Assembly (NCBI GenBank): GCA_958496175.1
Contig: OY292278.1
Span: 48,918,001-48,982,000, forward strand
DNA length: 64,000 bases
From: Sisyra terminalis
Lineage: Eukaryota; Arthropoda; Insecta; Neuroptera; Sisyridae
Reading direction: 5' to 3'
Below the pieces are notes generated by a model that ran no database searches, had not been told where the DNA came from, and was given only the letters and a program-made list of their open reading frames with translations. Below, piece after piece: positions 1 through 64,000 of this stretch. Numbering within the stretch: the stretch's first letter is position 1; each line of letters begins with the position of its first letter. Made by a program: the position numbers and the translations under genes.

Positions 1-234
1 CATTTTAAAATTACCCTTTTTTCTGAAAATATTCATTACATATTATTAATAAAGTAAGTATCTCCGTCTTAATTGCAATTACAATCGTTAGAAGTAATTA
101 TTTTATGTTTGAACACAAATGTTAAATGACTGATATCTAACCTCAAAAGTCATATTTTCAACGCATGGTTCATAAAATTTGAAGCAATAAACGATTTTTA
201 TAAAAATATATTTTGGTTTTTTGTAGATTAAACT
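1..234 (+). promoter_or_regulatory. Upstream region / probable 5' UTR intron of PHB1
   Basis: AT-rich sequence before the PHB1 start codon. A pyrimidine-rich run ending in TTTTTTGTAG (217-226) is a good 3' splice site, so the start codon at 235 probably lies 8 bases inside an exon whose upstream non-coding exon is spliced on. A possible donor AAA|GTAAGT lies at 51-59, which would make 54-226 a 5' UTR intron, but this is inference. No TATA box or initiator was identified with confidence; the true promoter may lie before the window. Confidence 0.45.
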
Positions 235-1467
235 ATGGCTGCTCATTTTTTCAATCGTATCGGACAACTTGGTTTAGGTGTTGCATTGGTTGGAGGTGTT
301 GTCAACTCGGCCCTTTATAATGGTAACATGCCGGGTGTATATCTTGCACCACGATTTATTGAACAAATTATTATCAAAAATGCAAAAGTATAATTCGAAA
401 ATAACTAATACAAAAATGTCGAATTTTGATTAGTTTTCAAGAGCAACAGGTTTTTATCTAATAAAATCAAAGGTTTTTCTGATGAAAAATTCATATTGAT
501 TGCGTAACTCAAATTTGTACTTTTTCGACTAATTTGAGAGACAAGAACTCGTATTTCGTATATGAAATAAAGGCCTGATCGTGGTGCTGGCATAATCAGA
601 ATCCCCTACGTTTCCCTATATCCCCTATATGTCCAATTGGGAATGATAATTTAAATTAATTTTACCGGTTTTAGTTGATGGAGGACATCGTGCAGTTATC
701 TTCGATAGATTTGCGGGTGTTAAAAAAGACGTTGTTGGAGAAGGAACTCATTTTTTTGTGCCTTGGGTTCAAAAGCCCATCATATTTGATATAAGATCAA
801 GACCAAGAAATGTTCCAGTCGTTACGGGCAGCAAAGGTAAAAAGCTCTTTAAAAAAGATAACTGTTTCTTGATTTTCTTTCATTTTTTAAAGATCTTCAA
901 AATGTCAATATTACACTACGTATTCTATTTCGACCGCTTCCCGATCAACTACCCAAAATCTACACAGTTCTCGGTGTCGACTACGATGAACGAGTGCTTC
1001 CATCTATCACCACAGAAGTCCTAAAAGCCGTCGTTGCACAATTCGACGCCGGCGAATTAATTACACAACGAGACTTGGTATCGCAAAAAGTTAGCGACGA
1101 CTTAATGGAAAGAGCCTCGAAATTCGGCGTTATTCTCGACGATATTTCCATTACGCATTTAACATTCGGCAAAGAGTTTACACAAGCTGTTGAATTAAAA
1201 CAGGTGGCGCAACAGGATGCGGAAAAGGCGAGATTTTTAGTCGAAAAAGCGGAACAAACTAAGAAAGCGACGGTGTTGTCGGCCGAGGGTGATGCGCAAG
1301 CCGCGCTTTTGTTGGCGAAATCTTTCGGTGAAGCTGGTGAAGGATTGGTCGAACTTCGTCGAATTGAAGCCGCCGAAGACATTGCCTATCAACTTTCACG
1401 ATCACGACAAGTCGCATATTTGCCGGGAGGACAAAATGTTTTATTAAATTTACCAACTCAGTCGTAA
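235..1467 (+). CDS. PHB1: Prohibitin-1 (three coding exons)
   Basis: Seen: exons 235-322, 675-836 and 893-1467 join in phase through GT-AG introns (323-674 and 837-892) to give 274 codons ending in TAA at 1465-1467, close to the usual 272-276. The product starts [10 protein letters not shown], has a hydrophobic N-terminal segment (about residues 9-28), then a Band-7/SPFH region with conserved stretches such as [39 protein letters not shown] and [12 protein letters not shown]-terminal coiled-coil region follows ([11 protein letters not shown], then SAEGDAQAA) and the end [12 protein letters not shown]. Known: PHB1 assembles with PHB2 into ring complexes at the inner mitochondrial membrane, acting as a scaffold for respiratory-chain assembly, m-AAA protease control and cristae shape. 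The start was chosen because it aligns with the family N terminus. It is the only intact host gene seen here and no partner lies nearby. Confidence 0.97.
323..393 (+). other. In-frame read-through of PHB1 intron 1
   Basis: If the donor at 323 is not used, the PHB1 frame stays open for another 23 codons and stops at TAA 391-393. This would give a 52-residue product with the PHB1 membrane anchor and a tail starting [12 protein letters not shown]. The tail is not part of prohibitin. Intron 1 is 352 bases while intron 2 is only 56. This may be chance; retained-intron transcripts would be needed to support it. Confidence 0.2.
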
Positions 1468-1830
1468 GGTAGTTAAAGAAAGGGAAAGAAATAGTTCAAT
1501 ATTTGGAAAAAAAAAATACAATTGATTTTTAGCTAATCGTAAGAATTAGTGTGAAACTCAATGTTTTATTTACAAATATTGTTCTTCTAATTCTAGCCTT
1601 TGACTTTAAAAGTTTATATACTATAGAGTATGATCGTGCATCAGTGTAAAAGAAATGGTTCGAGACTAAAAAAGTAATATTAATTTGCATTTATGTATAA
1701 GATTGTACCAAAAGAAACGCAAATATTTGTTTTGTTCTATAAAATTTAGGTTTCTAATTGTTTTTCTTTATTATTTTTTAATTTCAGTTGGAAATGTAAC
1801 TGTATCAAATTGAATTTAAAATAAAAAGTT
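1468..1830 (+). terminator. PHB1 3' UTR with poly(A) signal
   Basis: AT-rich sequence after the stop codon. AATAAA at 1820-1825 is the best poly(A) signal. A donor-like AAG|GTAGTT directly after the stop (1466-1475) and an acceptor-like TTTAATTTCAG near 1777-1788 raise the possibility of a 3' UTR intron, but neither is decisive. Confidence 0.5.
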
Positions 1831-1983
1831 TTCTATTATTATTGCAAATCGTACATTTTCCCAAATATAATGTAAAATAACTACTGCTTAGAGATAAGTG
1901 GATTGTTTTGTCATTAAGTTTTTGCCAATTTAGATCCCTTCTTGTTCTATTTTGTCATCAACGCTCATATCTCACAAGCCTGC

Positions 1984-2330
1984 TGCTTTTCTTCTATCTA
2001 TCTATTATTATAAAGAGGAAAGATTTGATTGTTTGTTTGCTTTGAATAGGCGCCGAAACTACTTGACCGATTTGAAAAATTCTTTAACTGTTGGGAAACT
2101 ACACTGTTTCCGGTGAATATAGGCTATATTAAATTTTCAAAAAAAATAGGAATCCATACTAAAACTCCAATAATGTGTGAAAAAATTACCAAAAAACTTT
2201 CTTACATCGCGTGCGCTGATGATTTAACTAAATATGTTTATTTCATATTCATCTTTAAACAAGAGAGTGCTTTTATATTTTGTCATAAATATGATTTGAT
2301 TTTTTAAATATTAAGGAAAGTTTGTGCTTT
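1984..2330 (+). mobile_element. Helitron-like interspersed repeat fragment
   Basis: The run TCTATCTATTATTATAAAG, followed by GTTTGTTTGC, an 'ACTACTTGACCGATTTGAAA' motif and 'ATAGGCTATATT', is the layout I remember from the 5' part of abundant non-autonomous Helitron-like repeats of insects. A related element begins at 29802. No CTRR 3' end was found, so this copy looks truncated. The 64-codon frame inside it (2113-2307) is not credible as a gene. Confidence 0.4.
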
Positions 2331-3305
2331 TTATTTTTTCATCCAAGATAAAGCTTTATAATAAAGACCTTTCCCTAAACTGTCCCAGGTTTATCCCTAA
2401 AAAAATGGGGATTTTAACGATTTTAAGCTAAAAATTGATCGAGAAATGGTTATTTTTTAAGCGCTTAAGTGATAATATTAAGAAAATCTATGAAAGCAGT
2501 GAATTATTGCGAAAGTAACTGAATATTCCAACATTAATATAATACTTGGATTTTTTATTTGAGTATAGGCAACTATAGTGTTCATTATGCATTGATTACC
2601 CCTACATAAATGCCTTATGACAATAACGACAATATTACGATAAAAAAAGGAATAATTACGCAAAATTCTTCCATTGAGACAAATAAATAGACAACCCTTA
2701 TAAGGAAATAGGAACTATAAAATTTAAATCCGAAATCCTACTAAGTAAGGGTTGATTTTTTTTGATGAAGCCAAAAAAAAACCATATATCCTTTTTAAGC
2801 CCTTGCAGATTGTCCTTTTTGAAACTTTAAAACGATGTTGCGAGAGTCCTTTTGCACACAGGACAAAAATTTTATCACATTACAATTCAAGTGATGATAT
2901 TTTTTTATAATCCGTTTATAAATATGTCCTTATAAGGAAAAGTCACTCCTTGAAAACGATTAGTTTTAAGACAAAGGTGCATGCATTTCTAATTCCTTAA
3001 CTTCCCGTCTTGATTTCCCAAGGATTTAGCCGATTAAGCCATAAATGCAAATTGTATTAATGCAATATCGTTAAAGAGGAATCAGTTTAAATTATTCAAC
3101 TCAATTTCAGCGAAAAAAGTCACGGTTTATATCTTTTTTATGCACTAAAATTTCCAATTTTTCACGACAGTTAAAACGATAAAAATTTAGAAAAAAATCG
3201 TATGTATAAAGGGAGCCACCATCCAAAGAAGATTGTAAACCTAAGCTTAAAAAAAATCCAATCGAAGATTTAATTATAATATATTCCATTAACACTCTTA
3301 CCTGT
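2331..3305. other. Intergenic stretch without recognised content
   Basis: AT-rich sequence. I see only a 9-bp inverted pair (CAACCCTTA at 2692-2700 and its complement at 2746-2754) and short chance frames. Confidence 0.5.
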
Positions 3306-3506
3306 TCTGAAAGACGATGACGTGAAGAAACATTAAAGATGTAAGTTTCCTTTTTGCTGGCGACTTCTTTTCGCGATAGTGTAACAAAAAATCAATCTTT
3401 CTCAATATTTAATTAAGGAATGTACTTTTTTCCTCACCACCCTAGAGGTAAAGTACAAGGTGCGTTTTTTTTCACGTGGTTTCCCCTGTAGGCCTAATCC
3501 ACAAAT
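3306..3506 (+). repeat. Inverted repeat arm, left copy
   Basis: This segment, with AAGACGATGA, ATTAAAGATGTAAGT, TTTTTGCTGG, TTTTCGCGATA, CTCACCAC and GGCCTAATCCACAAAT in order, reappears in reverse complement at 13067-13265. Both copies end sharply at AATCCACAAAT on one side and near the AAGACGATGA motif on the other. No coding frame runs through it. The two copies bracket the tandem array. Confidence 0.75.
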
Positions 3507-3588
3507 ACGGAAACTGTTAAGATCAATTTAGCCATAATATTTTGACAAACATAAATTCATTCTTTTTAATTGGTAACAGTTTCCGTAT
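3505..3588. repeat. Short hairpin (15-bp perfect inverted repeat)
   Basis: ATACGGAAACTGTTA at 3505-3519 is exactly complementary to 3574-3588, with a 54-base spacer. It starts where the shared inverted-repeat arm ends, so it may be the remnant of a small palindromic element. Confidence 0.6.
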
Positions 3589-3648
3589 AACTTCACATTC
3601 AAAAACCACATTTATAAAAAAAGGGAAAACTAACATACGCCAAAAAAA

Positions 3649-6600
3649 ACTTCATACTTTAGAACCTAATTGACCAAATTTTGAATATCATGAAAAAAGG
3701 AATTATCAATTTAGTGATTTAAATGAAAAAAAATATAGCAATTTGAACAATGAATAGTGAATTAGACATTTCGCCCAATAATTGTTTCAAAAATGAAAAA
3801 TTGAAAATGAAACAACAAACTTATCAGCCTAAGGACCAAGAAATATATTTCCTTTTAGCATCAAAAGATTGTTGCAAAACAAAGAGGAAGTTAAATGAAA
3901 ATAAAAAGAAAATGAAACAATTTGGGGTCCTTGTCATTTATGACTATTCAAATGTATCAAATTGCTATAAAAAAAAATTTCTTAAAACTATAACACTAAA
4001 GTTCCTACCATGATGAATAGGAAAATTATACAATTCAAAAGGGAAACCTAATAAAATTAATAACTAATACAAATTAAGCAATTAAAAATGGCTAATGCCA
4101 AAGTCAAGAGTAAAACTTATACTTAAGAACCTAATTGACCAAATTTTGAATATCATGAACAAAGGAATTATCAATTTAGTAAATTAAATGAAAAGAAATA
4201 TAGCAATTTGAACAATGAATAGTCAATTAGACATTTCGCCCAATAATTGTTTCAAAAATGAGAAAATGAAATTGAAAATGAAACAACAAACTTATCAGCC
4301 TAAGGACCAAGAAATATATTTCCTTTTGGCATCAAAAGATTGTTGCAAAACAAAGAGAAAATTAAAGAAAAATGGAAAGGAAAATGAAACAAGTTGGGGT
4401 CTTTGTCTTCTATGACTATTCAAATGTATCAAATTTCTATAAAAAAAAAAACTTACCCTAAAACTAAAGCCCTCAAGTTTCTTTCATTAAGGTTGGATTG
4501 TTATACAATTTCTAAAAAAAATTTGACAACAATTAGTAACTTAAACCAATGAAAGAACAATAGAATTTTCAAATTTTAAAAGTAAAACGAAAATTTCATA
4601 CTTTGGAACCTAACTGACCAAAATTTAAAATCATCAACAATGGAATTATCTATTTGACGATTTAAGTGAAAAAAAATATAGTAATTTGAAAAAATGAATA
4701 GTCAATCAGACATTTCACCCAAAACTTGTTTCAAAAATGAAAAATTGAAAATGAAAATGAAACAACAAACTTATCAGCCTAAGGACCAAGAAATATATTT
4801 CCTTTTGGCATCAAAATATTGTTGCAAAACAAAGAGGATAATTAAATGAAAAGAAAAAGAAAATGAAACAATTTTGGATCTTTGTCATCTATGACTATGC
4901 AAATTTATCAAATAGCTATAAAAAAAAAAATTATCCTAAAACTAAAGCCCTAAAGTTTCTATCATTAAGGATTGGAAAACTATACAATTTTAAAGTAAAT
5001 CATCAACAAAGGAATTATCAATTTGGCGATTTAAGCGAAAAAAAAATATAGCAATTTGAAAAAATGAATAGTCAATCAGACATTTTACCCAACAATTGTT
5101 TCAACAATGGGAAAATGAAAATGAAAAAAAACAACAAACTTATCAGCCTAAGGACCAAGAAATATATTTCCTTTTAGCATCAAAAGATTGTTGCAAAACA
5201 AAGAGGAAGTTAAATGAAATTAAAAAGAAAATGAAACAATTTGGGGTCCTTGTCATTTATGACTATTCAAATGTATTAAATTGCTATAAAAAAAAATTTC
5301 TTAAAACTATAACACTAAAGTTCCTACCATGATGAATTGGAAAATTATACAATTCAAAAGGGAAACCTAACAAAATTAATAACTAATACAAATTAAACAA
5401 TTTAGAATTGGCTAATGCCAAAGTCAAGAGAAAAATTTATACTTTAAAACCTAACTGACCAAATTTTGAATATCATGAACAAAGGAATTATCAATTTAGT
5501 GAATTAAATGAAAAAAAAATAGCAATTTGAACAATGAATAGTCAATCAGACATTTCGCCCAAAAATTGTTTCATAAAAGGAAGAATTGAAATGAAAATGA
5601 AACAACAAACTTATCAGCCTAAGGACCAAGAAATATATTTCCTTTTAGCATCAAAAGATCGTTGCAAAAAAAAGAAAAAAAGAGAAAATTAAATGAAAAT
5701 AAAAAAATGAAACAATTTGGGTTCTTTGTCATCTATGACTATGCAAATATATCAAATTGCTATAAAAAAAAACATTTCTTAAAACTATAAACGTAAAGTT
5801 CCCACCATGATGAATTGGAAAATTATACAATTTAAAAAGGAAAACTTATTGAAGGAATAACTAACACAAATTAAACAATTTAGAATTGGTTAATGCCAAA
5901 GTAAATAGTAAAATTTATGCTTTAGAACCTAATTGACCAAATTTTGAATATCATGAGCAAAGGAATTATCAATTTAGTGAATTAAATGAAAAAAAAAATA
6001 GCAATTTGAACAATGAATAGTCAATCAGACATTTCGCCCAAAAATTGTTTCATAAAAGGAAGAATTGAAATGAAAATGAAACAACAAACTTATCAGCCTA
6101 AGGACCAAGAAATATATTTCCTTTTTGGCATCAAAAGATTGTTGCAAGACAAAGAGAAAATTAAATGAAAATAAAAAAAGAAAATAAAACAATTTGGGAT
6201 CTTTGTCTTCTATGACTATGCAAATATATCAAATTGCTATAAAAAAAAAAAAACGTATCCTAAAACAAAACCCCTAAAGTTTCTATCATTAAGGATTGGA
6301 AAACTATACAATTTTAAAGAAAATCATCAACAAAGGAATTATCAATGTGGCGATTTAAGCGAAAAAAAAAATATAGCAGTTTGAAAAAATGAATAGTCAA
6401 TCAGACATTTCGCCCAATAATTGTTTCAACAATGGGAAAATGAAAATGAAAAAAAACAACAAACTCATCAGCCTAAGGACCAAGAAATATATTTCCTTTT
6501 AGCATCAAAAGATTGTTGCAAGACAAAGAGAAAATTAAATGAAAATAAAAAAGAAAATGAAACAATTTGGGGTCTTTGTCATCTATGACTATTCAAATGT

Positions 6601-9600
6601 ATCAAATTGCTATAAAAAAAAACATTTCTTAAAACTATAACAGTAAAGTTCCTATTATGATAAATTGGAAAATTATACAATTAAAAAAGGAAAACTTATT
6701 CAAGGAATAACTAACACAAATTAAAAAATTTAGAATTGGCTAATGCCAAAGTAAATAGTAAAATTTATGCTTTAGAACCTAATTGACCAAATTTTGAATA
6801 TCATGAACAAAGGAATTATCAATTTAGTGAAGTAAATGAAAAAAATATAGCAATTGGAACAGTGAATAGTCAATTAGACATTTCACCCAATAATTGTTTC
6901 AAAAATTAAAAATTGAAAATGAATATGAAACAACAAACTTATCAGCCTAAGGACCAAGAAATATATTTCCTTTTAGCATCAAAAGATCGTTGCAAAAAAA
7001 AGAAAAAAAGAGAAAATTAAATGAAAATAAAAAAATGAAACAATTTGGGTTCTTTGTCATCTATGACTATGCAAATATATCAAATTGCTATAAAAAAAAA
7101 CATTTCTTAAAACTATAAACGTAAAGTTCCCACCATGATGAATTGGAAAATTATACAATTTAAAAAGGAAAACTTATTGAAGGAATAACTAACACAAATT
7201 AAACAATTTAGAATTGGTTAATGCCAAAGTAAATAGTAAAATTTATGCTTTAGAACCTAATTGACCAAATTTTGAATATCATGAGCAAAGGAATTATCAA
7301 TTTAGTGAATTAAATGAAAAAAAAAATAGCAATTTGAACAATGAATAGTCAATCAGACATTTCGCCCAAAAATTGTTTCATAAAAGGAAGAATTGAAATG
7401 AAAATGAAACAACAAACTTATCAGCCTAAGGACCAAGAAATATATTTCCTTTTTGGCATCAAAAGATTGTTGCAAGACAAAGAGAAAATTAAATGAAAAT
7501 AAAAAAAGAAAATAAAACAATTTGGGGTCTTTGTCTTCTATGACTATTCAAATGTATCAAATTGCTATAAAAAAAAACATTTCCTAAAACTATAACAGTA
7601 AAGTTTCTACTATGATGAATTGGAAAATTATACAATTTAAAAAGGAAAACTTATTCAAGGAATAACTAACACAAATTAAAAAATTTAGAATTGGCTAATG
7701 CCAAAGTAAATAGTAAAATTTATGCTTTAGAACCTAATTGACCAAATTTTGAATATCATGAGCAAAGGAATTATCAATTTAGTGAATTAAATGAAAAAAA
7801 AATAGCAATTTGAACAATGAATAGTCAATCAGACATTTCGCCCAAAAATTGTTTCATAAAAGGAAGAATTGAAATGAAAATGAAACAACAAACTTATCAG
7901 CCTAAGGACCAAGAAATATATTTCCCTTTTTGGCATCAAAAGATTGTTGCAAGACAAAGAGAAAATTAAATGAAAATAAAAAATAAATTGAAACAATTTG
8001 GGGTCTTTGTCTTCTATGACTATTCAAATGTATCAAATTGCTATAAAAAAAAACATTTCCTAAAACTATAACAGTAAAGTTTCTACTATGATGAATTGGA
8101 AAATAATACAATTTAAAAAGGAAAACTTATTCAAGGAATAACTAACACAAATTAAAAAATTTAGAATTGGCTAATGCCAAAGTAAATAGTAAAATTTATG
8201 CTTTAGAACCTAATTGACCAAATTTAGAATATCATGAACAAAGGAATTATCAATTTAGTGAAGTAAATGAAAAAAATATAGCAATTGGAACAGTGAATAG
8301 TCAATTAGACATTTCGCCCAATAATTGTTTCAAAAATTAAAAATTGAAAATGAATATGAAACAACAAACTTATCAGCCTAAGGACCAAGAAATATATTTC
8401 CTTTTGGCATCAAAAGATTGTTGCAAGACAAAGAGAAAATTAAATGAAAATAAAAAAGAAAATGAAACAATTTGGGGTCTTTGTCATCTATGACTATTCA
8501 AATGTATCAAATTGCTATAAAAAAAAACATTTCCTAAAACTATAACAGTAAAGTTCCTACTATGATGAATTGGAAAAATATACAATTTAAAAAGGATAAC
8601 TTATTCAAGGAATAACTAACACAAATTAAAAAATTTAGAATTGGCTAATGCCAAAGTAAATAGTAAAATTTATGCTTTAGAACCTAATTGACCAAATTTT
8701 GAATATCATGAGCAAAGGAATTATCAATTTAGTGAATTAAATGAAAAAAAAATAGCAATTTGAACAATGAATAGTCAATCAGACATTTCGCCCAAAAATT
8801 GTTTCATAAAAGGAAGAATTGAAATGAAAATGAAACAACAAACTTATCAGCCTAAGGACCAAGAAATATATTTCCTTTTTGGCATCAAAAGATTGTTGCA
8901 AGACAAAGAGAAAATTAAATGAAAATAAAAAAGAAAATGAAACAATTTGGGGTCTTTGTCTTCTATGACTATTCAAATGTATCAAATTGCTATAAAAAAA
9001 AACATTTCCTAAAACTATAACAGTAAAGTTTCTACTATGATGAATTGGAAAATTATACAATTTAAAAAGGAAAACTTATTCAAGGAATAACTAACACAAA
9101 TTAAAAAATTTAGAATTGGCTAATGCCAAAGTAAATAGTAAAATTTATGCTTTAGAACCTAATTGACCAAATTTTGAATATCATGAACAAAGGAATTATC
9201 AATTTAGTGAAGTAAATGAAAAAAATATAGCAATTGGAACAGTGAATAGTCAATTAGACATTTCGCCCAATAATTGTTTCAAAAATTAAAAATTGAAAAT
9301 GAATATGAAACAACAAACTTATCAGCCTAAGGACCAAGAAATATATTTCCTTTTAGCATCAAAAGATTGTTGCAAGACAAAGAGAAAATTAAATGAAAAT
9401 AAAAAAGAAAATGAAACAATTTGGGGTCTTTGTCATCTATGACTATTCAAATGTATCAAATTGCTATAAAAAAAAAACATTTCTTAAAACTATAACAGTA
9501 AAGTTCCTATTATGATAAATTGGAAAATTATACAATTAAAAAAGGAAAACTTAATCAAGGAATAACTAACACAAATTAAACAATTTAGAATTGGTTAATG

Positions 9601-11165
9601 CCAAAGTAAATAGTAAAATTTATGCTTTAGAACCTAATTGACCAAATTTTGAATATCATGAGCAAAGGAATTATCAATTTAGTGAATTAAATGAAAAAAA
9701 AATAGCAATTTGAACAATGAATAGTCAATCAGACATTTCGCCCAAAAATTGTTTCATAAAAGGAAGAATTGAAATGAAAATGAAACAACAAACTTATCAG
9801 CCTAAGGACCAAGAAATATATTTCCCTTTTTGGCATCAAAAGATTGTTGCAAGACAAAGAGAAAATTAAATGAAAATAAAAAAGAAAATGAAACAATTTG
9901 GGGTCTTTGTCTTCTATGACTATTCAAATGTATCAAATTGCTATAAAAAAAAAACATTTCCTAAAACTATAACAGTAAAGTTTCTACTATGATGAATTGG
10001 AAAATAATACAATTTAAAAAGGAAAACTTATTCAAGGAATAACTAACACAAATTAAAAAATTTAGAATTGGCTAATGCCAAAGTAACTATTAAAATTTAT
10101 GCTTTAGAACCTAATTGACCAAATTTTGAATATCATGAACAAAGGAATTATCAATTTAGTGAATTAAATGAAAAAAAAAATAGCAATTTGAACAATGAAA
10201 AGTCAATCAGACATTTCGCCCAAAAATTGTTTCATAAAAGGAAGAATTGAAATGAAAATGAAACAACAAACTTATCAGCCTAAGGACCAAGAAATATATA
10301 TCCTTTTTGGCATCAAAAGATTGTTGCAAGACAAAGAGAAAATTAAATGAAAATAAAAAAGAAAATGAAACAATTTGGGGTCTTTGTCATCAATGACTAT
10401 GCAAATATATCAAATTGCTATAAAGAAAATCTTTTCCTAAAACTAAAGCCCTCAAGTTTCTTTCATTAAGGGTTGGATTGTTATACAATTTCTAAAAAAA
10501 TTTTGACAACCATTAATAACTTAAACCAATGAAAGAGCAATAGAATTTTCCAATTTTAAAAGCAAAGCGAAAATTTCATACTTTGGAACCTAACTGACCA
10601 AAATTTATAATCATCAACAATGGAATTATCTATTTGATGATTTAAGTGAAAAAAAAAATAATGCAATTTGAAAAAATGAATAGTCAATTAGGCATTTCAC
10701 CCAACAATTGTTTCAATAATGAGAAAATGAAAATGAAGAAAAACAACAAACTTATCAGCCTAAGGACCAAGAAATATATTTCCTTTTAGCATCAAATGAT
10801 TGTTGCAAGACAAAGAGGAAGTTAAATGAATATAAAAAGAAAATGAAACAATTTGGGGTCTTTGTCATCTATGACTATTCAAATGTATCAAATTGCCAGA
10901 AAAAATAAATAAATAAATCTTAAAAAATAAATCTTATCCTAAAACTAAAGCCCTAAAGTTTCTAACATAAAGTTTTTGAAAATTATGCAATTTTAAAGAA
11001 AATTTTGAAAATTTTCAAATATCAAAAGTCTAACGAAAATTTCATACTTTGTAACCAAACTGATCAAAATATGAATATAATAAGCAAAGGAATTATCAAT
11101 TTAGCGATTTAAGTGAAAAAAAATTCAAATTGCTAAAAAAAAGGCAAATCTTAAAACCGAAATGT
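3649..11165 (+). repeat. Tandem array of ~475-bp units (16 copies)
   Basis: The core AAGGACCAAGAAATATATTT occurs at 3831, 4302, 4781, 5150, 5621, 6100, 6475, 6949, 7428, 7904, 8380, 8854, 9329, 9804, 10282 and 10762 (sometimes with one base changed). Spacing is 471-480 bp apart from two short steps of 369 and 375 bp. Each unit also carries ACATTTC(G/A)CCCAA, TGACTATTCAAATGTATCAA and CCTAATTGACCAAATTTTGA. The top strand is very A-rich. Short frames of 60-90 codons occur in units 1, 2 and 4 but are broken by stops and frameshifts in the others, so I do not call genes. The last unit decays from about 10900 to 11165. The array is satellite-like or macrosatellite-like. Confidence 0.95.
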
Positions 11166-13066
11166 TCTAAATTACTTTTTTTGAACAATTAGAAAAAATG
11201 GGAAGTTTTTCTAAAATTTGTTGGAAATGACAACATAATAAAAATTTTGGAAAATTTTCGCTTACCCCAGCATATGGAATATTATGAATCGATGCCAGAG
11301 TAATCCAATTGTCACTTTTTATCACTTTATTTTACACAATTTTTTTTATATCACTTCAAACGATAATCAATTAGTCAACACTTGCAATAATCAGGCCTGA
11401 TTTTTTAAAAAAGTTAATATTATCGATATCAACCCTTTGAAATTTCGACGCAAACTGAGTGAAAGGTAAGGGTAGTTAATAGTTCCTTTTCTGGCCTATC
11501 GGGGATGTGTGTGGCGCCACAAGTACTCTCCTTGTGTTCTTGCGAATTTAATTTCAATTTTAGTTAAAAGAAAAATAATTTTGAAATTTAAAATAATTTC
11601 TATAAATAATTTTTAATAAGCTTATAAAAAAATTCTTTTCCACCACAATTACTGTGATAAGAAAAGGATATTAGTTGGTGTAAGTAGTTTGGAAAAATTA
11701 AATTAATGAAATTTTTTTGACTGTAAAAATAGGACTGGAACTTATTTGATTGCTGGAATAAATTATTTTCAACAAAGCAAGCAAAACATTTTTTTTCTTG
11801 TCTTCCAAGTTTTATTTCATTTCATTTATTCTATAAGTTCTTTTGAACTACTAAGTACCCATACCATATCAGTTAATGATTAAGTTTTTTCAATACGATA
11901 ACAATAATGCCATGGAATAAAGTTATTATAGTTCTTTAATCGGATCTTCTCAATAAAATGATATTACACAATATTTTGCTTTGACTTCTTTACTTTCTCT
12001 AATTATCTATAAAGATAATGTCAATGGAATTTTAAAAACCGTGAAATTCTACTAAGCACCGTCGTTTTTTAACCATTCTGAATTTTCATGAAATTTATTT
12101 CGGAAAACAACATTTTCAATATATTCTGGAATTCAATCGGACACAAGAAAAATTTACGATATTTACCCCATTTATCCTAAACTAAATCCATTGATTTATG
12201 TAATTCCAAGTAATATGATGTACTTTCTACAAAAATTATAGATGTCACAAGTTTAAACATGATGTTGTATAGGCAACTAAAATGACCTACGTGCATTGAA
12301 ATCACCTACCCATTCTTAGCATAAGAACATAGAACTCATGGAAGGGTAACTCAATGTTAATTCTAGAATAACTTAGAAGGAAAAAAACTATTTTAAGATT
12401 TTACTGGTACTTCTAGGATTATGTTGTGACCTCAAAGCTTGTAATAAAATTCTAAACGAATCTTAGCATCGTATAATTCTAAATTTTAAATGATATAAAT
12501 TCTCAAAATTTAGAAATCCTTTTTCACGAAAAGGCAAAAATTCAAAGTACGCCCCCCTCTCAATTTTCAAAAAAAATCTAAATATCAATGCAGAACGGTA
12601 AAATTGAACGATCTATCAATAAACATTATACCTTTTTTATGCCTTTAATCGTTTTTTTCGATATTATTAATTCTGATATAAGGTACTACCAGGTTTTAAA
12701 GCCAAGAATTGTTTTATCGAAAGCAACGATGAAAGACATGGAAACGTTAGAATTTCGATTTTCTTATTATTTTCCGAAAGTATTCGAAAATCATAATCTT
12801 TGGATAATCTATCGAAAAACATAATACTTTCCGTACCTACCTTATCATTGTATTAATTTAACTCTTCTTTGTACTCCAACTGTAAAAAAAGCTCTGAAAT
12901 ATAAAATTCAAGAGGACAGGTGGGGTACATTGAATTTAAACAATGTGTCCAATTAAAATTAATTTATTAATGTTAAATATCAATTAAAAATAAGAATGTT
13001 TTGCATATTTACAATAGTTTAGATCTTTAATATCTTCTATATCTTTAACAGTTTTGCATAAAAATA
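11166..13066. other. Intergenic stretch without recognised content
   Basis: AT-rich sequence. A slightly richer patch (11440-11560, with GTGTGGCGCCACAAGTAC) is not repeated elsewhere in the window. The 78-codon frame at 12588-12824 has no recognisable domain and no coding-like composition. Confidence 0.45.
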
Positions 13067-13265
13067 ATTTGTGGATTAGGCCTCAAGGGGATACCACGTT
13101 AAAAAAAACGCGCCTAGTACTCTACCTCTAAGGTGGTGAGAAAAAGAGTACATACCAAAAATAAATTTTGAAGAAGACAAATTTTTTAATACATTATCGC
13201 GAAAAGAATCGGCCAGCAAAAAGAAGACTTACATCTTTAATGCTTCGTCATATCATCGTCTTCCA
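13067..13265 (-). repeat. Inverted repeat arm, right copy
   Basis: Reverse complement of the 3306-3506 segment, with diagnostic blocks ATTTGTGGATTAGGCCT, CCTAAGGTGGTGAG-like, TATCGCGAAAAGAA and TTACATCTTTAATG. Together the two arms enclose about 9.5 kb including the tandem array. Confidence 0.75.
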
Positions 13266-13543
13266 GAAGATGTAGGAGAGCTCATGGATGGTATAAGAAC
13301 TTTGAATGCCAAAAGAAATATAATAATCACAAAAGCCTACAATCTCTACCATCATCATTCGTATGTGAAATTAAATATATCTCGGTATAAAAAAATATGA
13401 AAAATATGTCGACAAAATAATATGTAGAATAAAAAAGGTCTGAAAATTATTTGTATCTTTCTTCTGTAAAATTGTATTTCTCTTGTAATAATTTTTTTAA
13501 ATTCCAAATCTTCAAATATCAGAACCACCATATCATATACAAC

Positions 13544-13809
13544 TATGTATATAAGTATAATAATTAAATTGTGGGCAATAAGGACGAAGTTTCTTATGGA
13601 ATATTATTTATTTTATCGCCAACGTTTCGTCATTCATTCCTGACTTCTTCAGGATTCTATAATGAAAATACATAACATTTAACAAAATAGCAATACATTA
13701 TTGTCAAATTTATAAATTTATAAACAAGAAGCTTCGTCCTTATTGCCCACATTTTAATTATTATATGTAAAAAAGACAAGGACTTAAACAACATGGATAT
13801 GTATATAAG
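13544..13809 (-). mobile_element. Penelope-like short insertion with perfect 12-bp target duplication
   Basis: A 12-bp direct repeat TATGTATATAAG (13544-13555 and 13798-13809) flanks a 242-bp insertion (13556-13797). The insertion has inverted arms GTGGGCAATAAGGACGAAG (13571-13589) and its near complement around 13729-13751. On the minus strand it carries a hammerhead-like core that resembles Penelope-like retroelement tails. No coding sequence. Confidence 0.7.
13610..13665 (-). ncRNA. Hammerhead-like ribozyme motif
   Basis: Minus strand, 5' to 3': CTGAAGA (13652-13646), one A, stem GTCA / TGAC with an 8-base loop, GAAA (13628-13625), then CGTT followed by GGCG. CTGANGA and GAAA are the hammerhead core blocks and GTT is an allowed cleavage triplet. 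Stem I is weak, and the single A between CTGANGA and the stem is a departure from the canonical fold. Such motifs are known from Penelope-like elements; activity here is inference. Confidence 0.5.
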
Positions 13810-13814
13810 GTATA

Positions 13815-13925
13815 TAATTTTGGGTAAAAATATTTGCTAATAGTTCATAAATAAAACGTAGATGGCAATCTAATCTTAACATAGTTTTGGGTGAAAATAT
13901 TTGCTAAGAATTAATAAAAAATAAA
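13815..13925. repeat. Short direct repeat
   Basis: The block TTTTGGGTAAAAATATTTGC (near 13817) recurs with one change about 68 bp later (near 13885), followed in both cases by TAA-rich sequence. Probably an old local duplication. Confidence 0.5.
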
Positions 13926-16061
13926 CTAAAAAATACAGTAAGTAACTTTCTTTTTTAAAGTTCAAAACTCTAAACGTTTATTACAGAAATTACTTTTAAA
14001 TATATTTAATACGACTATTAAAGTTTTTTTTAATTGTAAAATGCAATAAAAATTGGTATTGAATTGAAAATACCATTTATCGACAAAAGTGGTTATGAAG
14101 TATGGAAATTTATTAAGTTTTTCGATCAAATTGTTGATGCCTTATGTGCCTTTATGTGCTACTTTATACACAACTTGATCATGTAATTAACTATGGCTAA
14201 AATAAAAATCTAAAATATTTTTTCAATTGAAATATAAAAGATTAAATTAAGTTCTTGTTTAGTAAAAAAAGTATAGTTTACTGTGCTATGAATGGTTATG
14301 GTAGTAAATCACATGAAAATCCAGAAGTAAGTTTTCTTGCTATTCTCAAGTCTGATAGCTATTTCGTTTACGCCAAAAATTAATGCGAAAAAAAAGCAAA
14401 ATTTTTTCCTACCTTAGAAACTGATTCTTGTATTTCGTGGGTTCTTTTATATGAAAAAAATGTAAACAAAATGCATATAAAACCCACCACATTACTGCTT
14501 ATATTTTCATTATTTTACCACATTTTTTTAAGTACATATCAAACTTCACGAATCTTTTCTGCTTTAATAAAGTTTTCATGGTTTGGATTTTATATAATTC
14601 AGTCGAAAATCTATTATAAAGGAAATAAACAATAAACAAATTAAAATTAAAATTATAATACAAACTCAATGTTAACTTATGGGCAATTCTTTGGTTTTAC
14701 ACAATACGTAGCCACGTTTTTTAAACCGTACCCACAGGTCATATCTCAATTAAAATTATTATTAAATTATTGATTAAAATTAGTTTCGTTTTACCTACGT
14801 ACATCTTTAATATACTCGTACCTTAATACGTACAGTTTATAAAGAGCCCCATGGAATTTTAATAAAAGTGTTGTATATGCAACTATTTGTACATTCATGT
14901 AAGCCGGAAAGTATCAGGATGAAAATGTATGAACTAACAGTAGTTGTGGAAAATTTTGATTATCTAACATGTTTAATTGATATAAGACAAAAAATAAAAT
15001 ATTTGCATATTAAAAACTAACAAATTTTGTTTTTTTTTCACACAAATTTTTTTTCTTCTTGATTAATTGATCAAAAATATAGCGGACAACGCTAAACCAA
15101 AAATTTCTTAAGAATTTTGACCTTATTTCTTTTCCGAAATATGCATTAGTTTCTCTCTCTTTCTTTGATCAATTAGTAGACATAATCTACAAATTTATTA
15201 AATGGAAAAAATAGCAATTTTATCTTTGATTTGTTCAGAATTTAGCGTCTAAACTCGTAACAGTACTTTACTTCAATCTAAAAGAACAGTAATGCTAATA
15301 ATTTTATTCAAGCGACAATAAAGCAGATATTTTGAGCTTTGATTAAATTTAAAAATGCGTCACTTGGAGGATTTGTATGGACTTTAAATTCCGTCTTATG
15401 AATCATCTACTGGATCGTGATTTTAAAACGGAAAATTTGCCCTGGTTTTTTATTTCTAGTAGATGCAAAACTTTGTAACTTAAAAAAAATTTTTGTTAGA
15501 AAATATTCGGTGTTGTAACTGGACTAAATAATAAATATATATTAAACGTTGACATATGAAAACCGGTAGCGTGATTAATTTTTTTTTTTGACCATGAATT
15601 ACATTAAAATATAAAAATTGTTATTCCTGCATTTTTTAAAGAGATAACAATAAGATTGGATACTTAATATGCTTGTTAAATCAATTTCTTCACTGCTGCC
15701 ATTGTTATTGGATTAATTGTGTCTAATATCATTGAATTATTCAATTGATTGACGCATTTGGAGAATTTTTCTCGCGAATTGGATTTAATTTTAGTCTTAA
15801 TTTGCTAATTGAACTTTTTAAAACGATCGTTTGGTATTCTTTCGTTTGTGATGTTTGTAGTACATGTGCATACTTTTTTTTTCTCACCAAGTTATTAGTT
15901 TTCATAATATTTTCGATTGATTGGTTTCATTTATTGTTTGGACGTTATAGAGAGGGAAAATTGTAGTCTTTTTCAAATATAAATTTTTTTTTTGTATTAT
16001 GCAACGGCAGGGGAATTACCTACATTATCGACTATATATCGCCTTATCAGAGTGTATACAC
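13926..16061. other. Intergenic stretch without recognised content
   Basis: AT-rich unique-looking sequence. The 73-codon frame at 15745-15966 is hydrophobic and low-complexity and not recognised. Confidence 0.4.
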
Positions 16062-17023
16062 TAGACTGGACCAAAAAAATTGACTATTTTTTTTTTGAAA
16101 AGGATATCAAAAATATTGTTCAAGGTGATAAAAAAAATATCGGGAAAGTTTGAGCCCTTAATATTAATATTGAGAGGTCTATTATCTTTAATTTCGATTT
16201 TTTATTTGTGCTTTCATTATTGCGTCAATGCTGTTAAACTATCAAGGTAAAAAAAATTATCTGCATATATGTTTATAGAAAATTAAATTCCCTATAAAAA
16301 ATGTTTCTTTAAAAATTTTTGCCAGACACGCCGTTCCCGAATAATCAAGCTTTAAACATTGATATCATTTTTAATTTATCTTCATTATTTTGGAATTTTA
16401 TGACTAACCAACAAATAAATATATAGAAATGAAAAATATAGATTTTTGAAGGGAATTTAATGCTCTTCAAAAAAGGTCTTTAACGTTTTTACATAAAATC
16501 ACTCTTTCAAAATTGGTTCAACAACGAAAAAAAAAAAATTTTTTTTTAAACTTTAATTGTGAATAACTTTTGAAAAAGTGATTTTATGTAAAAACGTTAA
16601 AAGACCTTTTTTGTAAGGCATTAACTTTCCTTTAAAAACCTATATTGTTTATTTCTATATATTTATGTGTTCGTTGGTCACAAAATTTCAAAATAAAGAA
16701 GATAAATCTAAAAATTTTATCATTGTTTAAAGCTTGATTATTCGGAAACGGCGTATCTGACGAAAATTTTTAAAAAAACTTTTTTTGTAGGAAATTTAGT
16801 TTTCTATAATTATATGTGCAGATGATTTTTTTTACTTTGATAGTTTGACAGCATTGACGCAAATATGACAGCACAAATAAAAAATCGAAATTAAAGATGA
16901 TAGACCTCTTAATATTAATATTAAGGGCTTAAAATTTCCCAATATTTTTTTTGTCACCTTAAACAATATCTTCGATATACTTTTCAAAAGAAAAAAAAAT
17001 AGTCGATTTTTGGGCCCAGTCTA
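16062..17023. mobile_element. Long-palindrome MITE, family A copy 1 (complete)
   Basis: A ~960-bp element that is almost entirely a palindrome centred near 16540. It begins TAGACTGGACCAAAAAAATT and ends with the complement, GGCCCAGTCTA. Arms contain CTTAATATTAATATT, TTTCGATTTTTTATTTGTGC, ATGCTGT(T/C)AAACTATCAAG and ACATAAAATCACT, each met again in reverse complement. The TA at each end fits a Tc1/mariner-type TA target duplication; a wider TATACA repeat (16055-16060 and 17025-17030) also flanks it. No transposase frame. The RNA would fold into a long hairpin. Confidence 0.85.
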
Positions 17024-17049
17024 GTATACAGATGGCAAATAGAATTTAA

Positions 17050-17882
17050 TATTATTATTAATATTAATATTAAGAGGTCTATCATCTTTAATTTCGATTT
17101 TTTATTTGTGCTTTCTGCACATATTTTTATAGAAAATTAAATTCCTTACAAAAAACGTATCTTTGAAAATTTTTGCCAGTAACGCTGTTTCTGAATAATC
17201 AAGCTTTAAACATTGATATAATTTTTAGATTTATCTTCTTTATTTTGGAATTTTGTGACTAACGAAAAAACAAATATATAGAAATAAACAATATCGATTC
17301 TTAAACGGAATTTAATGCTCTACAAAAAAGACCTCTTACCATTTTTATATAAAATCACTCTTTCAAAATTGGTTCAACAACGAAAAAAACAATAATTTAA
17401 TTTTTTCTTCAACTTTGATTGTGAATAACTTTTGAGAAAGTGATTTTATGTAAAAACGTTAAGAGACCTTTTTTGAAGAGCATTAAATACTTTTCATGTA
17501 ACTATATTGTTCATTTCTATATATTTGTTTATTCGTTAGTTACAAAATTCCAAAAATGAAGAAGATAAATCTAAAAATTATATCAATGTTTAAAGCTTGA
17601 TTATTCGGAAACGGCGTGTCTGGCAAAAATTTTCAAAAAGACGTTGTTTGTAGAGAATTGTATTTTTTATAAATATATGTGCAGATATTTTTTTTCCTTG
17701 ATAGTTTGACAGCATTGACGCAAAAATGAAAGCACAAATAAAAAATCGAAATTAAAGATGATAGATCTCTTAATATTAATATTAAGGGCTCAAACCTTCC
17801 CGATATTTTTTTTGGTCACCTTAAACAATTTTTTCGATATACTTTTCAAAAAAAAAAAAAAAGTCGATTTTTTTGGCCCGGT
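17050..17882. mobile_element. Long-palindrome MITE, family A copy 2 (left end missing)
   Basis: Starts inside the arm near AATATTAAGAGGTCTATCAT and runs through the palindrome centre to TTTTTTTGGCCCGGTA. The first ~100 bp of the left arm are absent. It follows copy 1 after ~30 bp, which suggests insertion or recombination among related copies. Confidence 0.8.
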
Positions 17883-18025
17883 ACGGTTTAGTTGGGATAA
17901 TTGTGGCACCCTCAGCATCGCCTTTATGTCGATCTATTAAGTCGCCTCAATTCTTTATTGATAGAAAGAAAAAAATTATTTATAAATGGATTAATTGTCT
18001 TGCATAAAAAGCAAGTCGTTTTCAA

Positions 18026-18311
18026 TGATTATTCGGAAACGGCGTGTCTGGCAAAAATTTGTATAGAAATGTTTTTTGTAGAGAATTTAATTTTCTATAA
18101 ATATATGTGGAGATGAATTTTTTTACCTTGATAGTTTGACAGCATTGATGCAAAAATGAAAGCACAAATAAAAAATCGAAATTAAAGACGATGGACCTCT
18201 TAATATTAATAATAAGGGATCAAATCTTTCCAATATTTTTTTTGTTCCCTTAAACAATATCTTCTTTATACTTTTCAAAAAAAAAATAGTCGATTTTTTT
18301 GGGCCAGTTTA
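18026..18311. mobile_element. Long-palindrome MITE, family A copy 3 (right arm only)
   Basis: Contains GATTATTCGGAAACGGCGTG, the ATAGTTTGACAGCATTGA block and the right end GGGCCAGTTTA. Only the outer ~285 bp of the right arm remain. Confidence 0.8.
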
Positions 18312-19693
18312 ATAAATATAAAAATTTTGCTTACAATATCTATGTATTTCTTTTTTCCCTGGGTTGTGATGTTTGTAATAAACACATTGTGAGACTACCA
18401 TTGGTTAAACCACAATTCCCTTTCAAAGTAGAAGATTTTTTTTTCTTTGGAAAATTTGTAAGAACAGAGGCATTATATCAAATTAAATTAGTGTATAGTG
18501 CTAAATGACTTACCATTGCGAAAATCTATGAAATTTACTTTGTAATGGTCCTTGGATGATTTTAGTACCTATGTATATGGGTTTTGTCTATTGCATTATT
18601 AAAACCAGTGACTTAAAGGAAATTTTGTTGGATAATCTTTTATGAAACTATCGTCCAACTAACGGGACCTGTTGATGCTGTTGATGGCATTTGGACCAAC
18701 TTGACAGTGCCGCATTTTGGTTTCCGTCCGATTGGGTGTCTTAATTCGCATCATTCTTTCAACCCTTTGTTAGCCTATTAGTTAAAAAAATTGATTAGCG
18801 TGACTTGTTCGTGTTTTTCTTCTCAAGCATGACATGAATATCGTCTAAACAAAAGAACAAGAAGTTCTCTTTTCGTATGTGTGTCTTTTTTTTCTTCTCC
18901 TTTTCCTCGTCTTTTTCTCCATTCTTATTTTCGGAAATTAATAATCGTCGTCGTTTTGGGTCTCTTCCTACTCGGATCCACCTATTGGAAAGCGAAGCAT
19001 GACAGATGGAGGAACCGAACGGGTTCAAAGTTTGCGTGTGTAACAAGAGTGTACCTTTAGCTATGGATATCTTTTATTTACCACATATTGTTTATAATTT
19101 GTAACCCACCTGTTACGAATATATTCATATATATATTTGATGGACGACGCCTTTCGAACGGCGAGGCATCGGCAAAACGGTCAAATTTCAAAAAAAAAAA
19201 TTTTTTTTTAGGGTAAGTTTCGTTATTCAAATAAACCGTGTTTTTTTCGGTTTGCGTATTGTATTCGGATATTTGGTTCGGGGTTAAAAACTATAATTTG
19301 CTTTATATAATCAACACTTCCTCAAGTTTCTTCAATTAAAATATCTTTTTCATCGTTTTTTTTTTCGGATAAATTGAATTTTTTCGTGTGAAAATTCCTT
19401 TTTACAAAGTATTTGTTTTAATGTGTGAGGTCTTACCACTGAATCCTAAACATAAGTACTTATACAGGGTGTGCAGAACACCTACAAAAGTAAAGATCTA
19501 CCAAAAATATCTTAGAATGATATACTCTATTATCCCGTCCCCACTTTGGTCTACTTCTATATAAATATCATCAAATATTTATGATATCATTTTCGATTGA
19601 TTTATGCAATTAAAAGAACCTATCTTTTAAAATCCTCTATCCTATTTTATAGGTCTTCATACGTCCTAATGTTAATTTGGATTCAATCCTCCA
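18312..19693. other. Unique stretch with a GC-richer patch (18640-19060)
   Basis: No coding frame is convincing. The patch 18640-19060 has higher GC than its surroundings and no repeats from elsewhere in the window; it could be conserved non-coding DNA. The 83-codon minus frame (18795-19046) is lysine/glutamate-rich low complexity and not believed. Confidence 0.35.
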
Positions 19694-20112
19694 TACATAA
19701 AATCACTCTTTCAAAATTGGTTCAACAACGAAAAAAACAATTTTTTTTTCAACTTTAATTATGAATAACTTTTGAAAAAGTGATTTTATGTAAAAAATTA
19801 AAGTTACCTTTTTTGTAGAGCAATAAATTCCCTTCAAGAATTTTTATTGTTTTATTGTTTATTTCTATATATTTATTTGTTCGTTAGTTACAAAATTCCA
19901 AAATAAAGAAAATAAATTTAAAAATTATATCAATGTTTAAAGCTTGATTATTCGGAAACGGCGTGTCTGGTAAAATTTTTTAAAGGAACATTTTTTGTAG
20001 AGAATTTAATTTCCTATAGTTATATGTGCAGATGATTTTTTTCACCTTGATAGTTTGACAGCATTGACGCCAAAATGAAAGCACAAATAAAAAATCGAAA
20101 TTAAAGATGATA
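19694..20112. mobile_element. Long-palindrome MITE, family A copy 4 (fragment)
   Basis: Starts at ACATAAAATCACTCTTTCAA near the palindrome centre and runs outward through GATTATTCGGAAACGGCGTG to AATTAAAGATGATA, where it stops about 100 bp short of the usual end. Confidence 0.8.
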
Positions 20113-21489
20113 TCTATTGAATCCATAAGGATATTACCCAGTTTTTGGTCCAAGTGATCCAGAAAACTGAACTCTAAGATTAGTTAAATGAAAGGTAGTT
20201 TCTTCCACCTTTCCATACTTCCTGTTTTCCCAGTTAAATCGACATTCAATGGTGATGCAAAATTTCCCAAGATATCATCTTAATTTTCTATTTCAATTTA
20301 AAATTAATTTGTTAGGTTTTTTCAAAGATTTCAGCAATATAAAGGATAATTTGGAAAAAAGCTTTGTTTTTTTTTTTTTTTTTTTTATAGTTTTTCCCGA
20401 TACTGTGATACTTTCGGGAAAAAAAAGCAATTTATTTCATAAAAACCAAAATTTAAGAAAAATTTACTTTTTGGTGTCTTACTATGTCCCATTTAGCCCT
20501 GTTACGATATTTTACGGATAATTCCTAATCTTCAAGAGATGAATTTTACGTCTAAACATTTTTTGCTACTCCTGTAGCTGTTTCTGGAACCATTAATCCC
20601 ATAGTTTTGGTTCCTTAAATTGATTTGTTAGGCTTAACTAGGCCTCAAATTAGATTGGCTATCGTTTACTAACCACTAGATATTGGAGCTTAAAAAAGCT
20701 TTTAGGTACTTCGTGAAGTACTACAGAGTTAGATCATTCGAAATATAAATTCTACTACCTAGAAGATGAAAATGTTTTCCCTATTTTATTGGATTGTAGC
20801 GTTCTAGATGTAGATGTTGGATCATTGGTACGAAGCCCTGTTTACCGATTGTTGAAAGCTCAGCTTTTTGGGCTACAGTTGATGAAAAATCCACGACTCA
20901 GGGAACATTTAAAGCCTTAGATTGAAATGTTGAGGCCTCCAAATCATGTCCTAGTAAATCATTTCAGCGCAAAAAGTAGATTTTGGATCTACAAATTTTC
21001 AATATAAATCACGATGATTTACTTCTTCAGTGGTTTTTTGTAGTCTCAAACTTTTGTGATCAAAATCGATGAAGTTCGTGAAGCTTTTATACTTCTAAAT
21101 CACCAATACTCTCTTCTAAATTACCAATGCCAAAACTTTCGACTTCATCTACGTGGTAGTACTCATTGCTGCCAAATTGATCTCCTTTTTCGATATGCAG
21201 TGATCTTTTGCTGCAGAACAATAAACATGTAATACTTTAATGAAGAAATAAAGAATATTTAATTTAATTAAATTTTAATTTAATTTAATAATTTAATTTA
21301 ATAATTTAATTTAATAATTTTAATTTAATAATTTTTTTTTCATAATCCTTGTATTTTTTAATCTTAATCTTTATTGAATAAATCAAGAAATTCCTTCAGA
21401 ATTCGACAAAATTGTCATCCTTGAAGTCTTCATCATAGGTCTTTGGAACTTATGCCTGAATTCCAAGCTTAATCGAAAGATTTTTAAAC
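20113..21489. other. Unique stretch with AT microsatellite (21255-21332)
   Basis: A (TTTAATTTAATAA)-type simple repeat lies at 21255-21332. The rest shows no recognised gene. The 90-codon frame at 20249-20521 includes a poly-F run from a T tract and is not believed. Confidence 0.45.
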
Positions 21490-21922
21490 GATAAGAATCG
21501 TGTGAATACAATATATAGAATATATTGCGGTTCAATTTATGTAGTACAATTTAGTATAATAATATATAAAATTCATACCATAAACATAAACTTAAACAGC
21601 AGTTCAAACAAAAATATCCGCGACGTATTACTCAGATACGTATTTCGATTGCCAAGCAATCTTCCTCAGTGGTCATCAAGTAATTTTGATCACTCGGTAA
21701 CTGCTTTGTGATGATTGCTTGGCAATCGAAGTACGTATCTGGGCAATACGTCGCGGATATTTTTGTTTGCACTTCTGTTCAAATTTATGTTTATGGTATG
21801 ATTTTTATACATTATTATATTGAATTGTACTTTTTAAATTGGACTGCAATATATTTTATATATTGTATACACAGTATAACTGTTCAAAGTCAACGAACAA
21901 ATCTTATTTTGATAAGAATCGT
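21490..21922. mobile_element. Palindromic hammerhead-like insertion, family 1, perfect 12-bp target duplication
   Basis: GATAAGAATCGT at 21490-21501 and 21911-21922 flanks a 409-bp insertion made of two inverted arms (about 21502-21700 and 21714-21890). Each arm carries AATATATAGAATATATTGCG-type sequence, a GATTGC-CAAGCAATC hairpin and the ACGTATCTGGGCAATACGTC block (or complements). The left arm holds, on the minus strand, CTGAGGA-A-hairpin-GAAA. The right arm has lost its CTGA block. No coding frame. Confidence 0.75.
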
Positions 21923-24293
21923 TCCGAACTCTTAAACTTTAAAACTAATGTTTTGTTTTTTTTGAACTCTTTTAATCGGTGAAATCCATTTTTTTTTTGA
22001 TCTTACTTTGTTGAATTGTTGAATAAAATTTTAATGATAAAATCATCAATTATTTGCTATGCAATTAGTTTAAGGATGGAGAGAAAAACATGCGTTTATG
22101 GTGGAACCTTTTAGGTGGAAATTTGATTAAAAAATATAATTAATTTCAACCACACTTCTAGACCAAATTTTCAGCTTAAAAGCTTCTATGAAAGCTTAGA
22201 TTTTTCCCCCTCCTAGTTATTCAGAAAAATTTTAATTTTTCTCTAATAATTTCGTGCAAAAAATCAGCAAGAAATGATCGAAAATTTCCGTTTTTAGCGC
22301 TTATTCGAAGCAACCTGTACATTTAATTTTCGTACGATTCCCACAAGAATTTTTTCGCGAATCGATTTTTTCGATCGATCTATATAGGCATCCGTTTTGG
22401 CCTAGGTTTTCGGACATACGAGCGTGTTAGTGGCGTATTAAGACCATCGAAAATATCGTACAAATTAGACACTAATGAATCACGCTATTCGCCGAAAAAG
22501 TCTAAATAATTTATTTCTTCCTTCGTCTGTAACTCGAGTGCATCCCTGTTGCACCCTATAAAAATGTTATTAAATTATTACGAGAAAAAAACAACTAACA
22601 AATTTGGATGAATTTGGAAATGATTTTTGGTATGATTTTGATCGGCTGACGTTATTGAATTAGATTAGGGGGGCATTTATTTATATGTGGGTCCCTTGTA
22701 ATTTTGGTCGAATACCGCAGATTTGGGAATAGTCACGCGATCTATTTGGATTTTTTTTTTTTGGAGTTGTATATATAGATCAGCTGGTTGTGGTCTATTT
22801 GGCAAGTGGTTAAGTAGCTGAACTTTTATTTTCGTAAAGATATCCCAAGTGGCTTTAATTTGGGTAATTAGAAGGAGCTGCTCTTTCGTAATTTGTGGCC
22901 GTGAGGCATTGCCGGTTCACAAAACCGTTTTGGACAAATTTAAGGGTTGATTTATTATATATTTTTTTCCCTAAATTGCGGTGTTTAAAATGTCATAAAT
23001 TATTTTTGGAGTTTTGATAAGATTTTTTGTGTTTGAGTTGTTTTTTTTTTTTGGATGATTGTGGTGGATGAGGGTGGGACGGGACGGGTTTCTTTTTGTT
23101 GTGGCTTTCGAAATGATAGTGTGATAATGGAAGGTGGTGAATTGATTTATATTATAGGGTGTTAGGTAAATAACTGGTTGTTGAGACGAGATGGTTAAAT
23201 ATGGGGGAGGGATCGGGAAAAGATGGGTGATATTTATTTTTTGTGTTTGGTGTCGTTTTTTAAATTTGATTTATTGAGATGATATTTATTAAGGGATGAA
23301 TTTTTGGAGATTTATAAATCAAAAGAAAAAAACTTTCTCTTTGGTTTTCTCTGCGAAAATAAGTTTGATCGTTTTGAATTGACTGATGCAATATTGAACT
23401 GTATAATTTAAAAAAAAAAATAATTTCTTTACATTGATAAATGAATTAGACTAAAAGACAAAAAAAAATCAAGCTCAAAAGCTTTTTTTACTTTGTTTAG
23501 TACCAATTTGAAAAAAAAATGCGTTTTAGTTGTTTCCTTCTTCCAACCACCGAGTCAATTTTGTACAGAAATTTCTGATATGCATTTAAAACTAGATGGT
23601 TTTTTTTCTTGTTGAAGAAATTTGTTGAAATTGTTTTAAAAACGAGGATTTTTAATGCTTATTAATGAGTCCATCGTTCGGTTGATCGATAGAAGATCGA
23701 TGGATGTTGGTCATCATCACACAAACCATCGAGCCGTGTAATGCACGTGTTTACGACCAGAAAAATTCAGTATACGTAATTTTTTCTCGTTGTTGTTATA
23801 GCGATTGAGGCGAAGAAATTTCATCTGATTTTTTTTTTTTTTTCACGCCGATGTCTGTGGACCTCAATATTTTCCATCATCCATCTATCGACATTGGTTT
23901 CACGCGTCTTCGTCGTCTCTCTAATAATAATTAGACTCAGTCAAGGCGTCAAATTTGACAGCGTAGCGCGTCAGATGTTGAGGCCGAAACAAAAGGCAAT
24001 GGCTGTCGACATAACGAAGCCGAGGTGAGACGACACAAATTTTAATTACAGCATCGCGGGGAAGCTGCGATCGCCTGCCGCGCCACTGAACCACAAACCG
24101 CGCACCCAAACCCAATTTCTCAAGTCTCAACATTAGAACGATCATCGACAACAACGCCGATTCCAAACGTTTCTTCATCAATCAAACTTTCATAAACTTC
24201 ATCATCAACAACAAAAAAAAAATAACTCCAACTTGCACTTTCCACAAATCGAAACAATCTGCCAACCCCAATGGTCCGATCAACCACGAAACC
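21923..24293. other. Non-repetitive stretch with GC-richer islands
   Basis: Islands at about 22300-22960 (with CGATTTTTTCGATCGATCTA) and 23650-24200 (with CATCGCGGGGAAGCTGCGAT) stand out in a 70%-AT background and are not repeated elsewhere in the window. They may be regulatory or 5' UTR DNA. The 86-codon minus frame (23921-24181) has no recognised domain. No repeat ends were identified. Confidence 0.4.
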
Positions 24294-25180
24294 AGGTGAA
24301 AAAAATTTGATTTTGGAGTATCAAAAACATTAACTTATGCATCAAACTATCGGAAAAGTTCTCCGACCCATATTAGTTTCCGTGTAACTACTGAAGCTGT
24401 CTACAAAACGTTATAGTTTCAGGATTCAGTCAAATGCTTTAAATGCCTTAAAATCCACCCCAAATATCCAAATTGGGGTTTATACTACAAAAATATCGAG
24501 ACCCAAACTTTTTGTTTCAATCTAAATATACAATATGAGAAAAATAATTTTTCTTAGCCCCTCACCATCCACTTTACCATAATTCAATTCAATTCCTCCA
24601 CATCAACAAGAAAAATAAGACGTAGGTGAAAAAATTTGATTTGGAAGTATCAAAAATATTAACTAGTGAATCAAACTATCGGAAAAGTTCTCCGATCCAT
24701 ACCAGTTTAACTACTGAAACTGTCTACAAAATTTTATAGTTTCAGGATTCAATCAAGGGCTTTAAATGCTTTAAAATCCACCCCAAATATCAAATTGGGT
24801 ATCCCAAATACTACAAAAATATTGAGACCCAAACTTTTTGTTTCAATCTTAGTATAAAATATGAGAAAAATCAAAATAAGACTTTGTGATGATTCACCAA
24901 AAGCAGTTACGGAGTGATCCAAACTACTTGATGAACACTGATGAAGGTTGCTTGGCAATCGAAATACGTAACAAATATTTTTGTTTGAACTTCTGTTCAA
25001 ATTTATGTTTGTGGTATGATTTTTTTATATATTATTATATTAAATTATGCTACACAAATTGGACTGCAATATATCTTATATATTGTATACACATGAGAAA
25101 AATCATTTTTCTTAGCCCCTCGCCATCCACTTTACCATAATTCAATTCAATTCCTCCACATCAACAACAAAAATAAGACG
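24294..25180. repeat. Tandem duplication of ~325 bp, second copy interrupted
   Basis: The block starting GGTGAAAAAAATTTGATTTT (24294) recurs at 24625, with matching order of ATCGGAAAAGTTCTCCGA, TTTAAATGC, AAAATCCACCCCAAATAT and CTTAGCCCCTC. The second copy is split by a 220-bp insertion at 24873-25092. Confidence 0.85.
24861..25104 (+). mobile_element. Hammerhead-like insertion, family 1 single arm, perfect 12-bp target duplication
   Basis: ATGAGAAAAATC at 24861-24872 and 25093-25104 flanks 220 bp. The sibling copy of the tandem duplication (around 24537) lacks the insert, which gives a near empty site. The insert carries CACTGATGAAGGTTGCTTGG, then CAATCGAAATACG on the plus strand, and ends TATTGTATACAC. 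It lacks the usual ATCTGGGCAATACGTC block. Confidence 0.85.
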
Positions 25181-25834
25181 TACAACAACATTCAAGCAAT
25201 AATTACAATTGTTGGTAAATTCGAGTAAATCGTAATTACCACGTTATGACAGACATATATAATTAACCGATCATTATACGGCATGCGCATCATTTTACGT
25301 AATAACAACAATGGTTAATGAAAGAAGACAACATAAACGATAATTTTTTTCTCGTGAAAGAAATAATTTTTGTCGAAAATCTGAGTTCATATTAATAAAA
25401 AAAATATTAAGCAGAGAGAAAAAAAAACGGGTTAAATGTATAAAAATTGAGATAATGGATCTAATTAGTGATCCATCCTCGGTGTCCGTATGTTGCCAGC
25501 GACTGAAATTAATTGTCCGTCCAACCATTAATAACCTTACTTAAACGAGAAGCTTGCAAAACGGCTTTAAATTAAAAAAAAAATATAATTTCTTAATATA
25601 TTTTTTTCGGAATTTTTTTTTCAGAATCTTAACAAACTTAAATAGTTGTAATCTTTGTTTTTAACTAAGCTATGCATAACGAATCATTTCCCTACTTTTA
25701 TATGGTTAAGTTAAGTTTTTAATTGCCTGCATTTGTGGTTTTTAATGGGGAGAAAAAATTATCATGGGTAAACATTGAAGTGATTGTCTTTCAAACGCAT
25801 AATAGGACCTTATAAAATTACTTTAAGCGTGAAA
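25181..25834. other. Intergenic stretch without recognised content
   Basis: Unique-looking AT-rich sequence. The 77-codon minus frame (25295-25528) is not recognised. Confidence 0.4.
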
Positions 25835-25962
25835 GCTCAACAAAATAGATGATAAAATTCAGATCTCAGCTTTTATTAAATAAGTAGGCAATTCAGGTGG
25901 TTTAAGATCTTAAAACCGATCTTAAGCAACCTGAATTATCTTCTTATTTAGCTCAACAAAAT
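25835..25962. mobile_element. Short foldback insertion, family 3, perfect 12-bp target duplication
   Basis: GCTCAACAAAAT at 25835-25846 and 25951-25962 flanks a 104-bp foldback insertion that starts AGATGATAAAATTCAGATCT and ends AACCTGAATTATCTTCTTAT. The same start and end define the longer copy at 56417-56624, which keeps a hammerhead-like core; here the centre is deleted. Confidence 0.8.
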
Positions 25963-26226
25963 ATTAATTGACTTTTTCTGGTTATTTAAAATATTTCAAT
26001 AAAACAAACCTTAAAAGCTCCTTTTTTCATCAAAAATTGTAAATATTAAAGAATTTTCCAGCACAAAGCATTCTTAAAACGTAGGCAATTAACAACAATG
26101 GGAAAAATTAAAGTTTTTAATGTTACAACTAAAATATATTCATCAGATTGATGAAATTTTCTTTGAAATACAATATGCAAATATCGTGAAATCTATGGTC
26201 ATCAAACCACCTGTCAAAATTAAAGA

Positions 26227-26422
26227 AGGAAGTAAATAATCGATAAATTTGTTTTGTCCATACTTTCCATAATATTATTTAATTTTTAACAGGAAAGTGG
26301 ACTTAAAGGATGTAAATCCACAAACTTATAATTAATAAAAGACCAAAACGTCGCTGTATTAATTATTAGTTTATAAATTTACACCCTTTAAGTCCACTTT
26401 CCTGCTAAAAAAGAAGCAAATA
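26227..26422. mobile_element. Short foldback insertion, family 2, imperfect 12-bp duplication
   Basis: AGGAAGTAAATA (26227-26238) and AAGAAGCAAATA (26411-26422) match at 10 of 12 positions and flank 172 bp. Inverted arms GGAAAGTGGACTTAAAGGAT and the complement lie at about 26291 and 26384. The centre keeps GACCAAAACGTCGCTG, a decayed 3' half of a hammerhead-like core. The related longer copy is at 48995-49372. Confidence 0.6.
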
Positions 26423-26448
26423 TTTTTCCAATTATTTAGAAAGATATT

Positions 26449-26841
26449 TCTTAAAGCAGCGATCGGAAAACCGGGGTAAATTATCCCAAATGGGGTATTT
26501 TTTTTTTTTTTTTGTAATAGGGAAATATTTCTAATATTTCTATTAAAACGTAAACAGAAAAACGAAAAACAGAAAAAAATATTAAACACCAAAGACTGTA
26601 TTCAAATTGCTCTTTCATCAAAAAGTTCCAATTTTCCAGTAAATATATCAAATATGAAGCAATATCATTTTTCTAAAACTTATACGACAAACATGTAAAT
26701 GTAAATTAATTCAATAAATAATGATTATTTAAAATTTACATTTATTGTTTTCTTTTCAGAATGTGAGGGGGTGTAATATTGACTTACACAAAAATATTTT
26801 GGGGTAATGGTTAAAAAAGTTCCCCGACCGCTGTCTTAAAG
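26449..26841. mobile_element. hAT-type MITE with perfect 8-bp target duplication
   Basis: TCTTAAAG at 26449-26456 and 26834-26841 flanks a 377-bp element that begins CAGCGATCGG and ends CCGACCGCTG. An 8-bp duplication and CAGCG-type ends are hallmarks of the hAT superfamily. No transposase is encoded; the 73-codon minus frame over it is chance. Confidence 0.85.
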
Positions 26842-27265
26842 TGTAGGCCACGAACTCAATTGAAGTTTGTGGAAACTACATCTGAAAGAAGTCAAAAATT
26901 TAAACAGTTTGATATTCCTTTAACTTTATAACTCATTTAAGTGATTTCTAAGAAGCTTTCGTTAATTTTATTTTCTAAAATCACAGAATATTAGGCTAGA
27001 ATCCTACAAAAGTTTTGCAAACATTGTGAGATCTCCTTCAATGTTGATTTTCCTTCAATATCTAATAATTTAGAATCACAAATAAGCTACCAATTTCCAA
27101 TTTTCGTTTACCATTTTATAAATTCCAATCCAATTCTCATGCGGTACGTGATGCATCCAGAAGAAATTCGTACATATCTTCTGACTGATTCAAATTTCAA
27201 AATTCTTCTTATGACGTCATTTTTTTTTTCTAATGGGGCAACCTGTGTAATTTATAAACCTTGCT

Positions 27266-27650
27266 ATGAGGCAAGACCAATGTAAACAAGTCTTGGAAAC
27301 GAAGTTATTGCCTCAAACTATAGAGTGGTTTCCAGAAAGAAATTGTATCTTTATACAGGATGGAGTTGCTTGTTGTAAGGCCAAAAAAGTTATGAATTTT
27401 CTCAAAAATTCTAACATTAATATGTCTTCTTGGCTAGGAAATAGTCCTGATGCTAATCCCATAGAAATTTTGTGGGCCATTATGCAGAAAAAAATTAATA
27501 GAAATAAACTTTTACATCACGGATGGATCTGATTATCAAACTCATTAAGATTTGGCATCATAAAATATACTGAAATGAAAAAATAGTATAGAGCATGCCA
27601 GGATGAGAAAAATAAATTATAAACGACAAGGGTACCACACAAAATATTAG
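27266..27650 (+). pseudogene. Tc1-like transposase relic (C-terminal half)
   Basis: The 88-codon frame 27266-27532 encodes the end of a Tc1-family DDE transposase: FIQDG with the second catalytic Asp (residue 32), KKVMNFLK, W.GNSPDANPIE with the catalytic Glu (residue 67) and AIMQKKI. Asp and Glu are separated by 34 residues, as in DD34E Tc1 elements. After the stop at 27532 the family pattern continues in other frames (LIKIWHH, SMPG) and ends GYHTKY before TAG at 27648-27650. The N-terminal DNA-binding half and the first Asp are missing, so it is dead. Inverted repeats were not identified. Confidence 0.9.
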
Positions 27651-27777
27651 ATGAGTAAAATTATTGTAATTTTTTAATTTATAACATTTAAGGCTGGTAT
27701 TTTCACATCAAAATAGTATCATTTATCGTCTAGATAAAATTTTATCCGGAGAATAGTGAAAACATACATATTTTTAC

Positions 27778-28495
27778 TTAAGGGTGGATCACCGTCAGAA
27801 AAAAAAATTTTTGTGTTTTTTTTCCATAAATGTCTTCTTATAACATTCAAAAATAACGTGTTAAAAGGATTGGAATAGCTGACTAATGTATTTTCACTGA
27901 TAAAAATTGAATAAATTGATAATAACGTCAAAAAATATCTTAAAAAAATTATTTCTCGAAATAAACTTTTTAAAACTGGGAGACAAGATTTCTCAGAAAC
28001 TATCCGTCGGATTGACTTGAAACTGGAGAGTGTTATAGTTCAACACGTCTTCTTGGTACTGAACCTCTGAAATTGGCCAAACCTCCCCCCCTCAACGTGG
28101 GAGAGGGGGAAAGGTCCAAAAAAAAGGTTGTTTTTTTTAACTTTTTTTTCAAAGTCGCGCCATTTTGTGAATTTTAAACTTTCTTCGGATTTTCGAGATT
28201 CAATACCAAGAAGATGCATTACCAAAACCTACATTCTTTGAAAAATTATGATCTGACTTCCGGTTTTCGAGAAAACTTGTCTCCCGTTTGCTTCCTCATT
28301 TTTGAGGACCCTTTTTCAAAGCTCTGTAAAAGGGGGAGGAAGGGGGGGACATATCGGAGCAAATTAAAAAAAAATAGTTCAAAACTTCAACTTTTACATG
28401 CCGAAGACCGTTTTTTAATATCTCTAAAAAACAAAATTTCTCAGCAGTTTTCAAAAAGTCATTTTTTTTACGTTCTGACGGTGATCCACCCTTAA
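27778..28495. mobile_element. TTAA-flanked MITE with perfect 19-bp terminal inverted repeats
   Basis: GGGTGGATCACCGTCAGAA at 27782-27800 is exactly complementary to 28473-28491, and both ends are bordered by TTAA (27778-27781, 28492-28495). A TTAA target duplication is typical of piggyBac-type elements; a TA-type (Tc1/mariner) reading is also possible. The 710-bp body codes for nothing recognisable; frames at 28040-28225 and 28214-28495 are chance. Confidence 0.8.
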
Positions 28496-29801
28496 AGATT
28501 GTGATATATGTTGGAGGAATGTGTAGGAATTATTTGACAGATAAATTTTTATCTATTAAATCGCTATCTTACGGATATAGTTTGTCTATCCATGAGTAAA
28601 AGTAGCGGCCCTTAAAAACAAAAATGTGTTTTTTTTCCTCTTGAGTTTAATAATTTTCACATCTCTGCATTTAGTTCCCATACCTTTTTGTGCAAATTTC
28701 ACCATCATTTTAACAAAAAAATTTTTAGAACAATGCAATGGAAGTTTGGGTCTAATTTCTCATTTCAAAACCGCAGGGCACGCGTGCCCTTTCAAACCAT
28801 TTTTGTAGAAGCATTAGCGAGGAACAAAAAAAAAACACCAAATTTGCTGATGATACAAATTGATGCATTGTTACGGTTTCAAAAATTTAATTTCCCGCTT
28901 CCTGATTTCTTATCCCGTTTTTATGCCGTCTGTTTCTTTCAAGGAAATTGGCGGTAGGTATGCACATATATGTTATGTTTGCAGTGCAACAATAATGATA
29001 GGTGCAACGTTTATATTATTAAGTTTTCTGCTGTTCTTAGCGGCTAATATGCAAGGACAGACGGGAGAATAAAAGAATCGACCAAAAGTGGGCTTCTTTG
29101 TGGTTTTTGAAAAACGTACAAGGAAACACATCTGGTACATACGGACATAGGGAAAAATTGGTGTAGATAATAAGCCAGTAGGCAACGTATGTATGCAATG
29201 CATGTATGAATGGTGCAGAAAGGCGTCTTGCAATGCCTATGTGAAATTTTGAAATATTTGCCCAATGTGAAGCGAAATTTGAATATAATTGGCCTCAATC
29301 ACGAAATACAAACACTGAAATTTGCATTTAAAACAAATATTTGAAGAAAAAAAACCGGGAAATTTACAATCCTCAGGTGTGTTTCAGGTAGAATTATGCA
29401 TAGACTAAATAGGCGAAACTTTCAAAAGCTTTCATAAAGTGTTTGAAAAATGCAACCAATGTTGATCTGTAACAACAACGAATTTATTATACAACAGAAA
29501 TTTTTATAAAACCTCCAGCTTCATAAGAACTTCACCTTTATTGCATTTGCCTATGAAAATTGAGATCCATATATTTCAATGTAATTTTTCAACTCTCGAG
29601 TTTTATGATTTTCAACAATGACTTAAATTAACTGATACACAAGAATTCAAGTTGTCTGTATTGATATTTCTGCCTAGTTTGGTCATTTCTCAAGGAAGTA
29701 TTTTGTAGTTAAAACTTTATAGTTTATTTTATATAAGATACCTAAAAATTTGGAAAAAAAATTCATTTGATTGCCCTTTTTTGGGTGCTACAACCTTCAA
29801 A
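28496..29801. other. Intergenic stretch without recognised content
   Basis: Unique-looking sequence with a slightly GC-richer part (28920-29240). Overlapping frames of 60-90 codons on both strands are not recognised and lack coding signs. Confidence 0.4.
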
Positions 29802-32080
29802 TCCATACTAATATATAAAATTCTTACGTCTGTCTGTACATTTCGATTTTGAACCCAATTTTAGGATAAATATTTGTTTTAAGAGGCCCTTATTCAAAAT
29901 TTAATATTTTTAAAATTTTTGTCTGTCTGTCTGTCTGTGTGTCCCGACTTAACTAAAGAACGGATAAACCGAATTTAATGAAATTTGGTATTAAGATACA
30001 ACACAATTTCCCACATACTATAGGCTACTAAACATTCCAAAAAAATAATAAGGAAAGGTATTCCCTAGGGATGAAAACAAAAAAATACTTTAGACAGGCG
30101 AGTTATATATCATTGGAAAGGTAATTAAGAGTTAGAAAATAATCTGTAAAAATATTTTTAGTTGAACTTATGAAAAGCACAGTAAATTATATTTAAAGTC
30201 TAAAAACTTGTCTCTTTGAAATATAAACGTTTGTATATATGAAACTCATAGTTGATGTTAATAGCGTAATGGCTTACGTATCTGTCATTCTGATACTCTT
30301 AATTAAGAAGACGTGGGTTTGAATCTTATAGTAAACTTTTTTTACAAAATTGATGTAAATAAACACTTAGAGTGGCTCAATAAGGAAATGTTAACAAAAA
30401 GAAGTAATAGTATGATAGTAGTAGTAATAATAATAAAAGTTATAAAACTTAAAGTAAATACGTTTTAAAAACCGTGCATACATAAAATCCTGTATTTATA
30501 TATCCCCTCTAACTGATGAAATTTTAATATTCGATGTATCCCTTAGAAGAAGTAGACATTTGATAAGAATTTTTTTTTGAAAATTCCTACCCTAAAAGAG
30601 TTAAAGGGGTGACTAAGTTTGAATGAGAAAATGTAGAGTTGCTCAACAATCGAAATTTTGAATTTAATAAGTGTAATTAATAAATAAATAATTAATTAAT
30701 AATAATTATCTGTCATTGTTATATGATTTTACTAACAGAATTTTAAATAACGTCATTTCACTAAATTAGTGTGAAAGTTTATGTAGTAGGTACTTATACC
30801 AAACACCAAACAGGCGGTTTTTAATTTGTTTGTTTTTCAACAATCAAACTTTCTAAAATCTAATTTTTATGAACCATTTATCCAACTATCCAATCTATTC
30901 CAACAATTTTTTATGTACAACGTCAAAATGTGCGATATCGAATTGCTTTTTAGTCATGATAACCAAAATAAAGGACATAACTTTTTATTGTATTTTCCAA
31001 AATAAATACATATTTGTGTCGATGAAATTTGGAAAGTGTTTTTCTTATTCGATGCAGATATATAATAAGAAACGCATTTTTGAAAAATTCCTCCCCTAAA
31101 AGAGTGAAAAATGGTAGCAAAAATTGTACTGCATAACGTCTAATAAACAATCAAAATTTCAAATTTCATAGTCACAGTATCGTTATAAACGAAACGTAAT
31201 TACCCTTTATTATAAAACAAAGTTGGTGTAATATTAGAAACAAAAACTTTGGAGCTGCTTAAAAATTTAAACTCTGATAAATATATCTGAAAATGGTTAA
31301 GTTAAGTTTATAAGTGAGCATTAAGTTTTTTGGCTTTCACAAATTGTAAACCTGAAAATCCGAAATACGTATTCACAAATACATTAGTGAGCGAATATTG
31401 AGTAGCGAGAAATTCAGCGAACTAAAAGAAAATTATTTAGTTATATAGTTGAAATTCAGATATTTTAATTATAAGTCCATAGATACACAATGGCTATACT
31501 TGATTATGTAAGAACTGGGTTTCGTGCAATTGAACAAATTTTAATTTCGTGGTAGTTTTGTACATTGCAATAGTGTAAAGTTTTGAGAAAAAGGTTCATT
31601 TGGGAGTCGAGACAATGAAATGGGATTTCTACTAATATTCTAAATCTTGACCTTTAACTTCTGTTATTTTGACGCGAATGTTTTGATAACTTTTTACTGT
31701 TTTAAGTCATAATTAAGACCGAATTTATTGAACTTGACAATATTTTTGTAATGTATAGATACTGTTTGATTTATGGATTATTTGGTTCACGGTAGGTATA
31801 CCTACTGTAGGTATACGAAATTGAACATACTCTTTTTAGGTATTTATAAATATTTTTTGAAAATTAATTGATCATAACATACAAATATCTTATTCTAAGC
31901 AACAGTTTATTAAATGTGTCTTTTTAAAGTCGACAAAATAGTGTTTTCAGGTATGATTATGTTTTTCGTAAAAAAAATAAGAAAAATAAAAATTTTCATT
32001 TTCCCTAACAAATAGCAAATTTAAAAATAAAATATAATCTACACCTACGTTACGCAGACGAAATCGTGGGGATCAGCTAG
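29802..32080 (+). mobile_element. Long Helitron-like non-autonomous element
   Basis: Begins TCCATACTAATATATAAAAT with GTCTGTCTGTCTGTCTGT (29925-29942) and 'GAATTTAATGAAATTTGGTA', and ends CGCAGACGAAATCGTGGGGA then TCAGCTAG at 32080. This 5'/3' pair matches my recollection of common Helitron-like insect repeats (5' TC, 3' CTRR). Internally there are diverged repeats (CCTAAAAGAGT blocks near 30590 and 31095). No Rep/helicase coding region. Boundaries are inferred. Confidence 0.45.
30262..30326 (+). promoter_or_regulatory. tRNA-like pol III box pair (SINE-like)
   Basis: TAGCGTAATGG at 30262-30272 fits the A-box consensus TRGYNNANNGG fully. GGTTTGAATCT at 30316-30326 fits the B box GGTTCGANTCC at 9 of 11 positions. 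Spacing of 43 bases is tRNA-like. No intact tRNA cloverleaf is evident, so this is more likely a SINE-like or tRNA-derived segment within the repeat than a tRNA gene. Confidence 0.5.
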
Positions 32081-33194
32081 AACCACTATAATTCCATCGC
32101 TTTGTCAAAGCTGCGTAAAAGCTTCATGCAACCACCATAATTGCTTTAATAAAGCCCAATTTCCTTTCGTTTGATGAATTTCCGGTTATAGTACAAATAT
32201 TTATTTAAATTTCTACCACATAAAGTCGACAATTGGCAACTTTAACAATTACATCATCTTTCACACCCACCCACGCATTCATCTCACCATTTATTAATAA
32301 AAAAATAAAACACCGAAACCGTTTATCCTCATTTTCATTTTCGTTTTTTATTTCTTCTTTTTTTCCATCAAATATCGCTATATATTTATTTAACAAATAA
32401 TACATCTCCGCCTCCCGTTAGATTTCCAACACAATAACAAGACAAGAGACACAAAGAACGCATCCGTTGTGTCCTCCGTGTTGATGCGGCTCCTCTATAC
32501 GAAAAAAAAAAACTATTCTTTTTCTTTTTTATATTCTTCTTGTGCCCTATTATTAGTAAGTAGTATTATTCAATGTTTATTTACATTTTTAATATCGTTC
32601 AGCGTTTTATTTTTCTTCTTTCTTTCGTTCAGCCGATGATATTGGTTTGTTCAACACGTTTTCACGTTTTCTTCTTCATTCATGTCGAGAGATACATAAT
32701 ACAATAGTAAAACCAATCTTCTCGAGGTGGCAATGATTATAATCGTAAAACACATACATTTAAGCCAACCCTGGTCGTTAGCTTTTTGAAATATTGCCTA
32801 TTGTTTCTGATAGAATCTTAGATTTTTCTATTACGATTTTCCTCGTTTGTAGTTAAATTTAATTAGTGGAGTGACAGTCGTAAAAAAAATTAAACTATTG
32901 TATCATCCCTGGTCGTTAAACTCTTAAAATATGTGGCCATTGTTACGAAATAAAGTTTCAAGTTATTGGCAGGGCCGTTGTAACGTTCAATGGTGTCCCT
33001 AAATACAAATTTTGAGATTCTATTCCCGTAAAATTAAAGTTGGTAATATATTTTCCAAAATCAGACATTTTCTTGCTATGCAGATTTGAATCAAATGCCT
33101 TTACAGTTCAATAAAAATGATTTTTTTAAATCGATGGCCATAGCTTAAATGGGAGGGATTTAATTGCATTAAACTACGTCTAATTACTAAGAGC
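32081..33194. other. Intergenic stretch without recognised content
   Basis: Unique-looking sequence, mildly GC-richer at 32400-32760. No gene recognised; the 66-codon minus frame (32205-32405) is not believed. Confidence 0.4.
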
Positions 33195-33354
33195 TTATAC
33201 TTTACTTACTTTACTTAATTACTCACTTTACTTACTTTACTTACTTCTCTTAATTACTCACTTTACTTACTTTACTTACTTTACTTACTTTACTTACTTT
33301 ACTTACTTTACTTACTTTACTTACTTTACTTACTTTACTTACTTTACTTACTTC
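33195..33354. repeat. Minisatellite with 9-bp unit CTTACTTTA
   Basis: About 160 bp of CTTACTTTA repeats with a few variant units (TTAATTACTCA, CTTCTCTTAATTA) in the first half and nearly perfect units in the second half. Confidence 0.95.
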
Positions 33355-33539
33355 TGCGATAATTAAGTTCATCATTCTTGAATTTTACTTCGAATAAAAA
33401 GGGCCGAGATACAAAAAGAATTTAAAATTTCTTAGCAAACAGGTTGCTGCATTTGTGCCCCTTAAAAATGCTCATATTTTTAGTGCACAATTTTAAAGCC
33501 ACAAATGAAAACGGAAAAAAGTAAAAATTGAGGTAAATT

Positions 33540-34945
33540 TCTAGGATACTGATCACGAAAATTGGGACTATTTAATTCATTTGTGCACCTGGAAGTTTAA
33601 GATTCTTATCCCTGGAGTTTATAGGAATTTATTTGAAAATTCCTAATTACAAATATCAGATTCATGAGATTCCCTGACGTACCTGTAGATAGACGTAGAT
33701 ATAATCTTCTGGAGCTTTTTTTTCTAGCTTTTCACACAAGAAGTACGACAAATATACAGGGGAAGCTTTTAAATCTTTGATTACAAATAAATGATCCATG
33801 AAATTCTCTAATTGATCTCAGAAAAGGCATGAACTTCATCTTTGGACTATTTTTCTTTTATCAAATTTCGAACAGAAGGAGCTTTTCAAATTATAGGAAT
33901 ATATTAATCTATAGGGGCACAAAATGAGAACCCATCATTAAGAACTTGGCATACCCGTGAGACTAACTCATAGATCCTTTGGGGTTTGGTTGAATCCAAA
34001 TTAAGAACCACTATTTTAGAGTTTTAGTATCATACTCTTTTTCTTTCGTTTCCTGGATCATTTTCAAAATTTTTTTGGGACTATTTAATTCATTTGTGCT
34101 ACTGAAGGTTCAAGAATCTTATCCCCTGGAGTTTATAGTTTTTTTTTTTGGTAAAAGTTATATTTACTTTGTTAAAGGTTTTTAGGATCTCTAATTACAA
34201 ATATCAGATTCATGAGATTCCCTGATGTACCTGTAGATAGGCGTAGATATCATTTTCTGGAGCTTTTTTTTATATTTTTTCACACAAGAAGTACGAAAAA
34301 TATACAGGGGAAGCTTTTAAATCTTTGACTATAAATATATGGTTCATGAAATCCTCTAACTGACCTCAGAAAAGGCATGAACTTCATTTTTGAACTGTTT
34401 TTCTTTTTTCCAATTTCGAACAGGAGAACCTTTTCAAATTATAGGAATATATTTATTTATAGGTGCACAAAATGAGAACCCATCATTAAGAACTTTCCAA
34501 ACCCGTAAGACTGGCTCATAGATCCTTTAGAGTTTGATTGAATCCAAATTGAGAACCACTGCTTTAGAGTTTTAGTATCATACTCTTTTTCTTTCGTTTC
34601 CTGGATCATTTTCAAAAATTTTTGATAATTTTTTGGGACTATTTAATTCATTTGTGCACCTGGAGGTTCAAGAATCTTATCCCTGGAGTTTATAGGAATT
34701 TTTTTTGAAAGAAATTATATTTACTTTGTTAAAGATTTTTAGGATCTCTAATATCAAATATCAGATTCATGAGATTTCCTGACGTACCTGTAGGTAGGCG
34801 TAGATATCAATTTCTGGAGCTTTTTTTCTGGTTTTTAACACAAGAAATACGAAAAATATACAGGGGAAGCTTTTAAATCTTTGACTATAAATATATGGTT
34901 CATGAAATTCTCTAACTGACCTCAGAAAAGGCATGAATTTCATCT
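33540..34945. repeat. Diverged tandem triplication of ~535 bp
   Basis: GGGACTATTTAATTCATTTG starts at 33564, 34077 and 34635 (spacings 513 and 558). Each copy repeats in order TCCCTGGAGTTTATAG, CAGATTCATGAGAT, GACAAATATACAGGGGAAGC-type and AAAAGGCATGAA blocks; the third copy stops near 34945. Copies 1 and 2 end with AAGAACCACT or GAGAACCACTGC. Confidence 0.9.
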
Positions 34946-35140
34946 TTTCGACCCCTGGGGGTCCGCGGTCTCATTTGAAAAAGTTTGTTTCCTGTTTTTT
35001 AATTTAATGAAGGAATACTAAAGTATAATATTGTCTGAAAATTGCACCTTTTTTCACTCAGGGATCCTTGGCATTATGCTTGATTTCCTGGGGGTCCGCG
35101 ACTTGGGGGTCCGCGGAAGGTTAGGAACCGCTGCTCTAAA
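34946..35140. mobile_element. hAT-like element end
   Basis: Repeated GGGGGTCCGCG motifs and the end AGGAACCGCTGCTC, together with the GAACCACTGC ends in the preceding triplication, resemble hAT ends of the CAG(C/T)GGTTC type on the minus strand. No target duplication was found. The triplicated block may itself be non-autonomous hAT sequence. Confidence 0.4.
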
Positions 35141-36852
35141 AGATACAAAAAATACAGTTTAAGAGGACAAATTTTATTTTCTTTCATAATTTTTGAAGAT
35201 ATATGATTCTAATACAAGTTTGTAATAACGTTTTTGTTATTATTCAGGACAAACAAAAGTATAAACTCAAAAAGCTCCTTTTTTGACTACTGCATCGCTA
35301 TAATAGACTCCCGCAATCTAACGAGAGCTTTATTATTCCCTAGTAATCATTTAATTAAAGGTAAGTCAAAATATTAAACTAAGGACATTTCATTTATGTT
35401 AATCAAGGATACTTTTTACATCCAACAGTTAACTCTAGAAAATCATCTAAATATTAAATAAGTGCAATGAAAATTTCAAATGAGCCATAAGGCAAACCGT
35501 CCGTAAATACTTGACACTTAAATATTAAAATGATGAATGATCCATTTGCCAAAAATCCGCGCATGTCAACATAAATTATGATTTATTTTCCATGTTATCA
35601 CGCGAAAATTTCTGGCCAAAAAAATGATGGCTTACAACAACAAAAAAATGTTAATCTCTCGGTGGTCCCCACATACATGGCGAGGTAAAGCTTCAAGTTG
35701 CATTCTGCCGATATATTACGGTTCATGTGTGTGTGTAAATGAGGAGCACTTGGGGGCGCAAAGCGCCAAAAGCGCTTCGGACGAAAAAACGCACCTCTTA
35801 CGCTAATGGATGTGTCACAGACTGCAAATTTTGCGACATTGGCCATAGGGCACTGCCGAGATTCGTGAATGAAAAATATTATTTCGCAAATTCAAGTAGC
35901 CCGGTGCACTGCCATTCCACTTGTTGCACGCCACAATTCCGTCCGCAAAAACGGAAAATTTACATAATTTTGCAATTGTTATATGCGTAATTCATTCATA
36001 TTTATTCCGCAAAACAATTCGTCTGAATATTATCGCCACCGAAATTCAACACCAAGAAAAATGGCAAGGCTATAATTTTATAAATCTCAATAAGTGTTTT
36101 AATACAACTACTTAAATTTGACAAAAAAAAAAAAAAAAATATCCCCCATTCAATACAAATCAAACTCGAATAAATTTTCATAAATAATTCCACATTTAAA
36201 AAAGGTGATATTAACATTTCAACAAAGAGTTCCCCGTCTTTTAAGTTCAATTTTCTCAAATTATTATTATTTTTTTTTTTTTTTTGAAAATTGTTCAGAT
36301 TATCAACTCTAAGTATAGGTAGGTAGTTATTACATAAAACTGAAATTCTAGACTACACAAGAAATTACAAAAAACGCAACATGTATTTGTAGAGCAGTTC
36401 AATTTGACCTTTGACAAAAAAAAAAAAATGCTAAGCCTCCGGGGCCTTTGGCGAGGAGCTAAGGAGACAAAAATGCGTTTTGACTTTGAATGATGGGAAA
36501 ACTGGCGTTCGGATAATTTGTGAAATTATTTTTTCATCCAATGGCAGTAGGGTCGCGTGTTATTTACTCTCAACACCAAACAATAGAATTGTCTATTTTA
36601 TATGCCACTTTATTTTCAGCTGTCGAAGATCTAAATTACACTATTGTCATCTTTTCAATCAACATTTTCCTCTGTTTTATTGTAGTTTTTCAACAAGTAG
36701 CATTTCTCTTCGTAAGAGATTAAAGAAAAATTCAATAATTTATGATCTCAAACTGTTTTTGCTTCGTAAATTTCATGGTATTTGTCCAGAACATTTAATT
36801 GGACAGACCTTTGAAAGCTCAGTGCAAATCTTTTTATACCTTCATATTATAA
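35141..36852. other. Unique stretch with GC-richer island (35590-35960)
   Basis: The island 35590-35960 contains GGGGCGCAAAGCGCCAAAAG (a GGCGC-AAA-GCGCC hairpin) and is not repeated in the window. The 129-codon frame at 36480-36869 is unrecognised, cysteine- and aromatic-rich, and probably chance. Confidence 0.35.
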
Positions 36853-37590
36853 CTACGAGGACTCTTTGATAAGTACCCGTGTTTACCGATTGGCGCCACC
36901 ACTGCCACAAAATTTTTAGACCATTAAGTAGCACCATCCTTACAACCCTGAGTGTCAAAATTTCAGACATATTCATCGAGTAGTTTCGCTTTGAAAGCTT
37001 TTGAAAGTCATCTTTATCTTAAAACTTCATCTTTCCAACAATTTGCGATTACCCTACCTAAAAAAATGTTCATCTTTTAAGCAAAACCCGTTATCGAGCC
37101 ATTTTTGTAGATCTTCGTAAGATATAAAGTTCTGCTCAGCAAATACATCTCCCATTGAGACAAATAAGTAATAATCTAAGGAATAAATCTGGGTAGTAAC
37201 CCAACAATAATTCCGAACTGAATATCTCAGTTATATCCTTCACTCGTTTTACTCGGGCAGGGGAATTACTATGCAACAAGATCATTGGTTTGCCTATTTT
37301 GATATTTAGGAGGTTTTTCATGCTAAAGTTTTCTTCAAATCTACAATCGAAAGTTGTTATTGTGTTTGAATACCATTCTTGAATTCTTGTCCAACAATTC
37401 TAATAATTCACTGTCTTCAATTTCTTTTGGTAGTCTTCCATGTCCATCATTCTCCACGTCGATATTGCAATTTTAAATTTTTTGTAAGCACCTTCAAAAA
37501 CTGAGATTTTCTAAAAGCATAGCTATCGTAAGCTTCGATAAGCATTAGTTGCGATGCCGTAGCCGTTTTTTTTTTGTTTAAATAGTAATA
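36853..37590 (-). pseudogene. mariner transposase relic
   Basis: On the minus strand, pieces of a mariner transposase appear in order. Around 37570-37380: the N-terminal helix-turn-helix region, then DVENDGHGRLPKEIEDSELL and LLDKNSRMVF. Around 37290-37240: KPMILLHSN, where the usual second catalytic Asp of HDN is Ser. Then YYPDL, and further down SMGDVFAEQNFISYEDLQKW, LKDEHFF and RKLLER. A large middle part is deleted and frames shift, so it is dead. Near the 3' end the sequence TACTTATCAAAGAGTCCTCG (minus strand) resembles a mariner terminal repeat. Confidence 0.88.
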
Positions 37591-37621
37591 GAAAATCAAT
37601 TGTACTTTTTAGGCACAAAAC

Positions 37622-37896
37622 TCTACATGATCAAAATAAAATTTTTTCGCTGACTTTGAACAGTTATACTGTGTATACAATATATAGAAAATATTGCGGT
37701 TAAATTTATGTAGTATAATTTAATAAAATAATATATAAAAATCATACCACAAATTTGAACCGAAATTCAAATAAAAATATTCGTGACGTATTGCCCAGAT
37801 ACGTATTTTGATTGCCAAGCAATCTTCCTCAGTGTTCATCAAGTAGTTTGGATCACTCCGTAACTGCTTTGTGATGATATTTTTTCTACATGATCA
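37622..37896 (-). mobile_element. Hammerhead-like insertion, family 1 single arm, perfect 12-bp target duplication
   Basis: TCTACATGATCA at 37622-37633 and 37885-37896 flanks 251 bp. One end reads TCGCTGACTTTGAACAG then TTATACTGTGTATAC, as in the copies at 21490 and 60692. On the minus strand CTGAGGA and the GATTGC/GCAATC hairpin are kept, but the G of GAAA is changed, so the core is broken here. Confidence 0.85.
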
Positions 37897-38930
37897 TTGC
37901 TATTAAAAATGATGAAGTTGCAGAAAACTTACACTTTTGTGAAGTGAAAATCTTTGTTAAATATCAAAACAACAAAAATTCCTCAATAACTCAATGGTTT
38001 GGCAAGCATACTATTAGCCAGCACTGCTTATTGGCAAATTCCAGTTTCATATTTAAACGTCTGGCTTATAAGATTTTAAAATCGTTTTACTATTTTACTA
38101 ATTAGAGCAAAAATGATAAAATTTCCACGCGATATTATTCTGTTAGGTCATTGGATAAAGAATTTCGAAATTCCTTCAAAGATATCACAATATTACTATG
38201 TAATTTATCTGAAAAACATGAAAATTATTAAGTGACTTAGTATATGTAATACTTAAGGTTACCAACTCTCCAGTTTTCGTCCGAAGATTCCAGAAAAATA
38301 ATGTATTCTCCAGACTCCAGTTTATGAAAATAATCTCTGAATTTTTTTACTCTTATAAAAAATTACAGTGTTATTTTTAGGAGCAACTCTAAAAAACCTC
38401 AAATATGATTTTATTAGAAAAAATTAACTAAATATTAATGTTATTGTAAACTGACAATAATATTGCCCAATAACATTCTTTAACAATTGATATATTATAT
38501 GAAACAAATGAAAAAAAATGTTTAACTCCAAAATTATTTATTTGTTATACGTTTAAATTATTTATTTATTAGTTTAAAATGAATAAATTAGTTATTTATT
38601 AATTTAATTACTTTGATTTGTTATTTTTTTAGCCACCCAGAACAAATAACCTTTTTTTTTGTAATTACATCTACATGTTTATTAAAGAATATTTCTGGGC
38701 GGAACAGTCTCCAGATTAAAAAAAAATTTGATTTGGTAACCCTAATAATACTCCGATTTTACTTACACAAAGATAATGATCGGTTTTATGACGAATTTGG
38801 TGAATAATTTCCTTAAAATTATAACATTTTGCTTCATATTTTATTCAAATTTTCGACGTTAACTTGGCTAACTTAGTTTGAAATTTTTAAAACTTTCCAC
38901 ATTTACCAATTTAGATCACAATCAATTCGT
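37897..38930. other. Stretch with a possible MITE (about 38252-38745)
   Basis: AGGTTACCAACTC near 38252 and GTTTGGTAACCCT-type sequence near 38733-38745 could be ~10-bp terminal inverted repeats of a ~490-bp element with CTCCAGACTCCAG-like and complementary blocks inside. No clear target duplication. Low certainty. Confidence 0.3.
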
Positions 38931-40040
38931 AGAATGGAAGAAAATATCTAAAAATTCTCACAGAGAATCAAAGTGTATAATATTAATATTAGACATAAAT
39001 TTTACCTGTTTTAACATTTTTTTCAAATCGTCATAATTTACTTTAAACTCTGGTTTTAATGATCAACTTTGCAATAGTTAAAATTGAAAATCTAGGCACA
39101 AATTTTCTTGATTTTTTCTTAGATTCTTTGAATCTAAGACTTTTAACAGCACTCTTTACATTTACATAATTCTTAGATAAAATGTAGTCGGATTATAAGC
39201 ATATTATTGTATAGTAGTGCATCCTTATTACTTTCTCACAAACGTTTCATAATCAACCTGGATTCAGGGGTATCTTTGGGGGTTAATAAGGTTCAAAATT
39301 ATTCCACAACGTTTTACTCAATGTTAAAGTATTACCAGTTCATTGGCTTAAAACAAATTTAGTAATTTCCACTTTTCAAGTAGGAACTACTATACCAATT
39401 TGAACCAAATTCATTTCGAAAACATCTAAAAGTTATCACAAAAAATCAATGTTCATAATATTAATATTGGACACATATATTACCTGTTATATTCTTTCAA
39501 ATCGTAATAATTTACTCTAAACTCTGATTAAAAAAATTGGCTTTATAGCAAATTATTTACAATACTAAGGTAAATTTCCTTGGCTTGATTGGATCTGAAA
39601 CTTGGATGGCAGTCTTTATAATTATGTAATTGTTATAATACTTATTTTATGATAGTGCACAATTGTATCTTTACCATTGATATTTGGCAATCTATCCAAA
39701 TAGCATTTTTCGGAGATAAAAGTTCGGAATTGTTCCAACTGGTTCCAACAGATTTTACTTGTTTACTGTTGCTATTTTGCTTAGAAACCAATTTGGGTTA
39801 ATTTTATATCCTACAACAAAAAAAACATCTTAAAATTATATGAGAAAAATAATACTTTTTATTCTTAACATGGGACATATAGTTATTACCTGTTTTACAC
39901 TTCCGAACCATAATAATTTAATTCGAACTTCATTTTATTTAATAAAAGCATTACACTGCTTTTTAAAAGGGTTTTTTTTCATTCAAAATGTAAAATATTT
40001 ATTTAATTGTGGTTTAACCTTATTTACTTCTAATGCCACT
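38931..40040. repeat. Old tandem triplication (~400-480 bp units)
   Basis: A block with ATAATATTAATATT(A/G)GACA followed by TTACCTGTT and CGT(C/A)ATAATTTACT recurs around 38980, 39460 and (weaker) 39865. Copies are strongly diverged. The 68-codon frame at 39840-40046 lies in the third copy and is not believed. Confidence 0.6.
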
Positions 40041-41440
40041 ACATGACTTTTAAAACATTAACCTAATTTTGTAATCGAGCAACACGAGGTCGTACAAGAG
40101 GAATATCTTCGAAAACATAGGAATATTACCGCATTGGATTTGGAAACCATAGCACTCTAATGTCTTTAAATATTTGAACATAAGATAAGACCTAAGGCAA
40201 TAATATTCATTAATTTCAATACAATTAATGAGTAATATTGGTCGTGTATAAAACTTAAAACATATTGTTTTTTGGATTATAGAAAAATATATTTTAAAAC
40301 TAGAAGAATTTCAAATGAAAACTTTTAGATCAAATCGCAGTGCTTAGATCTAGCATTGGGAAACACTGGTTTAATAAATGGCTTAAATTTGCGATAGATT
40401 TATTAAAACAAAGAGGAGATAAGATGAAAAAAAACCTGAACCAAATGATTTAGTCGACAAAAAGTTTTGAATGGAATTTTTCTTGTCTAATGTCCCAAAT
40501 ATGATAAATCATTTAAAAATCATTTCACTCGGTAAAAATCAATCATTCTCGTCTTGTACGTTTTTATAATGAGCCAGCGTACATGGACCTGTAGGAAATT
40601 ATTTTAATTTTCGCCCACGAGGCGTGTAAGTCGGTAGGGTTTTTTCACGCCAATGTTTATCATTAACTGCGAAAATTTACATTTAAAAATTCTGGCATCC
40701 CTTACACACGAAACGCCCAATTCACGCGAGCCGCGTGCCCACAGGAATATTTCAAATACCTTAATCGATTGCCTCGTTTTTTTTTTTTTTTTGTTTTAGT
40801 TCCAACCGAAGACCAAAAAAAAAAAACTACTAAATTCTCACATTCTCTTCTAATTTATATTTTAAACGCGCATTGACCTCAACGACGACGCTCAAAATCC
40901 AATAATTCCAAGTTATTTAGGTTGAGGCTGAAAATTTTAATTTAATCACTCATTTTTCGACCAAAAATTGGTCTTGGATCGTTTGGTTCATCACTTGAGC
41001 CACGTCTCTCGAGAAAAATATTCCCAAGGTGTAGTTCACATGTTGGATGTTTCACGTGCATTTTTCCATATCGTCCTTCAGCCAATTAATTGAATTTTCT
41101 CTTTTAATTTATACTTTACCTACATAAATTCATTATGTTTATAATTATTTGTAAAATTCATTAATTTTTTTTCCTTTTGACTAAGATTTTCACGCGTTCT
41201 GTACCGTAAATTTAATTTAGTTAATTAAAATATCAATAATCGTATGTTGGCGAGGTGGAGTTGCGGGGGAAGCGGAATGGGACAAGTGCAAAACTCAATT
41301 ACAACCAACTTGACACATAATAATTATTTAAACAATTATGTTTGCTGTCTATCTTTGTTTTTGATAAGGACAGATATGTGCAGAAAGGAAATAAAGAATT
41401 ATGCTACCATACAAAAGTTAACGAACTTCTTTCGCCACTA
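40041..41440. other. Unique stretch with GC-richer island (40560-41290)
   Basis: Sequence such as GGACCTGTAGG, CCACGAGGCGTGTAAGTCGG and ACACGAAACGCCCAATTCAC is not repeated and is GC-richer than its surroundings. Possible conserved non-coding DNA; no gene recognised. Confidence 0.35.
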
Positions 41441-41590
41441 TTGTTGCACATAGGCTAAAACAATAGTGACTTTCCCAAAATAAAACAGTCCCAACAAATT
41501 TTTTTAAGCTCAAGTGGGAGGAGGGCATGTTTTCATCTAAAATAGGATCAATTTTATTTCGAAAATGATTAAAAAAATTAGTAGAAATAT
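41441..41590 (+). repeat. Long flanking direct repeat, left copy (locus B1)
   Basis: 150 bp ending AAAATTAGTAGAAATAT exactly at the left end of the palindromic element. A copy of ~80% identity lies at 42576-42720, starting at the element's right end. Shared blocks: TGACTTTCCC, AAGCTCAAGTG, AGGGCAT, TTTCGAAAATGATT. Confidence 0.85.
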
Positions 41591-42575
41591 TAGACTGATT
41601 CAAAAAAAATGACGATTTTTTTTTTCTTAATTATACCAAAAATATTGTTGCGAATGACAAAAAAAAAATTCTGTGAAAGTTTAAGCTCTAAATATTAATA
41701 TTAAGAGGTGCCGCAACGCAAATTTCGATTTTCCATTTAAATAACATGGGAACAATATTCTCTTGCACTTTGGAATTTTATAGCTAACGTTGGTGACAAT
41801 ATTTTGGAATGACCAAGGTATATTCTTGTAGAAAATTAAACGATCTACAAAAAAGGTCTCGTAAAAGTTTTTATTATATTTATTCCTTCAAAAGTTATTC
41901 GAGGTTAAAGTTGAACTAAAGAGAAATTTTAATATTTTTTCAATTTTTTGACGCAACCATCAATTTTATGAGAAAATTTTATAAGACATTTTTTGTAGAG
42001 CACTTTGTTTTCTATAACTTATCTTTGTAAAAGTTTTTGATATTTTTCACAGGTCCTAAGTTATTTAATTAAAATAAAAAAAATAATTTTTATGTTAAAA
42101 CTATAATAATTCAGAGAATTTTCAGTTTAATGCAAATAACTTAAGACCTGTGAAAAATATCAAAAACTTTATATAAATAAGTTATAGGAAAAAAAGTGCT
42201 CTACAAAAAATGTCCTATAAAACTTTTTCATAAAATTGATGGTTGCGTCAAAAAATTGAAAAAATATTAAAATTTATCTTTAGTTCAACTTTGACCTCGA
42301 ATAACTTTTGAAGAAATAAATATATCAAAAACTTTTTTGGGAGCTTTTTTGTAGATCGTTCAATTTTCTACAAGAATAGAAAATCTTGGTTATTCCGAAA
42401 TATTGTCACCAACGTGAGCTATAAAATTCCAAAGTGCAAGAGAATATTGTTTCCATATTATTTAAATGGAAAATTGAAATTTGAGACACTTTCACATGAT
42501 ATTTTTTAGTCATTCCTAACAATATTTTCGATATCCTTAAGAAAAAAAAATCATATTTTTTTTTGAATCAGTCTA
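41591..42575. mobile_element. Long-palindrome MITE, family B copy 1
   Basis: Begins TAGACTGATTCAAAAAAAAT and ends with the complement TTTTTGAATCAGTCTA. The ~985-bp body is a palindrome with blocks AATATTAATATTAAGAGGTG, TTTCGATTTTCCATTTAAAT, TATAGCTAACGTTGGTGACA and CATCAATTTTATGA, each with an inverted mate. Ends resemble family A (TAGACTG) and fit TA insertion. No transposase. Confidence 0.88.
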
Positions 42576-42720
42576 TTGTACATAGTCTGAAACAATTTTG
42601 ACTTTCCCGAAAAAAAATAGTCCCAGCAAATTTTTTAAGCTCAAGTGATTTTAGGGCATCATTCATCTAAATTTGGATCGATTTTTTTTCGAAAATGATT
42701 CAAAAAATTAGTAGAAATAT
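42576..42720 (+). repeat. Long flanking direct repeat, right copy (locus B1)
   Basis: Starts TTGTACATAGTCTGAAACAA directly after the element and ends AAAATTAGTAGAAATAT, the same end point as the left copy. It is locus-specific: the sequence does not flank the second family B element. Confidence 0.85.
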
Positions 42721-44765
42721 ATTTGCTTATTGATTCCGAATTGTAAGGCTTAAAACTTTTGTGATCTACTGTGAAGTAACTGCAACATAAACTTTTGATA
42801 ATAAGGCGGCTGTGGCCACAGCCACCTATAAATTATGAATCTTTACATTTCAATTGGTCGTAAATTTTATGATGTAAATTAAAAATTTTTCCAGCCACTG
42901 AATGAAAATTTTAAATTAACCTCTCGAACGAAAGATGCACGTATTTGTGCATTCGCCACTTACAATGATGATTTATTGAGATAAAAAAAAAACGTTTACA
43001 TTTAATTTTGAGTAGACCCAACTACTTGAATGATCATTGACCACAAACCCATCGATAGTTATTGGGAAAAAAAAAATTGTTGAGGGTGGGATGAAGTTGA
43101 TTGAGATGGTGGGGGTGGAGTATTGGAAATACATCTCCCATACAAAAGTATTATTGCTTGTCGAACATTTCTAATTACATAGATGTGACCCAAGTGACCC
43201 CACTAGATCCGCCTGTTTGGGTCAAAAATGTTAACACTAATACACACTTGCAAGACGATGCCCACAAAAAATTCTCACAACTCCAACAAGTTATATGAAG
43301 AAAAAAAAAATTGGGAAAAGAATCGTTGTGGGTGTCCATTTACTTAAGGGTTGTCCACCAAAAAAAATTAATCACATAATTTATTTAAACTTCCCGCCTA
43401 TTTTCTGATAAATCAAATTCAAGTAGGCCTTGAGATTTTTGATCCAAAAATTTTTTTTCTTGTTTTATCGTAGTAATTGTATGTAAGTACCAGAAGTGAT
43501 CGCTTCGAGGACTTTAAGGGAAGAAATTCGTTTTTTGGGTTTCGTGTGGTTTAAGTGGAATGTGATTGGACACGAATGGGGTTGCAAAGATGCGTGGTGG
43601 CTAATATTTATCTGGAGGGCCTAGGTAGGTGCTTTGATGTTTGCCGCCGAGGCGGCGATCGATCATAATTTCGCCGGTTTTTGTTTGGGTCAATTACTAT
43701 TTTTAGAAGATAATTGGGGAGAGTTGGGGCATCGTTTTTGTGGATCTATTTAGTTAAGGGAATTTTTCGAAATTGATTCTTGATTAATGTGTTTAATGAT
43801 CGAAGGGTGTTAACGGAGATTGTTAGAGATTATTTATGATCTAGGACTCGTTTTTTTTAGATTTCCTTAGTAGAAAATTATGTTCGTTAGAAGAAATTTA
43901 ACGTGATGCAACAATGGTAACTGTTCGATATGAGGTATTCCAAAAAAAAAAAATGAATTTTTGATTTTCTTGTAAATTTTATAGTACAGTCTTTTTTGGT
44001 ATGCACTCCCAAAAAAGCATCTAGATGCCAGTTATTTAATTTATTCATAGATAAGGTGCCAAACATGATTTCAACCAAAAAATATTTTTAAAACGTATTT
44101 TTCTTTATAACTTTTGAACCATGATAGATACAAAGAAAATAGTTATTACAAAAAAGTAAGCTGATAAAATTTCAAAAAAAAAAGCTCTCTAGTATTTTTT
44201 TATAAATGCCATAGTTTGGCCGGCAATTGATGTCGAAAGTACTACTGTCAATAAACTCAGTATCAGATCCTATCAATATGTGCTCCACATATTGCGAAAA
44301 TTTTGATTTTTTGGCAAATGTATAAGTTTTTGCTACAAATATAAATGGATCTTTAAAAATGATACCTTCTACTACCATTTATTGCATTTTATAACGATTG
44401 ATTATTTTATTAAACTAAAAAAAATGGACAATAAATTTACCTTTTTTATAATTTTCCCATTTTTGAATAGTTACATCCGCAGGAAAAATCGGGTTTTTAA
44501 ATATCATCGACCAATGTGGAAAACCCAACTGTAGGCTATGTACTTTGCTGTGCTCGGAATGAAAAATGAAATTATTTCAATAAACATAAATACCAGCACT
44601 TGGAAAATTTTCGAAAAATCATTACTTATTACTTTCTGTAAAAGTGAAAAAAAAAATAAAAACTATCATTTTGAATCTCGTCCATTGATTTAATATAATT
44701 AATAATTTTGTATCTTGGGATTTGGACTTTATAGATGAATATGTCAAATTATTGTTATAATAGTT
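42721..44765. other. Unique stretch with GC-richer island (43480-43760)
   Basis: The island contains TTTGCCGCCGAGGCGGCGAT, a perfect GCCGCC/GGCGGC-type hairpin, and is not repeated. Frames at 43101-43298, 43887-44078 and 44172-44378 are unrecognised. Confidence 0.35.
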
Positions 44766-45067
44766 GGTGTGTTTTTTGTTTGTTGAAATCTTTACTTTCT
44801 GATGGTGTAAAAAAAAAAATATGCACTACTATGGTAAATGTTCTCAGAAAATGCAAATAATGATTGCACAAATGCACAAATTTATGCTCAAATTGCCATG
44901 GTTCTGAAACATGCTCCAATGTGGAAGAAAAAACCTATGACAATTTGAGCATAAATTTGTGCATTTGTGCAATCATTATTTGCATTTTCTAAGAACATTT
45001 ACCATAGTAGTGTATATTTTTTTTATACCATTAGAAAGTAGAGATTTCAACAAACAAAAGACACACC
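44766..45067. mobile_element. Foldback element with ~135-bp arms
   Basis: The left arm 44766-44906 starts GGTGTGTTTTTTGTTTGTTG; the right arm 44938-45067 is its near-perfect complement, including GCACAAATGCACAAATTTAT and mates. The spacer is only ~30 bp. No target duplication was identified. It would form a long stem-loop RNA. Confidence 0.85.
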
Positions 45068-45427
45068 ATCTTTTTTAAAAAAACAGATATTTTGACGTGA
45101 GAATTTTCGATTGAAAATTAGAGTGTTTTTTGGATATTAAGTCAAAATAAGAATAACTATTTTAAATCAAAAAAATTACTGTATGTTTGAGACATACAAA
45201 GGTAAGTTTTCACCAAATTTCGTGAAAAAATAATTTTTTTTGCAAATCTTTCTTTTATATTTTATATGGGGTCAGCAGGAAACTCACTATAATAAATGGA
45301 GTCATGAATGAAATTAGTTTAAGAAGCTCTGGTTTAATTTCATGGTAGGTACGACTTAAAAATAAGTTGTTCGATTTAGAATACTGGTTTCCTAAGTACT
45401 ATTTTCGTGTTTATAATTTTCATTAGC

Positions 45428-45881
45428 CAAAAGACATAGGACGATAAGTATAGTAAATCGGCCCCAGAAGGGTATTTGGTTCATAATTTCAGGGTATGTT
45501 GGTACTATTAAGATACATTAATTCGGCAAGTTTCAGATCCTTATGTATTACCGTTTCTTCAAAAATCGAAAAAGGCTGAAAATCAGAAAAAAAAAGTTTT
45601 CTTAGAAACTTGTTAATCGATTTATTTGAATTTTGGATATGTTTTAGGGGCTGATGATAGCTTCTAGAAAAAAAATTACGAGCTTTATCGGTTGATAAGA
45701 TCCTTGAAAAAAGAGAGCTTTTTCTTTTAATTTTAATTTTTAACCATGATATAATTTTGGTACAATTACGAAACTATTTTTTTCCAAGTCCCCATCCAAT
45801 TCCCTTTAAAGTTATGTGCATTTTAAATTTTAAAAAACCCTTCTGGGGCCGACTCACTATACTTATCGTCCTATGGCCTTT
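45428..45881. mobile_element. MITE with ~38-bp terminal inverted repeats
   Basis: CATAGGACGATAAGTATAGT followed by CGGCCCCAGAAGGGT at 45435 is matched in reverse at the right end by CCCTTCTGGGGCCGACTCAC and CTTATCGTCCTATG ending 45875. Similarity may extend a few bases further on each side (AAAGAC / GGCCTTT). The ~440-bp body has no coding potential and the superfamily is not clear. Confidence 0.85.
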
Positions 45882-46357
45882 CAATCAAAAGAGTTGGCTT
45901 TATGAAATTTTATTTTTATAAATAGCAGTAACGGGAACACAAGATAATATTTCTACAAAAAGTTTTGAATTTTTTCATTGGTCCTACGATTTATACCTAT
46001 ATTTTCTTAAGGGGTACGGTTAGCGTAACTTAACCCTAAAAGGTGTAAAATAGTTCCATGAAACCATTATTTTTCAACCCTTTCTGAAGGGTGATTACCA
46101 CTGGATAGATATATAAGAAATTCACTGATCAACAAAATTTTGTAACAAGAAAAGTAAGCAGTAATTTTGAAATATCTACCTAACCTCTCCACAAAATCAT
46201 ATGTTTATTAATTTGAGTAGGTCTAGTTTCCGTGTTCCGGCACTTATCAGTAAAATTTAATATTAACAGTAGGGATAGAGAAAACCATTACGTTAAAAAA
46301 ATTGGCGCACTAGACGATCTCTTACTCCAGGAATAAAAAAATGTAAGACATGCTCCA

Positions 46358-46605
46358 TTAGCCCAACCTAAAGATATATTTTTAGCACCTCTCCATATAA
46401 AACTTGGCCTGATGAAAAACTTTGTGAAAGCAATGGATAAAAATGGCGCTGGATTCAATACCTAAAAGAAAAATTCCCTAAAATCAGTGACGCTAAGATT
46501 AAAGAAGGTGTGTTTGTAGGTCCTCAAATCAGGTAAGTGAAAAAAGATGATATATTTAAAGAACAACTCGATGATCTAGAAAAACCAGCTTTTTTTTCTG
46601 TGTAG
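46358..46605 (+). pseudogene. Unclassified element protein, internal piece
   Basis: Frame one reads LAQPKDIFLAPLHIKLGLM, NFVKAMDKNGAGF, then a frameshift near 46455 leads to YLKEKFPKISDAKIKEGVFV and GPQIR, followed by stops. From memory, this pattern is common among uncharacterised repeat-borne proteins of arthropods, usually upstream of the HFLHSHLDFFP region seen at 46939-47256. No domain name can be given with certainty. Not functional. Confidence 0.6.
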
Positions 46606-46786
46606 CAAGAAAAATTTTGACTGATTCTGTTAGGAATAAGGTCAAGTAGAGTAGAATTAGTAATATAAACTTTTAGATACGAATAGTTTTATTGTAATAT
46701 GATTTTTTTTACTTTTCTTAAATTACAAACTATTTTAACAAAAATTAAATTTTTATCAATGTTATAATATTAATTTAAGTACTTTC

Positions 46787-46936
46787 TTATGATTTTCTCC
46801 TATATTTTGCGTCGGGAACGTCCCTCTGTAATCCCCAGCAATAATCTGCCAGCATAGTTGGACTCCATTTTTCCTGGTATCGTTTTTCTATGGTAAAAAT
46901 GTCTTGGTGGAATTTTTTCCCGTGTTCATCACTCAT
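46787..46936 (-). pseudogene. Inverted duplicate of the element protein's C terminus
   Basis: The minus strand encodes 49 codons plus stop starting MSDEHGKKFHQDIF and ending DVPDAKYRRKS. This is a second, diverged copy of the end of the frame at 46939-47256 in opposite orientation. The two pieces face away from each other with only 2 bases between their first codons (46936 and 46939). Confidence 0.8.
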
Positions 46937-46938
46937 AA

Positions 46939-47256
46939 ATGATTATAAAAATCTTTGAAAAATTTCTTGGAAGTCACCGATCAAATGACTATAAAACTAT
47001 TGTCGAGGAACTTTTAGAGAAAAAAAAAACATTAGGCTGCAATATGCCCTTAAAAATACATTTTTTACATTCACATTTAGACTTTTTTCCCCCAAACTTG
47101 GGTGCCGTTAGTGATGAACATGGGGAAAGATTCCACCAAGACATTGTTACCATAGAAAAACAAAACCAGGGAATATGGAGTCCAATTATGCTGGCAGATT
47201 ATTGCTGGGGATTACAGAGGGACGTTCCTGACGCAAAATATAGGAGAAAATCATAA
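46939..47256 (+). pseudogene. Unclassified element protein, C-terminal piece (105 codons)
   Basis: The frame carries FEKFLGSHRSNDYKTIVEEL, MPLKIHFLHSHLDFFPPNLG, SDEHGERFHQDI, ADYCWGLQRDVPDAKY and a stop at 47254-47256. From memory it matches the conserved end of a widespread arthropod repeat-associated protein of unknown function. It lacks the N-terminal part, which lies in broken form at 46358-46605 behind the inverted insert, so it is a fragment. The ATG at 46939 is probably not a native start. Confidence 0.7.
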
Positions 47257-47473
47257 GAAAGTACTTATATTAATATTATAACATTGATAAAAATTTATTT
47301 TTTGTTAAAATAATTTTTAATTTAAGAAAAGTAAAAAAAATCATATTGCAATAGAACTATTCGTATCTAAAAGTTTAGACTACTAATTCTACTTTACTTG
47401 ACCTTATTCCTAACAGAATCAACCAAAAATTTTCTTGTTACACAAAAAAAAAGTTTTTTGTTGATCAGTGATT

Positions 47474-48989
47474 ATCCGTAAGAAATTCCACTTTTTTCAG
47501 ATTTTCAACTCTTCTCATCCTTGTTTGATACTGCCAAACTGTGAAGATTTCCTCCCTTAAGCTTGGACACCCAAAGCTTTAGAAGATCTCCACTCTCAAA
47601 TCCATTAAAAGAAAAATCATTTGAATTGATTATTTCTTCTGAAAGAATGATAAAATGAATAGGAACCCACTAGTCTCATTTTTTTACTGTTTCATGAAAA
47701 GCACAATTTTTTTAATCACTTTTTCGATTGACAAAGATAGCCATTGTTTGAATTGCCCCATTTCCGTTGTACGATCGTTGCTAACTCTTTTTTCTCTCGT
47801 GATCGTTAAATGAAACGGCCAACGAATTTGTAATATTTGATAAGTTGGCAAATAAGAACGGAAACTTATTTCGAGAGTTCGAGAGTGTAAAGGCCGAGTG
47901 AAGTTGGGGTATGGGGCTGAAATGGGGTTTGTAGGGGTTGGGTGACGGTTTCGTATTCTCGATGAGTTCTGGTAGAGGTACTGACTGTTGTACTGGAATG
48001 GGGTTGATGGAAAAGTCGGGAAAGAGAGCACGTTTGGCTCTCACTCGTCGCCGATAACTCCGCTCGCATCCCCCAAGGGTGTGCAATTTTCGTACAGGTG
48101 ACGATGGGGCTGAAAGAAAACTCAGTAAGATGGATGTGGGGTGTTGGTGGGACGGAAGAAATTCAGGGACTTAGGGCAACGACAATGCTGAAGAAAATTG
48201 AAGACGACGAAGCCACGGTTGTAGGTTACTGAAAGAGCACCATCCACGCGCCACCCCCCGCGTTCCTCACTCCCCCACCCCCCACCCCCCGTTCACACAC
48301 ATTCACGTTCACAAAGTCTCCAAGTCTTGCTTTGAGTTTTACTAATTAATTACTGTGATTAATCAGAAAAGTTGGTGTAATTAGAAAGTTTCTTGGCGGA
48401 ATTAAAATGGCGATGACGACTATATACCAAGGCAAAGACGAGTTTTCTTCTCGACGTGAATGTGTACACACCGCTCCATCCCTCATCCCCTGGGTCGTCG
48501 GTTTTTTCATGCTGGCACACGGGGATGTTTAAATGAGGACAGTGTTTGGAATGGAAGAATGGGACGTGACGGGATGAAGTTATATGCGGGGGAGGGGGAG
48601 GGTATAGTGTAGTGTAGTGTAGAGTAATGTGCTACGTGAACGTTTCTCCCGGTTCTTTTGCTTTAGTTTTCTCTTTTAGTCGGAGAGAAGAGCGACACCA
48701 TTCAAACAGACTTTCTGACGACTACGTTTATTTCTTGTAATTGATGTCACAATAACGACGAAGCAGACAGTTGTTGATTACATATATATATATATATGTG
48801 TGAAGATTTAATTTAATTACATGACTAACATGCATGACAAGATCAAAGTTGCTAACTGTTAATTCTTTTTGCAACTTGATGAGTTTTTCTTTTAGCTAAA
48901 TGAAAGTTCAGTCCTCCAAGTACTGAATTAGGTTTTCAAAAAGAACTGAGCTTTTAATGTTTACACTATATGTACACTTTTAAAAGTAT
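47474..48989. other. GC-rich island, possible promoter/5' UTR region (47850-48770)
   Basis: The island is far richer in GC than the rest of the window. It holds C-tracts (around 48257-48292), a GTGTA simple repeat (48606-48632) and an (AT)n run (48780-48798). It contains no recognisable coding frame; the overlapping minus frames of 67-115 codons at 47684-48086 look like chance in GC-richer DNA. It could hold a transcription start of a gene outside the window or conserved regulatory DNA. Confidence 0.35.
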
Positions 48990-48994
48990 AAATT

Positions 48995-49372
48995 TCATAA
49001 TATTATTTAATTTTTAGCAGGAAAGTGGACTTTTATTTGACCTTCATCAGGCTTCTAAAAAATCATATTAAATACAAACACATGTTTACAGAACTTTTCA
49101 GGACATTCTAATTGTTAAATTGTTAACTTACCTTAATATGAAGTATATAATTTAAGAATAAAGAACAATTGAGCAATTAAGATTGTCCTGAAAAGTTCTG
49201 TAAACATGTGTTTGTATTTAATATGATTTTTTAGAAGCCTGATGAAGGGCAAATAAAGGACCGAAAAGTCGCTGAATTAGTTGTTAGTAAATGGATTTAC
49301 ATCCTTCAAGTCCACTTTCTTGCTAAAAATTAAATAATATTATGTAAAGTATGGACACAACAAATTTATCGG
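48995..49372. mobile_element. Palindromic hammerhead-like insertion, family 2
   Basis: Left arm CATAATATTATTTAATTTTT then GCAGGAAAGTGGACTT, and right arm ending in AAGTCCACTTTCTTGC then AAATTAAATAATATTATG, enclose ATGTGTTTGTATTTAATATG-type inner arms. The end GTATGGACACAACAAATTTA matches the outer end of the family 2 copy at 26239. No clear 12-bp target duplication was found here. The right arm carries a hammerhead-like core. Confidence 0.75.
49231..49282 (+). ncRNA. Hammerhead-like ribozyme motif
   Basis: CTGATGA at 49239-49245, one A, a stem of GGGC / GACC (one mismatch; the left arm has GGTC), GAAA at 49263-49266, then AGTC and GCTGAATTAG. AGC before the core can pair with GCT after it (stem I). 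Core blocks CTGANGA and GAAA are intact and GTC is the classic cleavage triplet. The C expected between GAAA and GTC is A here. Confidence 0.5.
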
Positions 49373-49429
49373 TAAAAATCGGTAATAAGCGATATTGCAC
49401 TATTCAAAGCAATACAAATTTAAAAAAAA

Positions 49430-49500
49430 TAAGTGGATAAAAAAAATATGGTGAGGGATAAAAGCGCTAATTAAAACTACCCTTAAAAGCATAAAGAAAA
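49430..49500 (+). repeat. Short dispersed repeat (copy 1 of 2)
   Basis: ATATGGTGAGGGATAAAAGC, then GCTAATTAAAACTACCC, recurs in diverged form at about 52200-52265 (ATATGGTGAAGGATAATAGC, then ACTAATCAAAACTACCC). Identity of the repeat is unknown. Confidence 0.6.
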
Positions 49501-49747
49501 GTCTGTGTACTTATGTACCCGTATGAGAAGTTGAGGGCCTTAGTGCAAGAACCAAGAAAAAGTCCCAACTAGCAAAGTTTTGATAAGAGTCAAATGAGAC
49601 CAAATAACACACCAGGTAAGTCCAGGTAACATTCAATAATCGTAATAAATAAACTAAATCAATTATTATAATAATTTCTAACAATGTTTCTAAAGTTATA
49701 TTGGCAAACGATGTTGCCTTTTCTACATTATTTGCCACACAGGGTTG

Positions 49748-50717
49748 TAGACTAGGCCAAAAAATCGACTATTTTTTTTTTTTAAAAGTATATCAAAAAT
49801 ATTGTTCACGATGACAAAAAAAAATATCGGGAAGGTTTGAACCCTTAATATTAATAATAAATGGTCTATCATCTTTAATTTCGATTTTTTATTTGTGCTT
49901 TTATTTTTGCGTCAATGCTGTCAAACTATCAGGGTAAAAAAATCCATCTGTACATATGTTTCTAGAAATTTAAATTCCCTACAAAAAACATTTCTTTGAA
50001 AATTTTGCCAGGCACACCCTTTCCGAATAATCAAGCCTTCAACATTGATATAATTTTTAGATTTATCTTCTTTATTTTGGAATTTTGTAACTAACGAACA
50101 AATAAATATATAGAAATAAACAATGTAGATTCTTGAAGAGAATTTAATGCTCTACAAAAAAGGTTTCTTAACGTTTTTACATAAAATTACTTTTTCAAAA
50201 GTTATTCACAATTACTGTTAAAGGAAAAATTAAATAATTGTTTGCTTCGTTGTTGAACCAATTTCGAAAGAGTGATTTTATGTAAAAACGTTAATAGACC
50301 TTTTTTGTAGAGCATTAAATTCTTTTCATGTAACTATATTGTTCATTTCTATATATTTATTTGTTCGTAGGTCACAAAATTCCAAAATAAAGAAGATAAA
50401 TATAAAACTTATATCAATGTTTAAAGCTTGAGTATGCGGAAACGGCGTATCTGGCAAAAAATTTTATAGAAACGTTTTTTGTAAGGAATTTAATTTTCTA
50501 TAAATATATGTGCAGATAATTTTTTTTAATTTGATAGTTTGACAGCATTTACTCAAAAATGAAAGCACAAATAAAAAATCGAAATTAAAGATGATAGACC
50601 TCTTAATATTAATATTAAGGGCTCAAACCTTCCCGATAATTTTTTTTTGTCACCTAGAACAATATTTTTGATAAACTTTTCAAAAAAAAAAGTAATCGAT
50701 TTTTTTGGCCCAGTCTA
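49748..50717. mobile_element. Long-palindrome MITE, family A copy 5 (complete)
   Basis: Starts TAGACTAGGCCAAAAAATCG and ends TTTTTTTGGCCCAGTCTA, with the same arm blocks as the copy at 16062-17023 and a centre near 50230. TA at each end. The 80-codon frame 50647-50889 merely crosses its right end. Confidence 0.88.
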
Positions 50718-52701
50718 TAGCACAGTGCTGATGTTACATTTGTACCTTATTTTTGCACCAATCGAAAGAATTATATTGTCTTCAGTAAAAAATGCAATAA
50801 AAACAAAATTGAAAAATTTGGACTTACCTGCTTCTTACACCAAGGCTCTCAAAAAAATTTTTATCCACTTTAATAGCATCATCCAGTAGTGCCTGAAATG
50901 GCACATCAGTTATTAGTTGTTTGTGATAACTAAAATATCATATAATTATAAGCACAAATTTTGCTTTTAATGTCAATATAATAGCAATGACAGAAAAAAA
51001 AAGAATGCAAACACATGCATGTGAGTTTAATACAAATATAATAGTTGTTGCCTCAATTTTGAACTACCTGATTGTTGTCATTGGTCTCAACTGTCATTTA
51101 GACACAATTCAATTGCTATTTTTACCATTTGTTAGTGCTGGGTTGTGAATATTTACCAACAAGCTACTAATTTCAAATAAAAGATTAAATTGTGGGCTTA
51201 TTTTCCATTTGACGACATCAATATCTGGCAAAGTTGCATTTTCTGTTTTGTTTTTAATTTATTTTACAATTTTATTGATAATTCAATTCTTATATCGTAT
51301 TGTTTGCTCTTTCGTTGGTAAATTTACATTATGACCTGATTTACTTGAGAATCAATTTTAAAATTTTAAAACAAAGTCGAAAATGAAATGTTGCCAGATA
51401 TTAATGTCGGTAAAAGGAACCTGAGTTAATTGGCTAATTATACATACTGTATAGTATTACATAATATAATACACAATTGACTTCTTATAAAAGTTTGTAT
51501 CTTTCATGGAATTAACTGTTTATCATTGCAGAAGTCACAAATTCGAAAAATAGCAATTGAAAACTTTTACCATATAGAACTGGGTTTTAGTCATAAAATA
51601 TTAAGTAGTGATATAAATAAACAGTCAATTGTATATAGATATAGTTTGTCTTATAATTGTATAATTTTATTAACCATTGATTTTTATGTCTTGAAATTCA
51701 TTTTAAATTCAAATATAGAAAATTATAATTCAATATAATGTCTCAATTGACTTTCCATGCATTATTTTACTTAATAATATTTAATATTTTAAAAAAAATA
51801 CCTTTTTTTAAATGTATTTAAACTCTTGTGGGGATTAAAATGGAAATGATTCAAAATACAAAAATTGAAAATGTTATGATCGACGATATTGATGTTTTAA
51901 ATATATCAAATAATAACTGACGATATGAATTACGACTGCTATCTTTTCCTGGCACTTTTTAACTTCATTGTCGATCATTTCAATTGCCTTCCCCTATCGA
52001 ATAATCAAAAATAACCAGTGCTAGCTGCCAACTCGGTCGACCTGATTGCGTTTTTTTTGTTGATACTTTGCAAATAGTTCGTAAAAATTGGCCAGTTTTC
52101 ATCCGCTTGAAGTTTCTTGCTAATCGTTAATCGCAACTTCAGTCATTATTTTTTTTTCATAACGTCACTAAAGAAGTATAACTTCAGAAATAAGTTGACA
52201 AAAATAACATATGGTGAAGGATAATAGCACTAATCAAAACTACCCGAAAAGTACTAAAAATTATTAATCGAACCCTCTTTGATAGTCTTTAGTAGAAAGT
52301 GCATTGCTCAAACATTGGTAACATTTTTTTTTTTTATTCCGCAATACAAAAATTGAGGTTGGCATTAGAGTTTACAAGTTTTGTTCAATTCATTAATTAA
52401 AAGGAGCAAAGACTTTGCCATTGATAGCTAAAACTTTTCCTCGGTGCACTTTTTCTCGGTTCTTTACGATGATATAATAGTTGTTTTTTTTTTCTTTTTG
52501 CTGAAAACATAATGGTTGTCTTTATGATTTTTTCTTTGCGATAAATGATTGTGAGTAAAGCTTATTATTTAAGATTTGTCTCCGACTGATTTAAATACCA
52601 AAGTAAAAAGTGATGGAAATATTAAATAGGGGAAAGAGCATCCCTTATTTTACTGAAAGGTTTTTTTTTTACTTTAAGTCCAAAGTTGCTTTTGTATTTC
52701 A
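50718..52701. other. Intergenic stretch without recognised content
   Basis: AT-rich unique sequence apart from the short repeat at 52200-52265. The 70-codon frame at 51526-51738 is not recognised. Confidence 0.4.
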
Positions 52702-52889
52702 TTGCACATTTATATTTAGTTGAAAGAAATATTTATGTTGAATCACTTATTGGAAAGTTTGATAGCTTGGCGCCGACTTAAAAATTGGGATTTAAATTAA
52801 TTTGGAACTTTAGTCATCAAAGTAATGTATTTTTTAATAAATTGATTGTATAAATTTAACTTTCTAATATTTTTATCATATATGTACCT
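52702..52889 (+). repeat. Long flanking direct repeat, left copy (locus B2)
   Basis: 188 bp from TTGCACATTTATATTTAGTT to ATTTTTATCATATATGTACC, abutting the left end of the family B element. Its counterpart begins directly at the element's right end (54170). Confidence 0.8.
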
Positions 52890-54169
52890 TAGACTAAAAA
52901 AAATGAAAATTTTTTTTTTCTTAATTATATCGAAAATATTGTTGGAAATGATAAAAAAAATCCTGTGAAAGTTTAAGCTCTTAATATTAATATTAAGAGG
53001 TACCGCATCGCAAATTTCGATTTTCCATTTAAATAACATGGGAACAATATTCTCTTGCACTTTGGAATTTTATAGCTAACGTTGGTGACAATATTTCGGA
53101 ATGACTAAGATATATTCTTGTAAAAAATTAAACGATCTACAAAAAAAGTCTCGTACAAGTTTTTGATATATTTATTCCTTCAAAAGTTATTTGAGATCAA
53201 TGTTGAACTAAATAGAAATTTTAATATTTTTTCAATTTTTTGACGCAACCATCAATTTTATGACGCAACCATTAATTTTATGAAAAAATTTTATAGGACA
53301 TTTTTTGTAGAGCAATGTTTTTTCTATAACTTATCTGTATAAAAGTTTTTGATATTTTTTACAGGTTCTAAGTAATAAAAAAAAAATAATTGTAATGTTA
53401 AAAATATAATAATTCAGGAAATATCATTAACTTGAAACAATAAAATTACGAATATTTTCAATGTAATGCAAATAACTTAGGACCTGTAAAAAATATAAAA
53501 AAACTTTTATAGAGATAAGTTGTAGAAAAAAAAGTGCTATATAACTTATCTCTATAAAAGTTTTTGATATTTTTCACAGGTCCTAAGTTATGTGCATTAA
53601 AACTGAAAATATTCGTAATTTTATTGTTTCAAATTAATAATATTCCCTGAATTATTATATTTTTAACGAAAATTTTTTTTTTATTTTAATTAAATAACTT
53701 AGGACCTGTGAAAAATACCAAAAACTTTTATAGAGATAAGTTATAGAAAAAATAGTGCTCTACAAAAAATGTCCTATAAAGTTTTCTCATACAATTGATG
53801 GTTGCGTCAAAAAATTGAAAAAATATTAAAATTTCTCTTTAGTTCAACTTTGATCTCGAATAACTTTTGAAGGAATAAATATATCAAAAACTTGTTTGAC
53901 ACCTTTTTTGTAGATCGTTCAATTTTCTACAAGAACATACCTTAGTCATTCCGAAATATTGTCACCAACGTAAGCTATAAAATTCCAAAATGCAAGAGAA
54001 TATTGTTCCCATGTTCTTTAAATGGAAAATCGAAATTTGCGATGCGGCACCTCTTAATACTTAATATTAAGAGCTTAAACTTTCACAGAATTTTTTTTTG
54101 TCATTCCCAACAATATTTTCGATATAATTAAGAAAATAAAAATTCATCATTTTTTTTTGAATCAGTCTA
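52890..54169. mobile_element. Long-palindrome MITE, family B copy 2
   Basis: Starts TAGACTAAAAAAAATGAAAA (left end worn) and ends TTTTTTTTGAATCAGTCTA. It shares AATATTAATATTAAGAGGTA, TATAGCTAACGTTGGTGACA and the other blocks of the copy at 41591. The centre is enlarged by extra inverted copies of the TTCACAGGTCCTAAGTTAT / complement segment (53340-53740) and a repeated TTTTATGACGCAACCAT. No transposase. Confidence 0.88.
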
Positions 54170-54859
54170 TTGCACATTTATATTTGATTGAAAGAATTTT
54201 TTTATTTTATTTTATTTAAAGTCACTGTTTAACATCTTGGTCATTAATGACTTAAATAATTTACATGTTACAATTGGTAATAAATGTTCAGTTCTAATAA
54301 ATAATAGTTAACAATTCTAATAAATGATAATAATAAACAAATTCTATTAAATGATAATAAAATAATAAATTCTAATAGTAAACTTGGCTTATAGGTATGT
54401 TTTTGTACTTTATATTGTATCAAATAATTATTTTTTTTTTAAGAATTCTAATTCAGGCACTCTTTCATTTTATGAGAAAACTTTATAGAATATTTTTTGT
54501 AGAGCACTTTTTTTTTCTATAACTTATCTCTATAAAAGTTTTTTATATTTTTCACAGGTCCTAAGTTATTTCATTAAACTGAACATATTCGTAATATTAT
54601 TGTTTTACATTAATAATATTCGCTGAATTATCAAATTTTTAACATATTTTTATTTATTACGTAGAACCTATAAAAAATATCAATAGTATAAATAACATAA
54701 AATTTATGTTAAATCCTTAATTTGAAAGTTTGATAGTTTGGCACCGACTCAAAATTTGTCATTTTAAATTTTGGAAATTAAGTCATTAAAGGATTTATAT
54801 TTTTTAATAAATTGAATTTTTTAAACTTTACTATGTAGTATTTTTATCATAAATGTACC
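54170..54859 (+). repeat. Long flanking direct repeat, right copy, interrupted (locus B2)
   Basis: TTGCACATTTATATTTGATT (54170-54195) then, after ~505 bp of other sequence, TTTATGTTAAATCC to ATTTTTATCATAAATGTACC (54699-54859), which stops at the same point as the left copy. The interrupting part holds AATAAATGATAATAA-type simple repeats (54298-54372) and a family B fragment. Confidence 0.75.
54466..54670. mobile_element. Family B palindrome fragment
   Basis: TTTTATGAGAAAACTTTATA, TTTTTTGTAGAGCAC, CTATAAAAGTTTTTTATATT and CACAGGTCCTAAGTTATTTC blocks match the central arms of the elements at 41591 and 52890. Both ends are missing. Confidence 0.75.
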
Positions 54860-56404
54860 AATTGAGTAAATTTTCAAGTTGAAGTTTTGATCTTTGAATA
54901 AATGCATCAATTAGTATGCTATTATTATCTTGTTTGTATCTTTTTAGGATATTAACAGTTAGACCAAATTTTTTCGGTATTTAGGAAAAGGAATTGCATT
55001 TGCATAATGAATGACGTTTTGTTGTATACTTTATAGAGAAAAGAGGGTTTGAAGATTTTTGAAGATATATAGTTATAGAGGTACGTTAGCGTCTGATGTA
55101 CTCCCGTACTGGGAAGTTTTGTGTAAGAAGCGAGAAAATGATTATAATGTGAAGTTAGAGAAGGGCTTGGCGGTGTGGTACAGTGGGAAGAAAATGATGG
55201 AAATCGGGATGAATTGGATGAATGGTTGGGTGAGATGCTGTTGCTCGTATGTGTCTGTTATTCTTATCGTTTGTCACTTGCTCTTACGACCACGTCTACA
55301 ATCATCATCTCTTTGTCACTTGCACATAATACCGAACTAAAGTCGAGAGAGATTTTGATTCCGGGTCGGGACCAAACAAGTGCAATGGGACGATACACAA
55401 AACGGGGACCAAACCGGGATAATTTCATCCCCCGTCCTCCATTCTCGTTCATTTTATTTCCATGCGATGAAATCGTCTTTAATGAGATCAGAATAACGAG
55501 TAACTCTCATCATATTAAAGACATCGCACGTACATATAAAGCAAAACTGTTTAATTAAAGACATTTTTTTTTGTTGCCATTGAGGGATGATTTCCTTGGT
55601 GTTATGTGTTATTTTTTTTCTGTTGAAATGAATTAAACACTTTGAAGCAGCCAAGAAATGGGTTTGAGAAAAATGATGATGATGAGGAATATCTATATGG
55701 TAGGTATATATGTGAGGAACGCTGAATTTTGATGGTGCTGACTCATGGTCTAATGACGGTATCGAGCCGTGGAGCACCGACAAAGAGTGTGGCGGCCTCC
55801 TCGCGATCGACAGCCACAATCGCAGATCACGATCCTGAGAAGAACAAGAAACAAAACTACATTCATTTGTGTGAAGATGCTGCGAGAAAGACGTAGAGGT
55901 TGGCCCGAAGAAGAAGGTGTCAGATCTAACACATTCCACACGATGATCTTGTTGTTCAACGGGTAAATGATGATGATGATGACGATGACGATGATGATGA
56001 TGTCTCTTCTGATCCATTGGTCATAAAAATTATTTAGTTTTTTTTTTTTTTTTCGTTTCAACATAACGAGTGCTCCAATGGACGAGTAATTGTTGCACAA
56101 TGATTTCATGCAATTTATTAGTCGTAATCTATTGAAAATAGTTGACGAAAAATTTTCTTCAAGTAATTATATTCGTCGTAAGTTTGATGTCGAAATATTT
56201 TCGTAGAGCTTTGTCCATAAATTTCTTCATAGATTTGATAATTTCTTTTTATAAAAAAATTGGCATCTTTACCTTAATATAATAAGATTTTGGGATTTGT
56301 AGCAAGAGATATAACATAAGGCTTACAAAAAACTAATTAAAACTACCAACAATTTTTTTTCAACATTTCAAGAATTCTTCAGCTGTGTTAGAAATTAATA
56401 GTGC
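54860..56404. other. GC-richer island (55080-56010) without a clear gene
   Basis: Non-repetitive sequence with a (GAT)n run at 55969-56002. The longest open frame of the window (187 codons, minus strand, 55454-56017) lies here. Its start is a histidine run from the GAT repeat and no domain is visible, and plus-strand frames of 93-127 codons overlap the same island. I treat these as chance. The island may be regulatory DNA or a UTR. Confidence 0.35.
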
Positions 56405-56636
56405 ATTTTTCTTAATAGATGATAAAAATCAGATCTCAGCTTTAAAATTGTTTAAATAAGAGAAAAATTCAGGTTGTTTTAGATCTTTAATTTTTTAATA
56501 TTTTATTATTTCAAAAAGCAACGTTTCGGTACGTAATCGTAACTTCCTCAGGCTCTAAGCCTATTAATAAAATATTAAAAAATTAAAGATCTTAAACAAC
56601 CTGAATTTTTCTCTTATTTAAACAATTTTTCTTTAT
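56405..56636. mobile_element. Foldback hammerhead-like insertion, family 3, near-perfect 12-bp duplication
   Basis: ATTTTTCTTAAT (56405-56416) and ATTTTTCTTTAT (56625-56636) match at 11 of 12 positions and flank 208 bp. Inverted arms AAATAAGAGAAAAATTCAGG and complement enclose a minus-strand hammerhead-like core. The same element ends are seen in the 104-bp copy at 25847-25950. Confidence 0.75.
56508..56562 (-). ncRNA. Hammerhead-like ribozyme motif (best copy)
   Basis: Minus strand: AGAGC, CTGAGGA (56551-56545), A, an imperfect stem II with TACG/CGTA closed by an ATTA loop, GAAA (56527-56524), C, GTT, then GCTTT. AGAGC and GCTTT can pair over five positions as stem I. All invariant core blocks are present. 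The GAAACGTT layout, with almost no stem III, is what is known for minimal hammerheads of Penelope-like elements. Confidence 0.55.
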
Positions 56637-56701
56637 TTTCGCAAAATAGTTTACAAAAGGATTAATGCTGGCACACAACCAAAAAAGCAATTAGTAGTTA
56701 C

Positions 56702-56812
56702 TAGACTGGGCCAAAAAAATTGACAATTTTTTTTTTTGAAAAGTATATCGAAAATATTATTCAAGGTGACAGAAAAAAATATCGGGAAGGTTTGAGCCCT
56801 TAAAATTAATAC
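56702..56812. mobile_element. Long-palindrome MITE, family A copy 6 (left end only)
   Basis: TAGACTGGGCCAAAAAAATT to GTTTGAGCCCTTAAAATTAA, then a break. It is followed directly by sequence shared in reverse with 60126-60333. Confidence 0.8.
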
Positions 56813-57019
56813 TAAGACAATTTAAAAGGGATAAGAAGAACACTGTATACCAGTGATCACCAAAATGGTTGTCCACGAACCACTAGTGATCCATGAAAAA
56901 TTTCGCTAGTCCACAGAAAATATATTTTAACTTAAAAAATCCTTTGATAATCGGAAAGGAATAAATTTTGAATTCAGTGGTCCATGAGAACAGAAATTTT
57001 GGTGACCACTGCTCTATAA
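56813..57019. mobile_element. hAT-type MITE (161 bp) with shared flank
   Basis: CAGTGATCACCAAAATGG (56851) to CATGAGAACAG...GACCACTG (57011). Flanking octamers CTGTATAC (56843-56850) and CTCTATAA (57012-57019) match at 6 of 8 positions, a worn hAT duplication. The left flank AAAAGGGATAAGAAGAACAC also reappears, inverted, next to the copy at 60126. Confidence 0.7.
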
Positions 57020-59845
57020 ATTTATACCTCTTCCCTCCATTTATACAAAGAGTCTATCCAATACCATTCTCAAATGGAATATAATAAATCATTTTTGAAA
57101 ATTGAGTCGCTGCGATTTAATTTTTTGAAGATTAGGTATGATAACTTAACTTCCTCCCCCGCGCTTCTTCTGTCTTAAAATGTCTCTATTTTACATTAGT
57201 TATATGTTACACAATTTTTCATTAATGTAAGTTTAACATAAGCGAGATATAAAGCTCTCATCAAATTTTTGGTGTAAAATAAATTTTCTACCCTCATCAT
57301 CCCTTGTTTGAATTCATATATTACTGGTTTTCTAAAATAGTGACCAATCTCAAAATTTTGCATTTCAAGAAAATGGCGTTTGAGAAAACTCCATTTTTCG
57401 GATAACAGATTTTTCAATGGTTGAAAATCAATATTTTTAATAGCTATTAGATCAAATTTTTACTAAACCATTCGCAGAAGTTTCTATTTTTATGTTTAAA
57501 CATAAAATTTTCCGAGTAGTCCTGCTAACAGGGCAATATAATCTAAAGAGACAGCTCTACACTAAATGGAGTGCATTATTTTCAGTGCAGTATAAAGTGC
57601 ATGCAAGAATTTGGAGATTGGGAAGAAAAATTACTTTCGTAGGTGCCTCAACTCCCTAGGATTATTTAAGTTTAAGTTAGGAAACTTATATTGGGAACCC
57701 AATTAGCTCCCTGTAAAGATTTATCTCCTAAGTAGTCCTTTTTGAACAAATGAGGCCTCTAAAAGTTAGACGAAAAGCAAAATGTTCCTAAAACGAAGCA
57801 ATTTGATTAAAATAGTTTTTCTTTCGGAAAAATAAAAAAAAATATTTTAAATTCTTTACAAAGCTTTTATCTCAAGATTAATAAGTTATGGTGGTAACAA
57901 AATTTTATTGGAACATTAAAATCAACAGATTTTTTTCTTTGAAGAAAATTCAAAGACATTTGTATACCAACAAAGACAAAGTACAAAGATTGTAAGCCAT
58001 ACGTGTGAATGAAATACAATCTGTCTCAAATTTGAACTAATGGGATGTTGTTATTGTTTAAATTGTCGTTTTAATTTCATTCAATTGATTCAATTGCCAA
58101 TTTTTGCCATTTTTGAGTTATGCAATGTTAGACTGTGATTTTTTCATGAAAACTTACTGGTTTATGATGTTAAACCATTTCAATTTTTTTCTGTGTTTAT
58201 GATTAAGGGATGAAAAGGACAAGAAAATCGAGAACTAAAAACAAAAATTAAAAAAAGTTTCCTCTTAATCTGTTTTGGAAAAATCTACCAATTATTTATT
58301 TATTGAAGTCCGAATTTCTGTCATTGTTTTTCCTTTTCCAAACTTTGAACATACCTTAAGCCTACAAGGCCTAAAATTGGACTTCAATTTTGGTCACTAT
58401 TAAACATTCAATTCAGTAGGTCCTTCAAAATTGAAGATTGTTAGATTTAAAAAGGCACTGAGATTAAATGTATTTTTAAGCCTGAATTCTTATTAGTACT
58501 AAATCAGTATTAGACCTAAAATCAAGAAGCTTAAATTTTAAATAAAAAAAAAAAATCAACGTTTATTTGATGGTGGAAGAAGATATAATTAAGAAAATTA
58601 GGAGTGGAAGGTTTTGGTCCTTAAAGAGGACTCAAACTGCAACAATAAATGCACTAGTTTTCCATCCCCCACAGAGACAACTGGAGTGCTTTATTTTAAC
58701 TAATTTCTTTGATATATTTATTTCAAAATCGTTTGATAACTATTAATAAGAATTAAAATTTAAGAACAAGTATTACTTGGACTAAATCTTTTTTAAAATT
58801 TTTGCTTATTTTTTTTTTTTTGAATTTGGAAAACGTCTTAAATACTACTTTACTCCCTTAAAACATCCTTGTAATCACACCTGTTATAGATTAAATCTTA
58901 TTTTTTCAATGTTATAACATTGTAAACCCAAAACTCGTTCTTTTTTTTCTAGTTTTCTAGACTAATTTCTTTGTTCTTTACTTCAGTTGAATAAATATAG
59001 TTGGAAACAACACTGAGGTCGTATAAAATATATAAAATTTGAAATCTCAAGAATTAAAAAAAATATTGAAAAAGAAATAGGAAAAATGCATAAAGAAATA
59101 CCTGTTGAAATATTTGAATAAATTTGACTGATGTTTTTCATTGAAATGCACAAAACTGCAGTCTTCCAATCACCCATACAAATTATGGGAAGTTTAGCGG
59201 CTTAATCGTATCAATTACAATGTGTATAACTTTAGGAAAACTATTTTGCAATAATTGTCTTTTTAAAATTCGAAAAAAAAATCTGTTCAAAATAGCCAAA
59301 GTATTACAATTTTATTTGTATTGTATAATTTGCATAACTCTCTTAATCAAAAACTTAAGTCAAAATCATATTTAATACAAACATTAGCTGACAACCATAA
59401 ATAAACCACCTGTTTTGGAAGGCTAGGAAAATCAATTTTCTATCAAATAATTTGCCAATTCAGGTGAGGGAATTCTTAAAAAATAAATTAAGATGGATCA
59501 AATTTTAACAATGAACAAAAATATTTAACCAATTAATGCACACTCTTCATTTTCATCCCTTTTGGAAGAGGAAAAACCCCCTGATAAACAATATACCTAA
59601 TAATTGTTTGTTTTGGATTCGAGCCATCAACAATCCTTTTGTAAACTACCATAACTGATGGCAGAATTGCAGATTCGTGAAAATAAAGAAGAATGCACTA
59701 ATTTCAAAAACACCAGAATTTTTTTTAAAAAAACATGGAAAAAAAAGCCTCCAGAAATTATTTTACTCTAAATTAATTTTTTTGTAACCCTCAAGTCATA
59801 TCTTAGGCTACAAATTTCAAAGTGTTATTATTTTATAGTAAAGAT
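57020..59845. other. Intergenic stretch without recognised content
   Basis: AT-rich unique-looking sequence. Frames at 57196-57417 and 58983-59177 (minus) are unrecognised. Confidence 0.4.
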
Positions 59846-60125
59846 TAGACTGGGCCAAAAAAATTGGCTACTTTTTTTTTTTTTGAAAAGTATATCGAAA
59901 ATATTATTCAAGGTGACAGAAAAAAAATATCGGGAAGATTTGAGCCCTTAATATTAATATTAAGAGGTATATCAGCTTTAGTTTCGATTTTTTATTTGTG
60001 CTTTCATTTTTGCGTCAATGCTGTGAAACTATCAAGGTAGAAAAAATTCAACTGCACATATATTTATTGAAAATTAAATTTCCTACAAAAAATATCTTGT
60101 TAAACATTTTTGCCAGATACGCCGT
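59846..60125. mobile_element. Long-palindrome MITE, family A copy 7 (left arm, cut by hAT MITE)
   Basis: TAGACTGGGCCAAAAAAATT to GCCAGATACGCCGTTT, where the arm stops at the start of a hAT-type MITE. The usual continuation (CCGAATAATCAAGC in other copies) is absent downstream. Confidence 0.82.
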
Positions 60126-60333
60126 TTCAGTGGTCTTCAAAATTTTTGTCCTCATGGACCACTGAGTTCAAAATTTATTCCTTTCCGATTATCAGAGGAT
60201 TTTTTAAGTTAAAATATATTTTCTGTGGACTAGCAAAATTTTTCATGGATAAGTAGTGGTTCGTGGACAACCATTTTGGTGATCACTGGTATACAGTGTT
60301 CTTCTTATCCCTTCTAAATTTCTTTGTACAAGT
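60126..60333. mobile_element. hAT-type MITE with shared flank, inverted copy
   Basis: CAGTGGTCTTCAAAATTTTT to TTTTGGTGATCACTG is the reverse complement of the MITE at 56851-57011, and its right flank GTATACAGTGTTCTTCTTAT is the reverse complement of that copy's left flank. The shared unit is therefore longer than the MITE itself. Confidence 0.75.
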
Positions 60334-60691
60334 GGTATCGTTCAAATGCCATTCTTAAATGAATAACCAACTGAAACACTACAGACATTTTGGTTTGATC
60401 AATATATAACGACAAATTTTGAACTCTCTTCCCCCTCTTGCATCTAAACCATCATATATATTTGAGTTTTATTGAAATAATATTTTTATGTTTGATAACT
60501 TAGATGAAAAGCTCGATTTTTAGCTAAAGCTTCAAATGAATGTTTCTCGAATTTGTTCATATAATTGGTTAGGTTATGAAAACACTATAGATTTTGATCA
60601 GAGGGGTGAAACTTAGCAAATTTTGATATTTCAAGAAATAAGCAACTCAAAAATTCTTTGTAAAATTGATTTAAAGTCTTTTTTCAAAAAA
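60334..60691. other. Intergenic stretch without recognised content
   Basis: Unique-looking AT-rich sequence with no gene or repeat recognised. Confidence 0.4.
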
Positions 60692-61483
60692 TCCCAATTA
60701 AATAATCAAAATAAGACTTTTATTTTTCAAAATAAGATTTTTTCGCTGACTTTAAACAGTTATACTGTGTATACAATATATAGAATATATTGCGGTCTAA
60801 TTTATGTAATATAATTTAAGATAATAATATATAAAAATCATACTATACACATAAATTCGAACAAAAGTTCAAGCAAAAATATTCGTGACGTATTGCCCAG
60901 ATACGTATTTCGATTGCCAAGCAATCTTTCTCAGTGACCATCAAGTAGTTTTGATCACAAAGCAGTTACCAAAATTGTCCATTTAGATCACTAAATTCAA
61001 AATTTAATTCTTTCCGATTATCAGAGGATTTTATAAGTGTTAAATATATTATGATAAGAAAGGAAGGACCAGCGAAATTTTCTGATAGATCACTCTTGAT
61101 CTCATAGATCATAGATCACCATTTGTGGTCTACCAATGGTGGTCCACGAACCACTAGTGATCCATGAGAAAATTTCGCTGGTCTTTCCTTTCTTATCATA
61201 ATATATTTAACACTTATAAAATCCTCTGATAATCGGAAAGAATTAAGTTTTGAATTCAGTGTTCCATAAGGACAAAAATTTTGATAACTGCTTTGTGATC
61301 CAAAGTACTTGATGACCACTGAGGAAGATTGCTTGGCAATCTAAATACGTATCTGGGCAATACGTCACGAATATTTTTGTTTGAACTTCTGTTCAAATTA
61401 GTGGTATGATTTTTATATATTATTATATTAAAGTATCTTACATAAATTGGACCGTAATATATTCTATATATTCCCAATTGAAA
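60692..61483. mobile_element. Nested palindrome: hammerhead-like family 1 arms around inverted hAT-MITE arms
   Basis: TCCCAATTAAAT (60692-60703) and TCCCAATTGAAA (61472-61483) match at 10 of 12 positions. The left arm (about 60780-61085) and right arm (61165-61471) are near-complementary over ~300 bp. The outer part is family 1 (GACGTATTGCCCAGATACGT, GATTGCCAAGCAATC, TCAGTG). The inner part is the hAT-MITE body (TCCGATTATCAGAGGATTTT, TATTATGATAAGAAAGGAA). The right arm keeps CTGAGGA and the hairpin but has TAAA in place of GAAA. The spacer centre is near 61125. Confidence 0.8.
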
Positions 61484-62328
61484 CTTGAAAGAAAAAAATT
61501 AAAGCTATTTTGGGTTGATTGAGCAATGCACCGTGGTAGATCGACTAAAATTGTAGCACCCGATATATTTTGGTCGAATCAAAGTCATTCCTTGAGTTTC
61601 ATAAGGTCCCTGCATTTTTTTTTCTTTGATTTCTCATTTATACATTTTTTTTTTTTCGATTTTAATTTTGTTCCCGATGGAGCGAAGAGGCCGCCGCCAA
61701 TCGAATTGTGGAGATACATTGGCCATCATCAAGCAAACATGCCATGTTTCGGCCTCTCGATCTCTCATCATCGTGACTTGTTCAATTTTTTTCATTTCAT
61801 TTCATTTCGTCCGTCGATCGTTTTTTTTTTGGTCGAAACATTTTTCGAATGAGAGAAGCGCGCGAGTGCTTGAAATATCTAAATCCATTGTGACAGATGT
61901 TTATAATATTATTTATTCGAGAACTTTGGGACTATTGGATGGAAATATGTCAGACTGATCAAAATTATTGACAAAACTCATTAAGATAAATATCCATTGA
62001 ACACGAATATATCTCTCTTCAATATCTTGAGTCATCTAATGAAATTGTAGGCATTGCCTGTCTGTTATGCTTGTCCAATGTCCAATTTTTTTTTTGATTG
62101 TAACATTGGATGAAAAGACGTAATTTAGAATAAAAAAATACTAAACGAAAAATTATTGAACCAAAAAAAAAAACTTTTTGGAAATATTTTTCCTGCACCA
62201 TGCAGCTTTTCTGCATAGCTTGCCTATTTAGGTATAGGGGCATTTCACGTGAAGCGGACAGCGAAAAAAAGTGATGTTCTGAAATTTGTTCATATTTGGC
62301 ACAGTTGTACTTCTAGTAAGTATGAATG
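61484..62328. other. Unique stretch with GC-richer island (61520-61870)
   Basis: The island includes GAAGAGGCCGCCGCCAATCG and CGGCCTCTCGATCTCTCATC and is not repeated in the window. Two overlapping frames (108 and 110 codons) in different phases contain phenylalanine runs from T tracts, so I do not call a gene. Confidence 0.35.
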
Positions 62329-63139
62329 TGGATTAGGGAGATTTTTTTTTTGACTTTTTTTGGTCCCATCGTGAAATTTTGTTGGAAATACGAAAAAAAA
62401 AATTCTCTGAAAGTTTGAGCCCTTAATATTAATTTTAAGTCCTCGACCAAGACGTGTAAAGATTTCCCATTGAAAATACACGGAAACTCTGATTTTTTAT
62501 TTTTAAATTTCTATATCTCAGCGGCATTTCATGGGATAGCTTTTACCGAAGATGGTTTTTTCTCAGAATTAAACGCTCTACAAAAGTGCCCATTGCGACA
62601 AAGTCGTAACTCACACCGGTGAGGTAGTACGGGCCACTGAACCGCATTTTTCCATAAAATTCAAGGCTTAATATCTCGTTTAATATTGATCTTCGCGATT
62701 TGGTCTACAAGAACGATTTTGTAGGAAATCAAATTCTCTACATGTTTTTCATTTATAATTTTTCCGTAGCTCTTGTTATTTACGAGATAAATGCAAAAAA
62801 AAACGCGAATTTTATGGAAAAATCAGGTTCAGTGCCCCGTACTACCTCACCGGTGTGAGTTGCGACTTTGTCGCAATGGGCACTTTTGTAGAGCGTTTAA
62901 TTCTGAGTCATAACCATCTTCGGTAAAAGCGATCCCATGAAATGCCGCTGAGATATAGAAATTTAAAAATAAAAAATCAGAGTTTTCGTGTATTTTCAAT
63001 GGGAAATCTTTACCCGTCTTGGTCGAGGACTTAAAATTAATATTAAGGGCTCAAACTTTCAGTGAATTTTTTTTTGGTGTTTCCAACAAAATTTCACGAT
63101 GGGACCAAAAAAAGTCAAAAAAAAAATCACCCTAATGTG
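62329..63139. mobile_element. Long-palindrome MITE, family C
   Basis: Arms 62329-62668 and 62800-63139 are near-perfect complements. Shared blocks include GGTCCCATCGTGAAATTTTG, CTTAATATTAATTTTAAG, GATTTCCCATTGAAAATACA, CGCTCTACAAAAGTGCCCAT and CACCGGTGAGGTAGTAC. It resembles families A and B in the TTTGAGCCCTTAATATTAA block near both ends. Terminal bases and target duplication are unclear. No coding. Confidence 0.88.
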
Positions 63140-64000
63140 GATACAAAATATTTTTTTCGAATGATGAGTATTTGCCAAGTTATACGCTTCTAAAGAATTT
63201 TCGTTTGTGAAATTCGTATTTTTTGAAAAAAAATTTTCGACTTAAATTTTTTTTTTTAAATTATTAAATATGCCGGATTTAATAGAAAATTAATTGTTCT
63301 TTTTAAAGAAAAAACAAAACTGGACATTTTTATTTTTTTTAATGTAAAAAACCGGAAGTAAACTTTTCAAATCAGAATTTAAGTAACTTCGACCATTTTG
63401 ATTTTTGATTTTTTTATTTCAAAATATAGCCTAAACTACATTTATAATACACCAGAAGTTTCATAATGGAATCTGCAATAGTTTAGGAGATAGAGGAATT
63501 AAAGTACATACCTTAACTTCCTTAGGTCTACTGGTATACGCGATATAACACTAAAACGCTGTAATATTTATATTTACTATCCTACTTAAGCGTATTTAAA
63601 GCTTTAACAATGTTGTGGGGTAATTATTATTCAAATTTATAGTTTTTTCAATAAGTACTATTTTAATTTGAATAATAATTATCCCAAGCTAAAGCATATT
63701 TTATATGCTAATTTTTAAAAGTCTACTTATTTGATTTCAATGGGTGGTTTTATATCGTTTCAATGTCCAAAAAAAATTAAAAATAATTTAAATTTAAACT
63801 TTAGCAATTTAATATTTCACAATGTGGTATTTTTTTTATATATTTACAACCCTTACATTTTAATTTACGAATTTTTCTATCAACATGAGGTTGCGTAAAA
63901 GATTTGCACACATGGTTGGTTTGAATTTGTAATGGGACAAAATATCCGTCATTGGTTCCCTGATTAAAGCGGTCACATTTTATATAGGTCGATGGTTTTC
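63140..64000. other. Stretch with a 21-bp inverted repeat
   Basis: GGGGTAATTATTATTCAAAT (63617-63636) pairs with ATTTGAATAATAATTATCCC (63666-63685) around a 29-base loop, one mismatch. The rest is AT-rich with nothing recognised. Confidence 0.5.

What the first reader, a model, noticed from the sequence alone, without database searches (positions are those of the whole stretch)
13544..61483. Eight short insertions from three sequence families all carry 12-bp target duplications, and the longer ones carry hammerhead-like cores
Direct repeats bordering unrelated-looking foldback insertions are 12 bp each time: TATGTATATAAG (13544/13798), GATAAGAATCGT (21490/21911), ATGAGAAAAATC (24861/25093), GCTCAACAAAAT (25835/25951) and TCTACATGATCA (37622/37885) are perfect. 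Copies at 26227/26411, 56405/56625 and 60692/61472 match at 10-11 of 12. The sequences differ by locus, so they are duplications of target DNA. Members of the families share CTGANGA-A-stem-GAAA. Penelope-like elements are known to carry hammerheads, but, as far as I know, their target duplications vary in length. A fixed 12-bp length would point to a distinct integrase/endonuclease or a distinct non-autonomous superfamily using one enzyme.
Basis: partly seen in the sequence, partly recalled or inferred. Interest (0 to 1): 0.85.

Follow-up and report, generated by a model that had tools for sequence, protein, structure and literature searches.

The report
Penelope retroelements with fixed 12-bp duplications
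The short folded-back insertions are pieces of a known type of insect jumping gene (Penelope-like retrotransposons); where the copied target DNA can still be read it is usually 12 bases long, which suggests that their enzyme cuts the two DNA strands a constant distance apart.

Summary
All eight direct repeats are present: five perfect, three at 10-11 of 12. An element-free tandem paralogue carries one of the 12-mers once. The window lies in a 376.6-Mb insect genome. The insertions are terminal pieces (pseudo-LTRs) of Penelope-like elements (PLEs): four families, nine window copies, mostly head-to-head with a one-sided 'tail', and minimal type-I hammerheads in longer copies. Family A is joined to an RT/GIY-YIG-endonuclease ORF; 18 of 111 listed genome matches sit in open frames of 819-854 codons. 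Genome copies with a detectable duplication centre on 12 bp: 33 maximal repeats of 11-18 with mode 12 in A, C and D, and 12 of 14 family-B copies. Mispaired flanks give far fewer. Many copies show none, and family C also has three of 10 bp. In 49 target sites AAN-[12 bp]-NTT is enriched, fitting a symmetric endonuclease with a 12-nt stagger. One published PLE set has 8-10 bp; I found no report of a constant 12 in the papers I could search.

The parts
13556..13797 (.). C1: family-C PLE pseudo-LTR foldback insertion; tailed end right (..TTAAACAACATGGA)
   Evidence: 129 genome matches listed
13544..13555 (.). left copy of 12-bp target duplication TATGTATATAAG (right copy 13798-13809)
13625..13652 (-). 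family-C hammerhead core CTGAAGA-stem II-GAAA
21502..21910 (.). A1: family-A head-to-head pseudo-LTR pair; tail-less left end (..TATTCAC), tailed right end (..CTTATTTT)
21490..21501 (.). 12-bp duplication GATAAGAATCGT (right copy 21911-21922)
21637..21669 (-). family-A hammerhead core, intact
24873..25092 (.). A2: family-A insertion; short tail piece left, tail-less right end; hammerhead core 24938-24970 (+)
24861..24872 (.). 12-bp duplication ATGAGAAAAATC (right copy 25093-25104)
24535..24546 (.). empty site: single ATGAGAAAAATA in the tandem paralogue 24294-24623 that lacks the insertion
25847..25950 (.). B1: truncated family-B foldback, no hammerhead; duplication GCTCAACAAAAT 25835-25846 / 25951-25962
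26239..26410 (.). D1: family-D foldback, tailed end left; duplication 10/12 at 26227 / 26411
37634..37884 (-). A3: single-armed family-A pseudo-LTR with tail; duplication TCTACATGATCA 37622-37633 / 37885-37896; hammerhead G12 changed to A
48993..49371.
56417..56624. B2: family-B foldback; duplication 11/12 at 56405 / 56625; hammerhead-like core (-) about 56519-56553 with a bulged stem, read by eye
60704..61471 (.). A4: family-A pair with other foldback DNA between the arms (60975-61275); duplication 10/12, only 8 exact

Best explanation
The insertions are pseudo-LTR pieces of four families of Penelope-like retrotransposons of an insect. Shown: PLE anatomy (pseudo-LTRs, mostly head-to-head; a tail on one end only; minimal type-I hammerhead sequence), an attached RT/GIY-YIG ORF for family A, target duplications centred on 12 bp, and an enriched dyad target AAN|12 bp|NTT. 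Inferred: two enzyme subunits nick the two strands 12 nt apart, each at N^NTT, leaving 12-nt 3' overhangs. One 3' end primes reverse transcription at the distal (tailed) start site of the RNA, helped by 1-4 bases of pairing. In two-armed copies the other 3' end primes on a second RNA at the proximal (tail-less) start site. The two cDNAs are joined head-to-head. Filling of the overhangs makes the 12-bp duplication, whatever the insert between.
For: Duplication real: empty site. Length: 33 distinct repeats in fetched loci of families A, C and D (two of them the window's own 13544 and 37622) have maximal exact length 11:3, 12:15, 13:8, 14:2, 15:2, 16:2, 18:1; a fixed 12 with about 0.29 chance match per side predicts, by my arithmetic for the 30 of 12 or more, about 15/9/4/1.5/0.6 at 12/13/14/15/16. 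Both ends anchored by family termini, not by repeats: A 9 of 32 pairs give 11-14 (mispaired: none of 956 reach 8), C 9 of 44 give 12-18. Family B 12 of 14 two-armed copies, all 12-16, mispaired 4 of 182, lengths 9-10. Target motif, 49 sites: A at -3 34/49, A at -2 35/49, T at +14 33/49, T at +15 30/49 (single-position p from 3e-7 to 2e-4). Single-armed A3 also has a perfect 12. Tailed and tail-less ends recur at fixed positions. PLE identity: the L032 ORF has RT and GIY-YIG matches below Pfam cut-offs and 374 homologues, many of the 120 listed with PF00078, PF26215 and PF01541. 7 of 100 listed family-A tails lie within 2 kb downstream of an ORF match on the same strand (6 of 7 at 316-440 bp); random shifts mean 0.05, largest 2, opposite strand 0. 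The published anole PLE cleaves and primes on both strands at 5'-ATT, is predicted dimeric, and its tail spans two RT start sites.
Against: Many anchored copies show no duplication (A 30 of 44 anchors, C 19 of 29, D 33 of 42, B 2 of 14), from truncation, decay, partner ends out of reach, or another integration route; L032 itself is one of them. With both ends anchored, A also has one 7 and one 8, and C has three of 10 where mispairing predicts 0.4, so some shorter or damaged duplications exist. The 17-18-bit thresholds favour longer repeats; meets this for A and C only. D has a higher background (38 of 1688 mispaired). A cruder test gave A 11 of 30, C 6 of 30 and D 5 of 30 against 6, 18 and 26 of 870 mispaired. 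Window copy D2 has none, A4 is weak. Motif positions were chosen after seeing 37 of the 49 sites, so the p-values are not a blind test; T at +15 is only just significant over all positions. The 3' overhang, the dimer and double-ended priming are inferred. The anole paper reports no homology between RT start site and target, unlike the short pairing I infer. An ORF was tied only to family A.
Confidence: 0.86

Rival explanations
1. Foldback or MITE-type DNA transposons mobilised by one transposase that makes 12-bp duplications.
For: Inverted-repeat shape; near-fixed duplication length.
Against: The inverted arms do not reach both boundaries: one end carries a tail. A3 has one arm and still a perfect duplication. 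Family A is joined to an RT/endonuclease ORF. The ten other foldback or repeat bodies of the window that I tested show no perfect 12-bp repeat, only low-complexity near-matches.
Confidence: 0.03
2. PLE pieces whose duplication length is variable (say 9-15) and only appears fixed because short repeats are hard to detect in AT-rich DNA.
For: Detection thresholds; 8-10 bp and absent duplications reported for Adineta PLEs; maximal lengths from 10 to 18 seen; three 10-bp cases in family C.
Against: With both ends anchored, family A gives none at 9-10 although mispaired matches above 7 do not occur. Lengths above 12 roughly follow the chance-extension curve, and many extra bases are element-borne in sister copies. 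The dyad motif sits at a constant 12-bp spacing.
Confidence: 0.08
3. Metazoan retrozymes: small non-autonomous hammerhead elements spread as RNA circles, using some other retrotransposon's enzymes.
For: Short, non-coding, type-I hammerhead sequence.
Against: These copies are inverted, carry PLE tails and, for family A, lie beside the PLE ORF; retrozymes are described as repeats processed to circles (passages; direct orientation of the animal ones is recalled). Circular RNA was not testable.
Confidence: 0.03

Closest known systems
Poseidon-type PLE of Anolis carolinensis (PAc; PMC11167929, passages, main text)
   Same: RT plus GIY-YIG ORF, hammerhead in the pseudo-LTR, tail between two RT start sites, AT-rich cleavage (5'-ATT) on both strands, priming on both strands
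   Different: No duplication length in its text (search for TSD and 'target site dup' found none); there the RT start site is said not to match the target, here 1-4 bases of pairing are suggested
Penelope families of Adineta vaga (PMC3846280, passages, Discussion)
   Same: Head-to-head inverted pseudo-LTRs, optional 31-bp tail on one of them, palindromes at the inverted junction, target duplications, empty-site proof
   Different: Duplications of 8, 9 and 10 bp or none there; about 12 bp here; no dyad target motif in what I read
Hammerheads of PLEs (Cervera and de la Pena 2014; Lunse 2017; summarised in PMC7761336, passages; the papers themselves not held)
   Same: Minimal type-I hammerhead with almost no helix III, thought to cleave as dimers
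   Different: Family A has a longer self-complementary AUACGUAU where B and C have ACGU (usual form recalled); activity untested

Membership tests
Penelope-like element (EN-bearing) | ORF with RT followed by a C-terminal GIY-YIG endonuclease | tested here: met
   Family A only: L032 ORF, RVT_1 15.4 bits and GIY-YIG 15.9 bits, both below Pfam cut-offs; an L023 fragment GIY-YIG 20.7 bits; fragments of L052 and L012 had no GIY-YIG match. Homologues carry PF00078/PF26215/PF01541; ORF lies upstream of A tails. Not tested for B, C, D
Penelope-like element (EN-bearing) | Pseudo-LTRs, direct or head-to-head inverted | tested here: met
Penelope-like element (EN-bearing) | Optional 3' tail on one pseudo-LTR | tested here: met
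   one tailed end per window insertion, with the same endpoint (within a base) in sister copies of A and B
Penelope-like element (EN-bearing) | Minimal type-I hammerhead | tested here: met
   All required features in A 44/59, B 26/28, C 45/51, D 35/59 arms. Sequence only; Rfam models do not match
Penelope-like element (EN-bearing) | AT-rich target, target duplication | tested here: met
Foldback/MITE DNA transposon | Terminal inverted repeats reaching both duplication copies | tested here: not met
   one-sided tail, single-armed A3
Metazoan retrozyme | Direct tandem hammerhead units | tested here: not met
   arms are inverted
Metazoan retrozyme | Circular RNA | not testable with these tools
   no RNA data

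The most novel reading that the evidence does not exclude
In EN-bearing PLEs the duplication length is a fixed constant of a dyad-symmetric endonuclease dimer (12-nt 3' overhang at N^NTT on each strand), and both 3' ends prime reverse transcription at two different RNA start sites, which explains the tail asymmetry and the head-to-head copies in one mechanism.
Probability: 0.5. Interest if true: 0.65.

Novelty: new variant of a known kind. Interest (0 to 1): 0.5.

Why it matters
How Penelope-like elements integrate is still open: the anole study says that the later steps are yet to be validated. A near-constant 12-bp stagger with a dyad AAN/NTT motif, seen in four families, gives a precise prediction for the cut geometry of a GIY-YIG endonuclease fused to a reverse transcriptase. 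Double-ended priming would explain why so many copies are head-to-head with one tail. If it holds elsewhere, a 12-bp duplication with one tailed and one tail-less end could be used to find PLE-mobilised DNA.

Tried and rejected
Rfam on the window and on 13 loci: only weak, below-threshold hits, nearly all microRNA models on foldbacks, no hammerhead family. Exact pattern scans for families A and C in viral contigs and for A in genome contigs: 0 matches. GIY-YIG model PF01541 on the genome: one hit, in my reading the host SLX1-like gene in L091 (name recalled); the PLE endonuclease scores below that model's cut-off. Family PF26215 is not in the library (that it is a helix-turn-helix family is recalled). 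Solved structures: only E 0.24 hits to group-II-like RTs. Window-wide direct-repeat census: further 12-mers (e.g. CCCTGGTCGTTA, TAAAGTCGACAA) lie around DNA without foldback; simulations expect about 4 such 12-mers, so I did not count them. RNAcofold dimers did not give a clear double hammerhead fold, so the dimer idea rests on sequence pattern and literature.

Considered and dropped: that GAT at family-A tailed ends is simply part of the tail. Repeat starts vary by -1 to 4 bases there, so microhomology is stated only as likely; it is clearest in family B (A, T, T, T at positions 1-4 in 9, 10, 9 and 8 of 11).
Full report
What was checked. One insertion has a built-in empty-site control: 24294-24623 is a tandem duplicate of 24624-25182 without the insert, and it carries the 12-mer once, with one base changed.

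What they are. In hammerhead orientation the arms of a two-armed insertion point away from each other (head-to-head). One end is tailed and the other ends earlier or is truncated. In family A the tail-less ends of 21502 and 24873 stop at the same base, and the tailed ends of three insertions stop within one base of each other. In family B both tailed ends stop at CATCT. This is the anatomy described for Penelope-like elements: pseudo-LTRs, inverted head-to-head copies, optional tail, the tail lying between two reverse-transcription start sites.

Hammerheads. CTGANGA-A-stem II-GAA-..-U-H with a short stem I is found in all four families. All required features are kept in 44 of 59 (A), 26 of 28 (B), 45 of 51 (C) and 35 of 59 (D) arms found with up to 10 substitutions in the fetched loci (overlapping loci were not merged). 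Core bases change less than the rest of the motif (0.026/0.040, 0.004/0.012, 0.013/0.034, 0.023/0.059 per site), but they were also used to find the motif. Rfam models do not recognise them. Activity is untested.

Genome. The window lies in a 376.6-Mb genome in 11 contigs. A prohibitin gene at its left end is closest to insect proteins among the named rows of the 120 listed, so the host is an insect. The family-A tail pattern occurs 1805 + 1801 times with up to 3 mismatches, against 0 for the reversed pattern; only 100 places were listed.

Autonomous partner. Locus L032, brought in by family A, holds a 376-aa frame with weak RT and GIY-YIG matches (15.4 and 15.9 bits, below Pfam cut-offs), preceded by an inverted family-A piece and followed by a sense family-A pseudo-LTR with tail. 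It has 374 homologues at E 0.001 or better; the 120 listed are unnamed or from insects as far as named, many with PF00078, PF26215 and PF01541. In the genome 111 matches are listed, 18 of them in open frames of 819-854 codons, nine of exactly 839. Of the 100 listed family-A tails on contig 1, 7 lie within 2 kb downstream of one of 34 ORF matches on the same strand, four of them at 316-318 bp. Random shifts give 0.05 on average (largest 2) and the opposite strand gives 0. Locus L052 has an endonuclease fragment between its two family-A arms, and its duplication before the anchored end is 12 bp (14 by maximal match). I tied no ORF to families B, C and D.

Duplication length. Starting from the tailed end only, 14 of 44 (A), 10 of 29 (C) and 9 of 42 (D) anchors have a matching repeat of 18 bits or more upstream, against 13 of 1852, 6 of 806 and 38 of 1688 for mispaired flanks. 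The 33 distinct maximal lengths, extended backwards as well, are 11:3, 12:15, 13:8, 14:2, 15:2, 16:2, 18:1; two of the 33 are the window's own copies, and one 11 (L041) lies in family-D DNA and may be a repeat of that. With both ends anchored by family termini, A gives 11:2, 12:3, 13:2, 14:2, plus one 7, one 8 and 21 of 5 or less among 32 pairs; mispaired pairs never exceed 7 in 956. C gives 12:5 and four of 14-18 among 44; it also gives 10:3, where mispairing predicts 0.4, and the remaining 32 are 8 or less (several anchor pairs per locus are included, so many pairs are not real insertions). In family B, 12 of 14 copies chosen for having both arms have 12:4, 13:6, 15:1, 16:1, against 4 of 182 mispaired, none above 10. 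Many of the extra bases are element-borne in sister copies, for example the last T of the family-B tail. Over 49 sites at 17 bits or more, trimmed for tail-borne bases in B, C and D, the lengths are 10:1, 11:6, 12:24, 13:9, 14:4, 15:2, 16:3; three window sites (21490, 24861, 25835) were entered as 12.

Target. Oriented with the tailed end at the right, the 49 sites show A at -3 and -2 and T at +14 and +15, mirror images about the 12-bp centre. The enrichment is seen in each family, weakest in C at -2 and +15 (6 of 12 each) and in D at -3 (5 of 10). The positions were picked from 37 of these sites. Each nicked strand would read N^NTT, close to the 5'-ATT of the anole enzyme. Next to the tailed end the first bases differ by family (B: ATTT; C: T in 11 of 12; D: A in 8 of 10), as expected if the primer end pairs with each family's RNA.

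How it works. Shown: duplications, their length, the motif enrichment, two recurrent end points per family, an RT/GIY-YIG ORF with family A. Inferred: symmetric cutting with a 12-nt 3' overhang, priming from both 3' ends at two start sites, head-to-head joining. The single-armed 37634 copy with a perfect duplication suggests that the length does not depend on two arms.

What is known. PLE anatomy, hammerheads, tails and both-strand cleavage are published. My literature basis for length is one set (8, 9, 10 bp or none). In nine searches I found no report of a constant 12-bp duplication for PLEs; most results were seen as listings, and passages were read in PMC7761336, PMC3846280, PMC11167929, PMC8969392, PMC12910113 and PMC7334843. 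The 2014, 2017 and 2021 PLE papers are not held, and the 2005 and 2006 reviews cited I did not try, so this is weak evidence of novelty.

Verdict. The repeats are real, and their length peaks at 12 in all four families of this genome. The elements are Penelope-like retrotransposons, not a new superfamily. The near-constant stagger and the dyad motif are the interesting part.

Noticed in passing
41444-41590 / 42576-42720 and 52728-52888 / 54699-54859: Two related foldback elements (41591-42584; 52896-54169) are each bordered by unrelated long direct repeats of about 150-190 bp (84% and 80% identical): very long target duplications, or insertion into older tandem repeats.
   Followed up: partly
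3646-11124: Tandem array with a period of about 475 bp.
   Followed up: no
27251-27529: Remnant of a DDE_3 transposase, Tc1/mariner-like in my reading.
   Followed up: no
46572-47467: Large foldback with a coding piece (..EHGERFHQDI..) that has no Pfam match; a similar piece lies beside the family-A copy in L059.
   Followed up: no
loci, 16 bases beyond the duplication (position +28): T in 27 of 37 target sites, without a mirror counterpart; not retested.
   Followed up: no
21690-21720, 37850-37880, 61276-61300: The head loop of family A (AAAGCAGTTAC..) occurs in both orientations, as if flipped at head-to-head junctions.
   Followed up: no
16062-18313, 49748-50717, 59846-60128: Another large foldback family sharing partly similar ends with the 41591 and 52896 elements; no clear target duplication.
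   Followed up: partly
20997-21030: A further hammerhead-like CTGAAGA-stem-GAAA match (-) outside the four families; chance or an old PLE remnant.
   Followed up: partly
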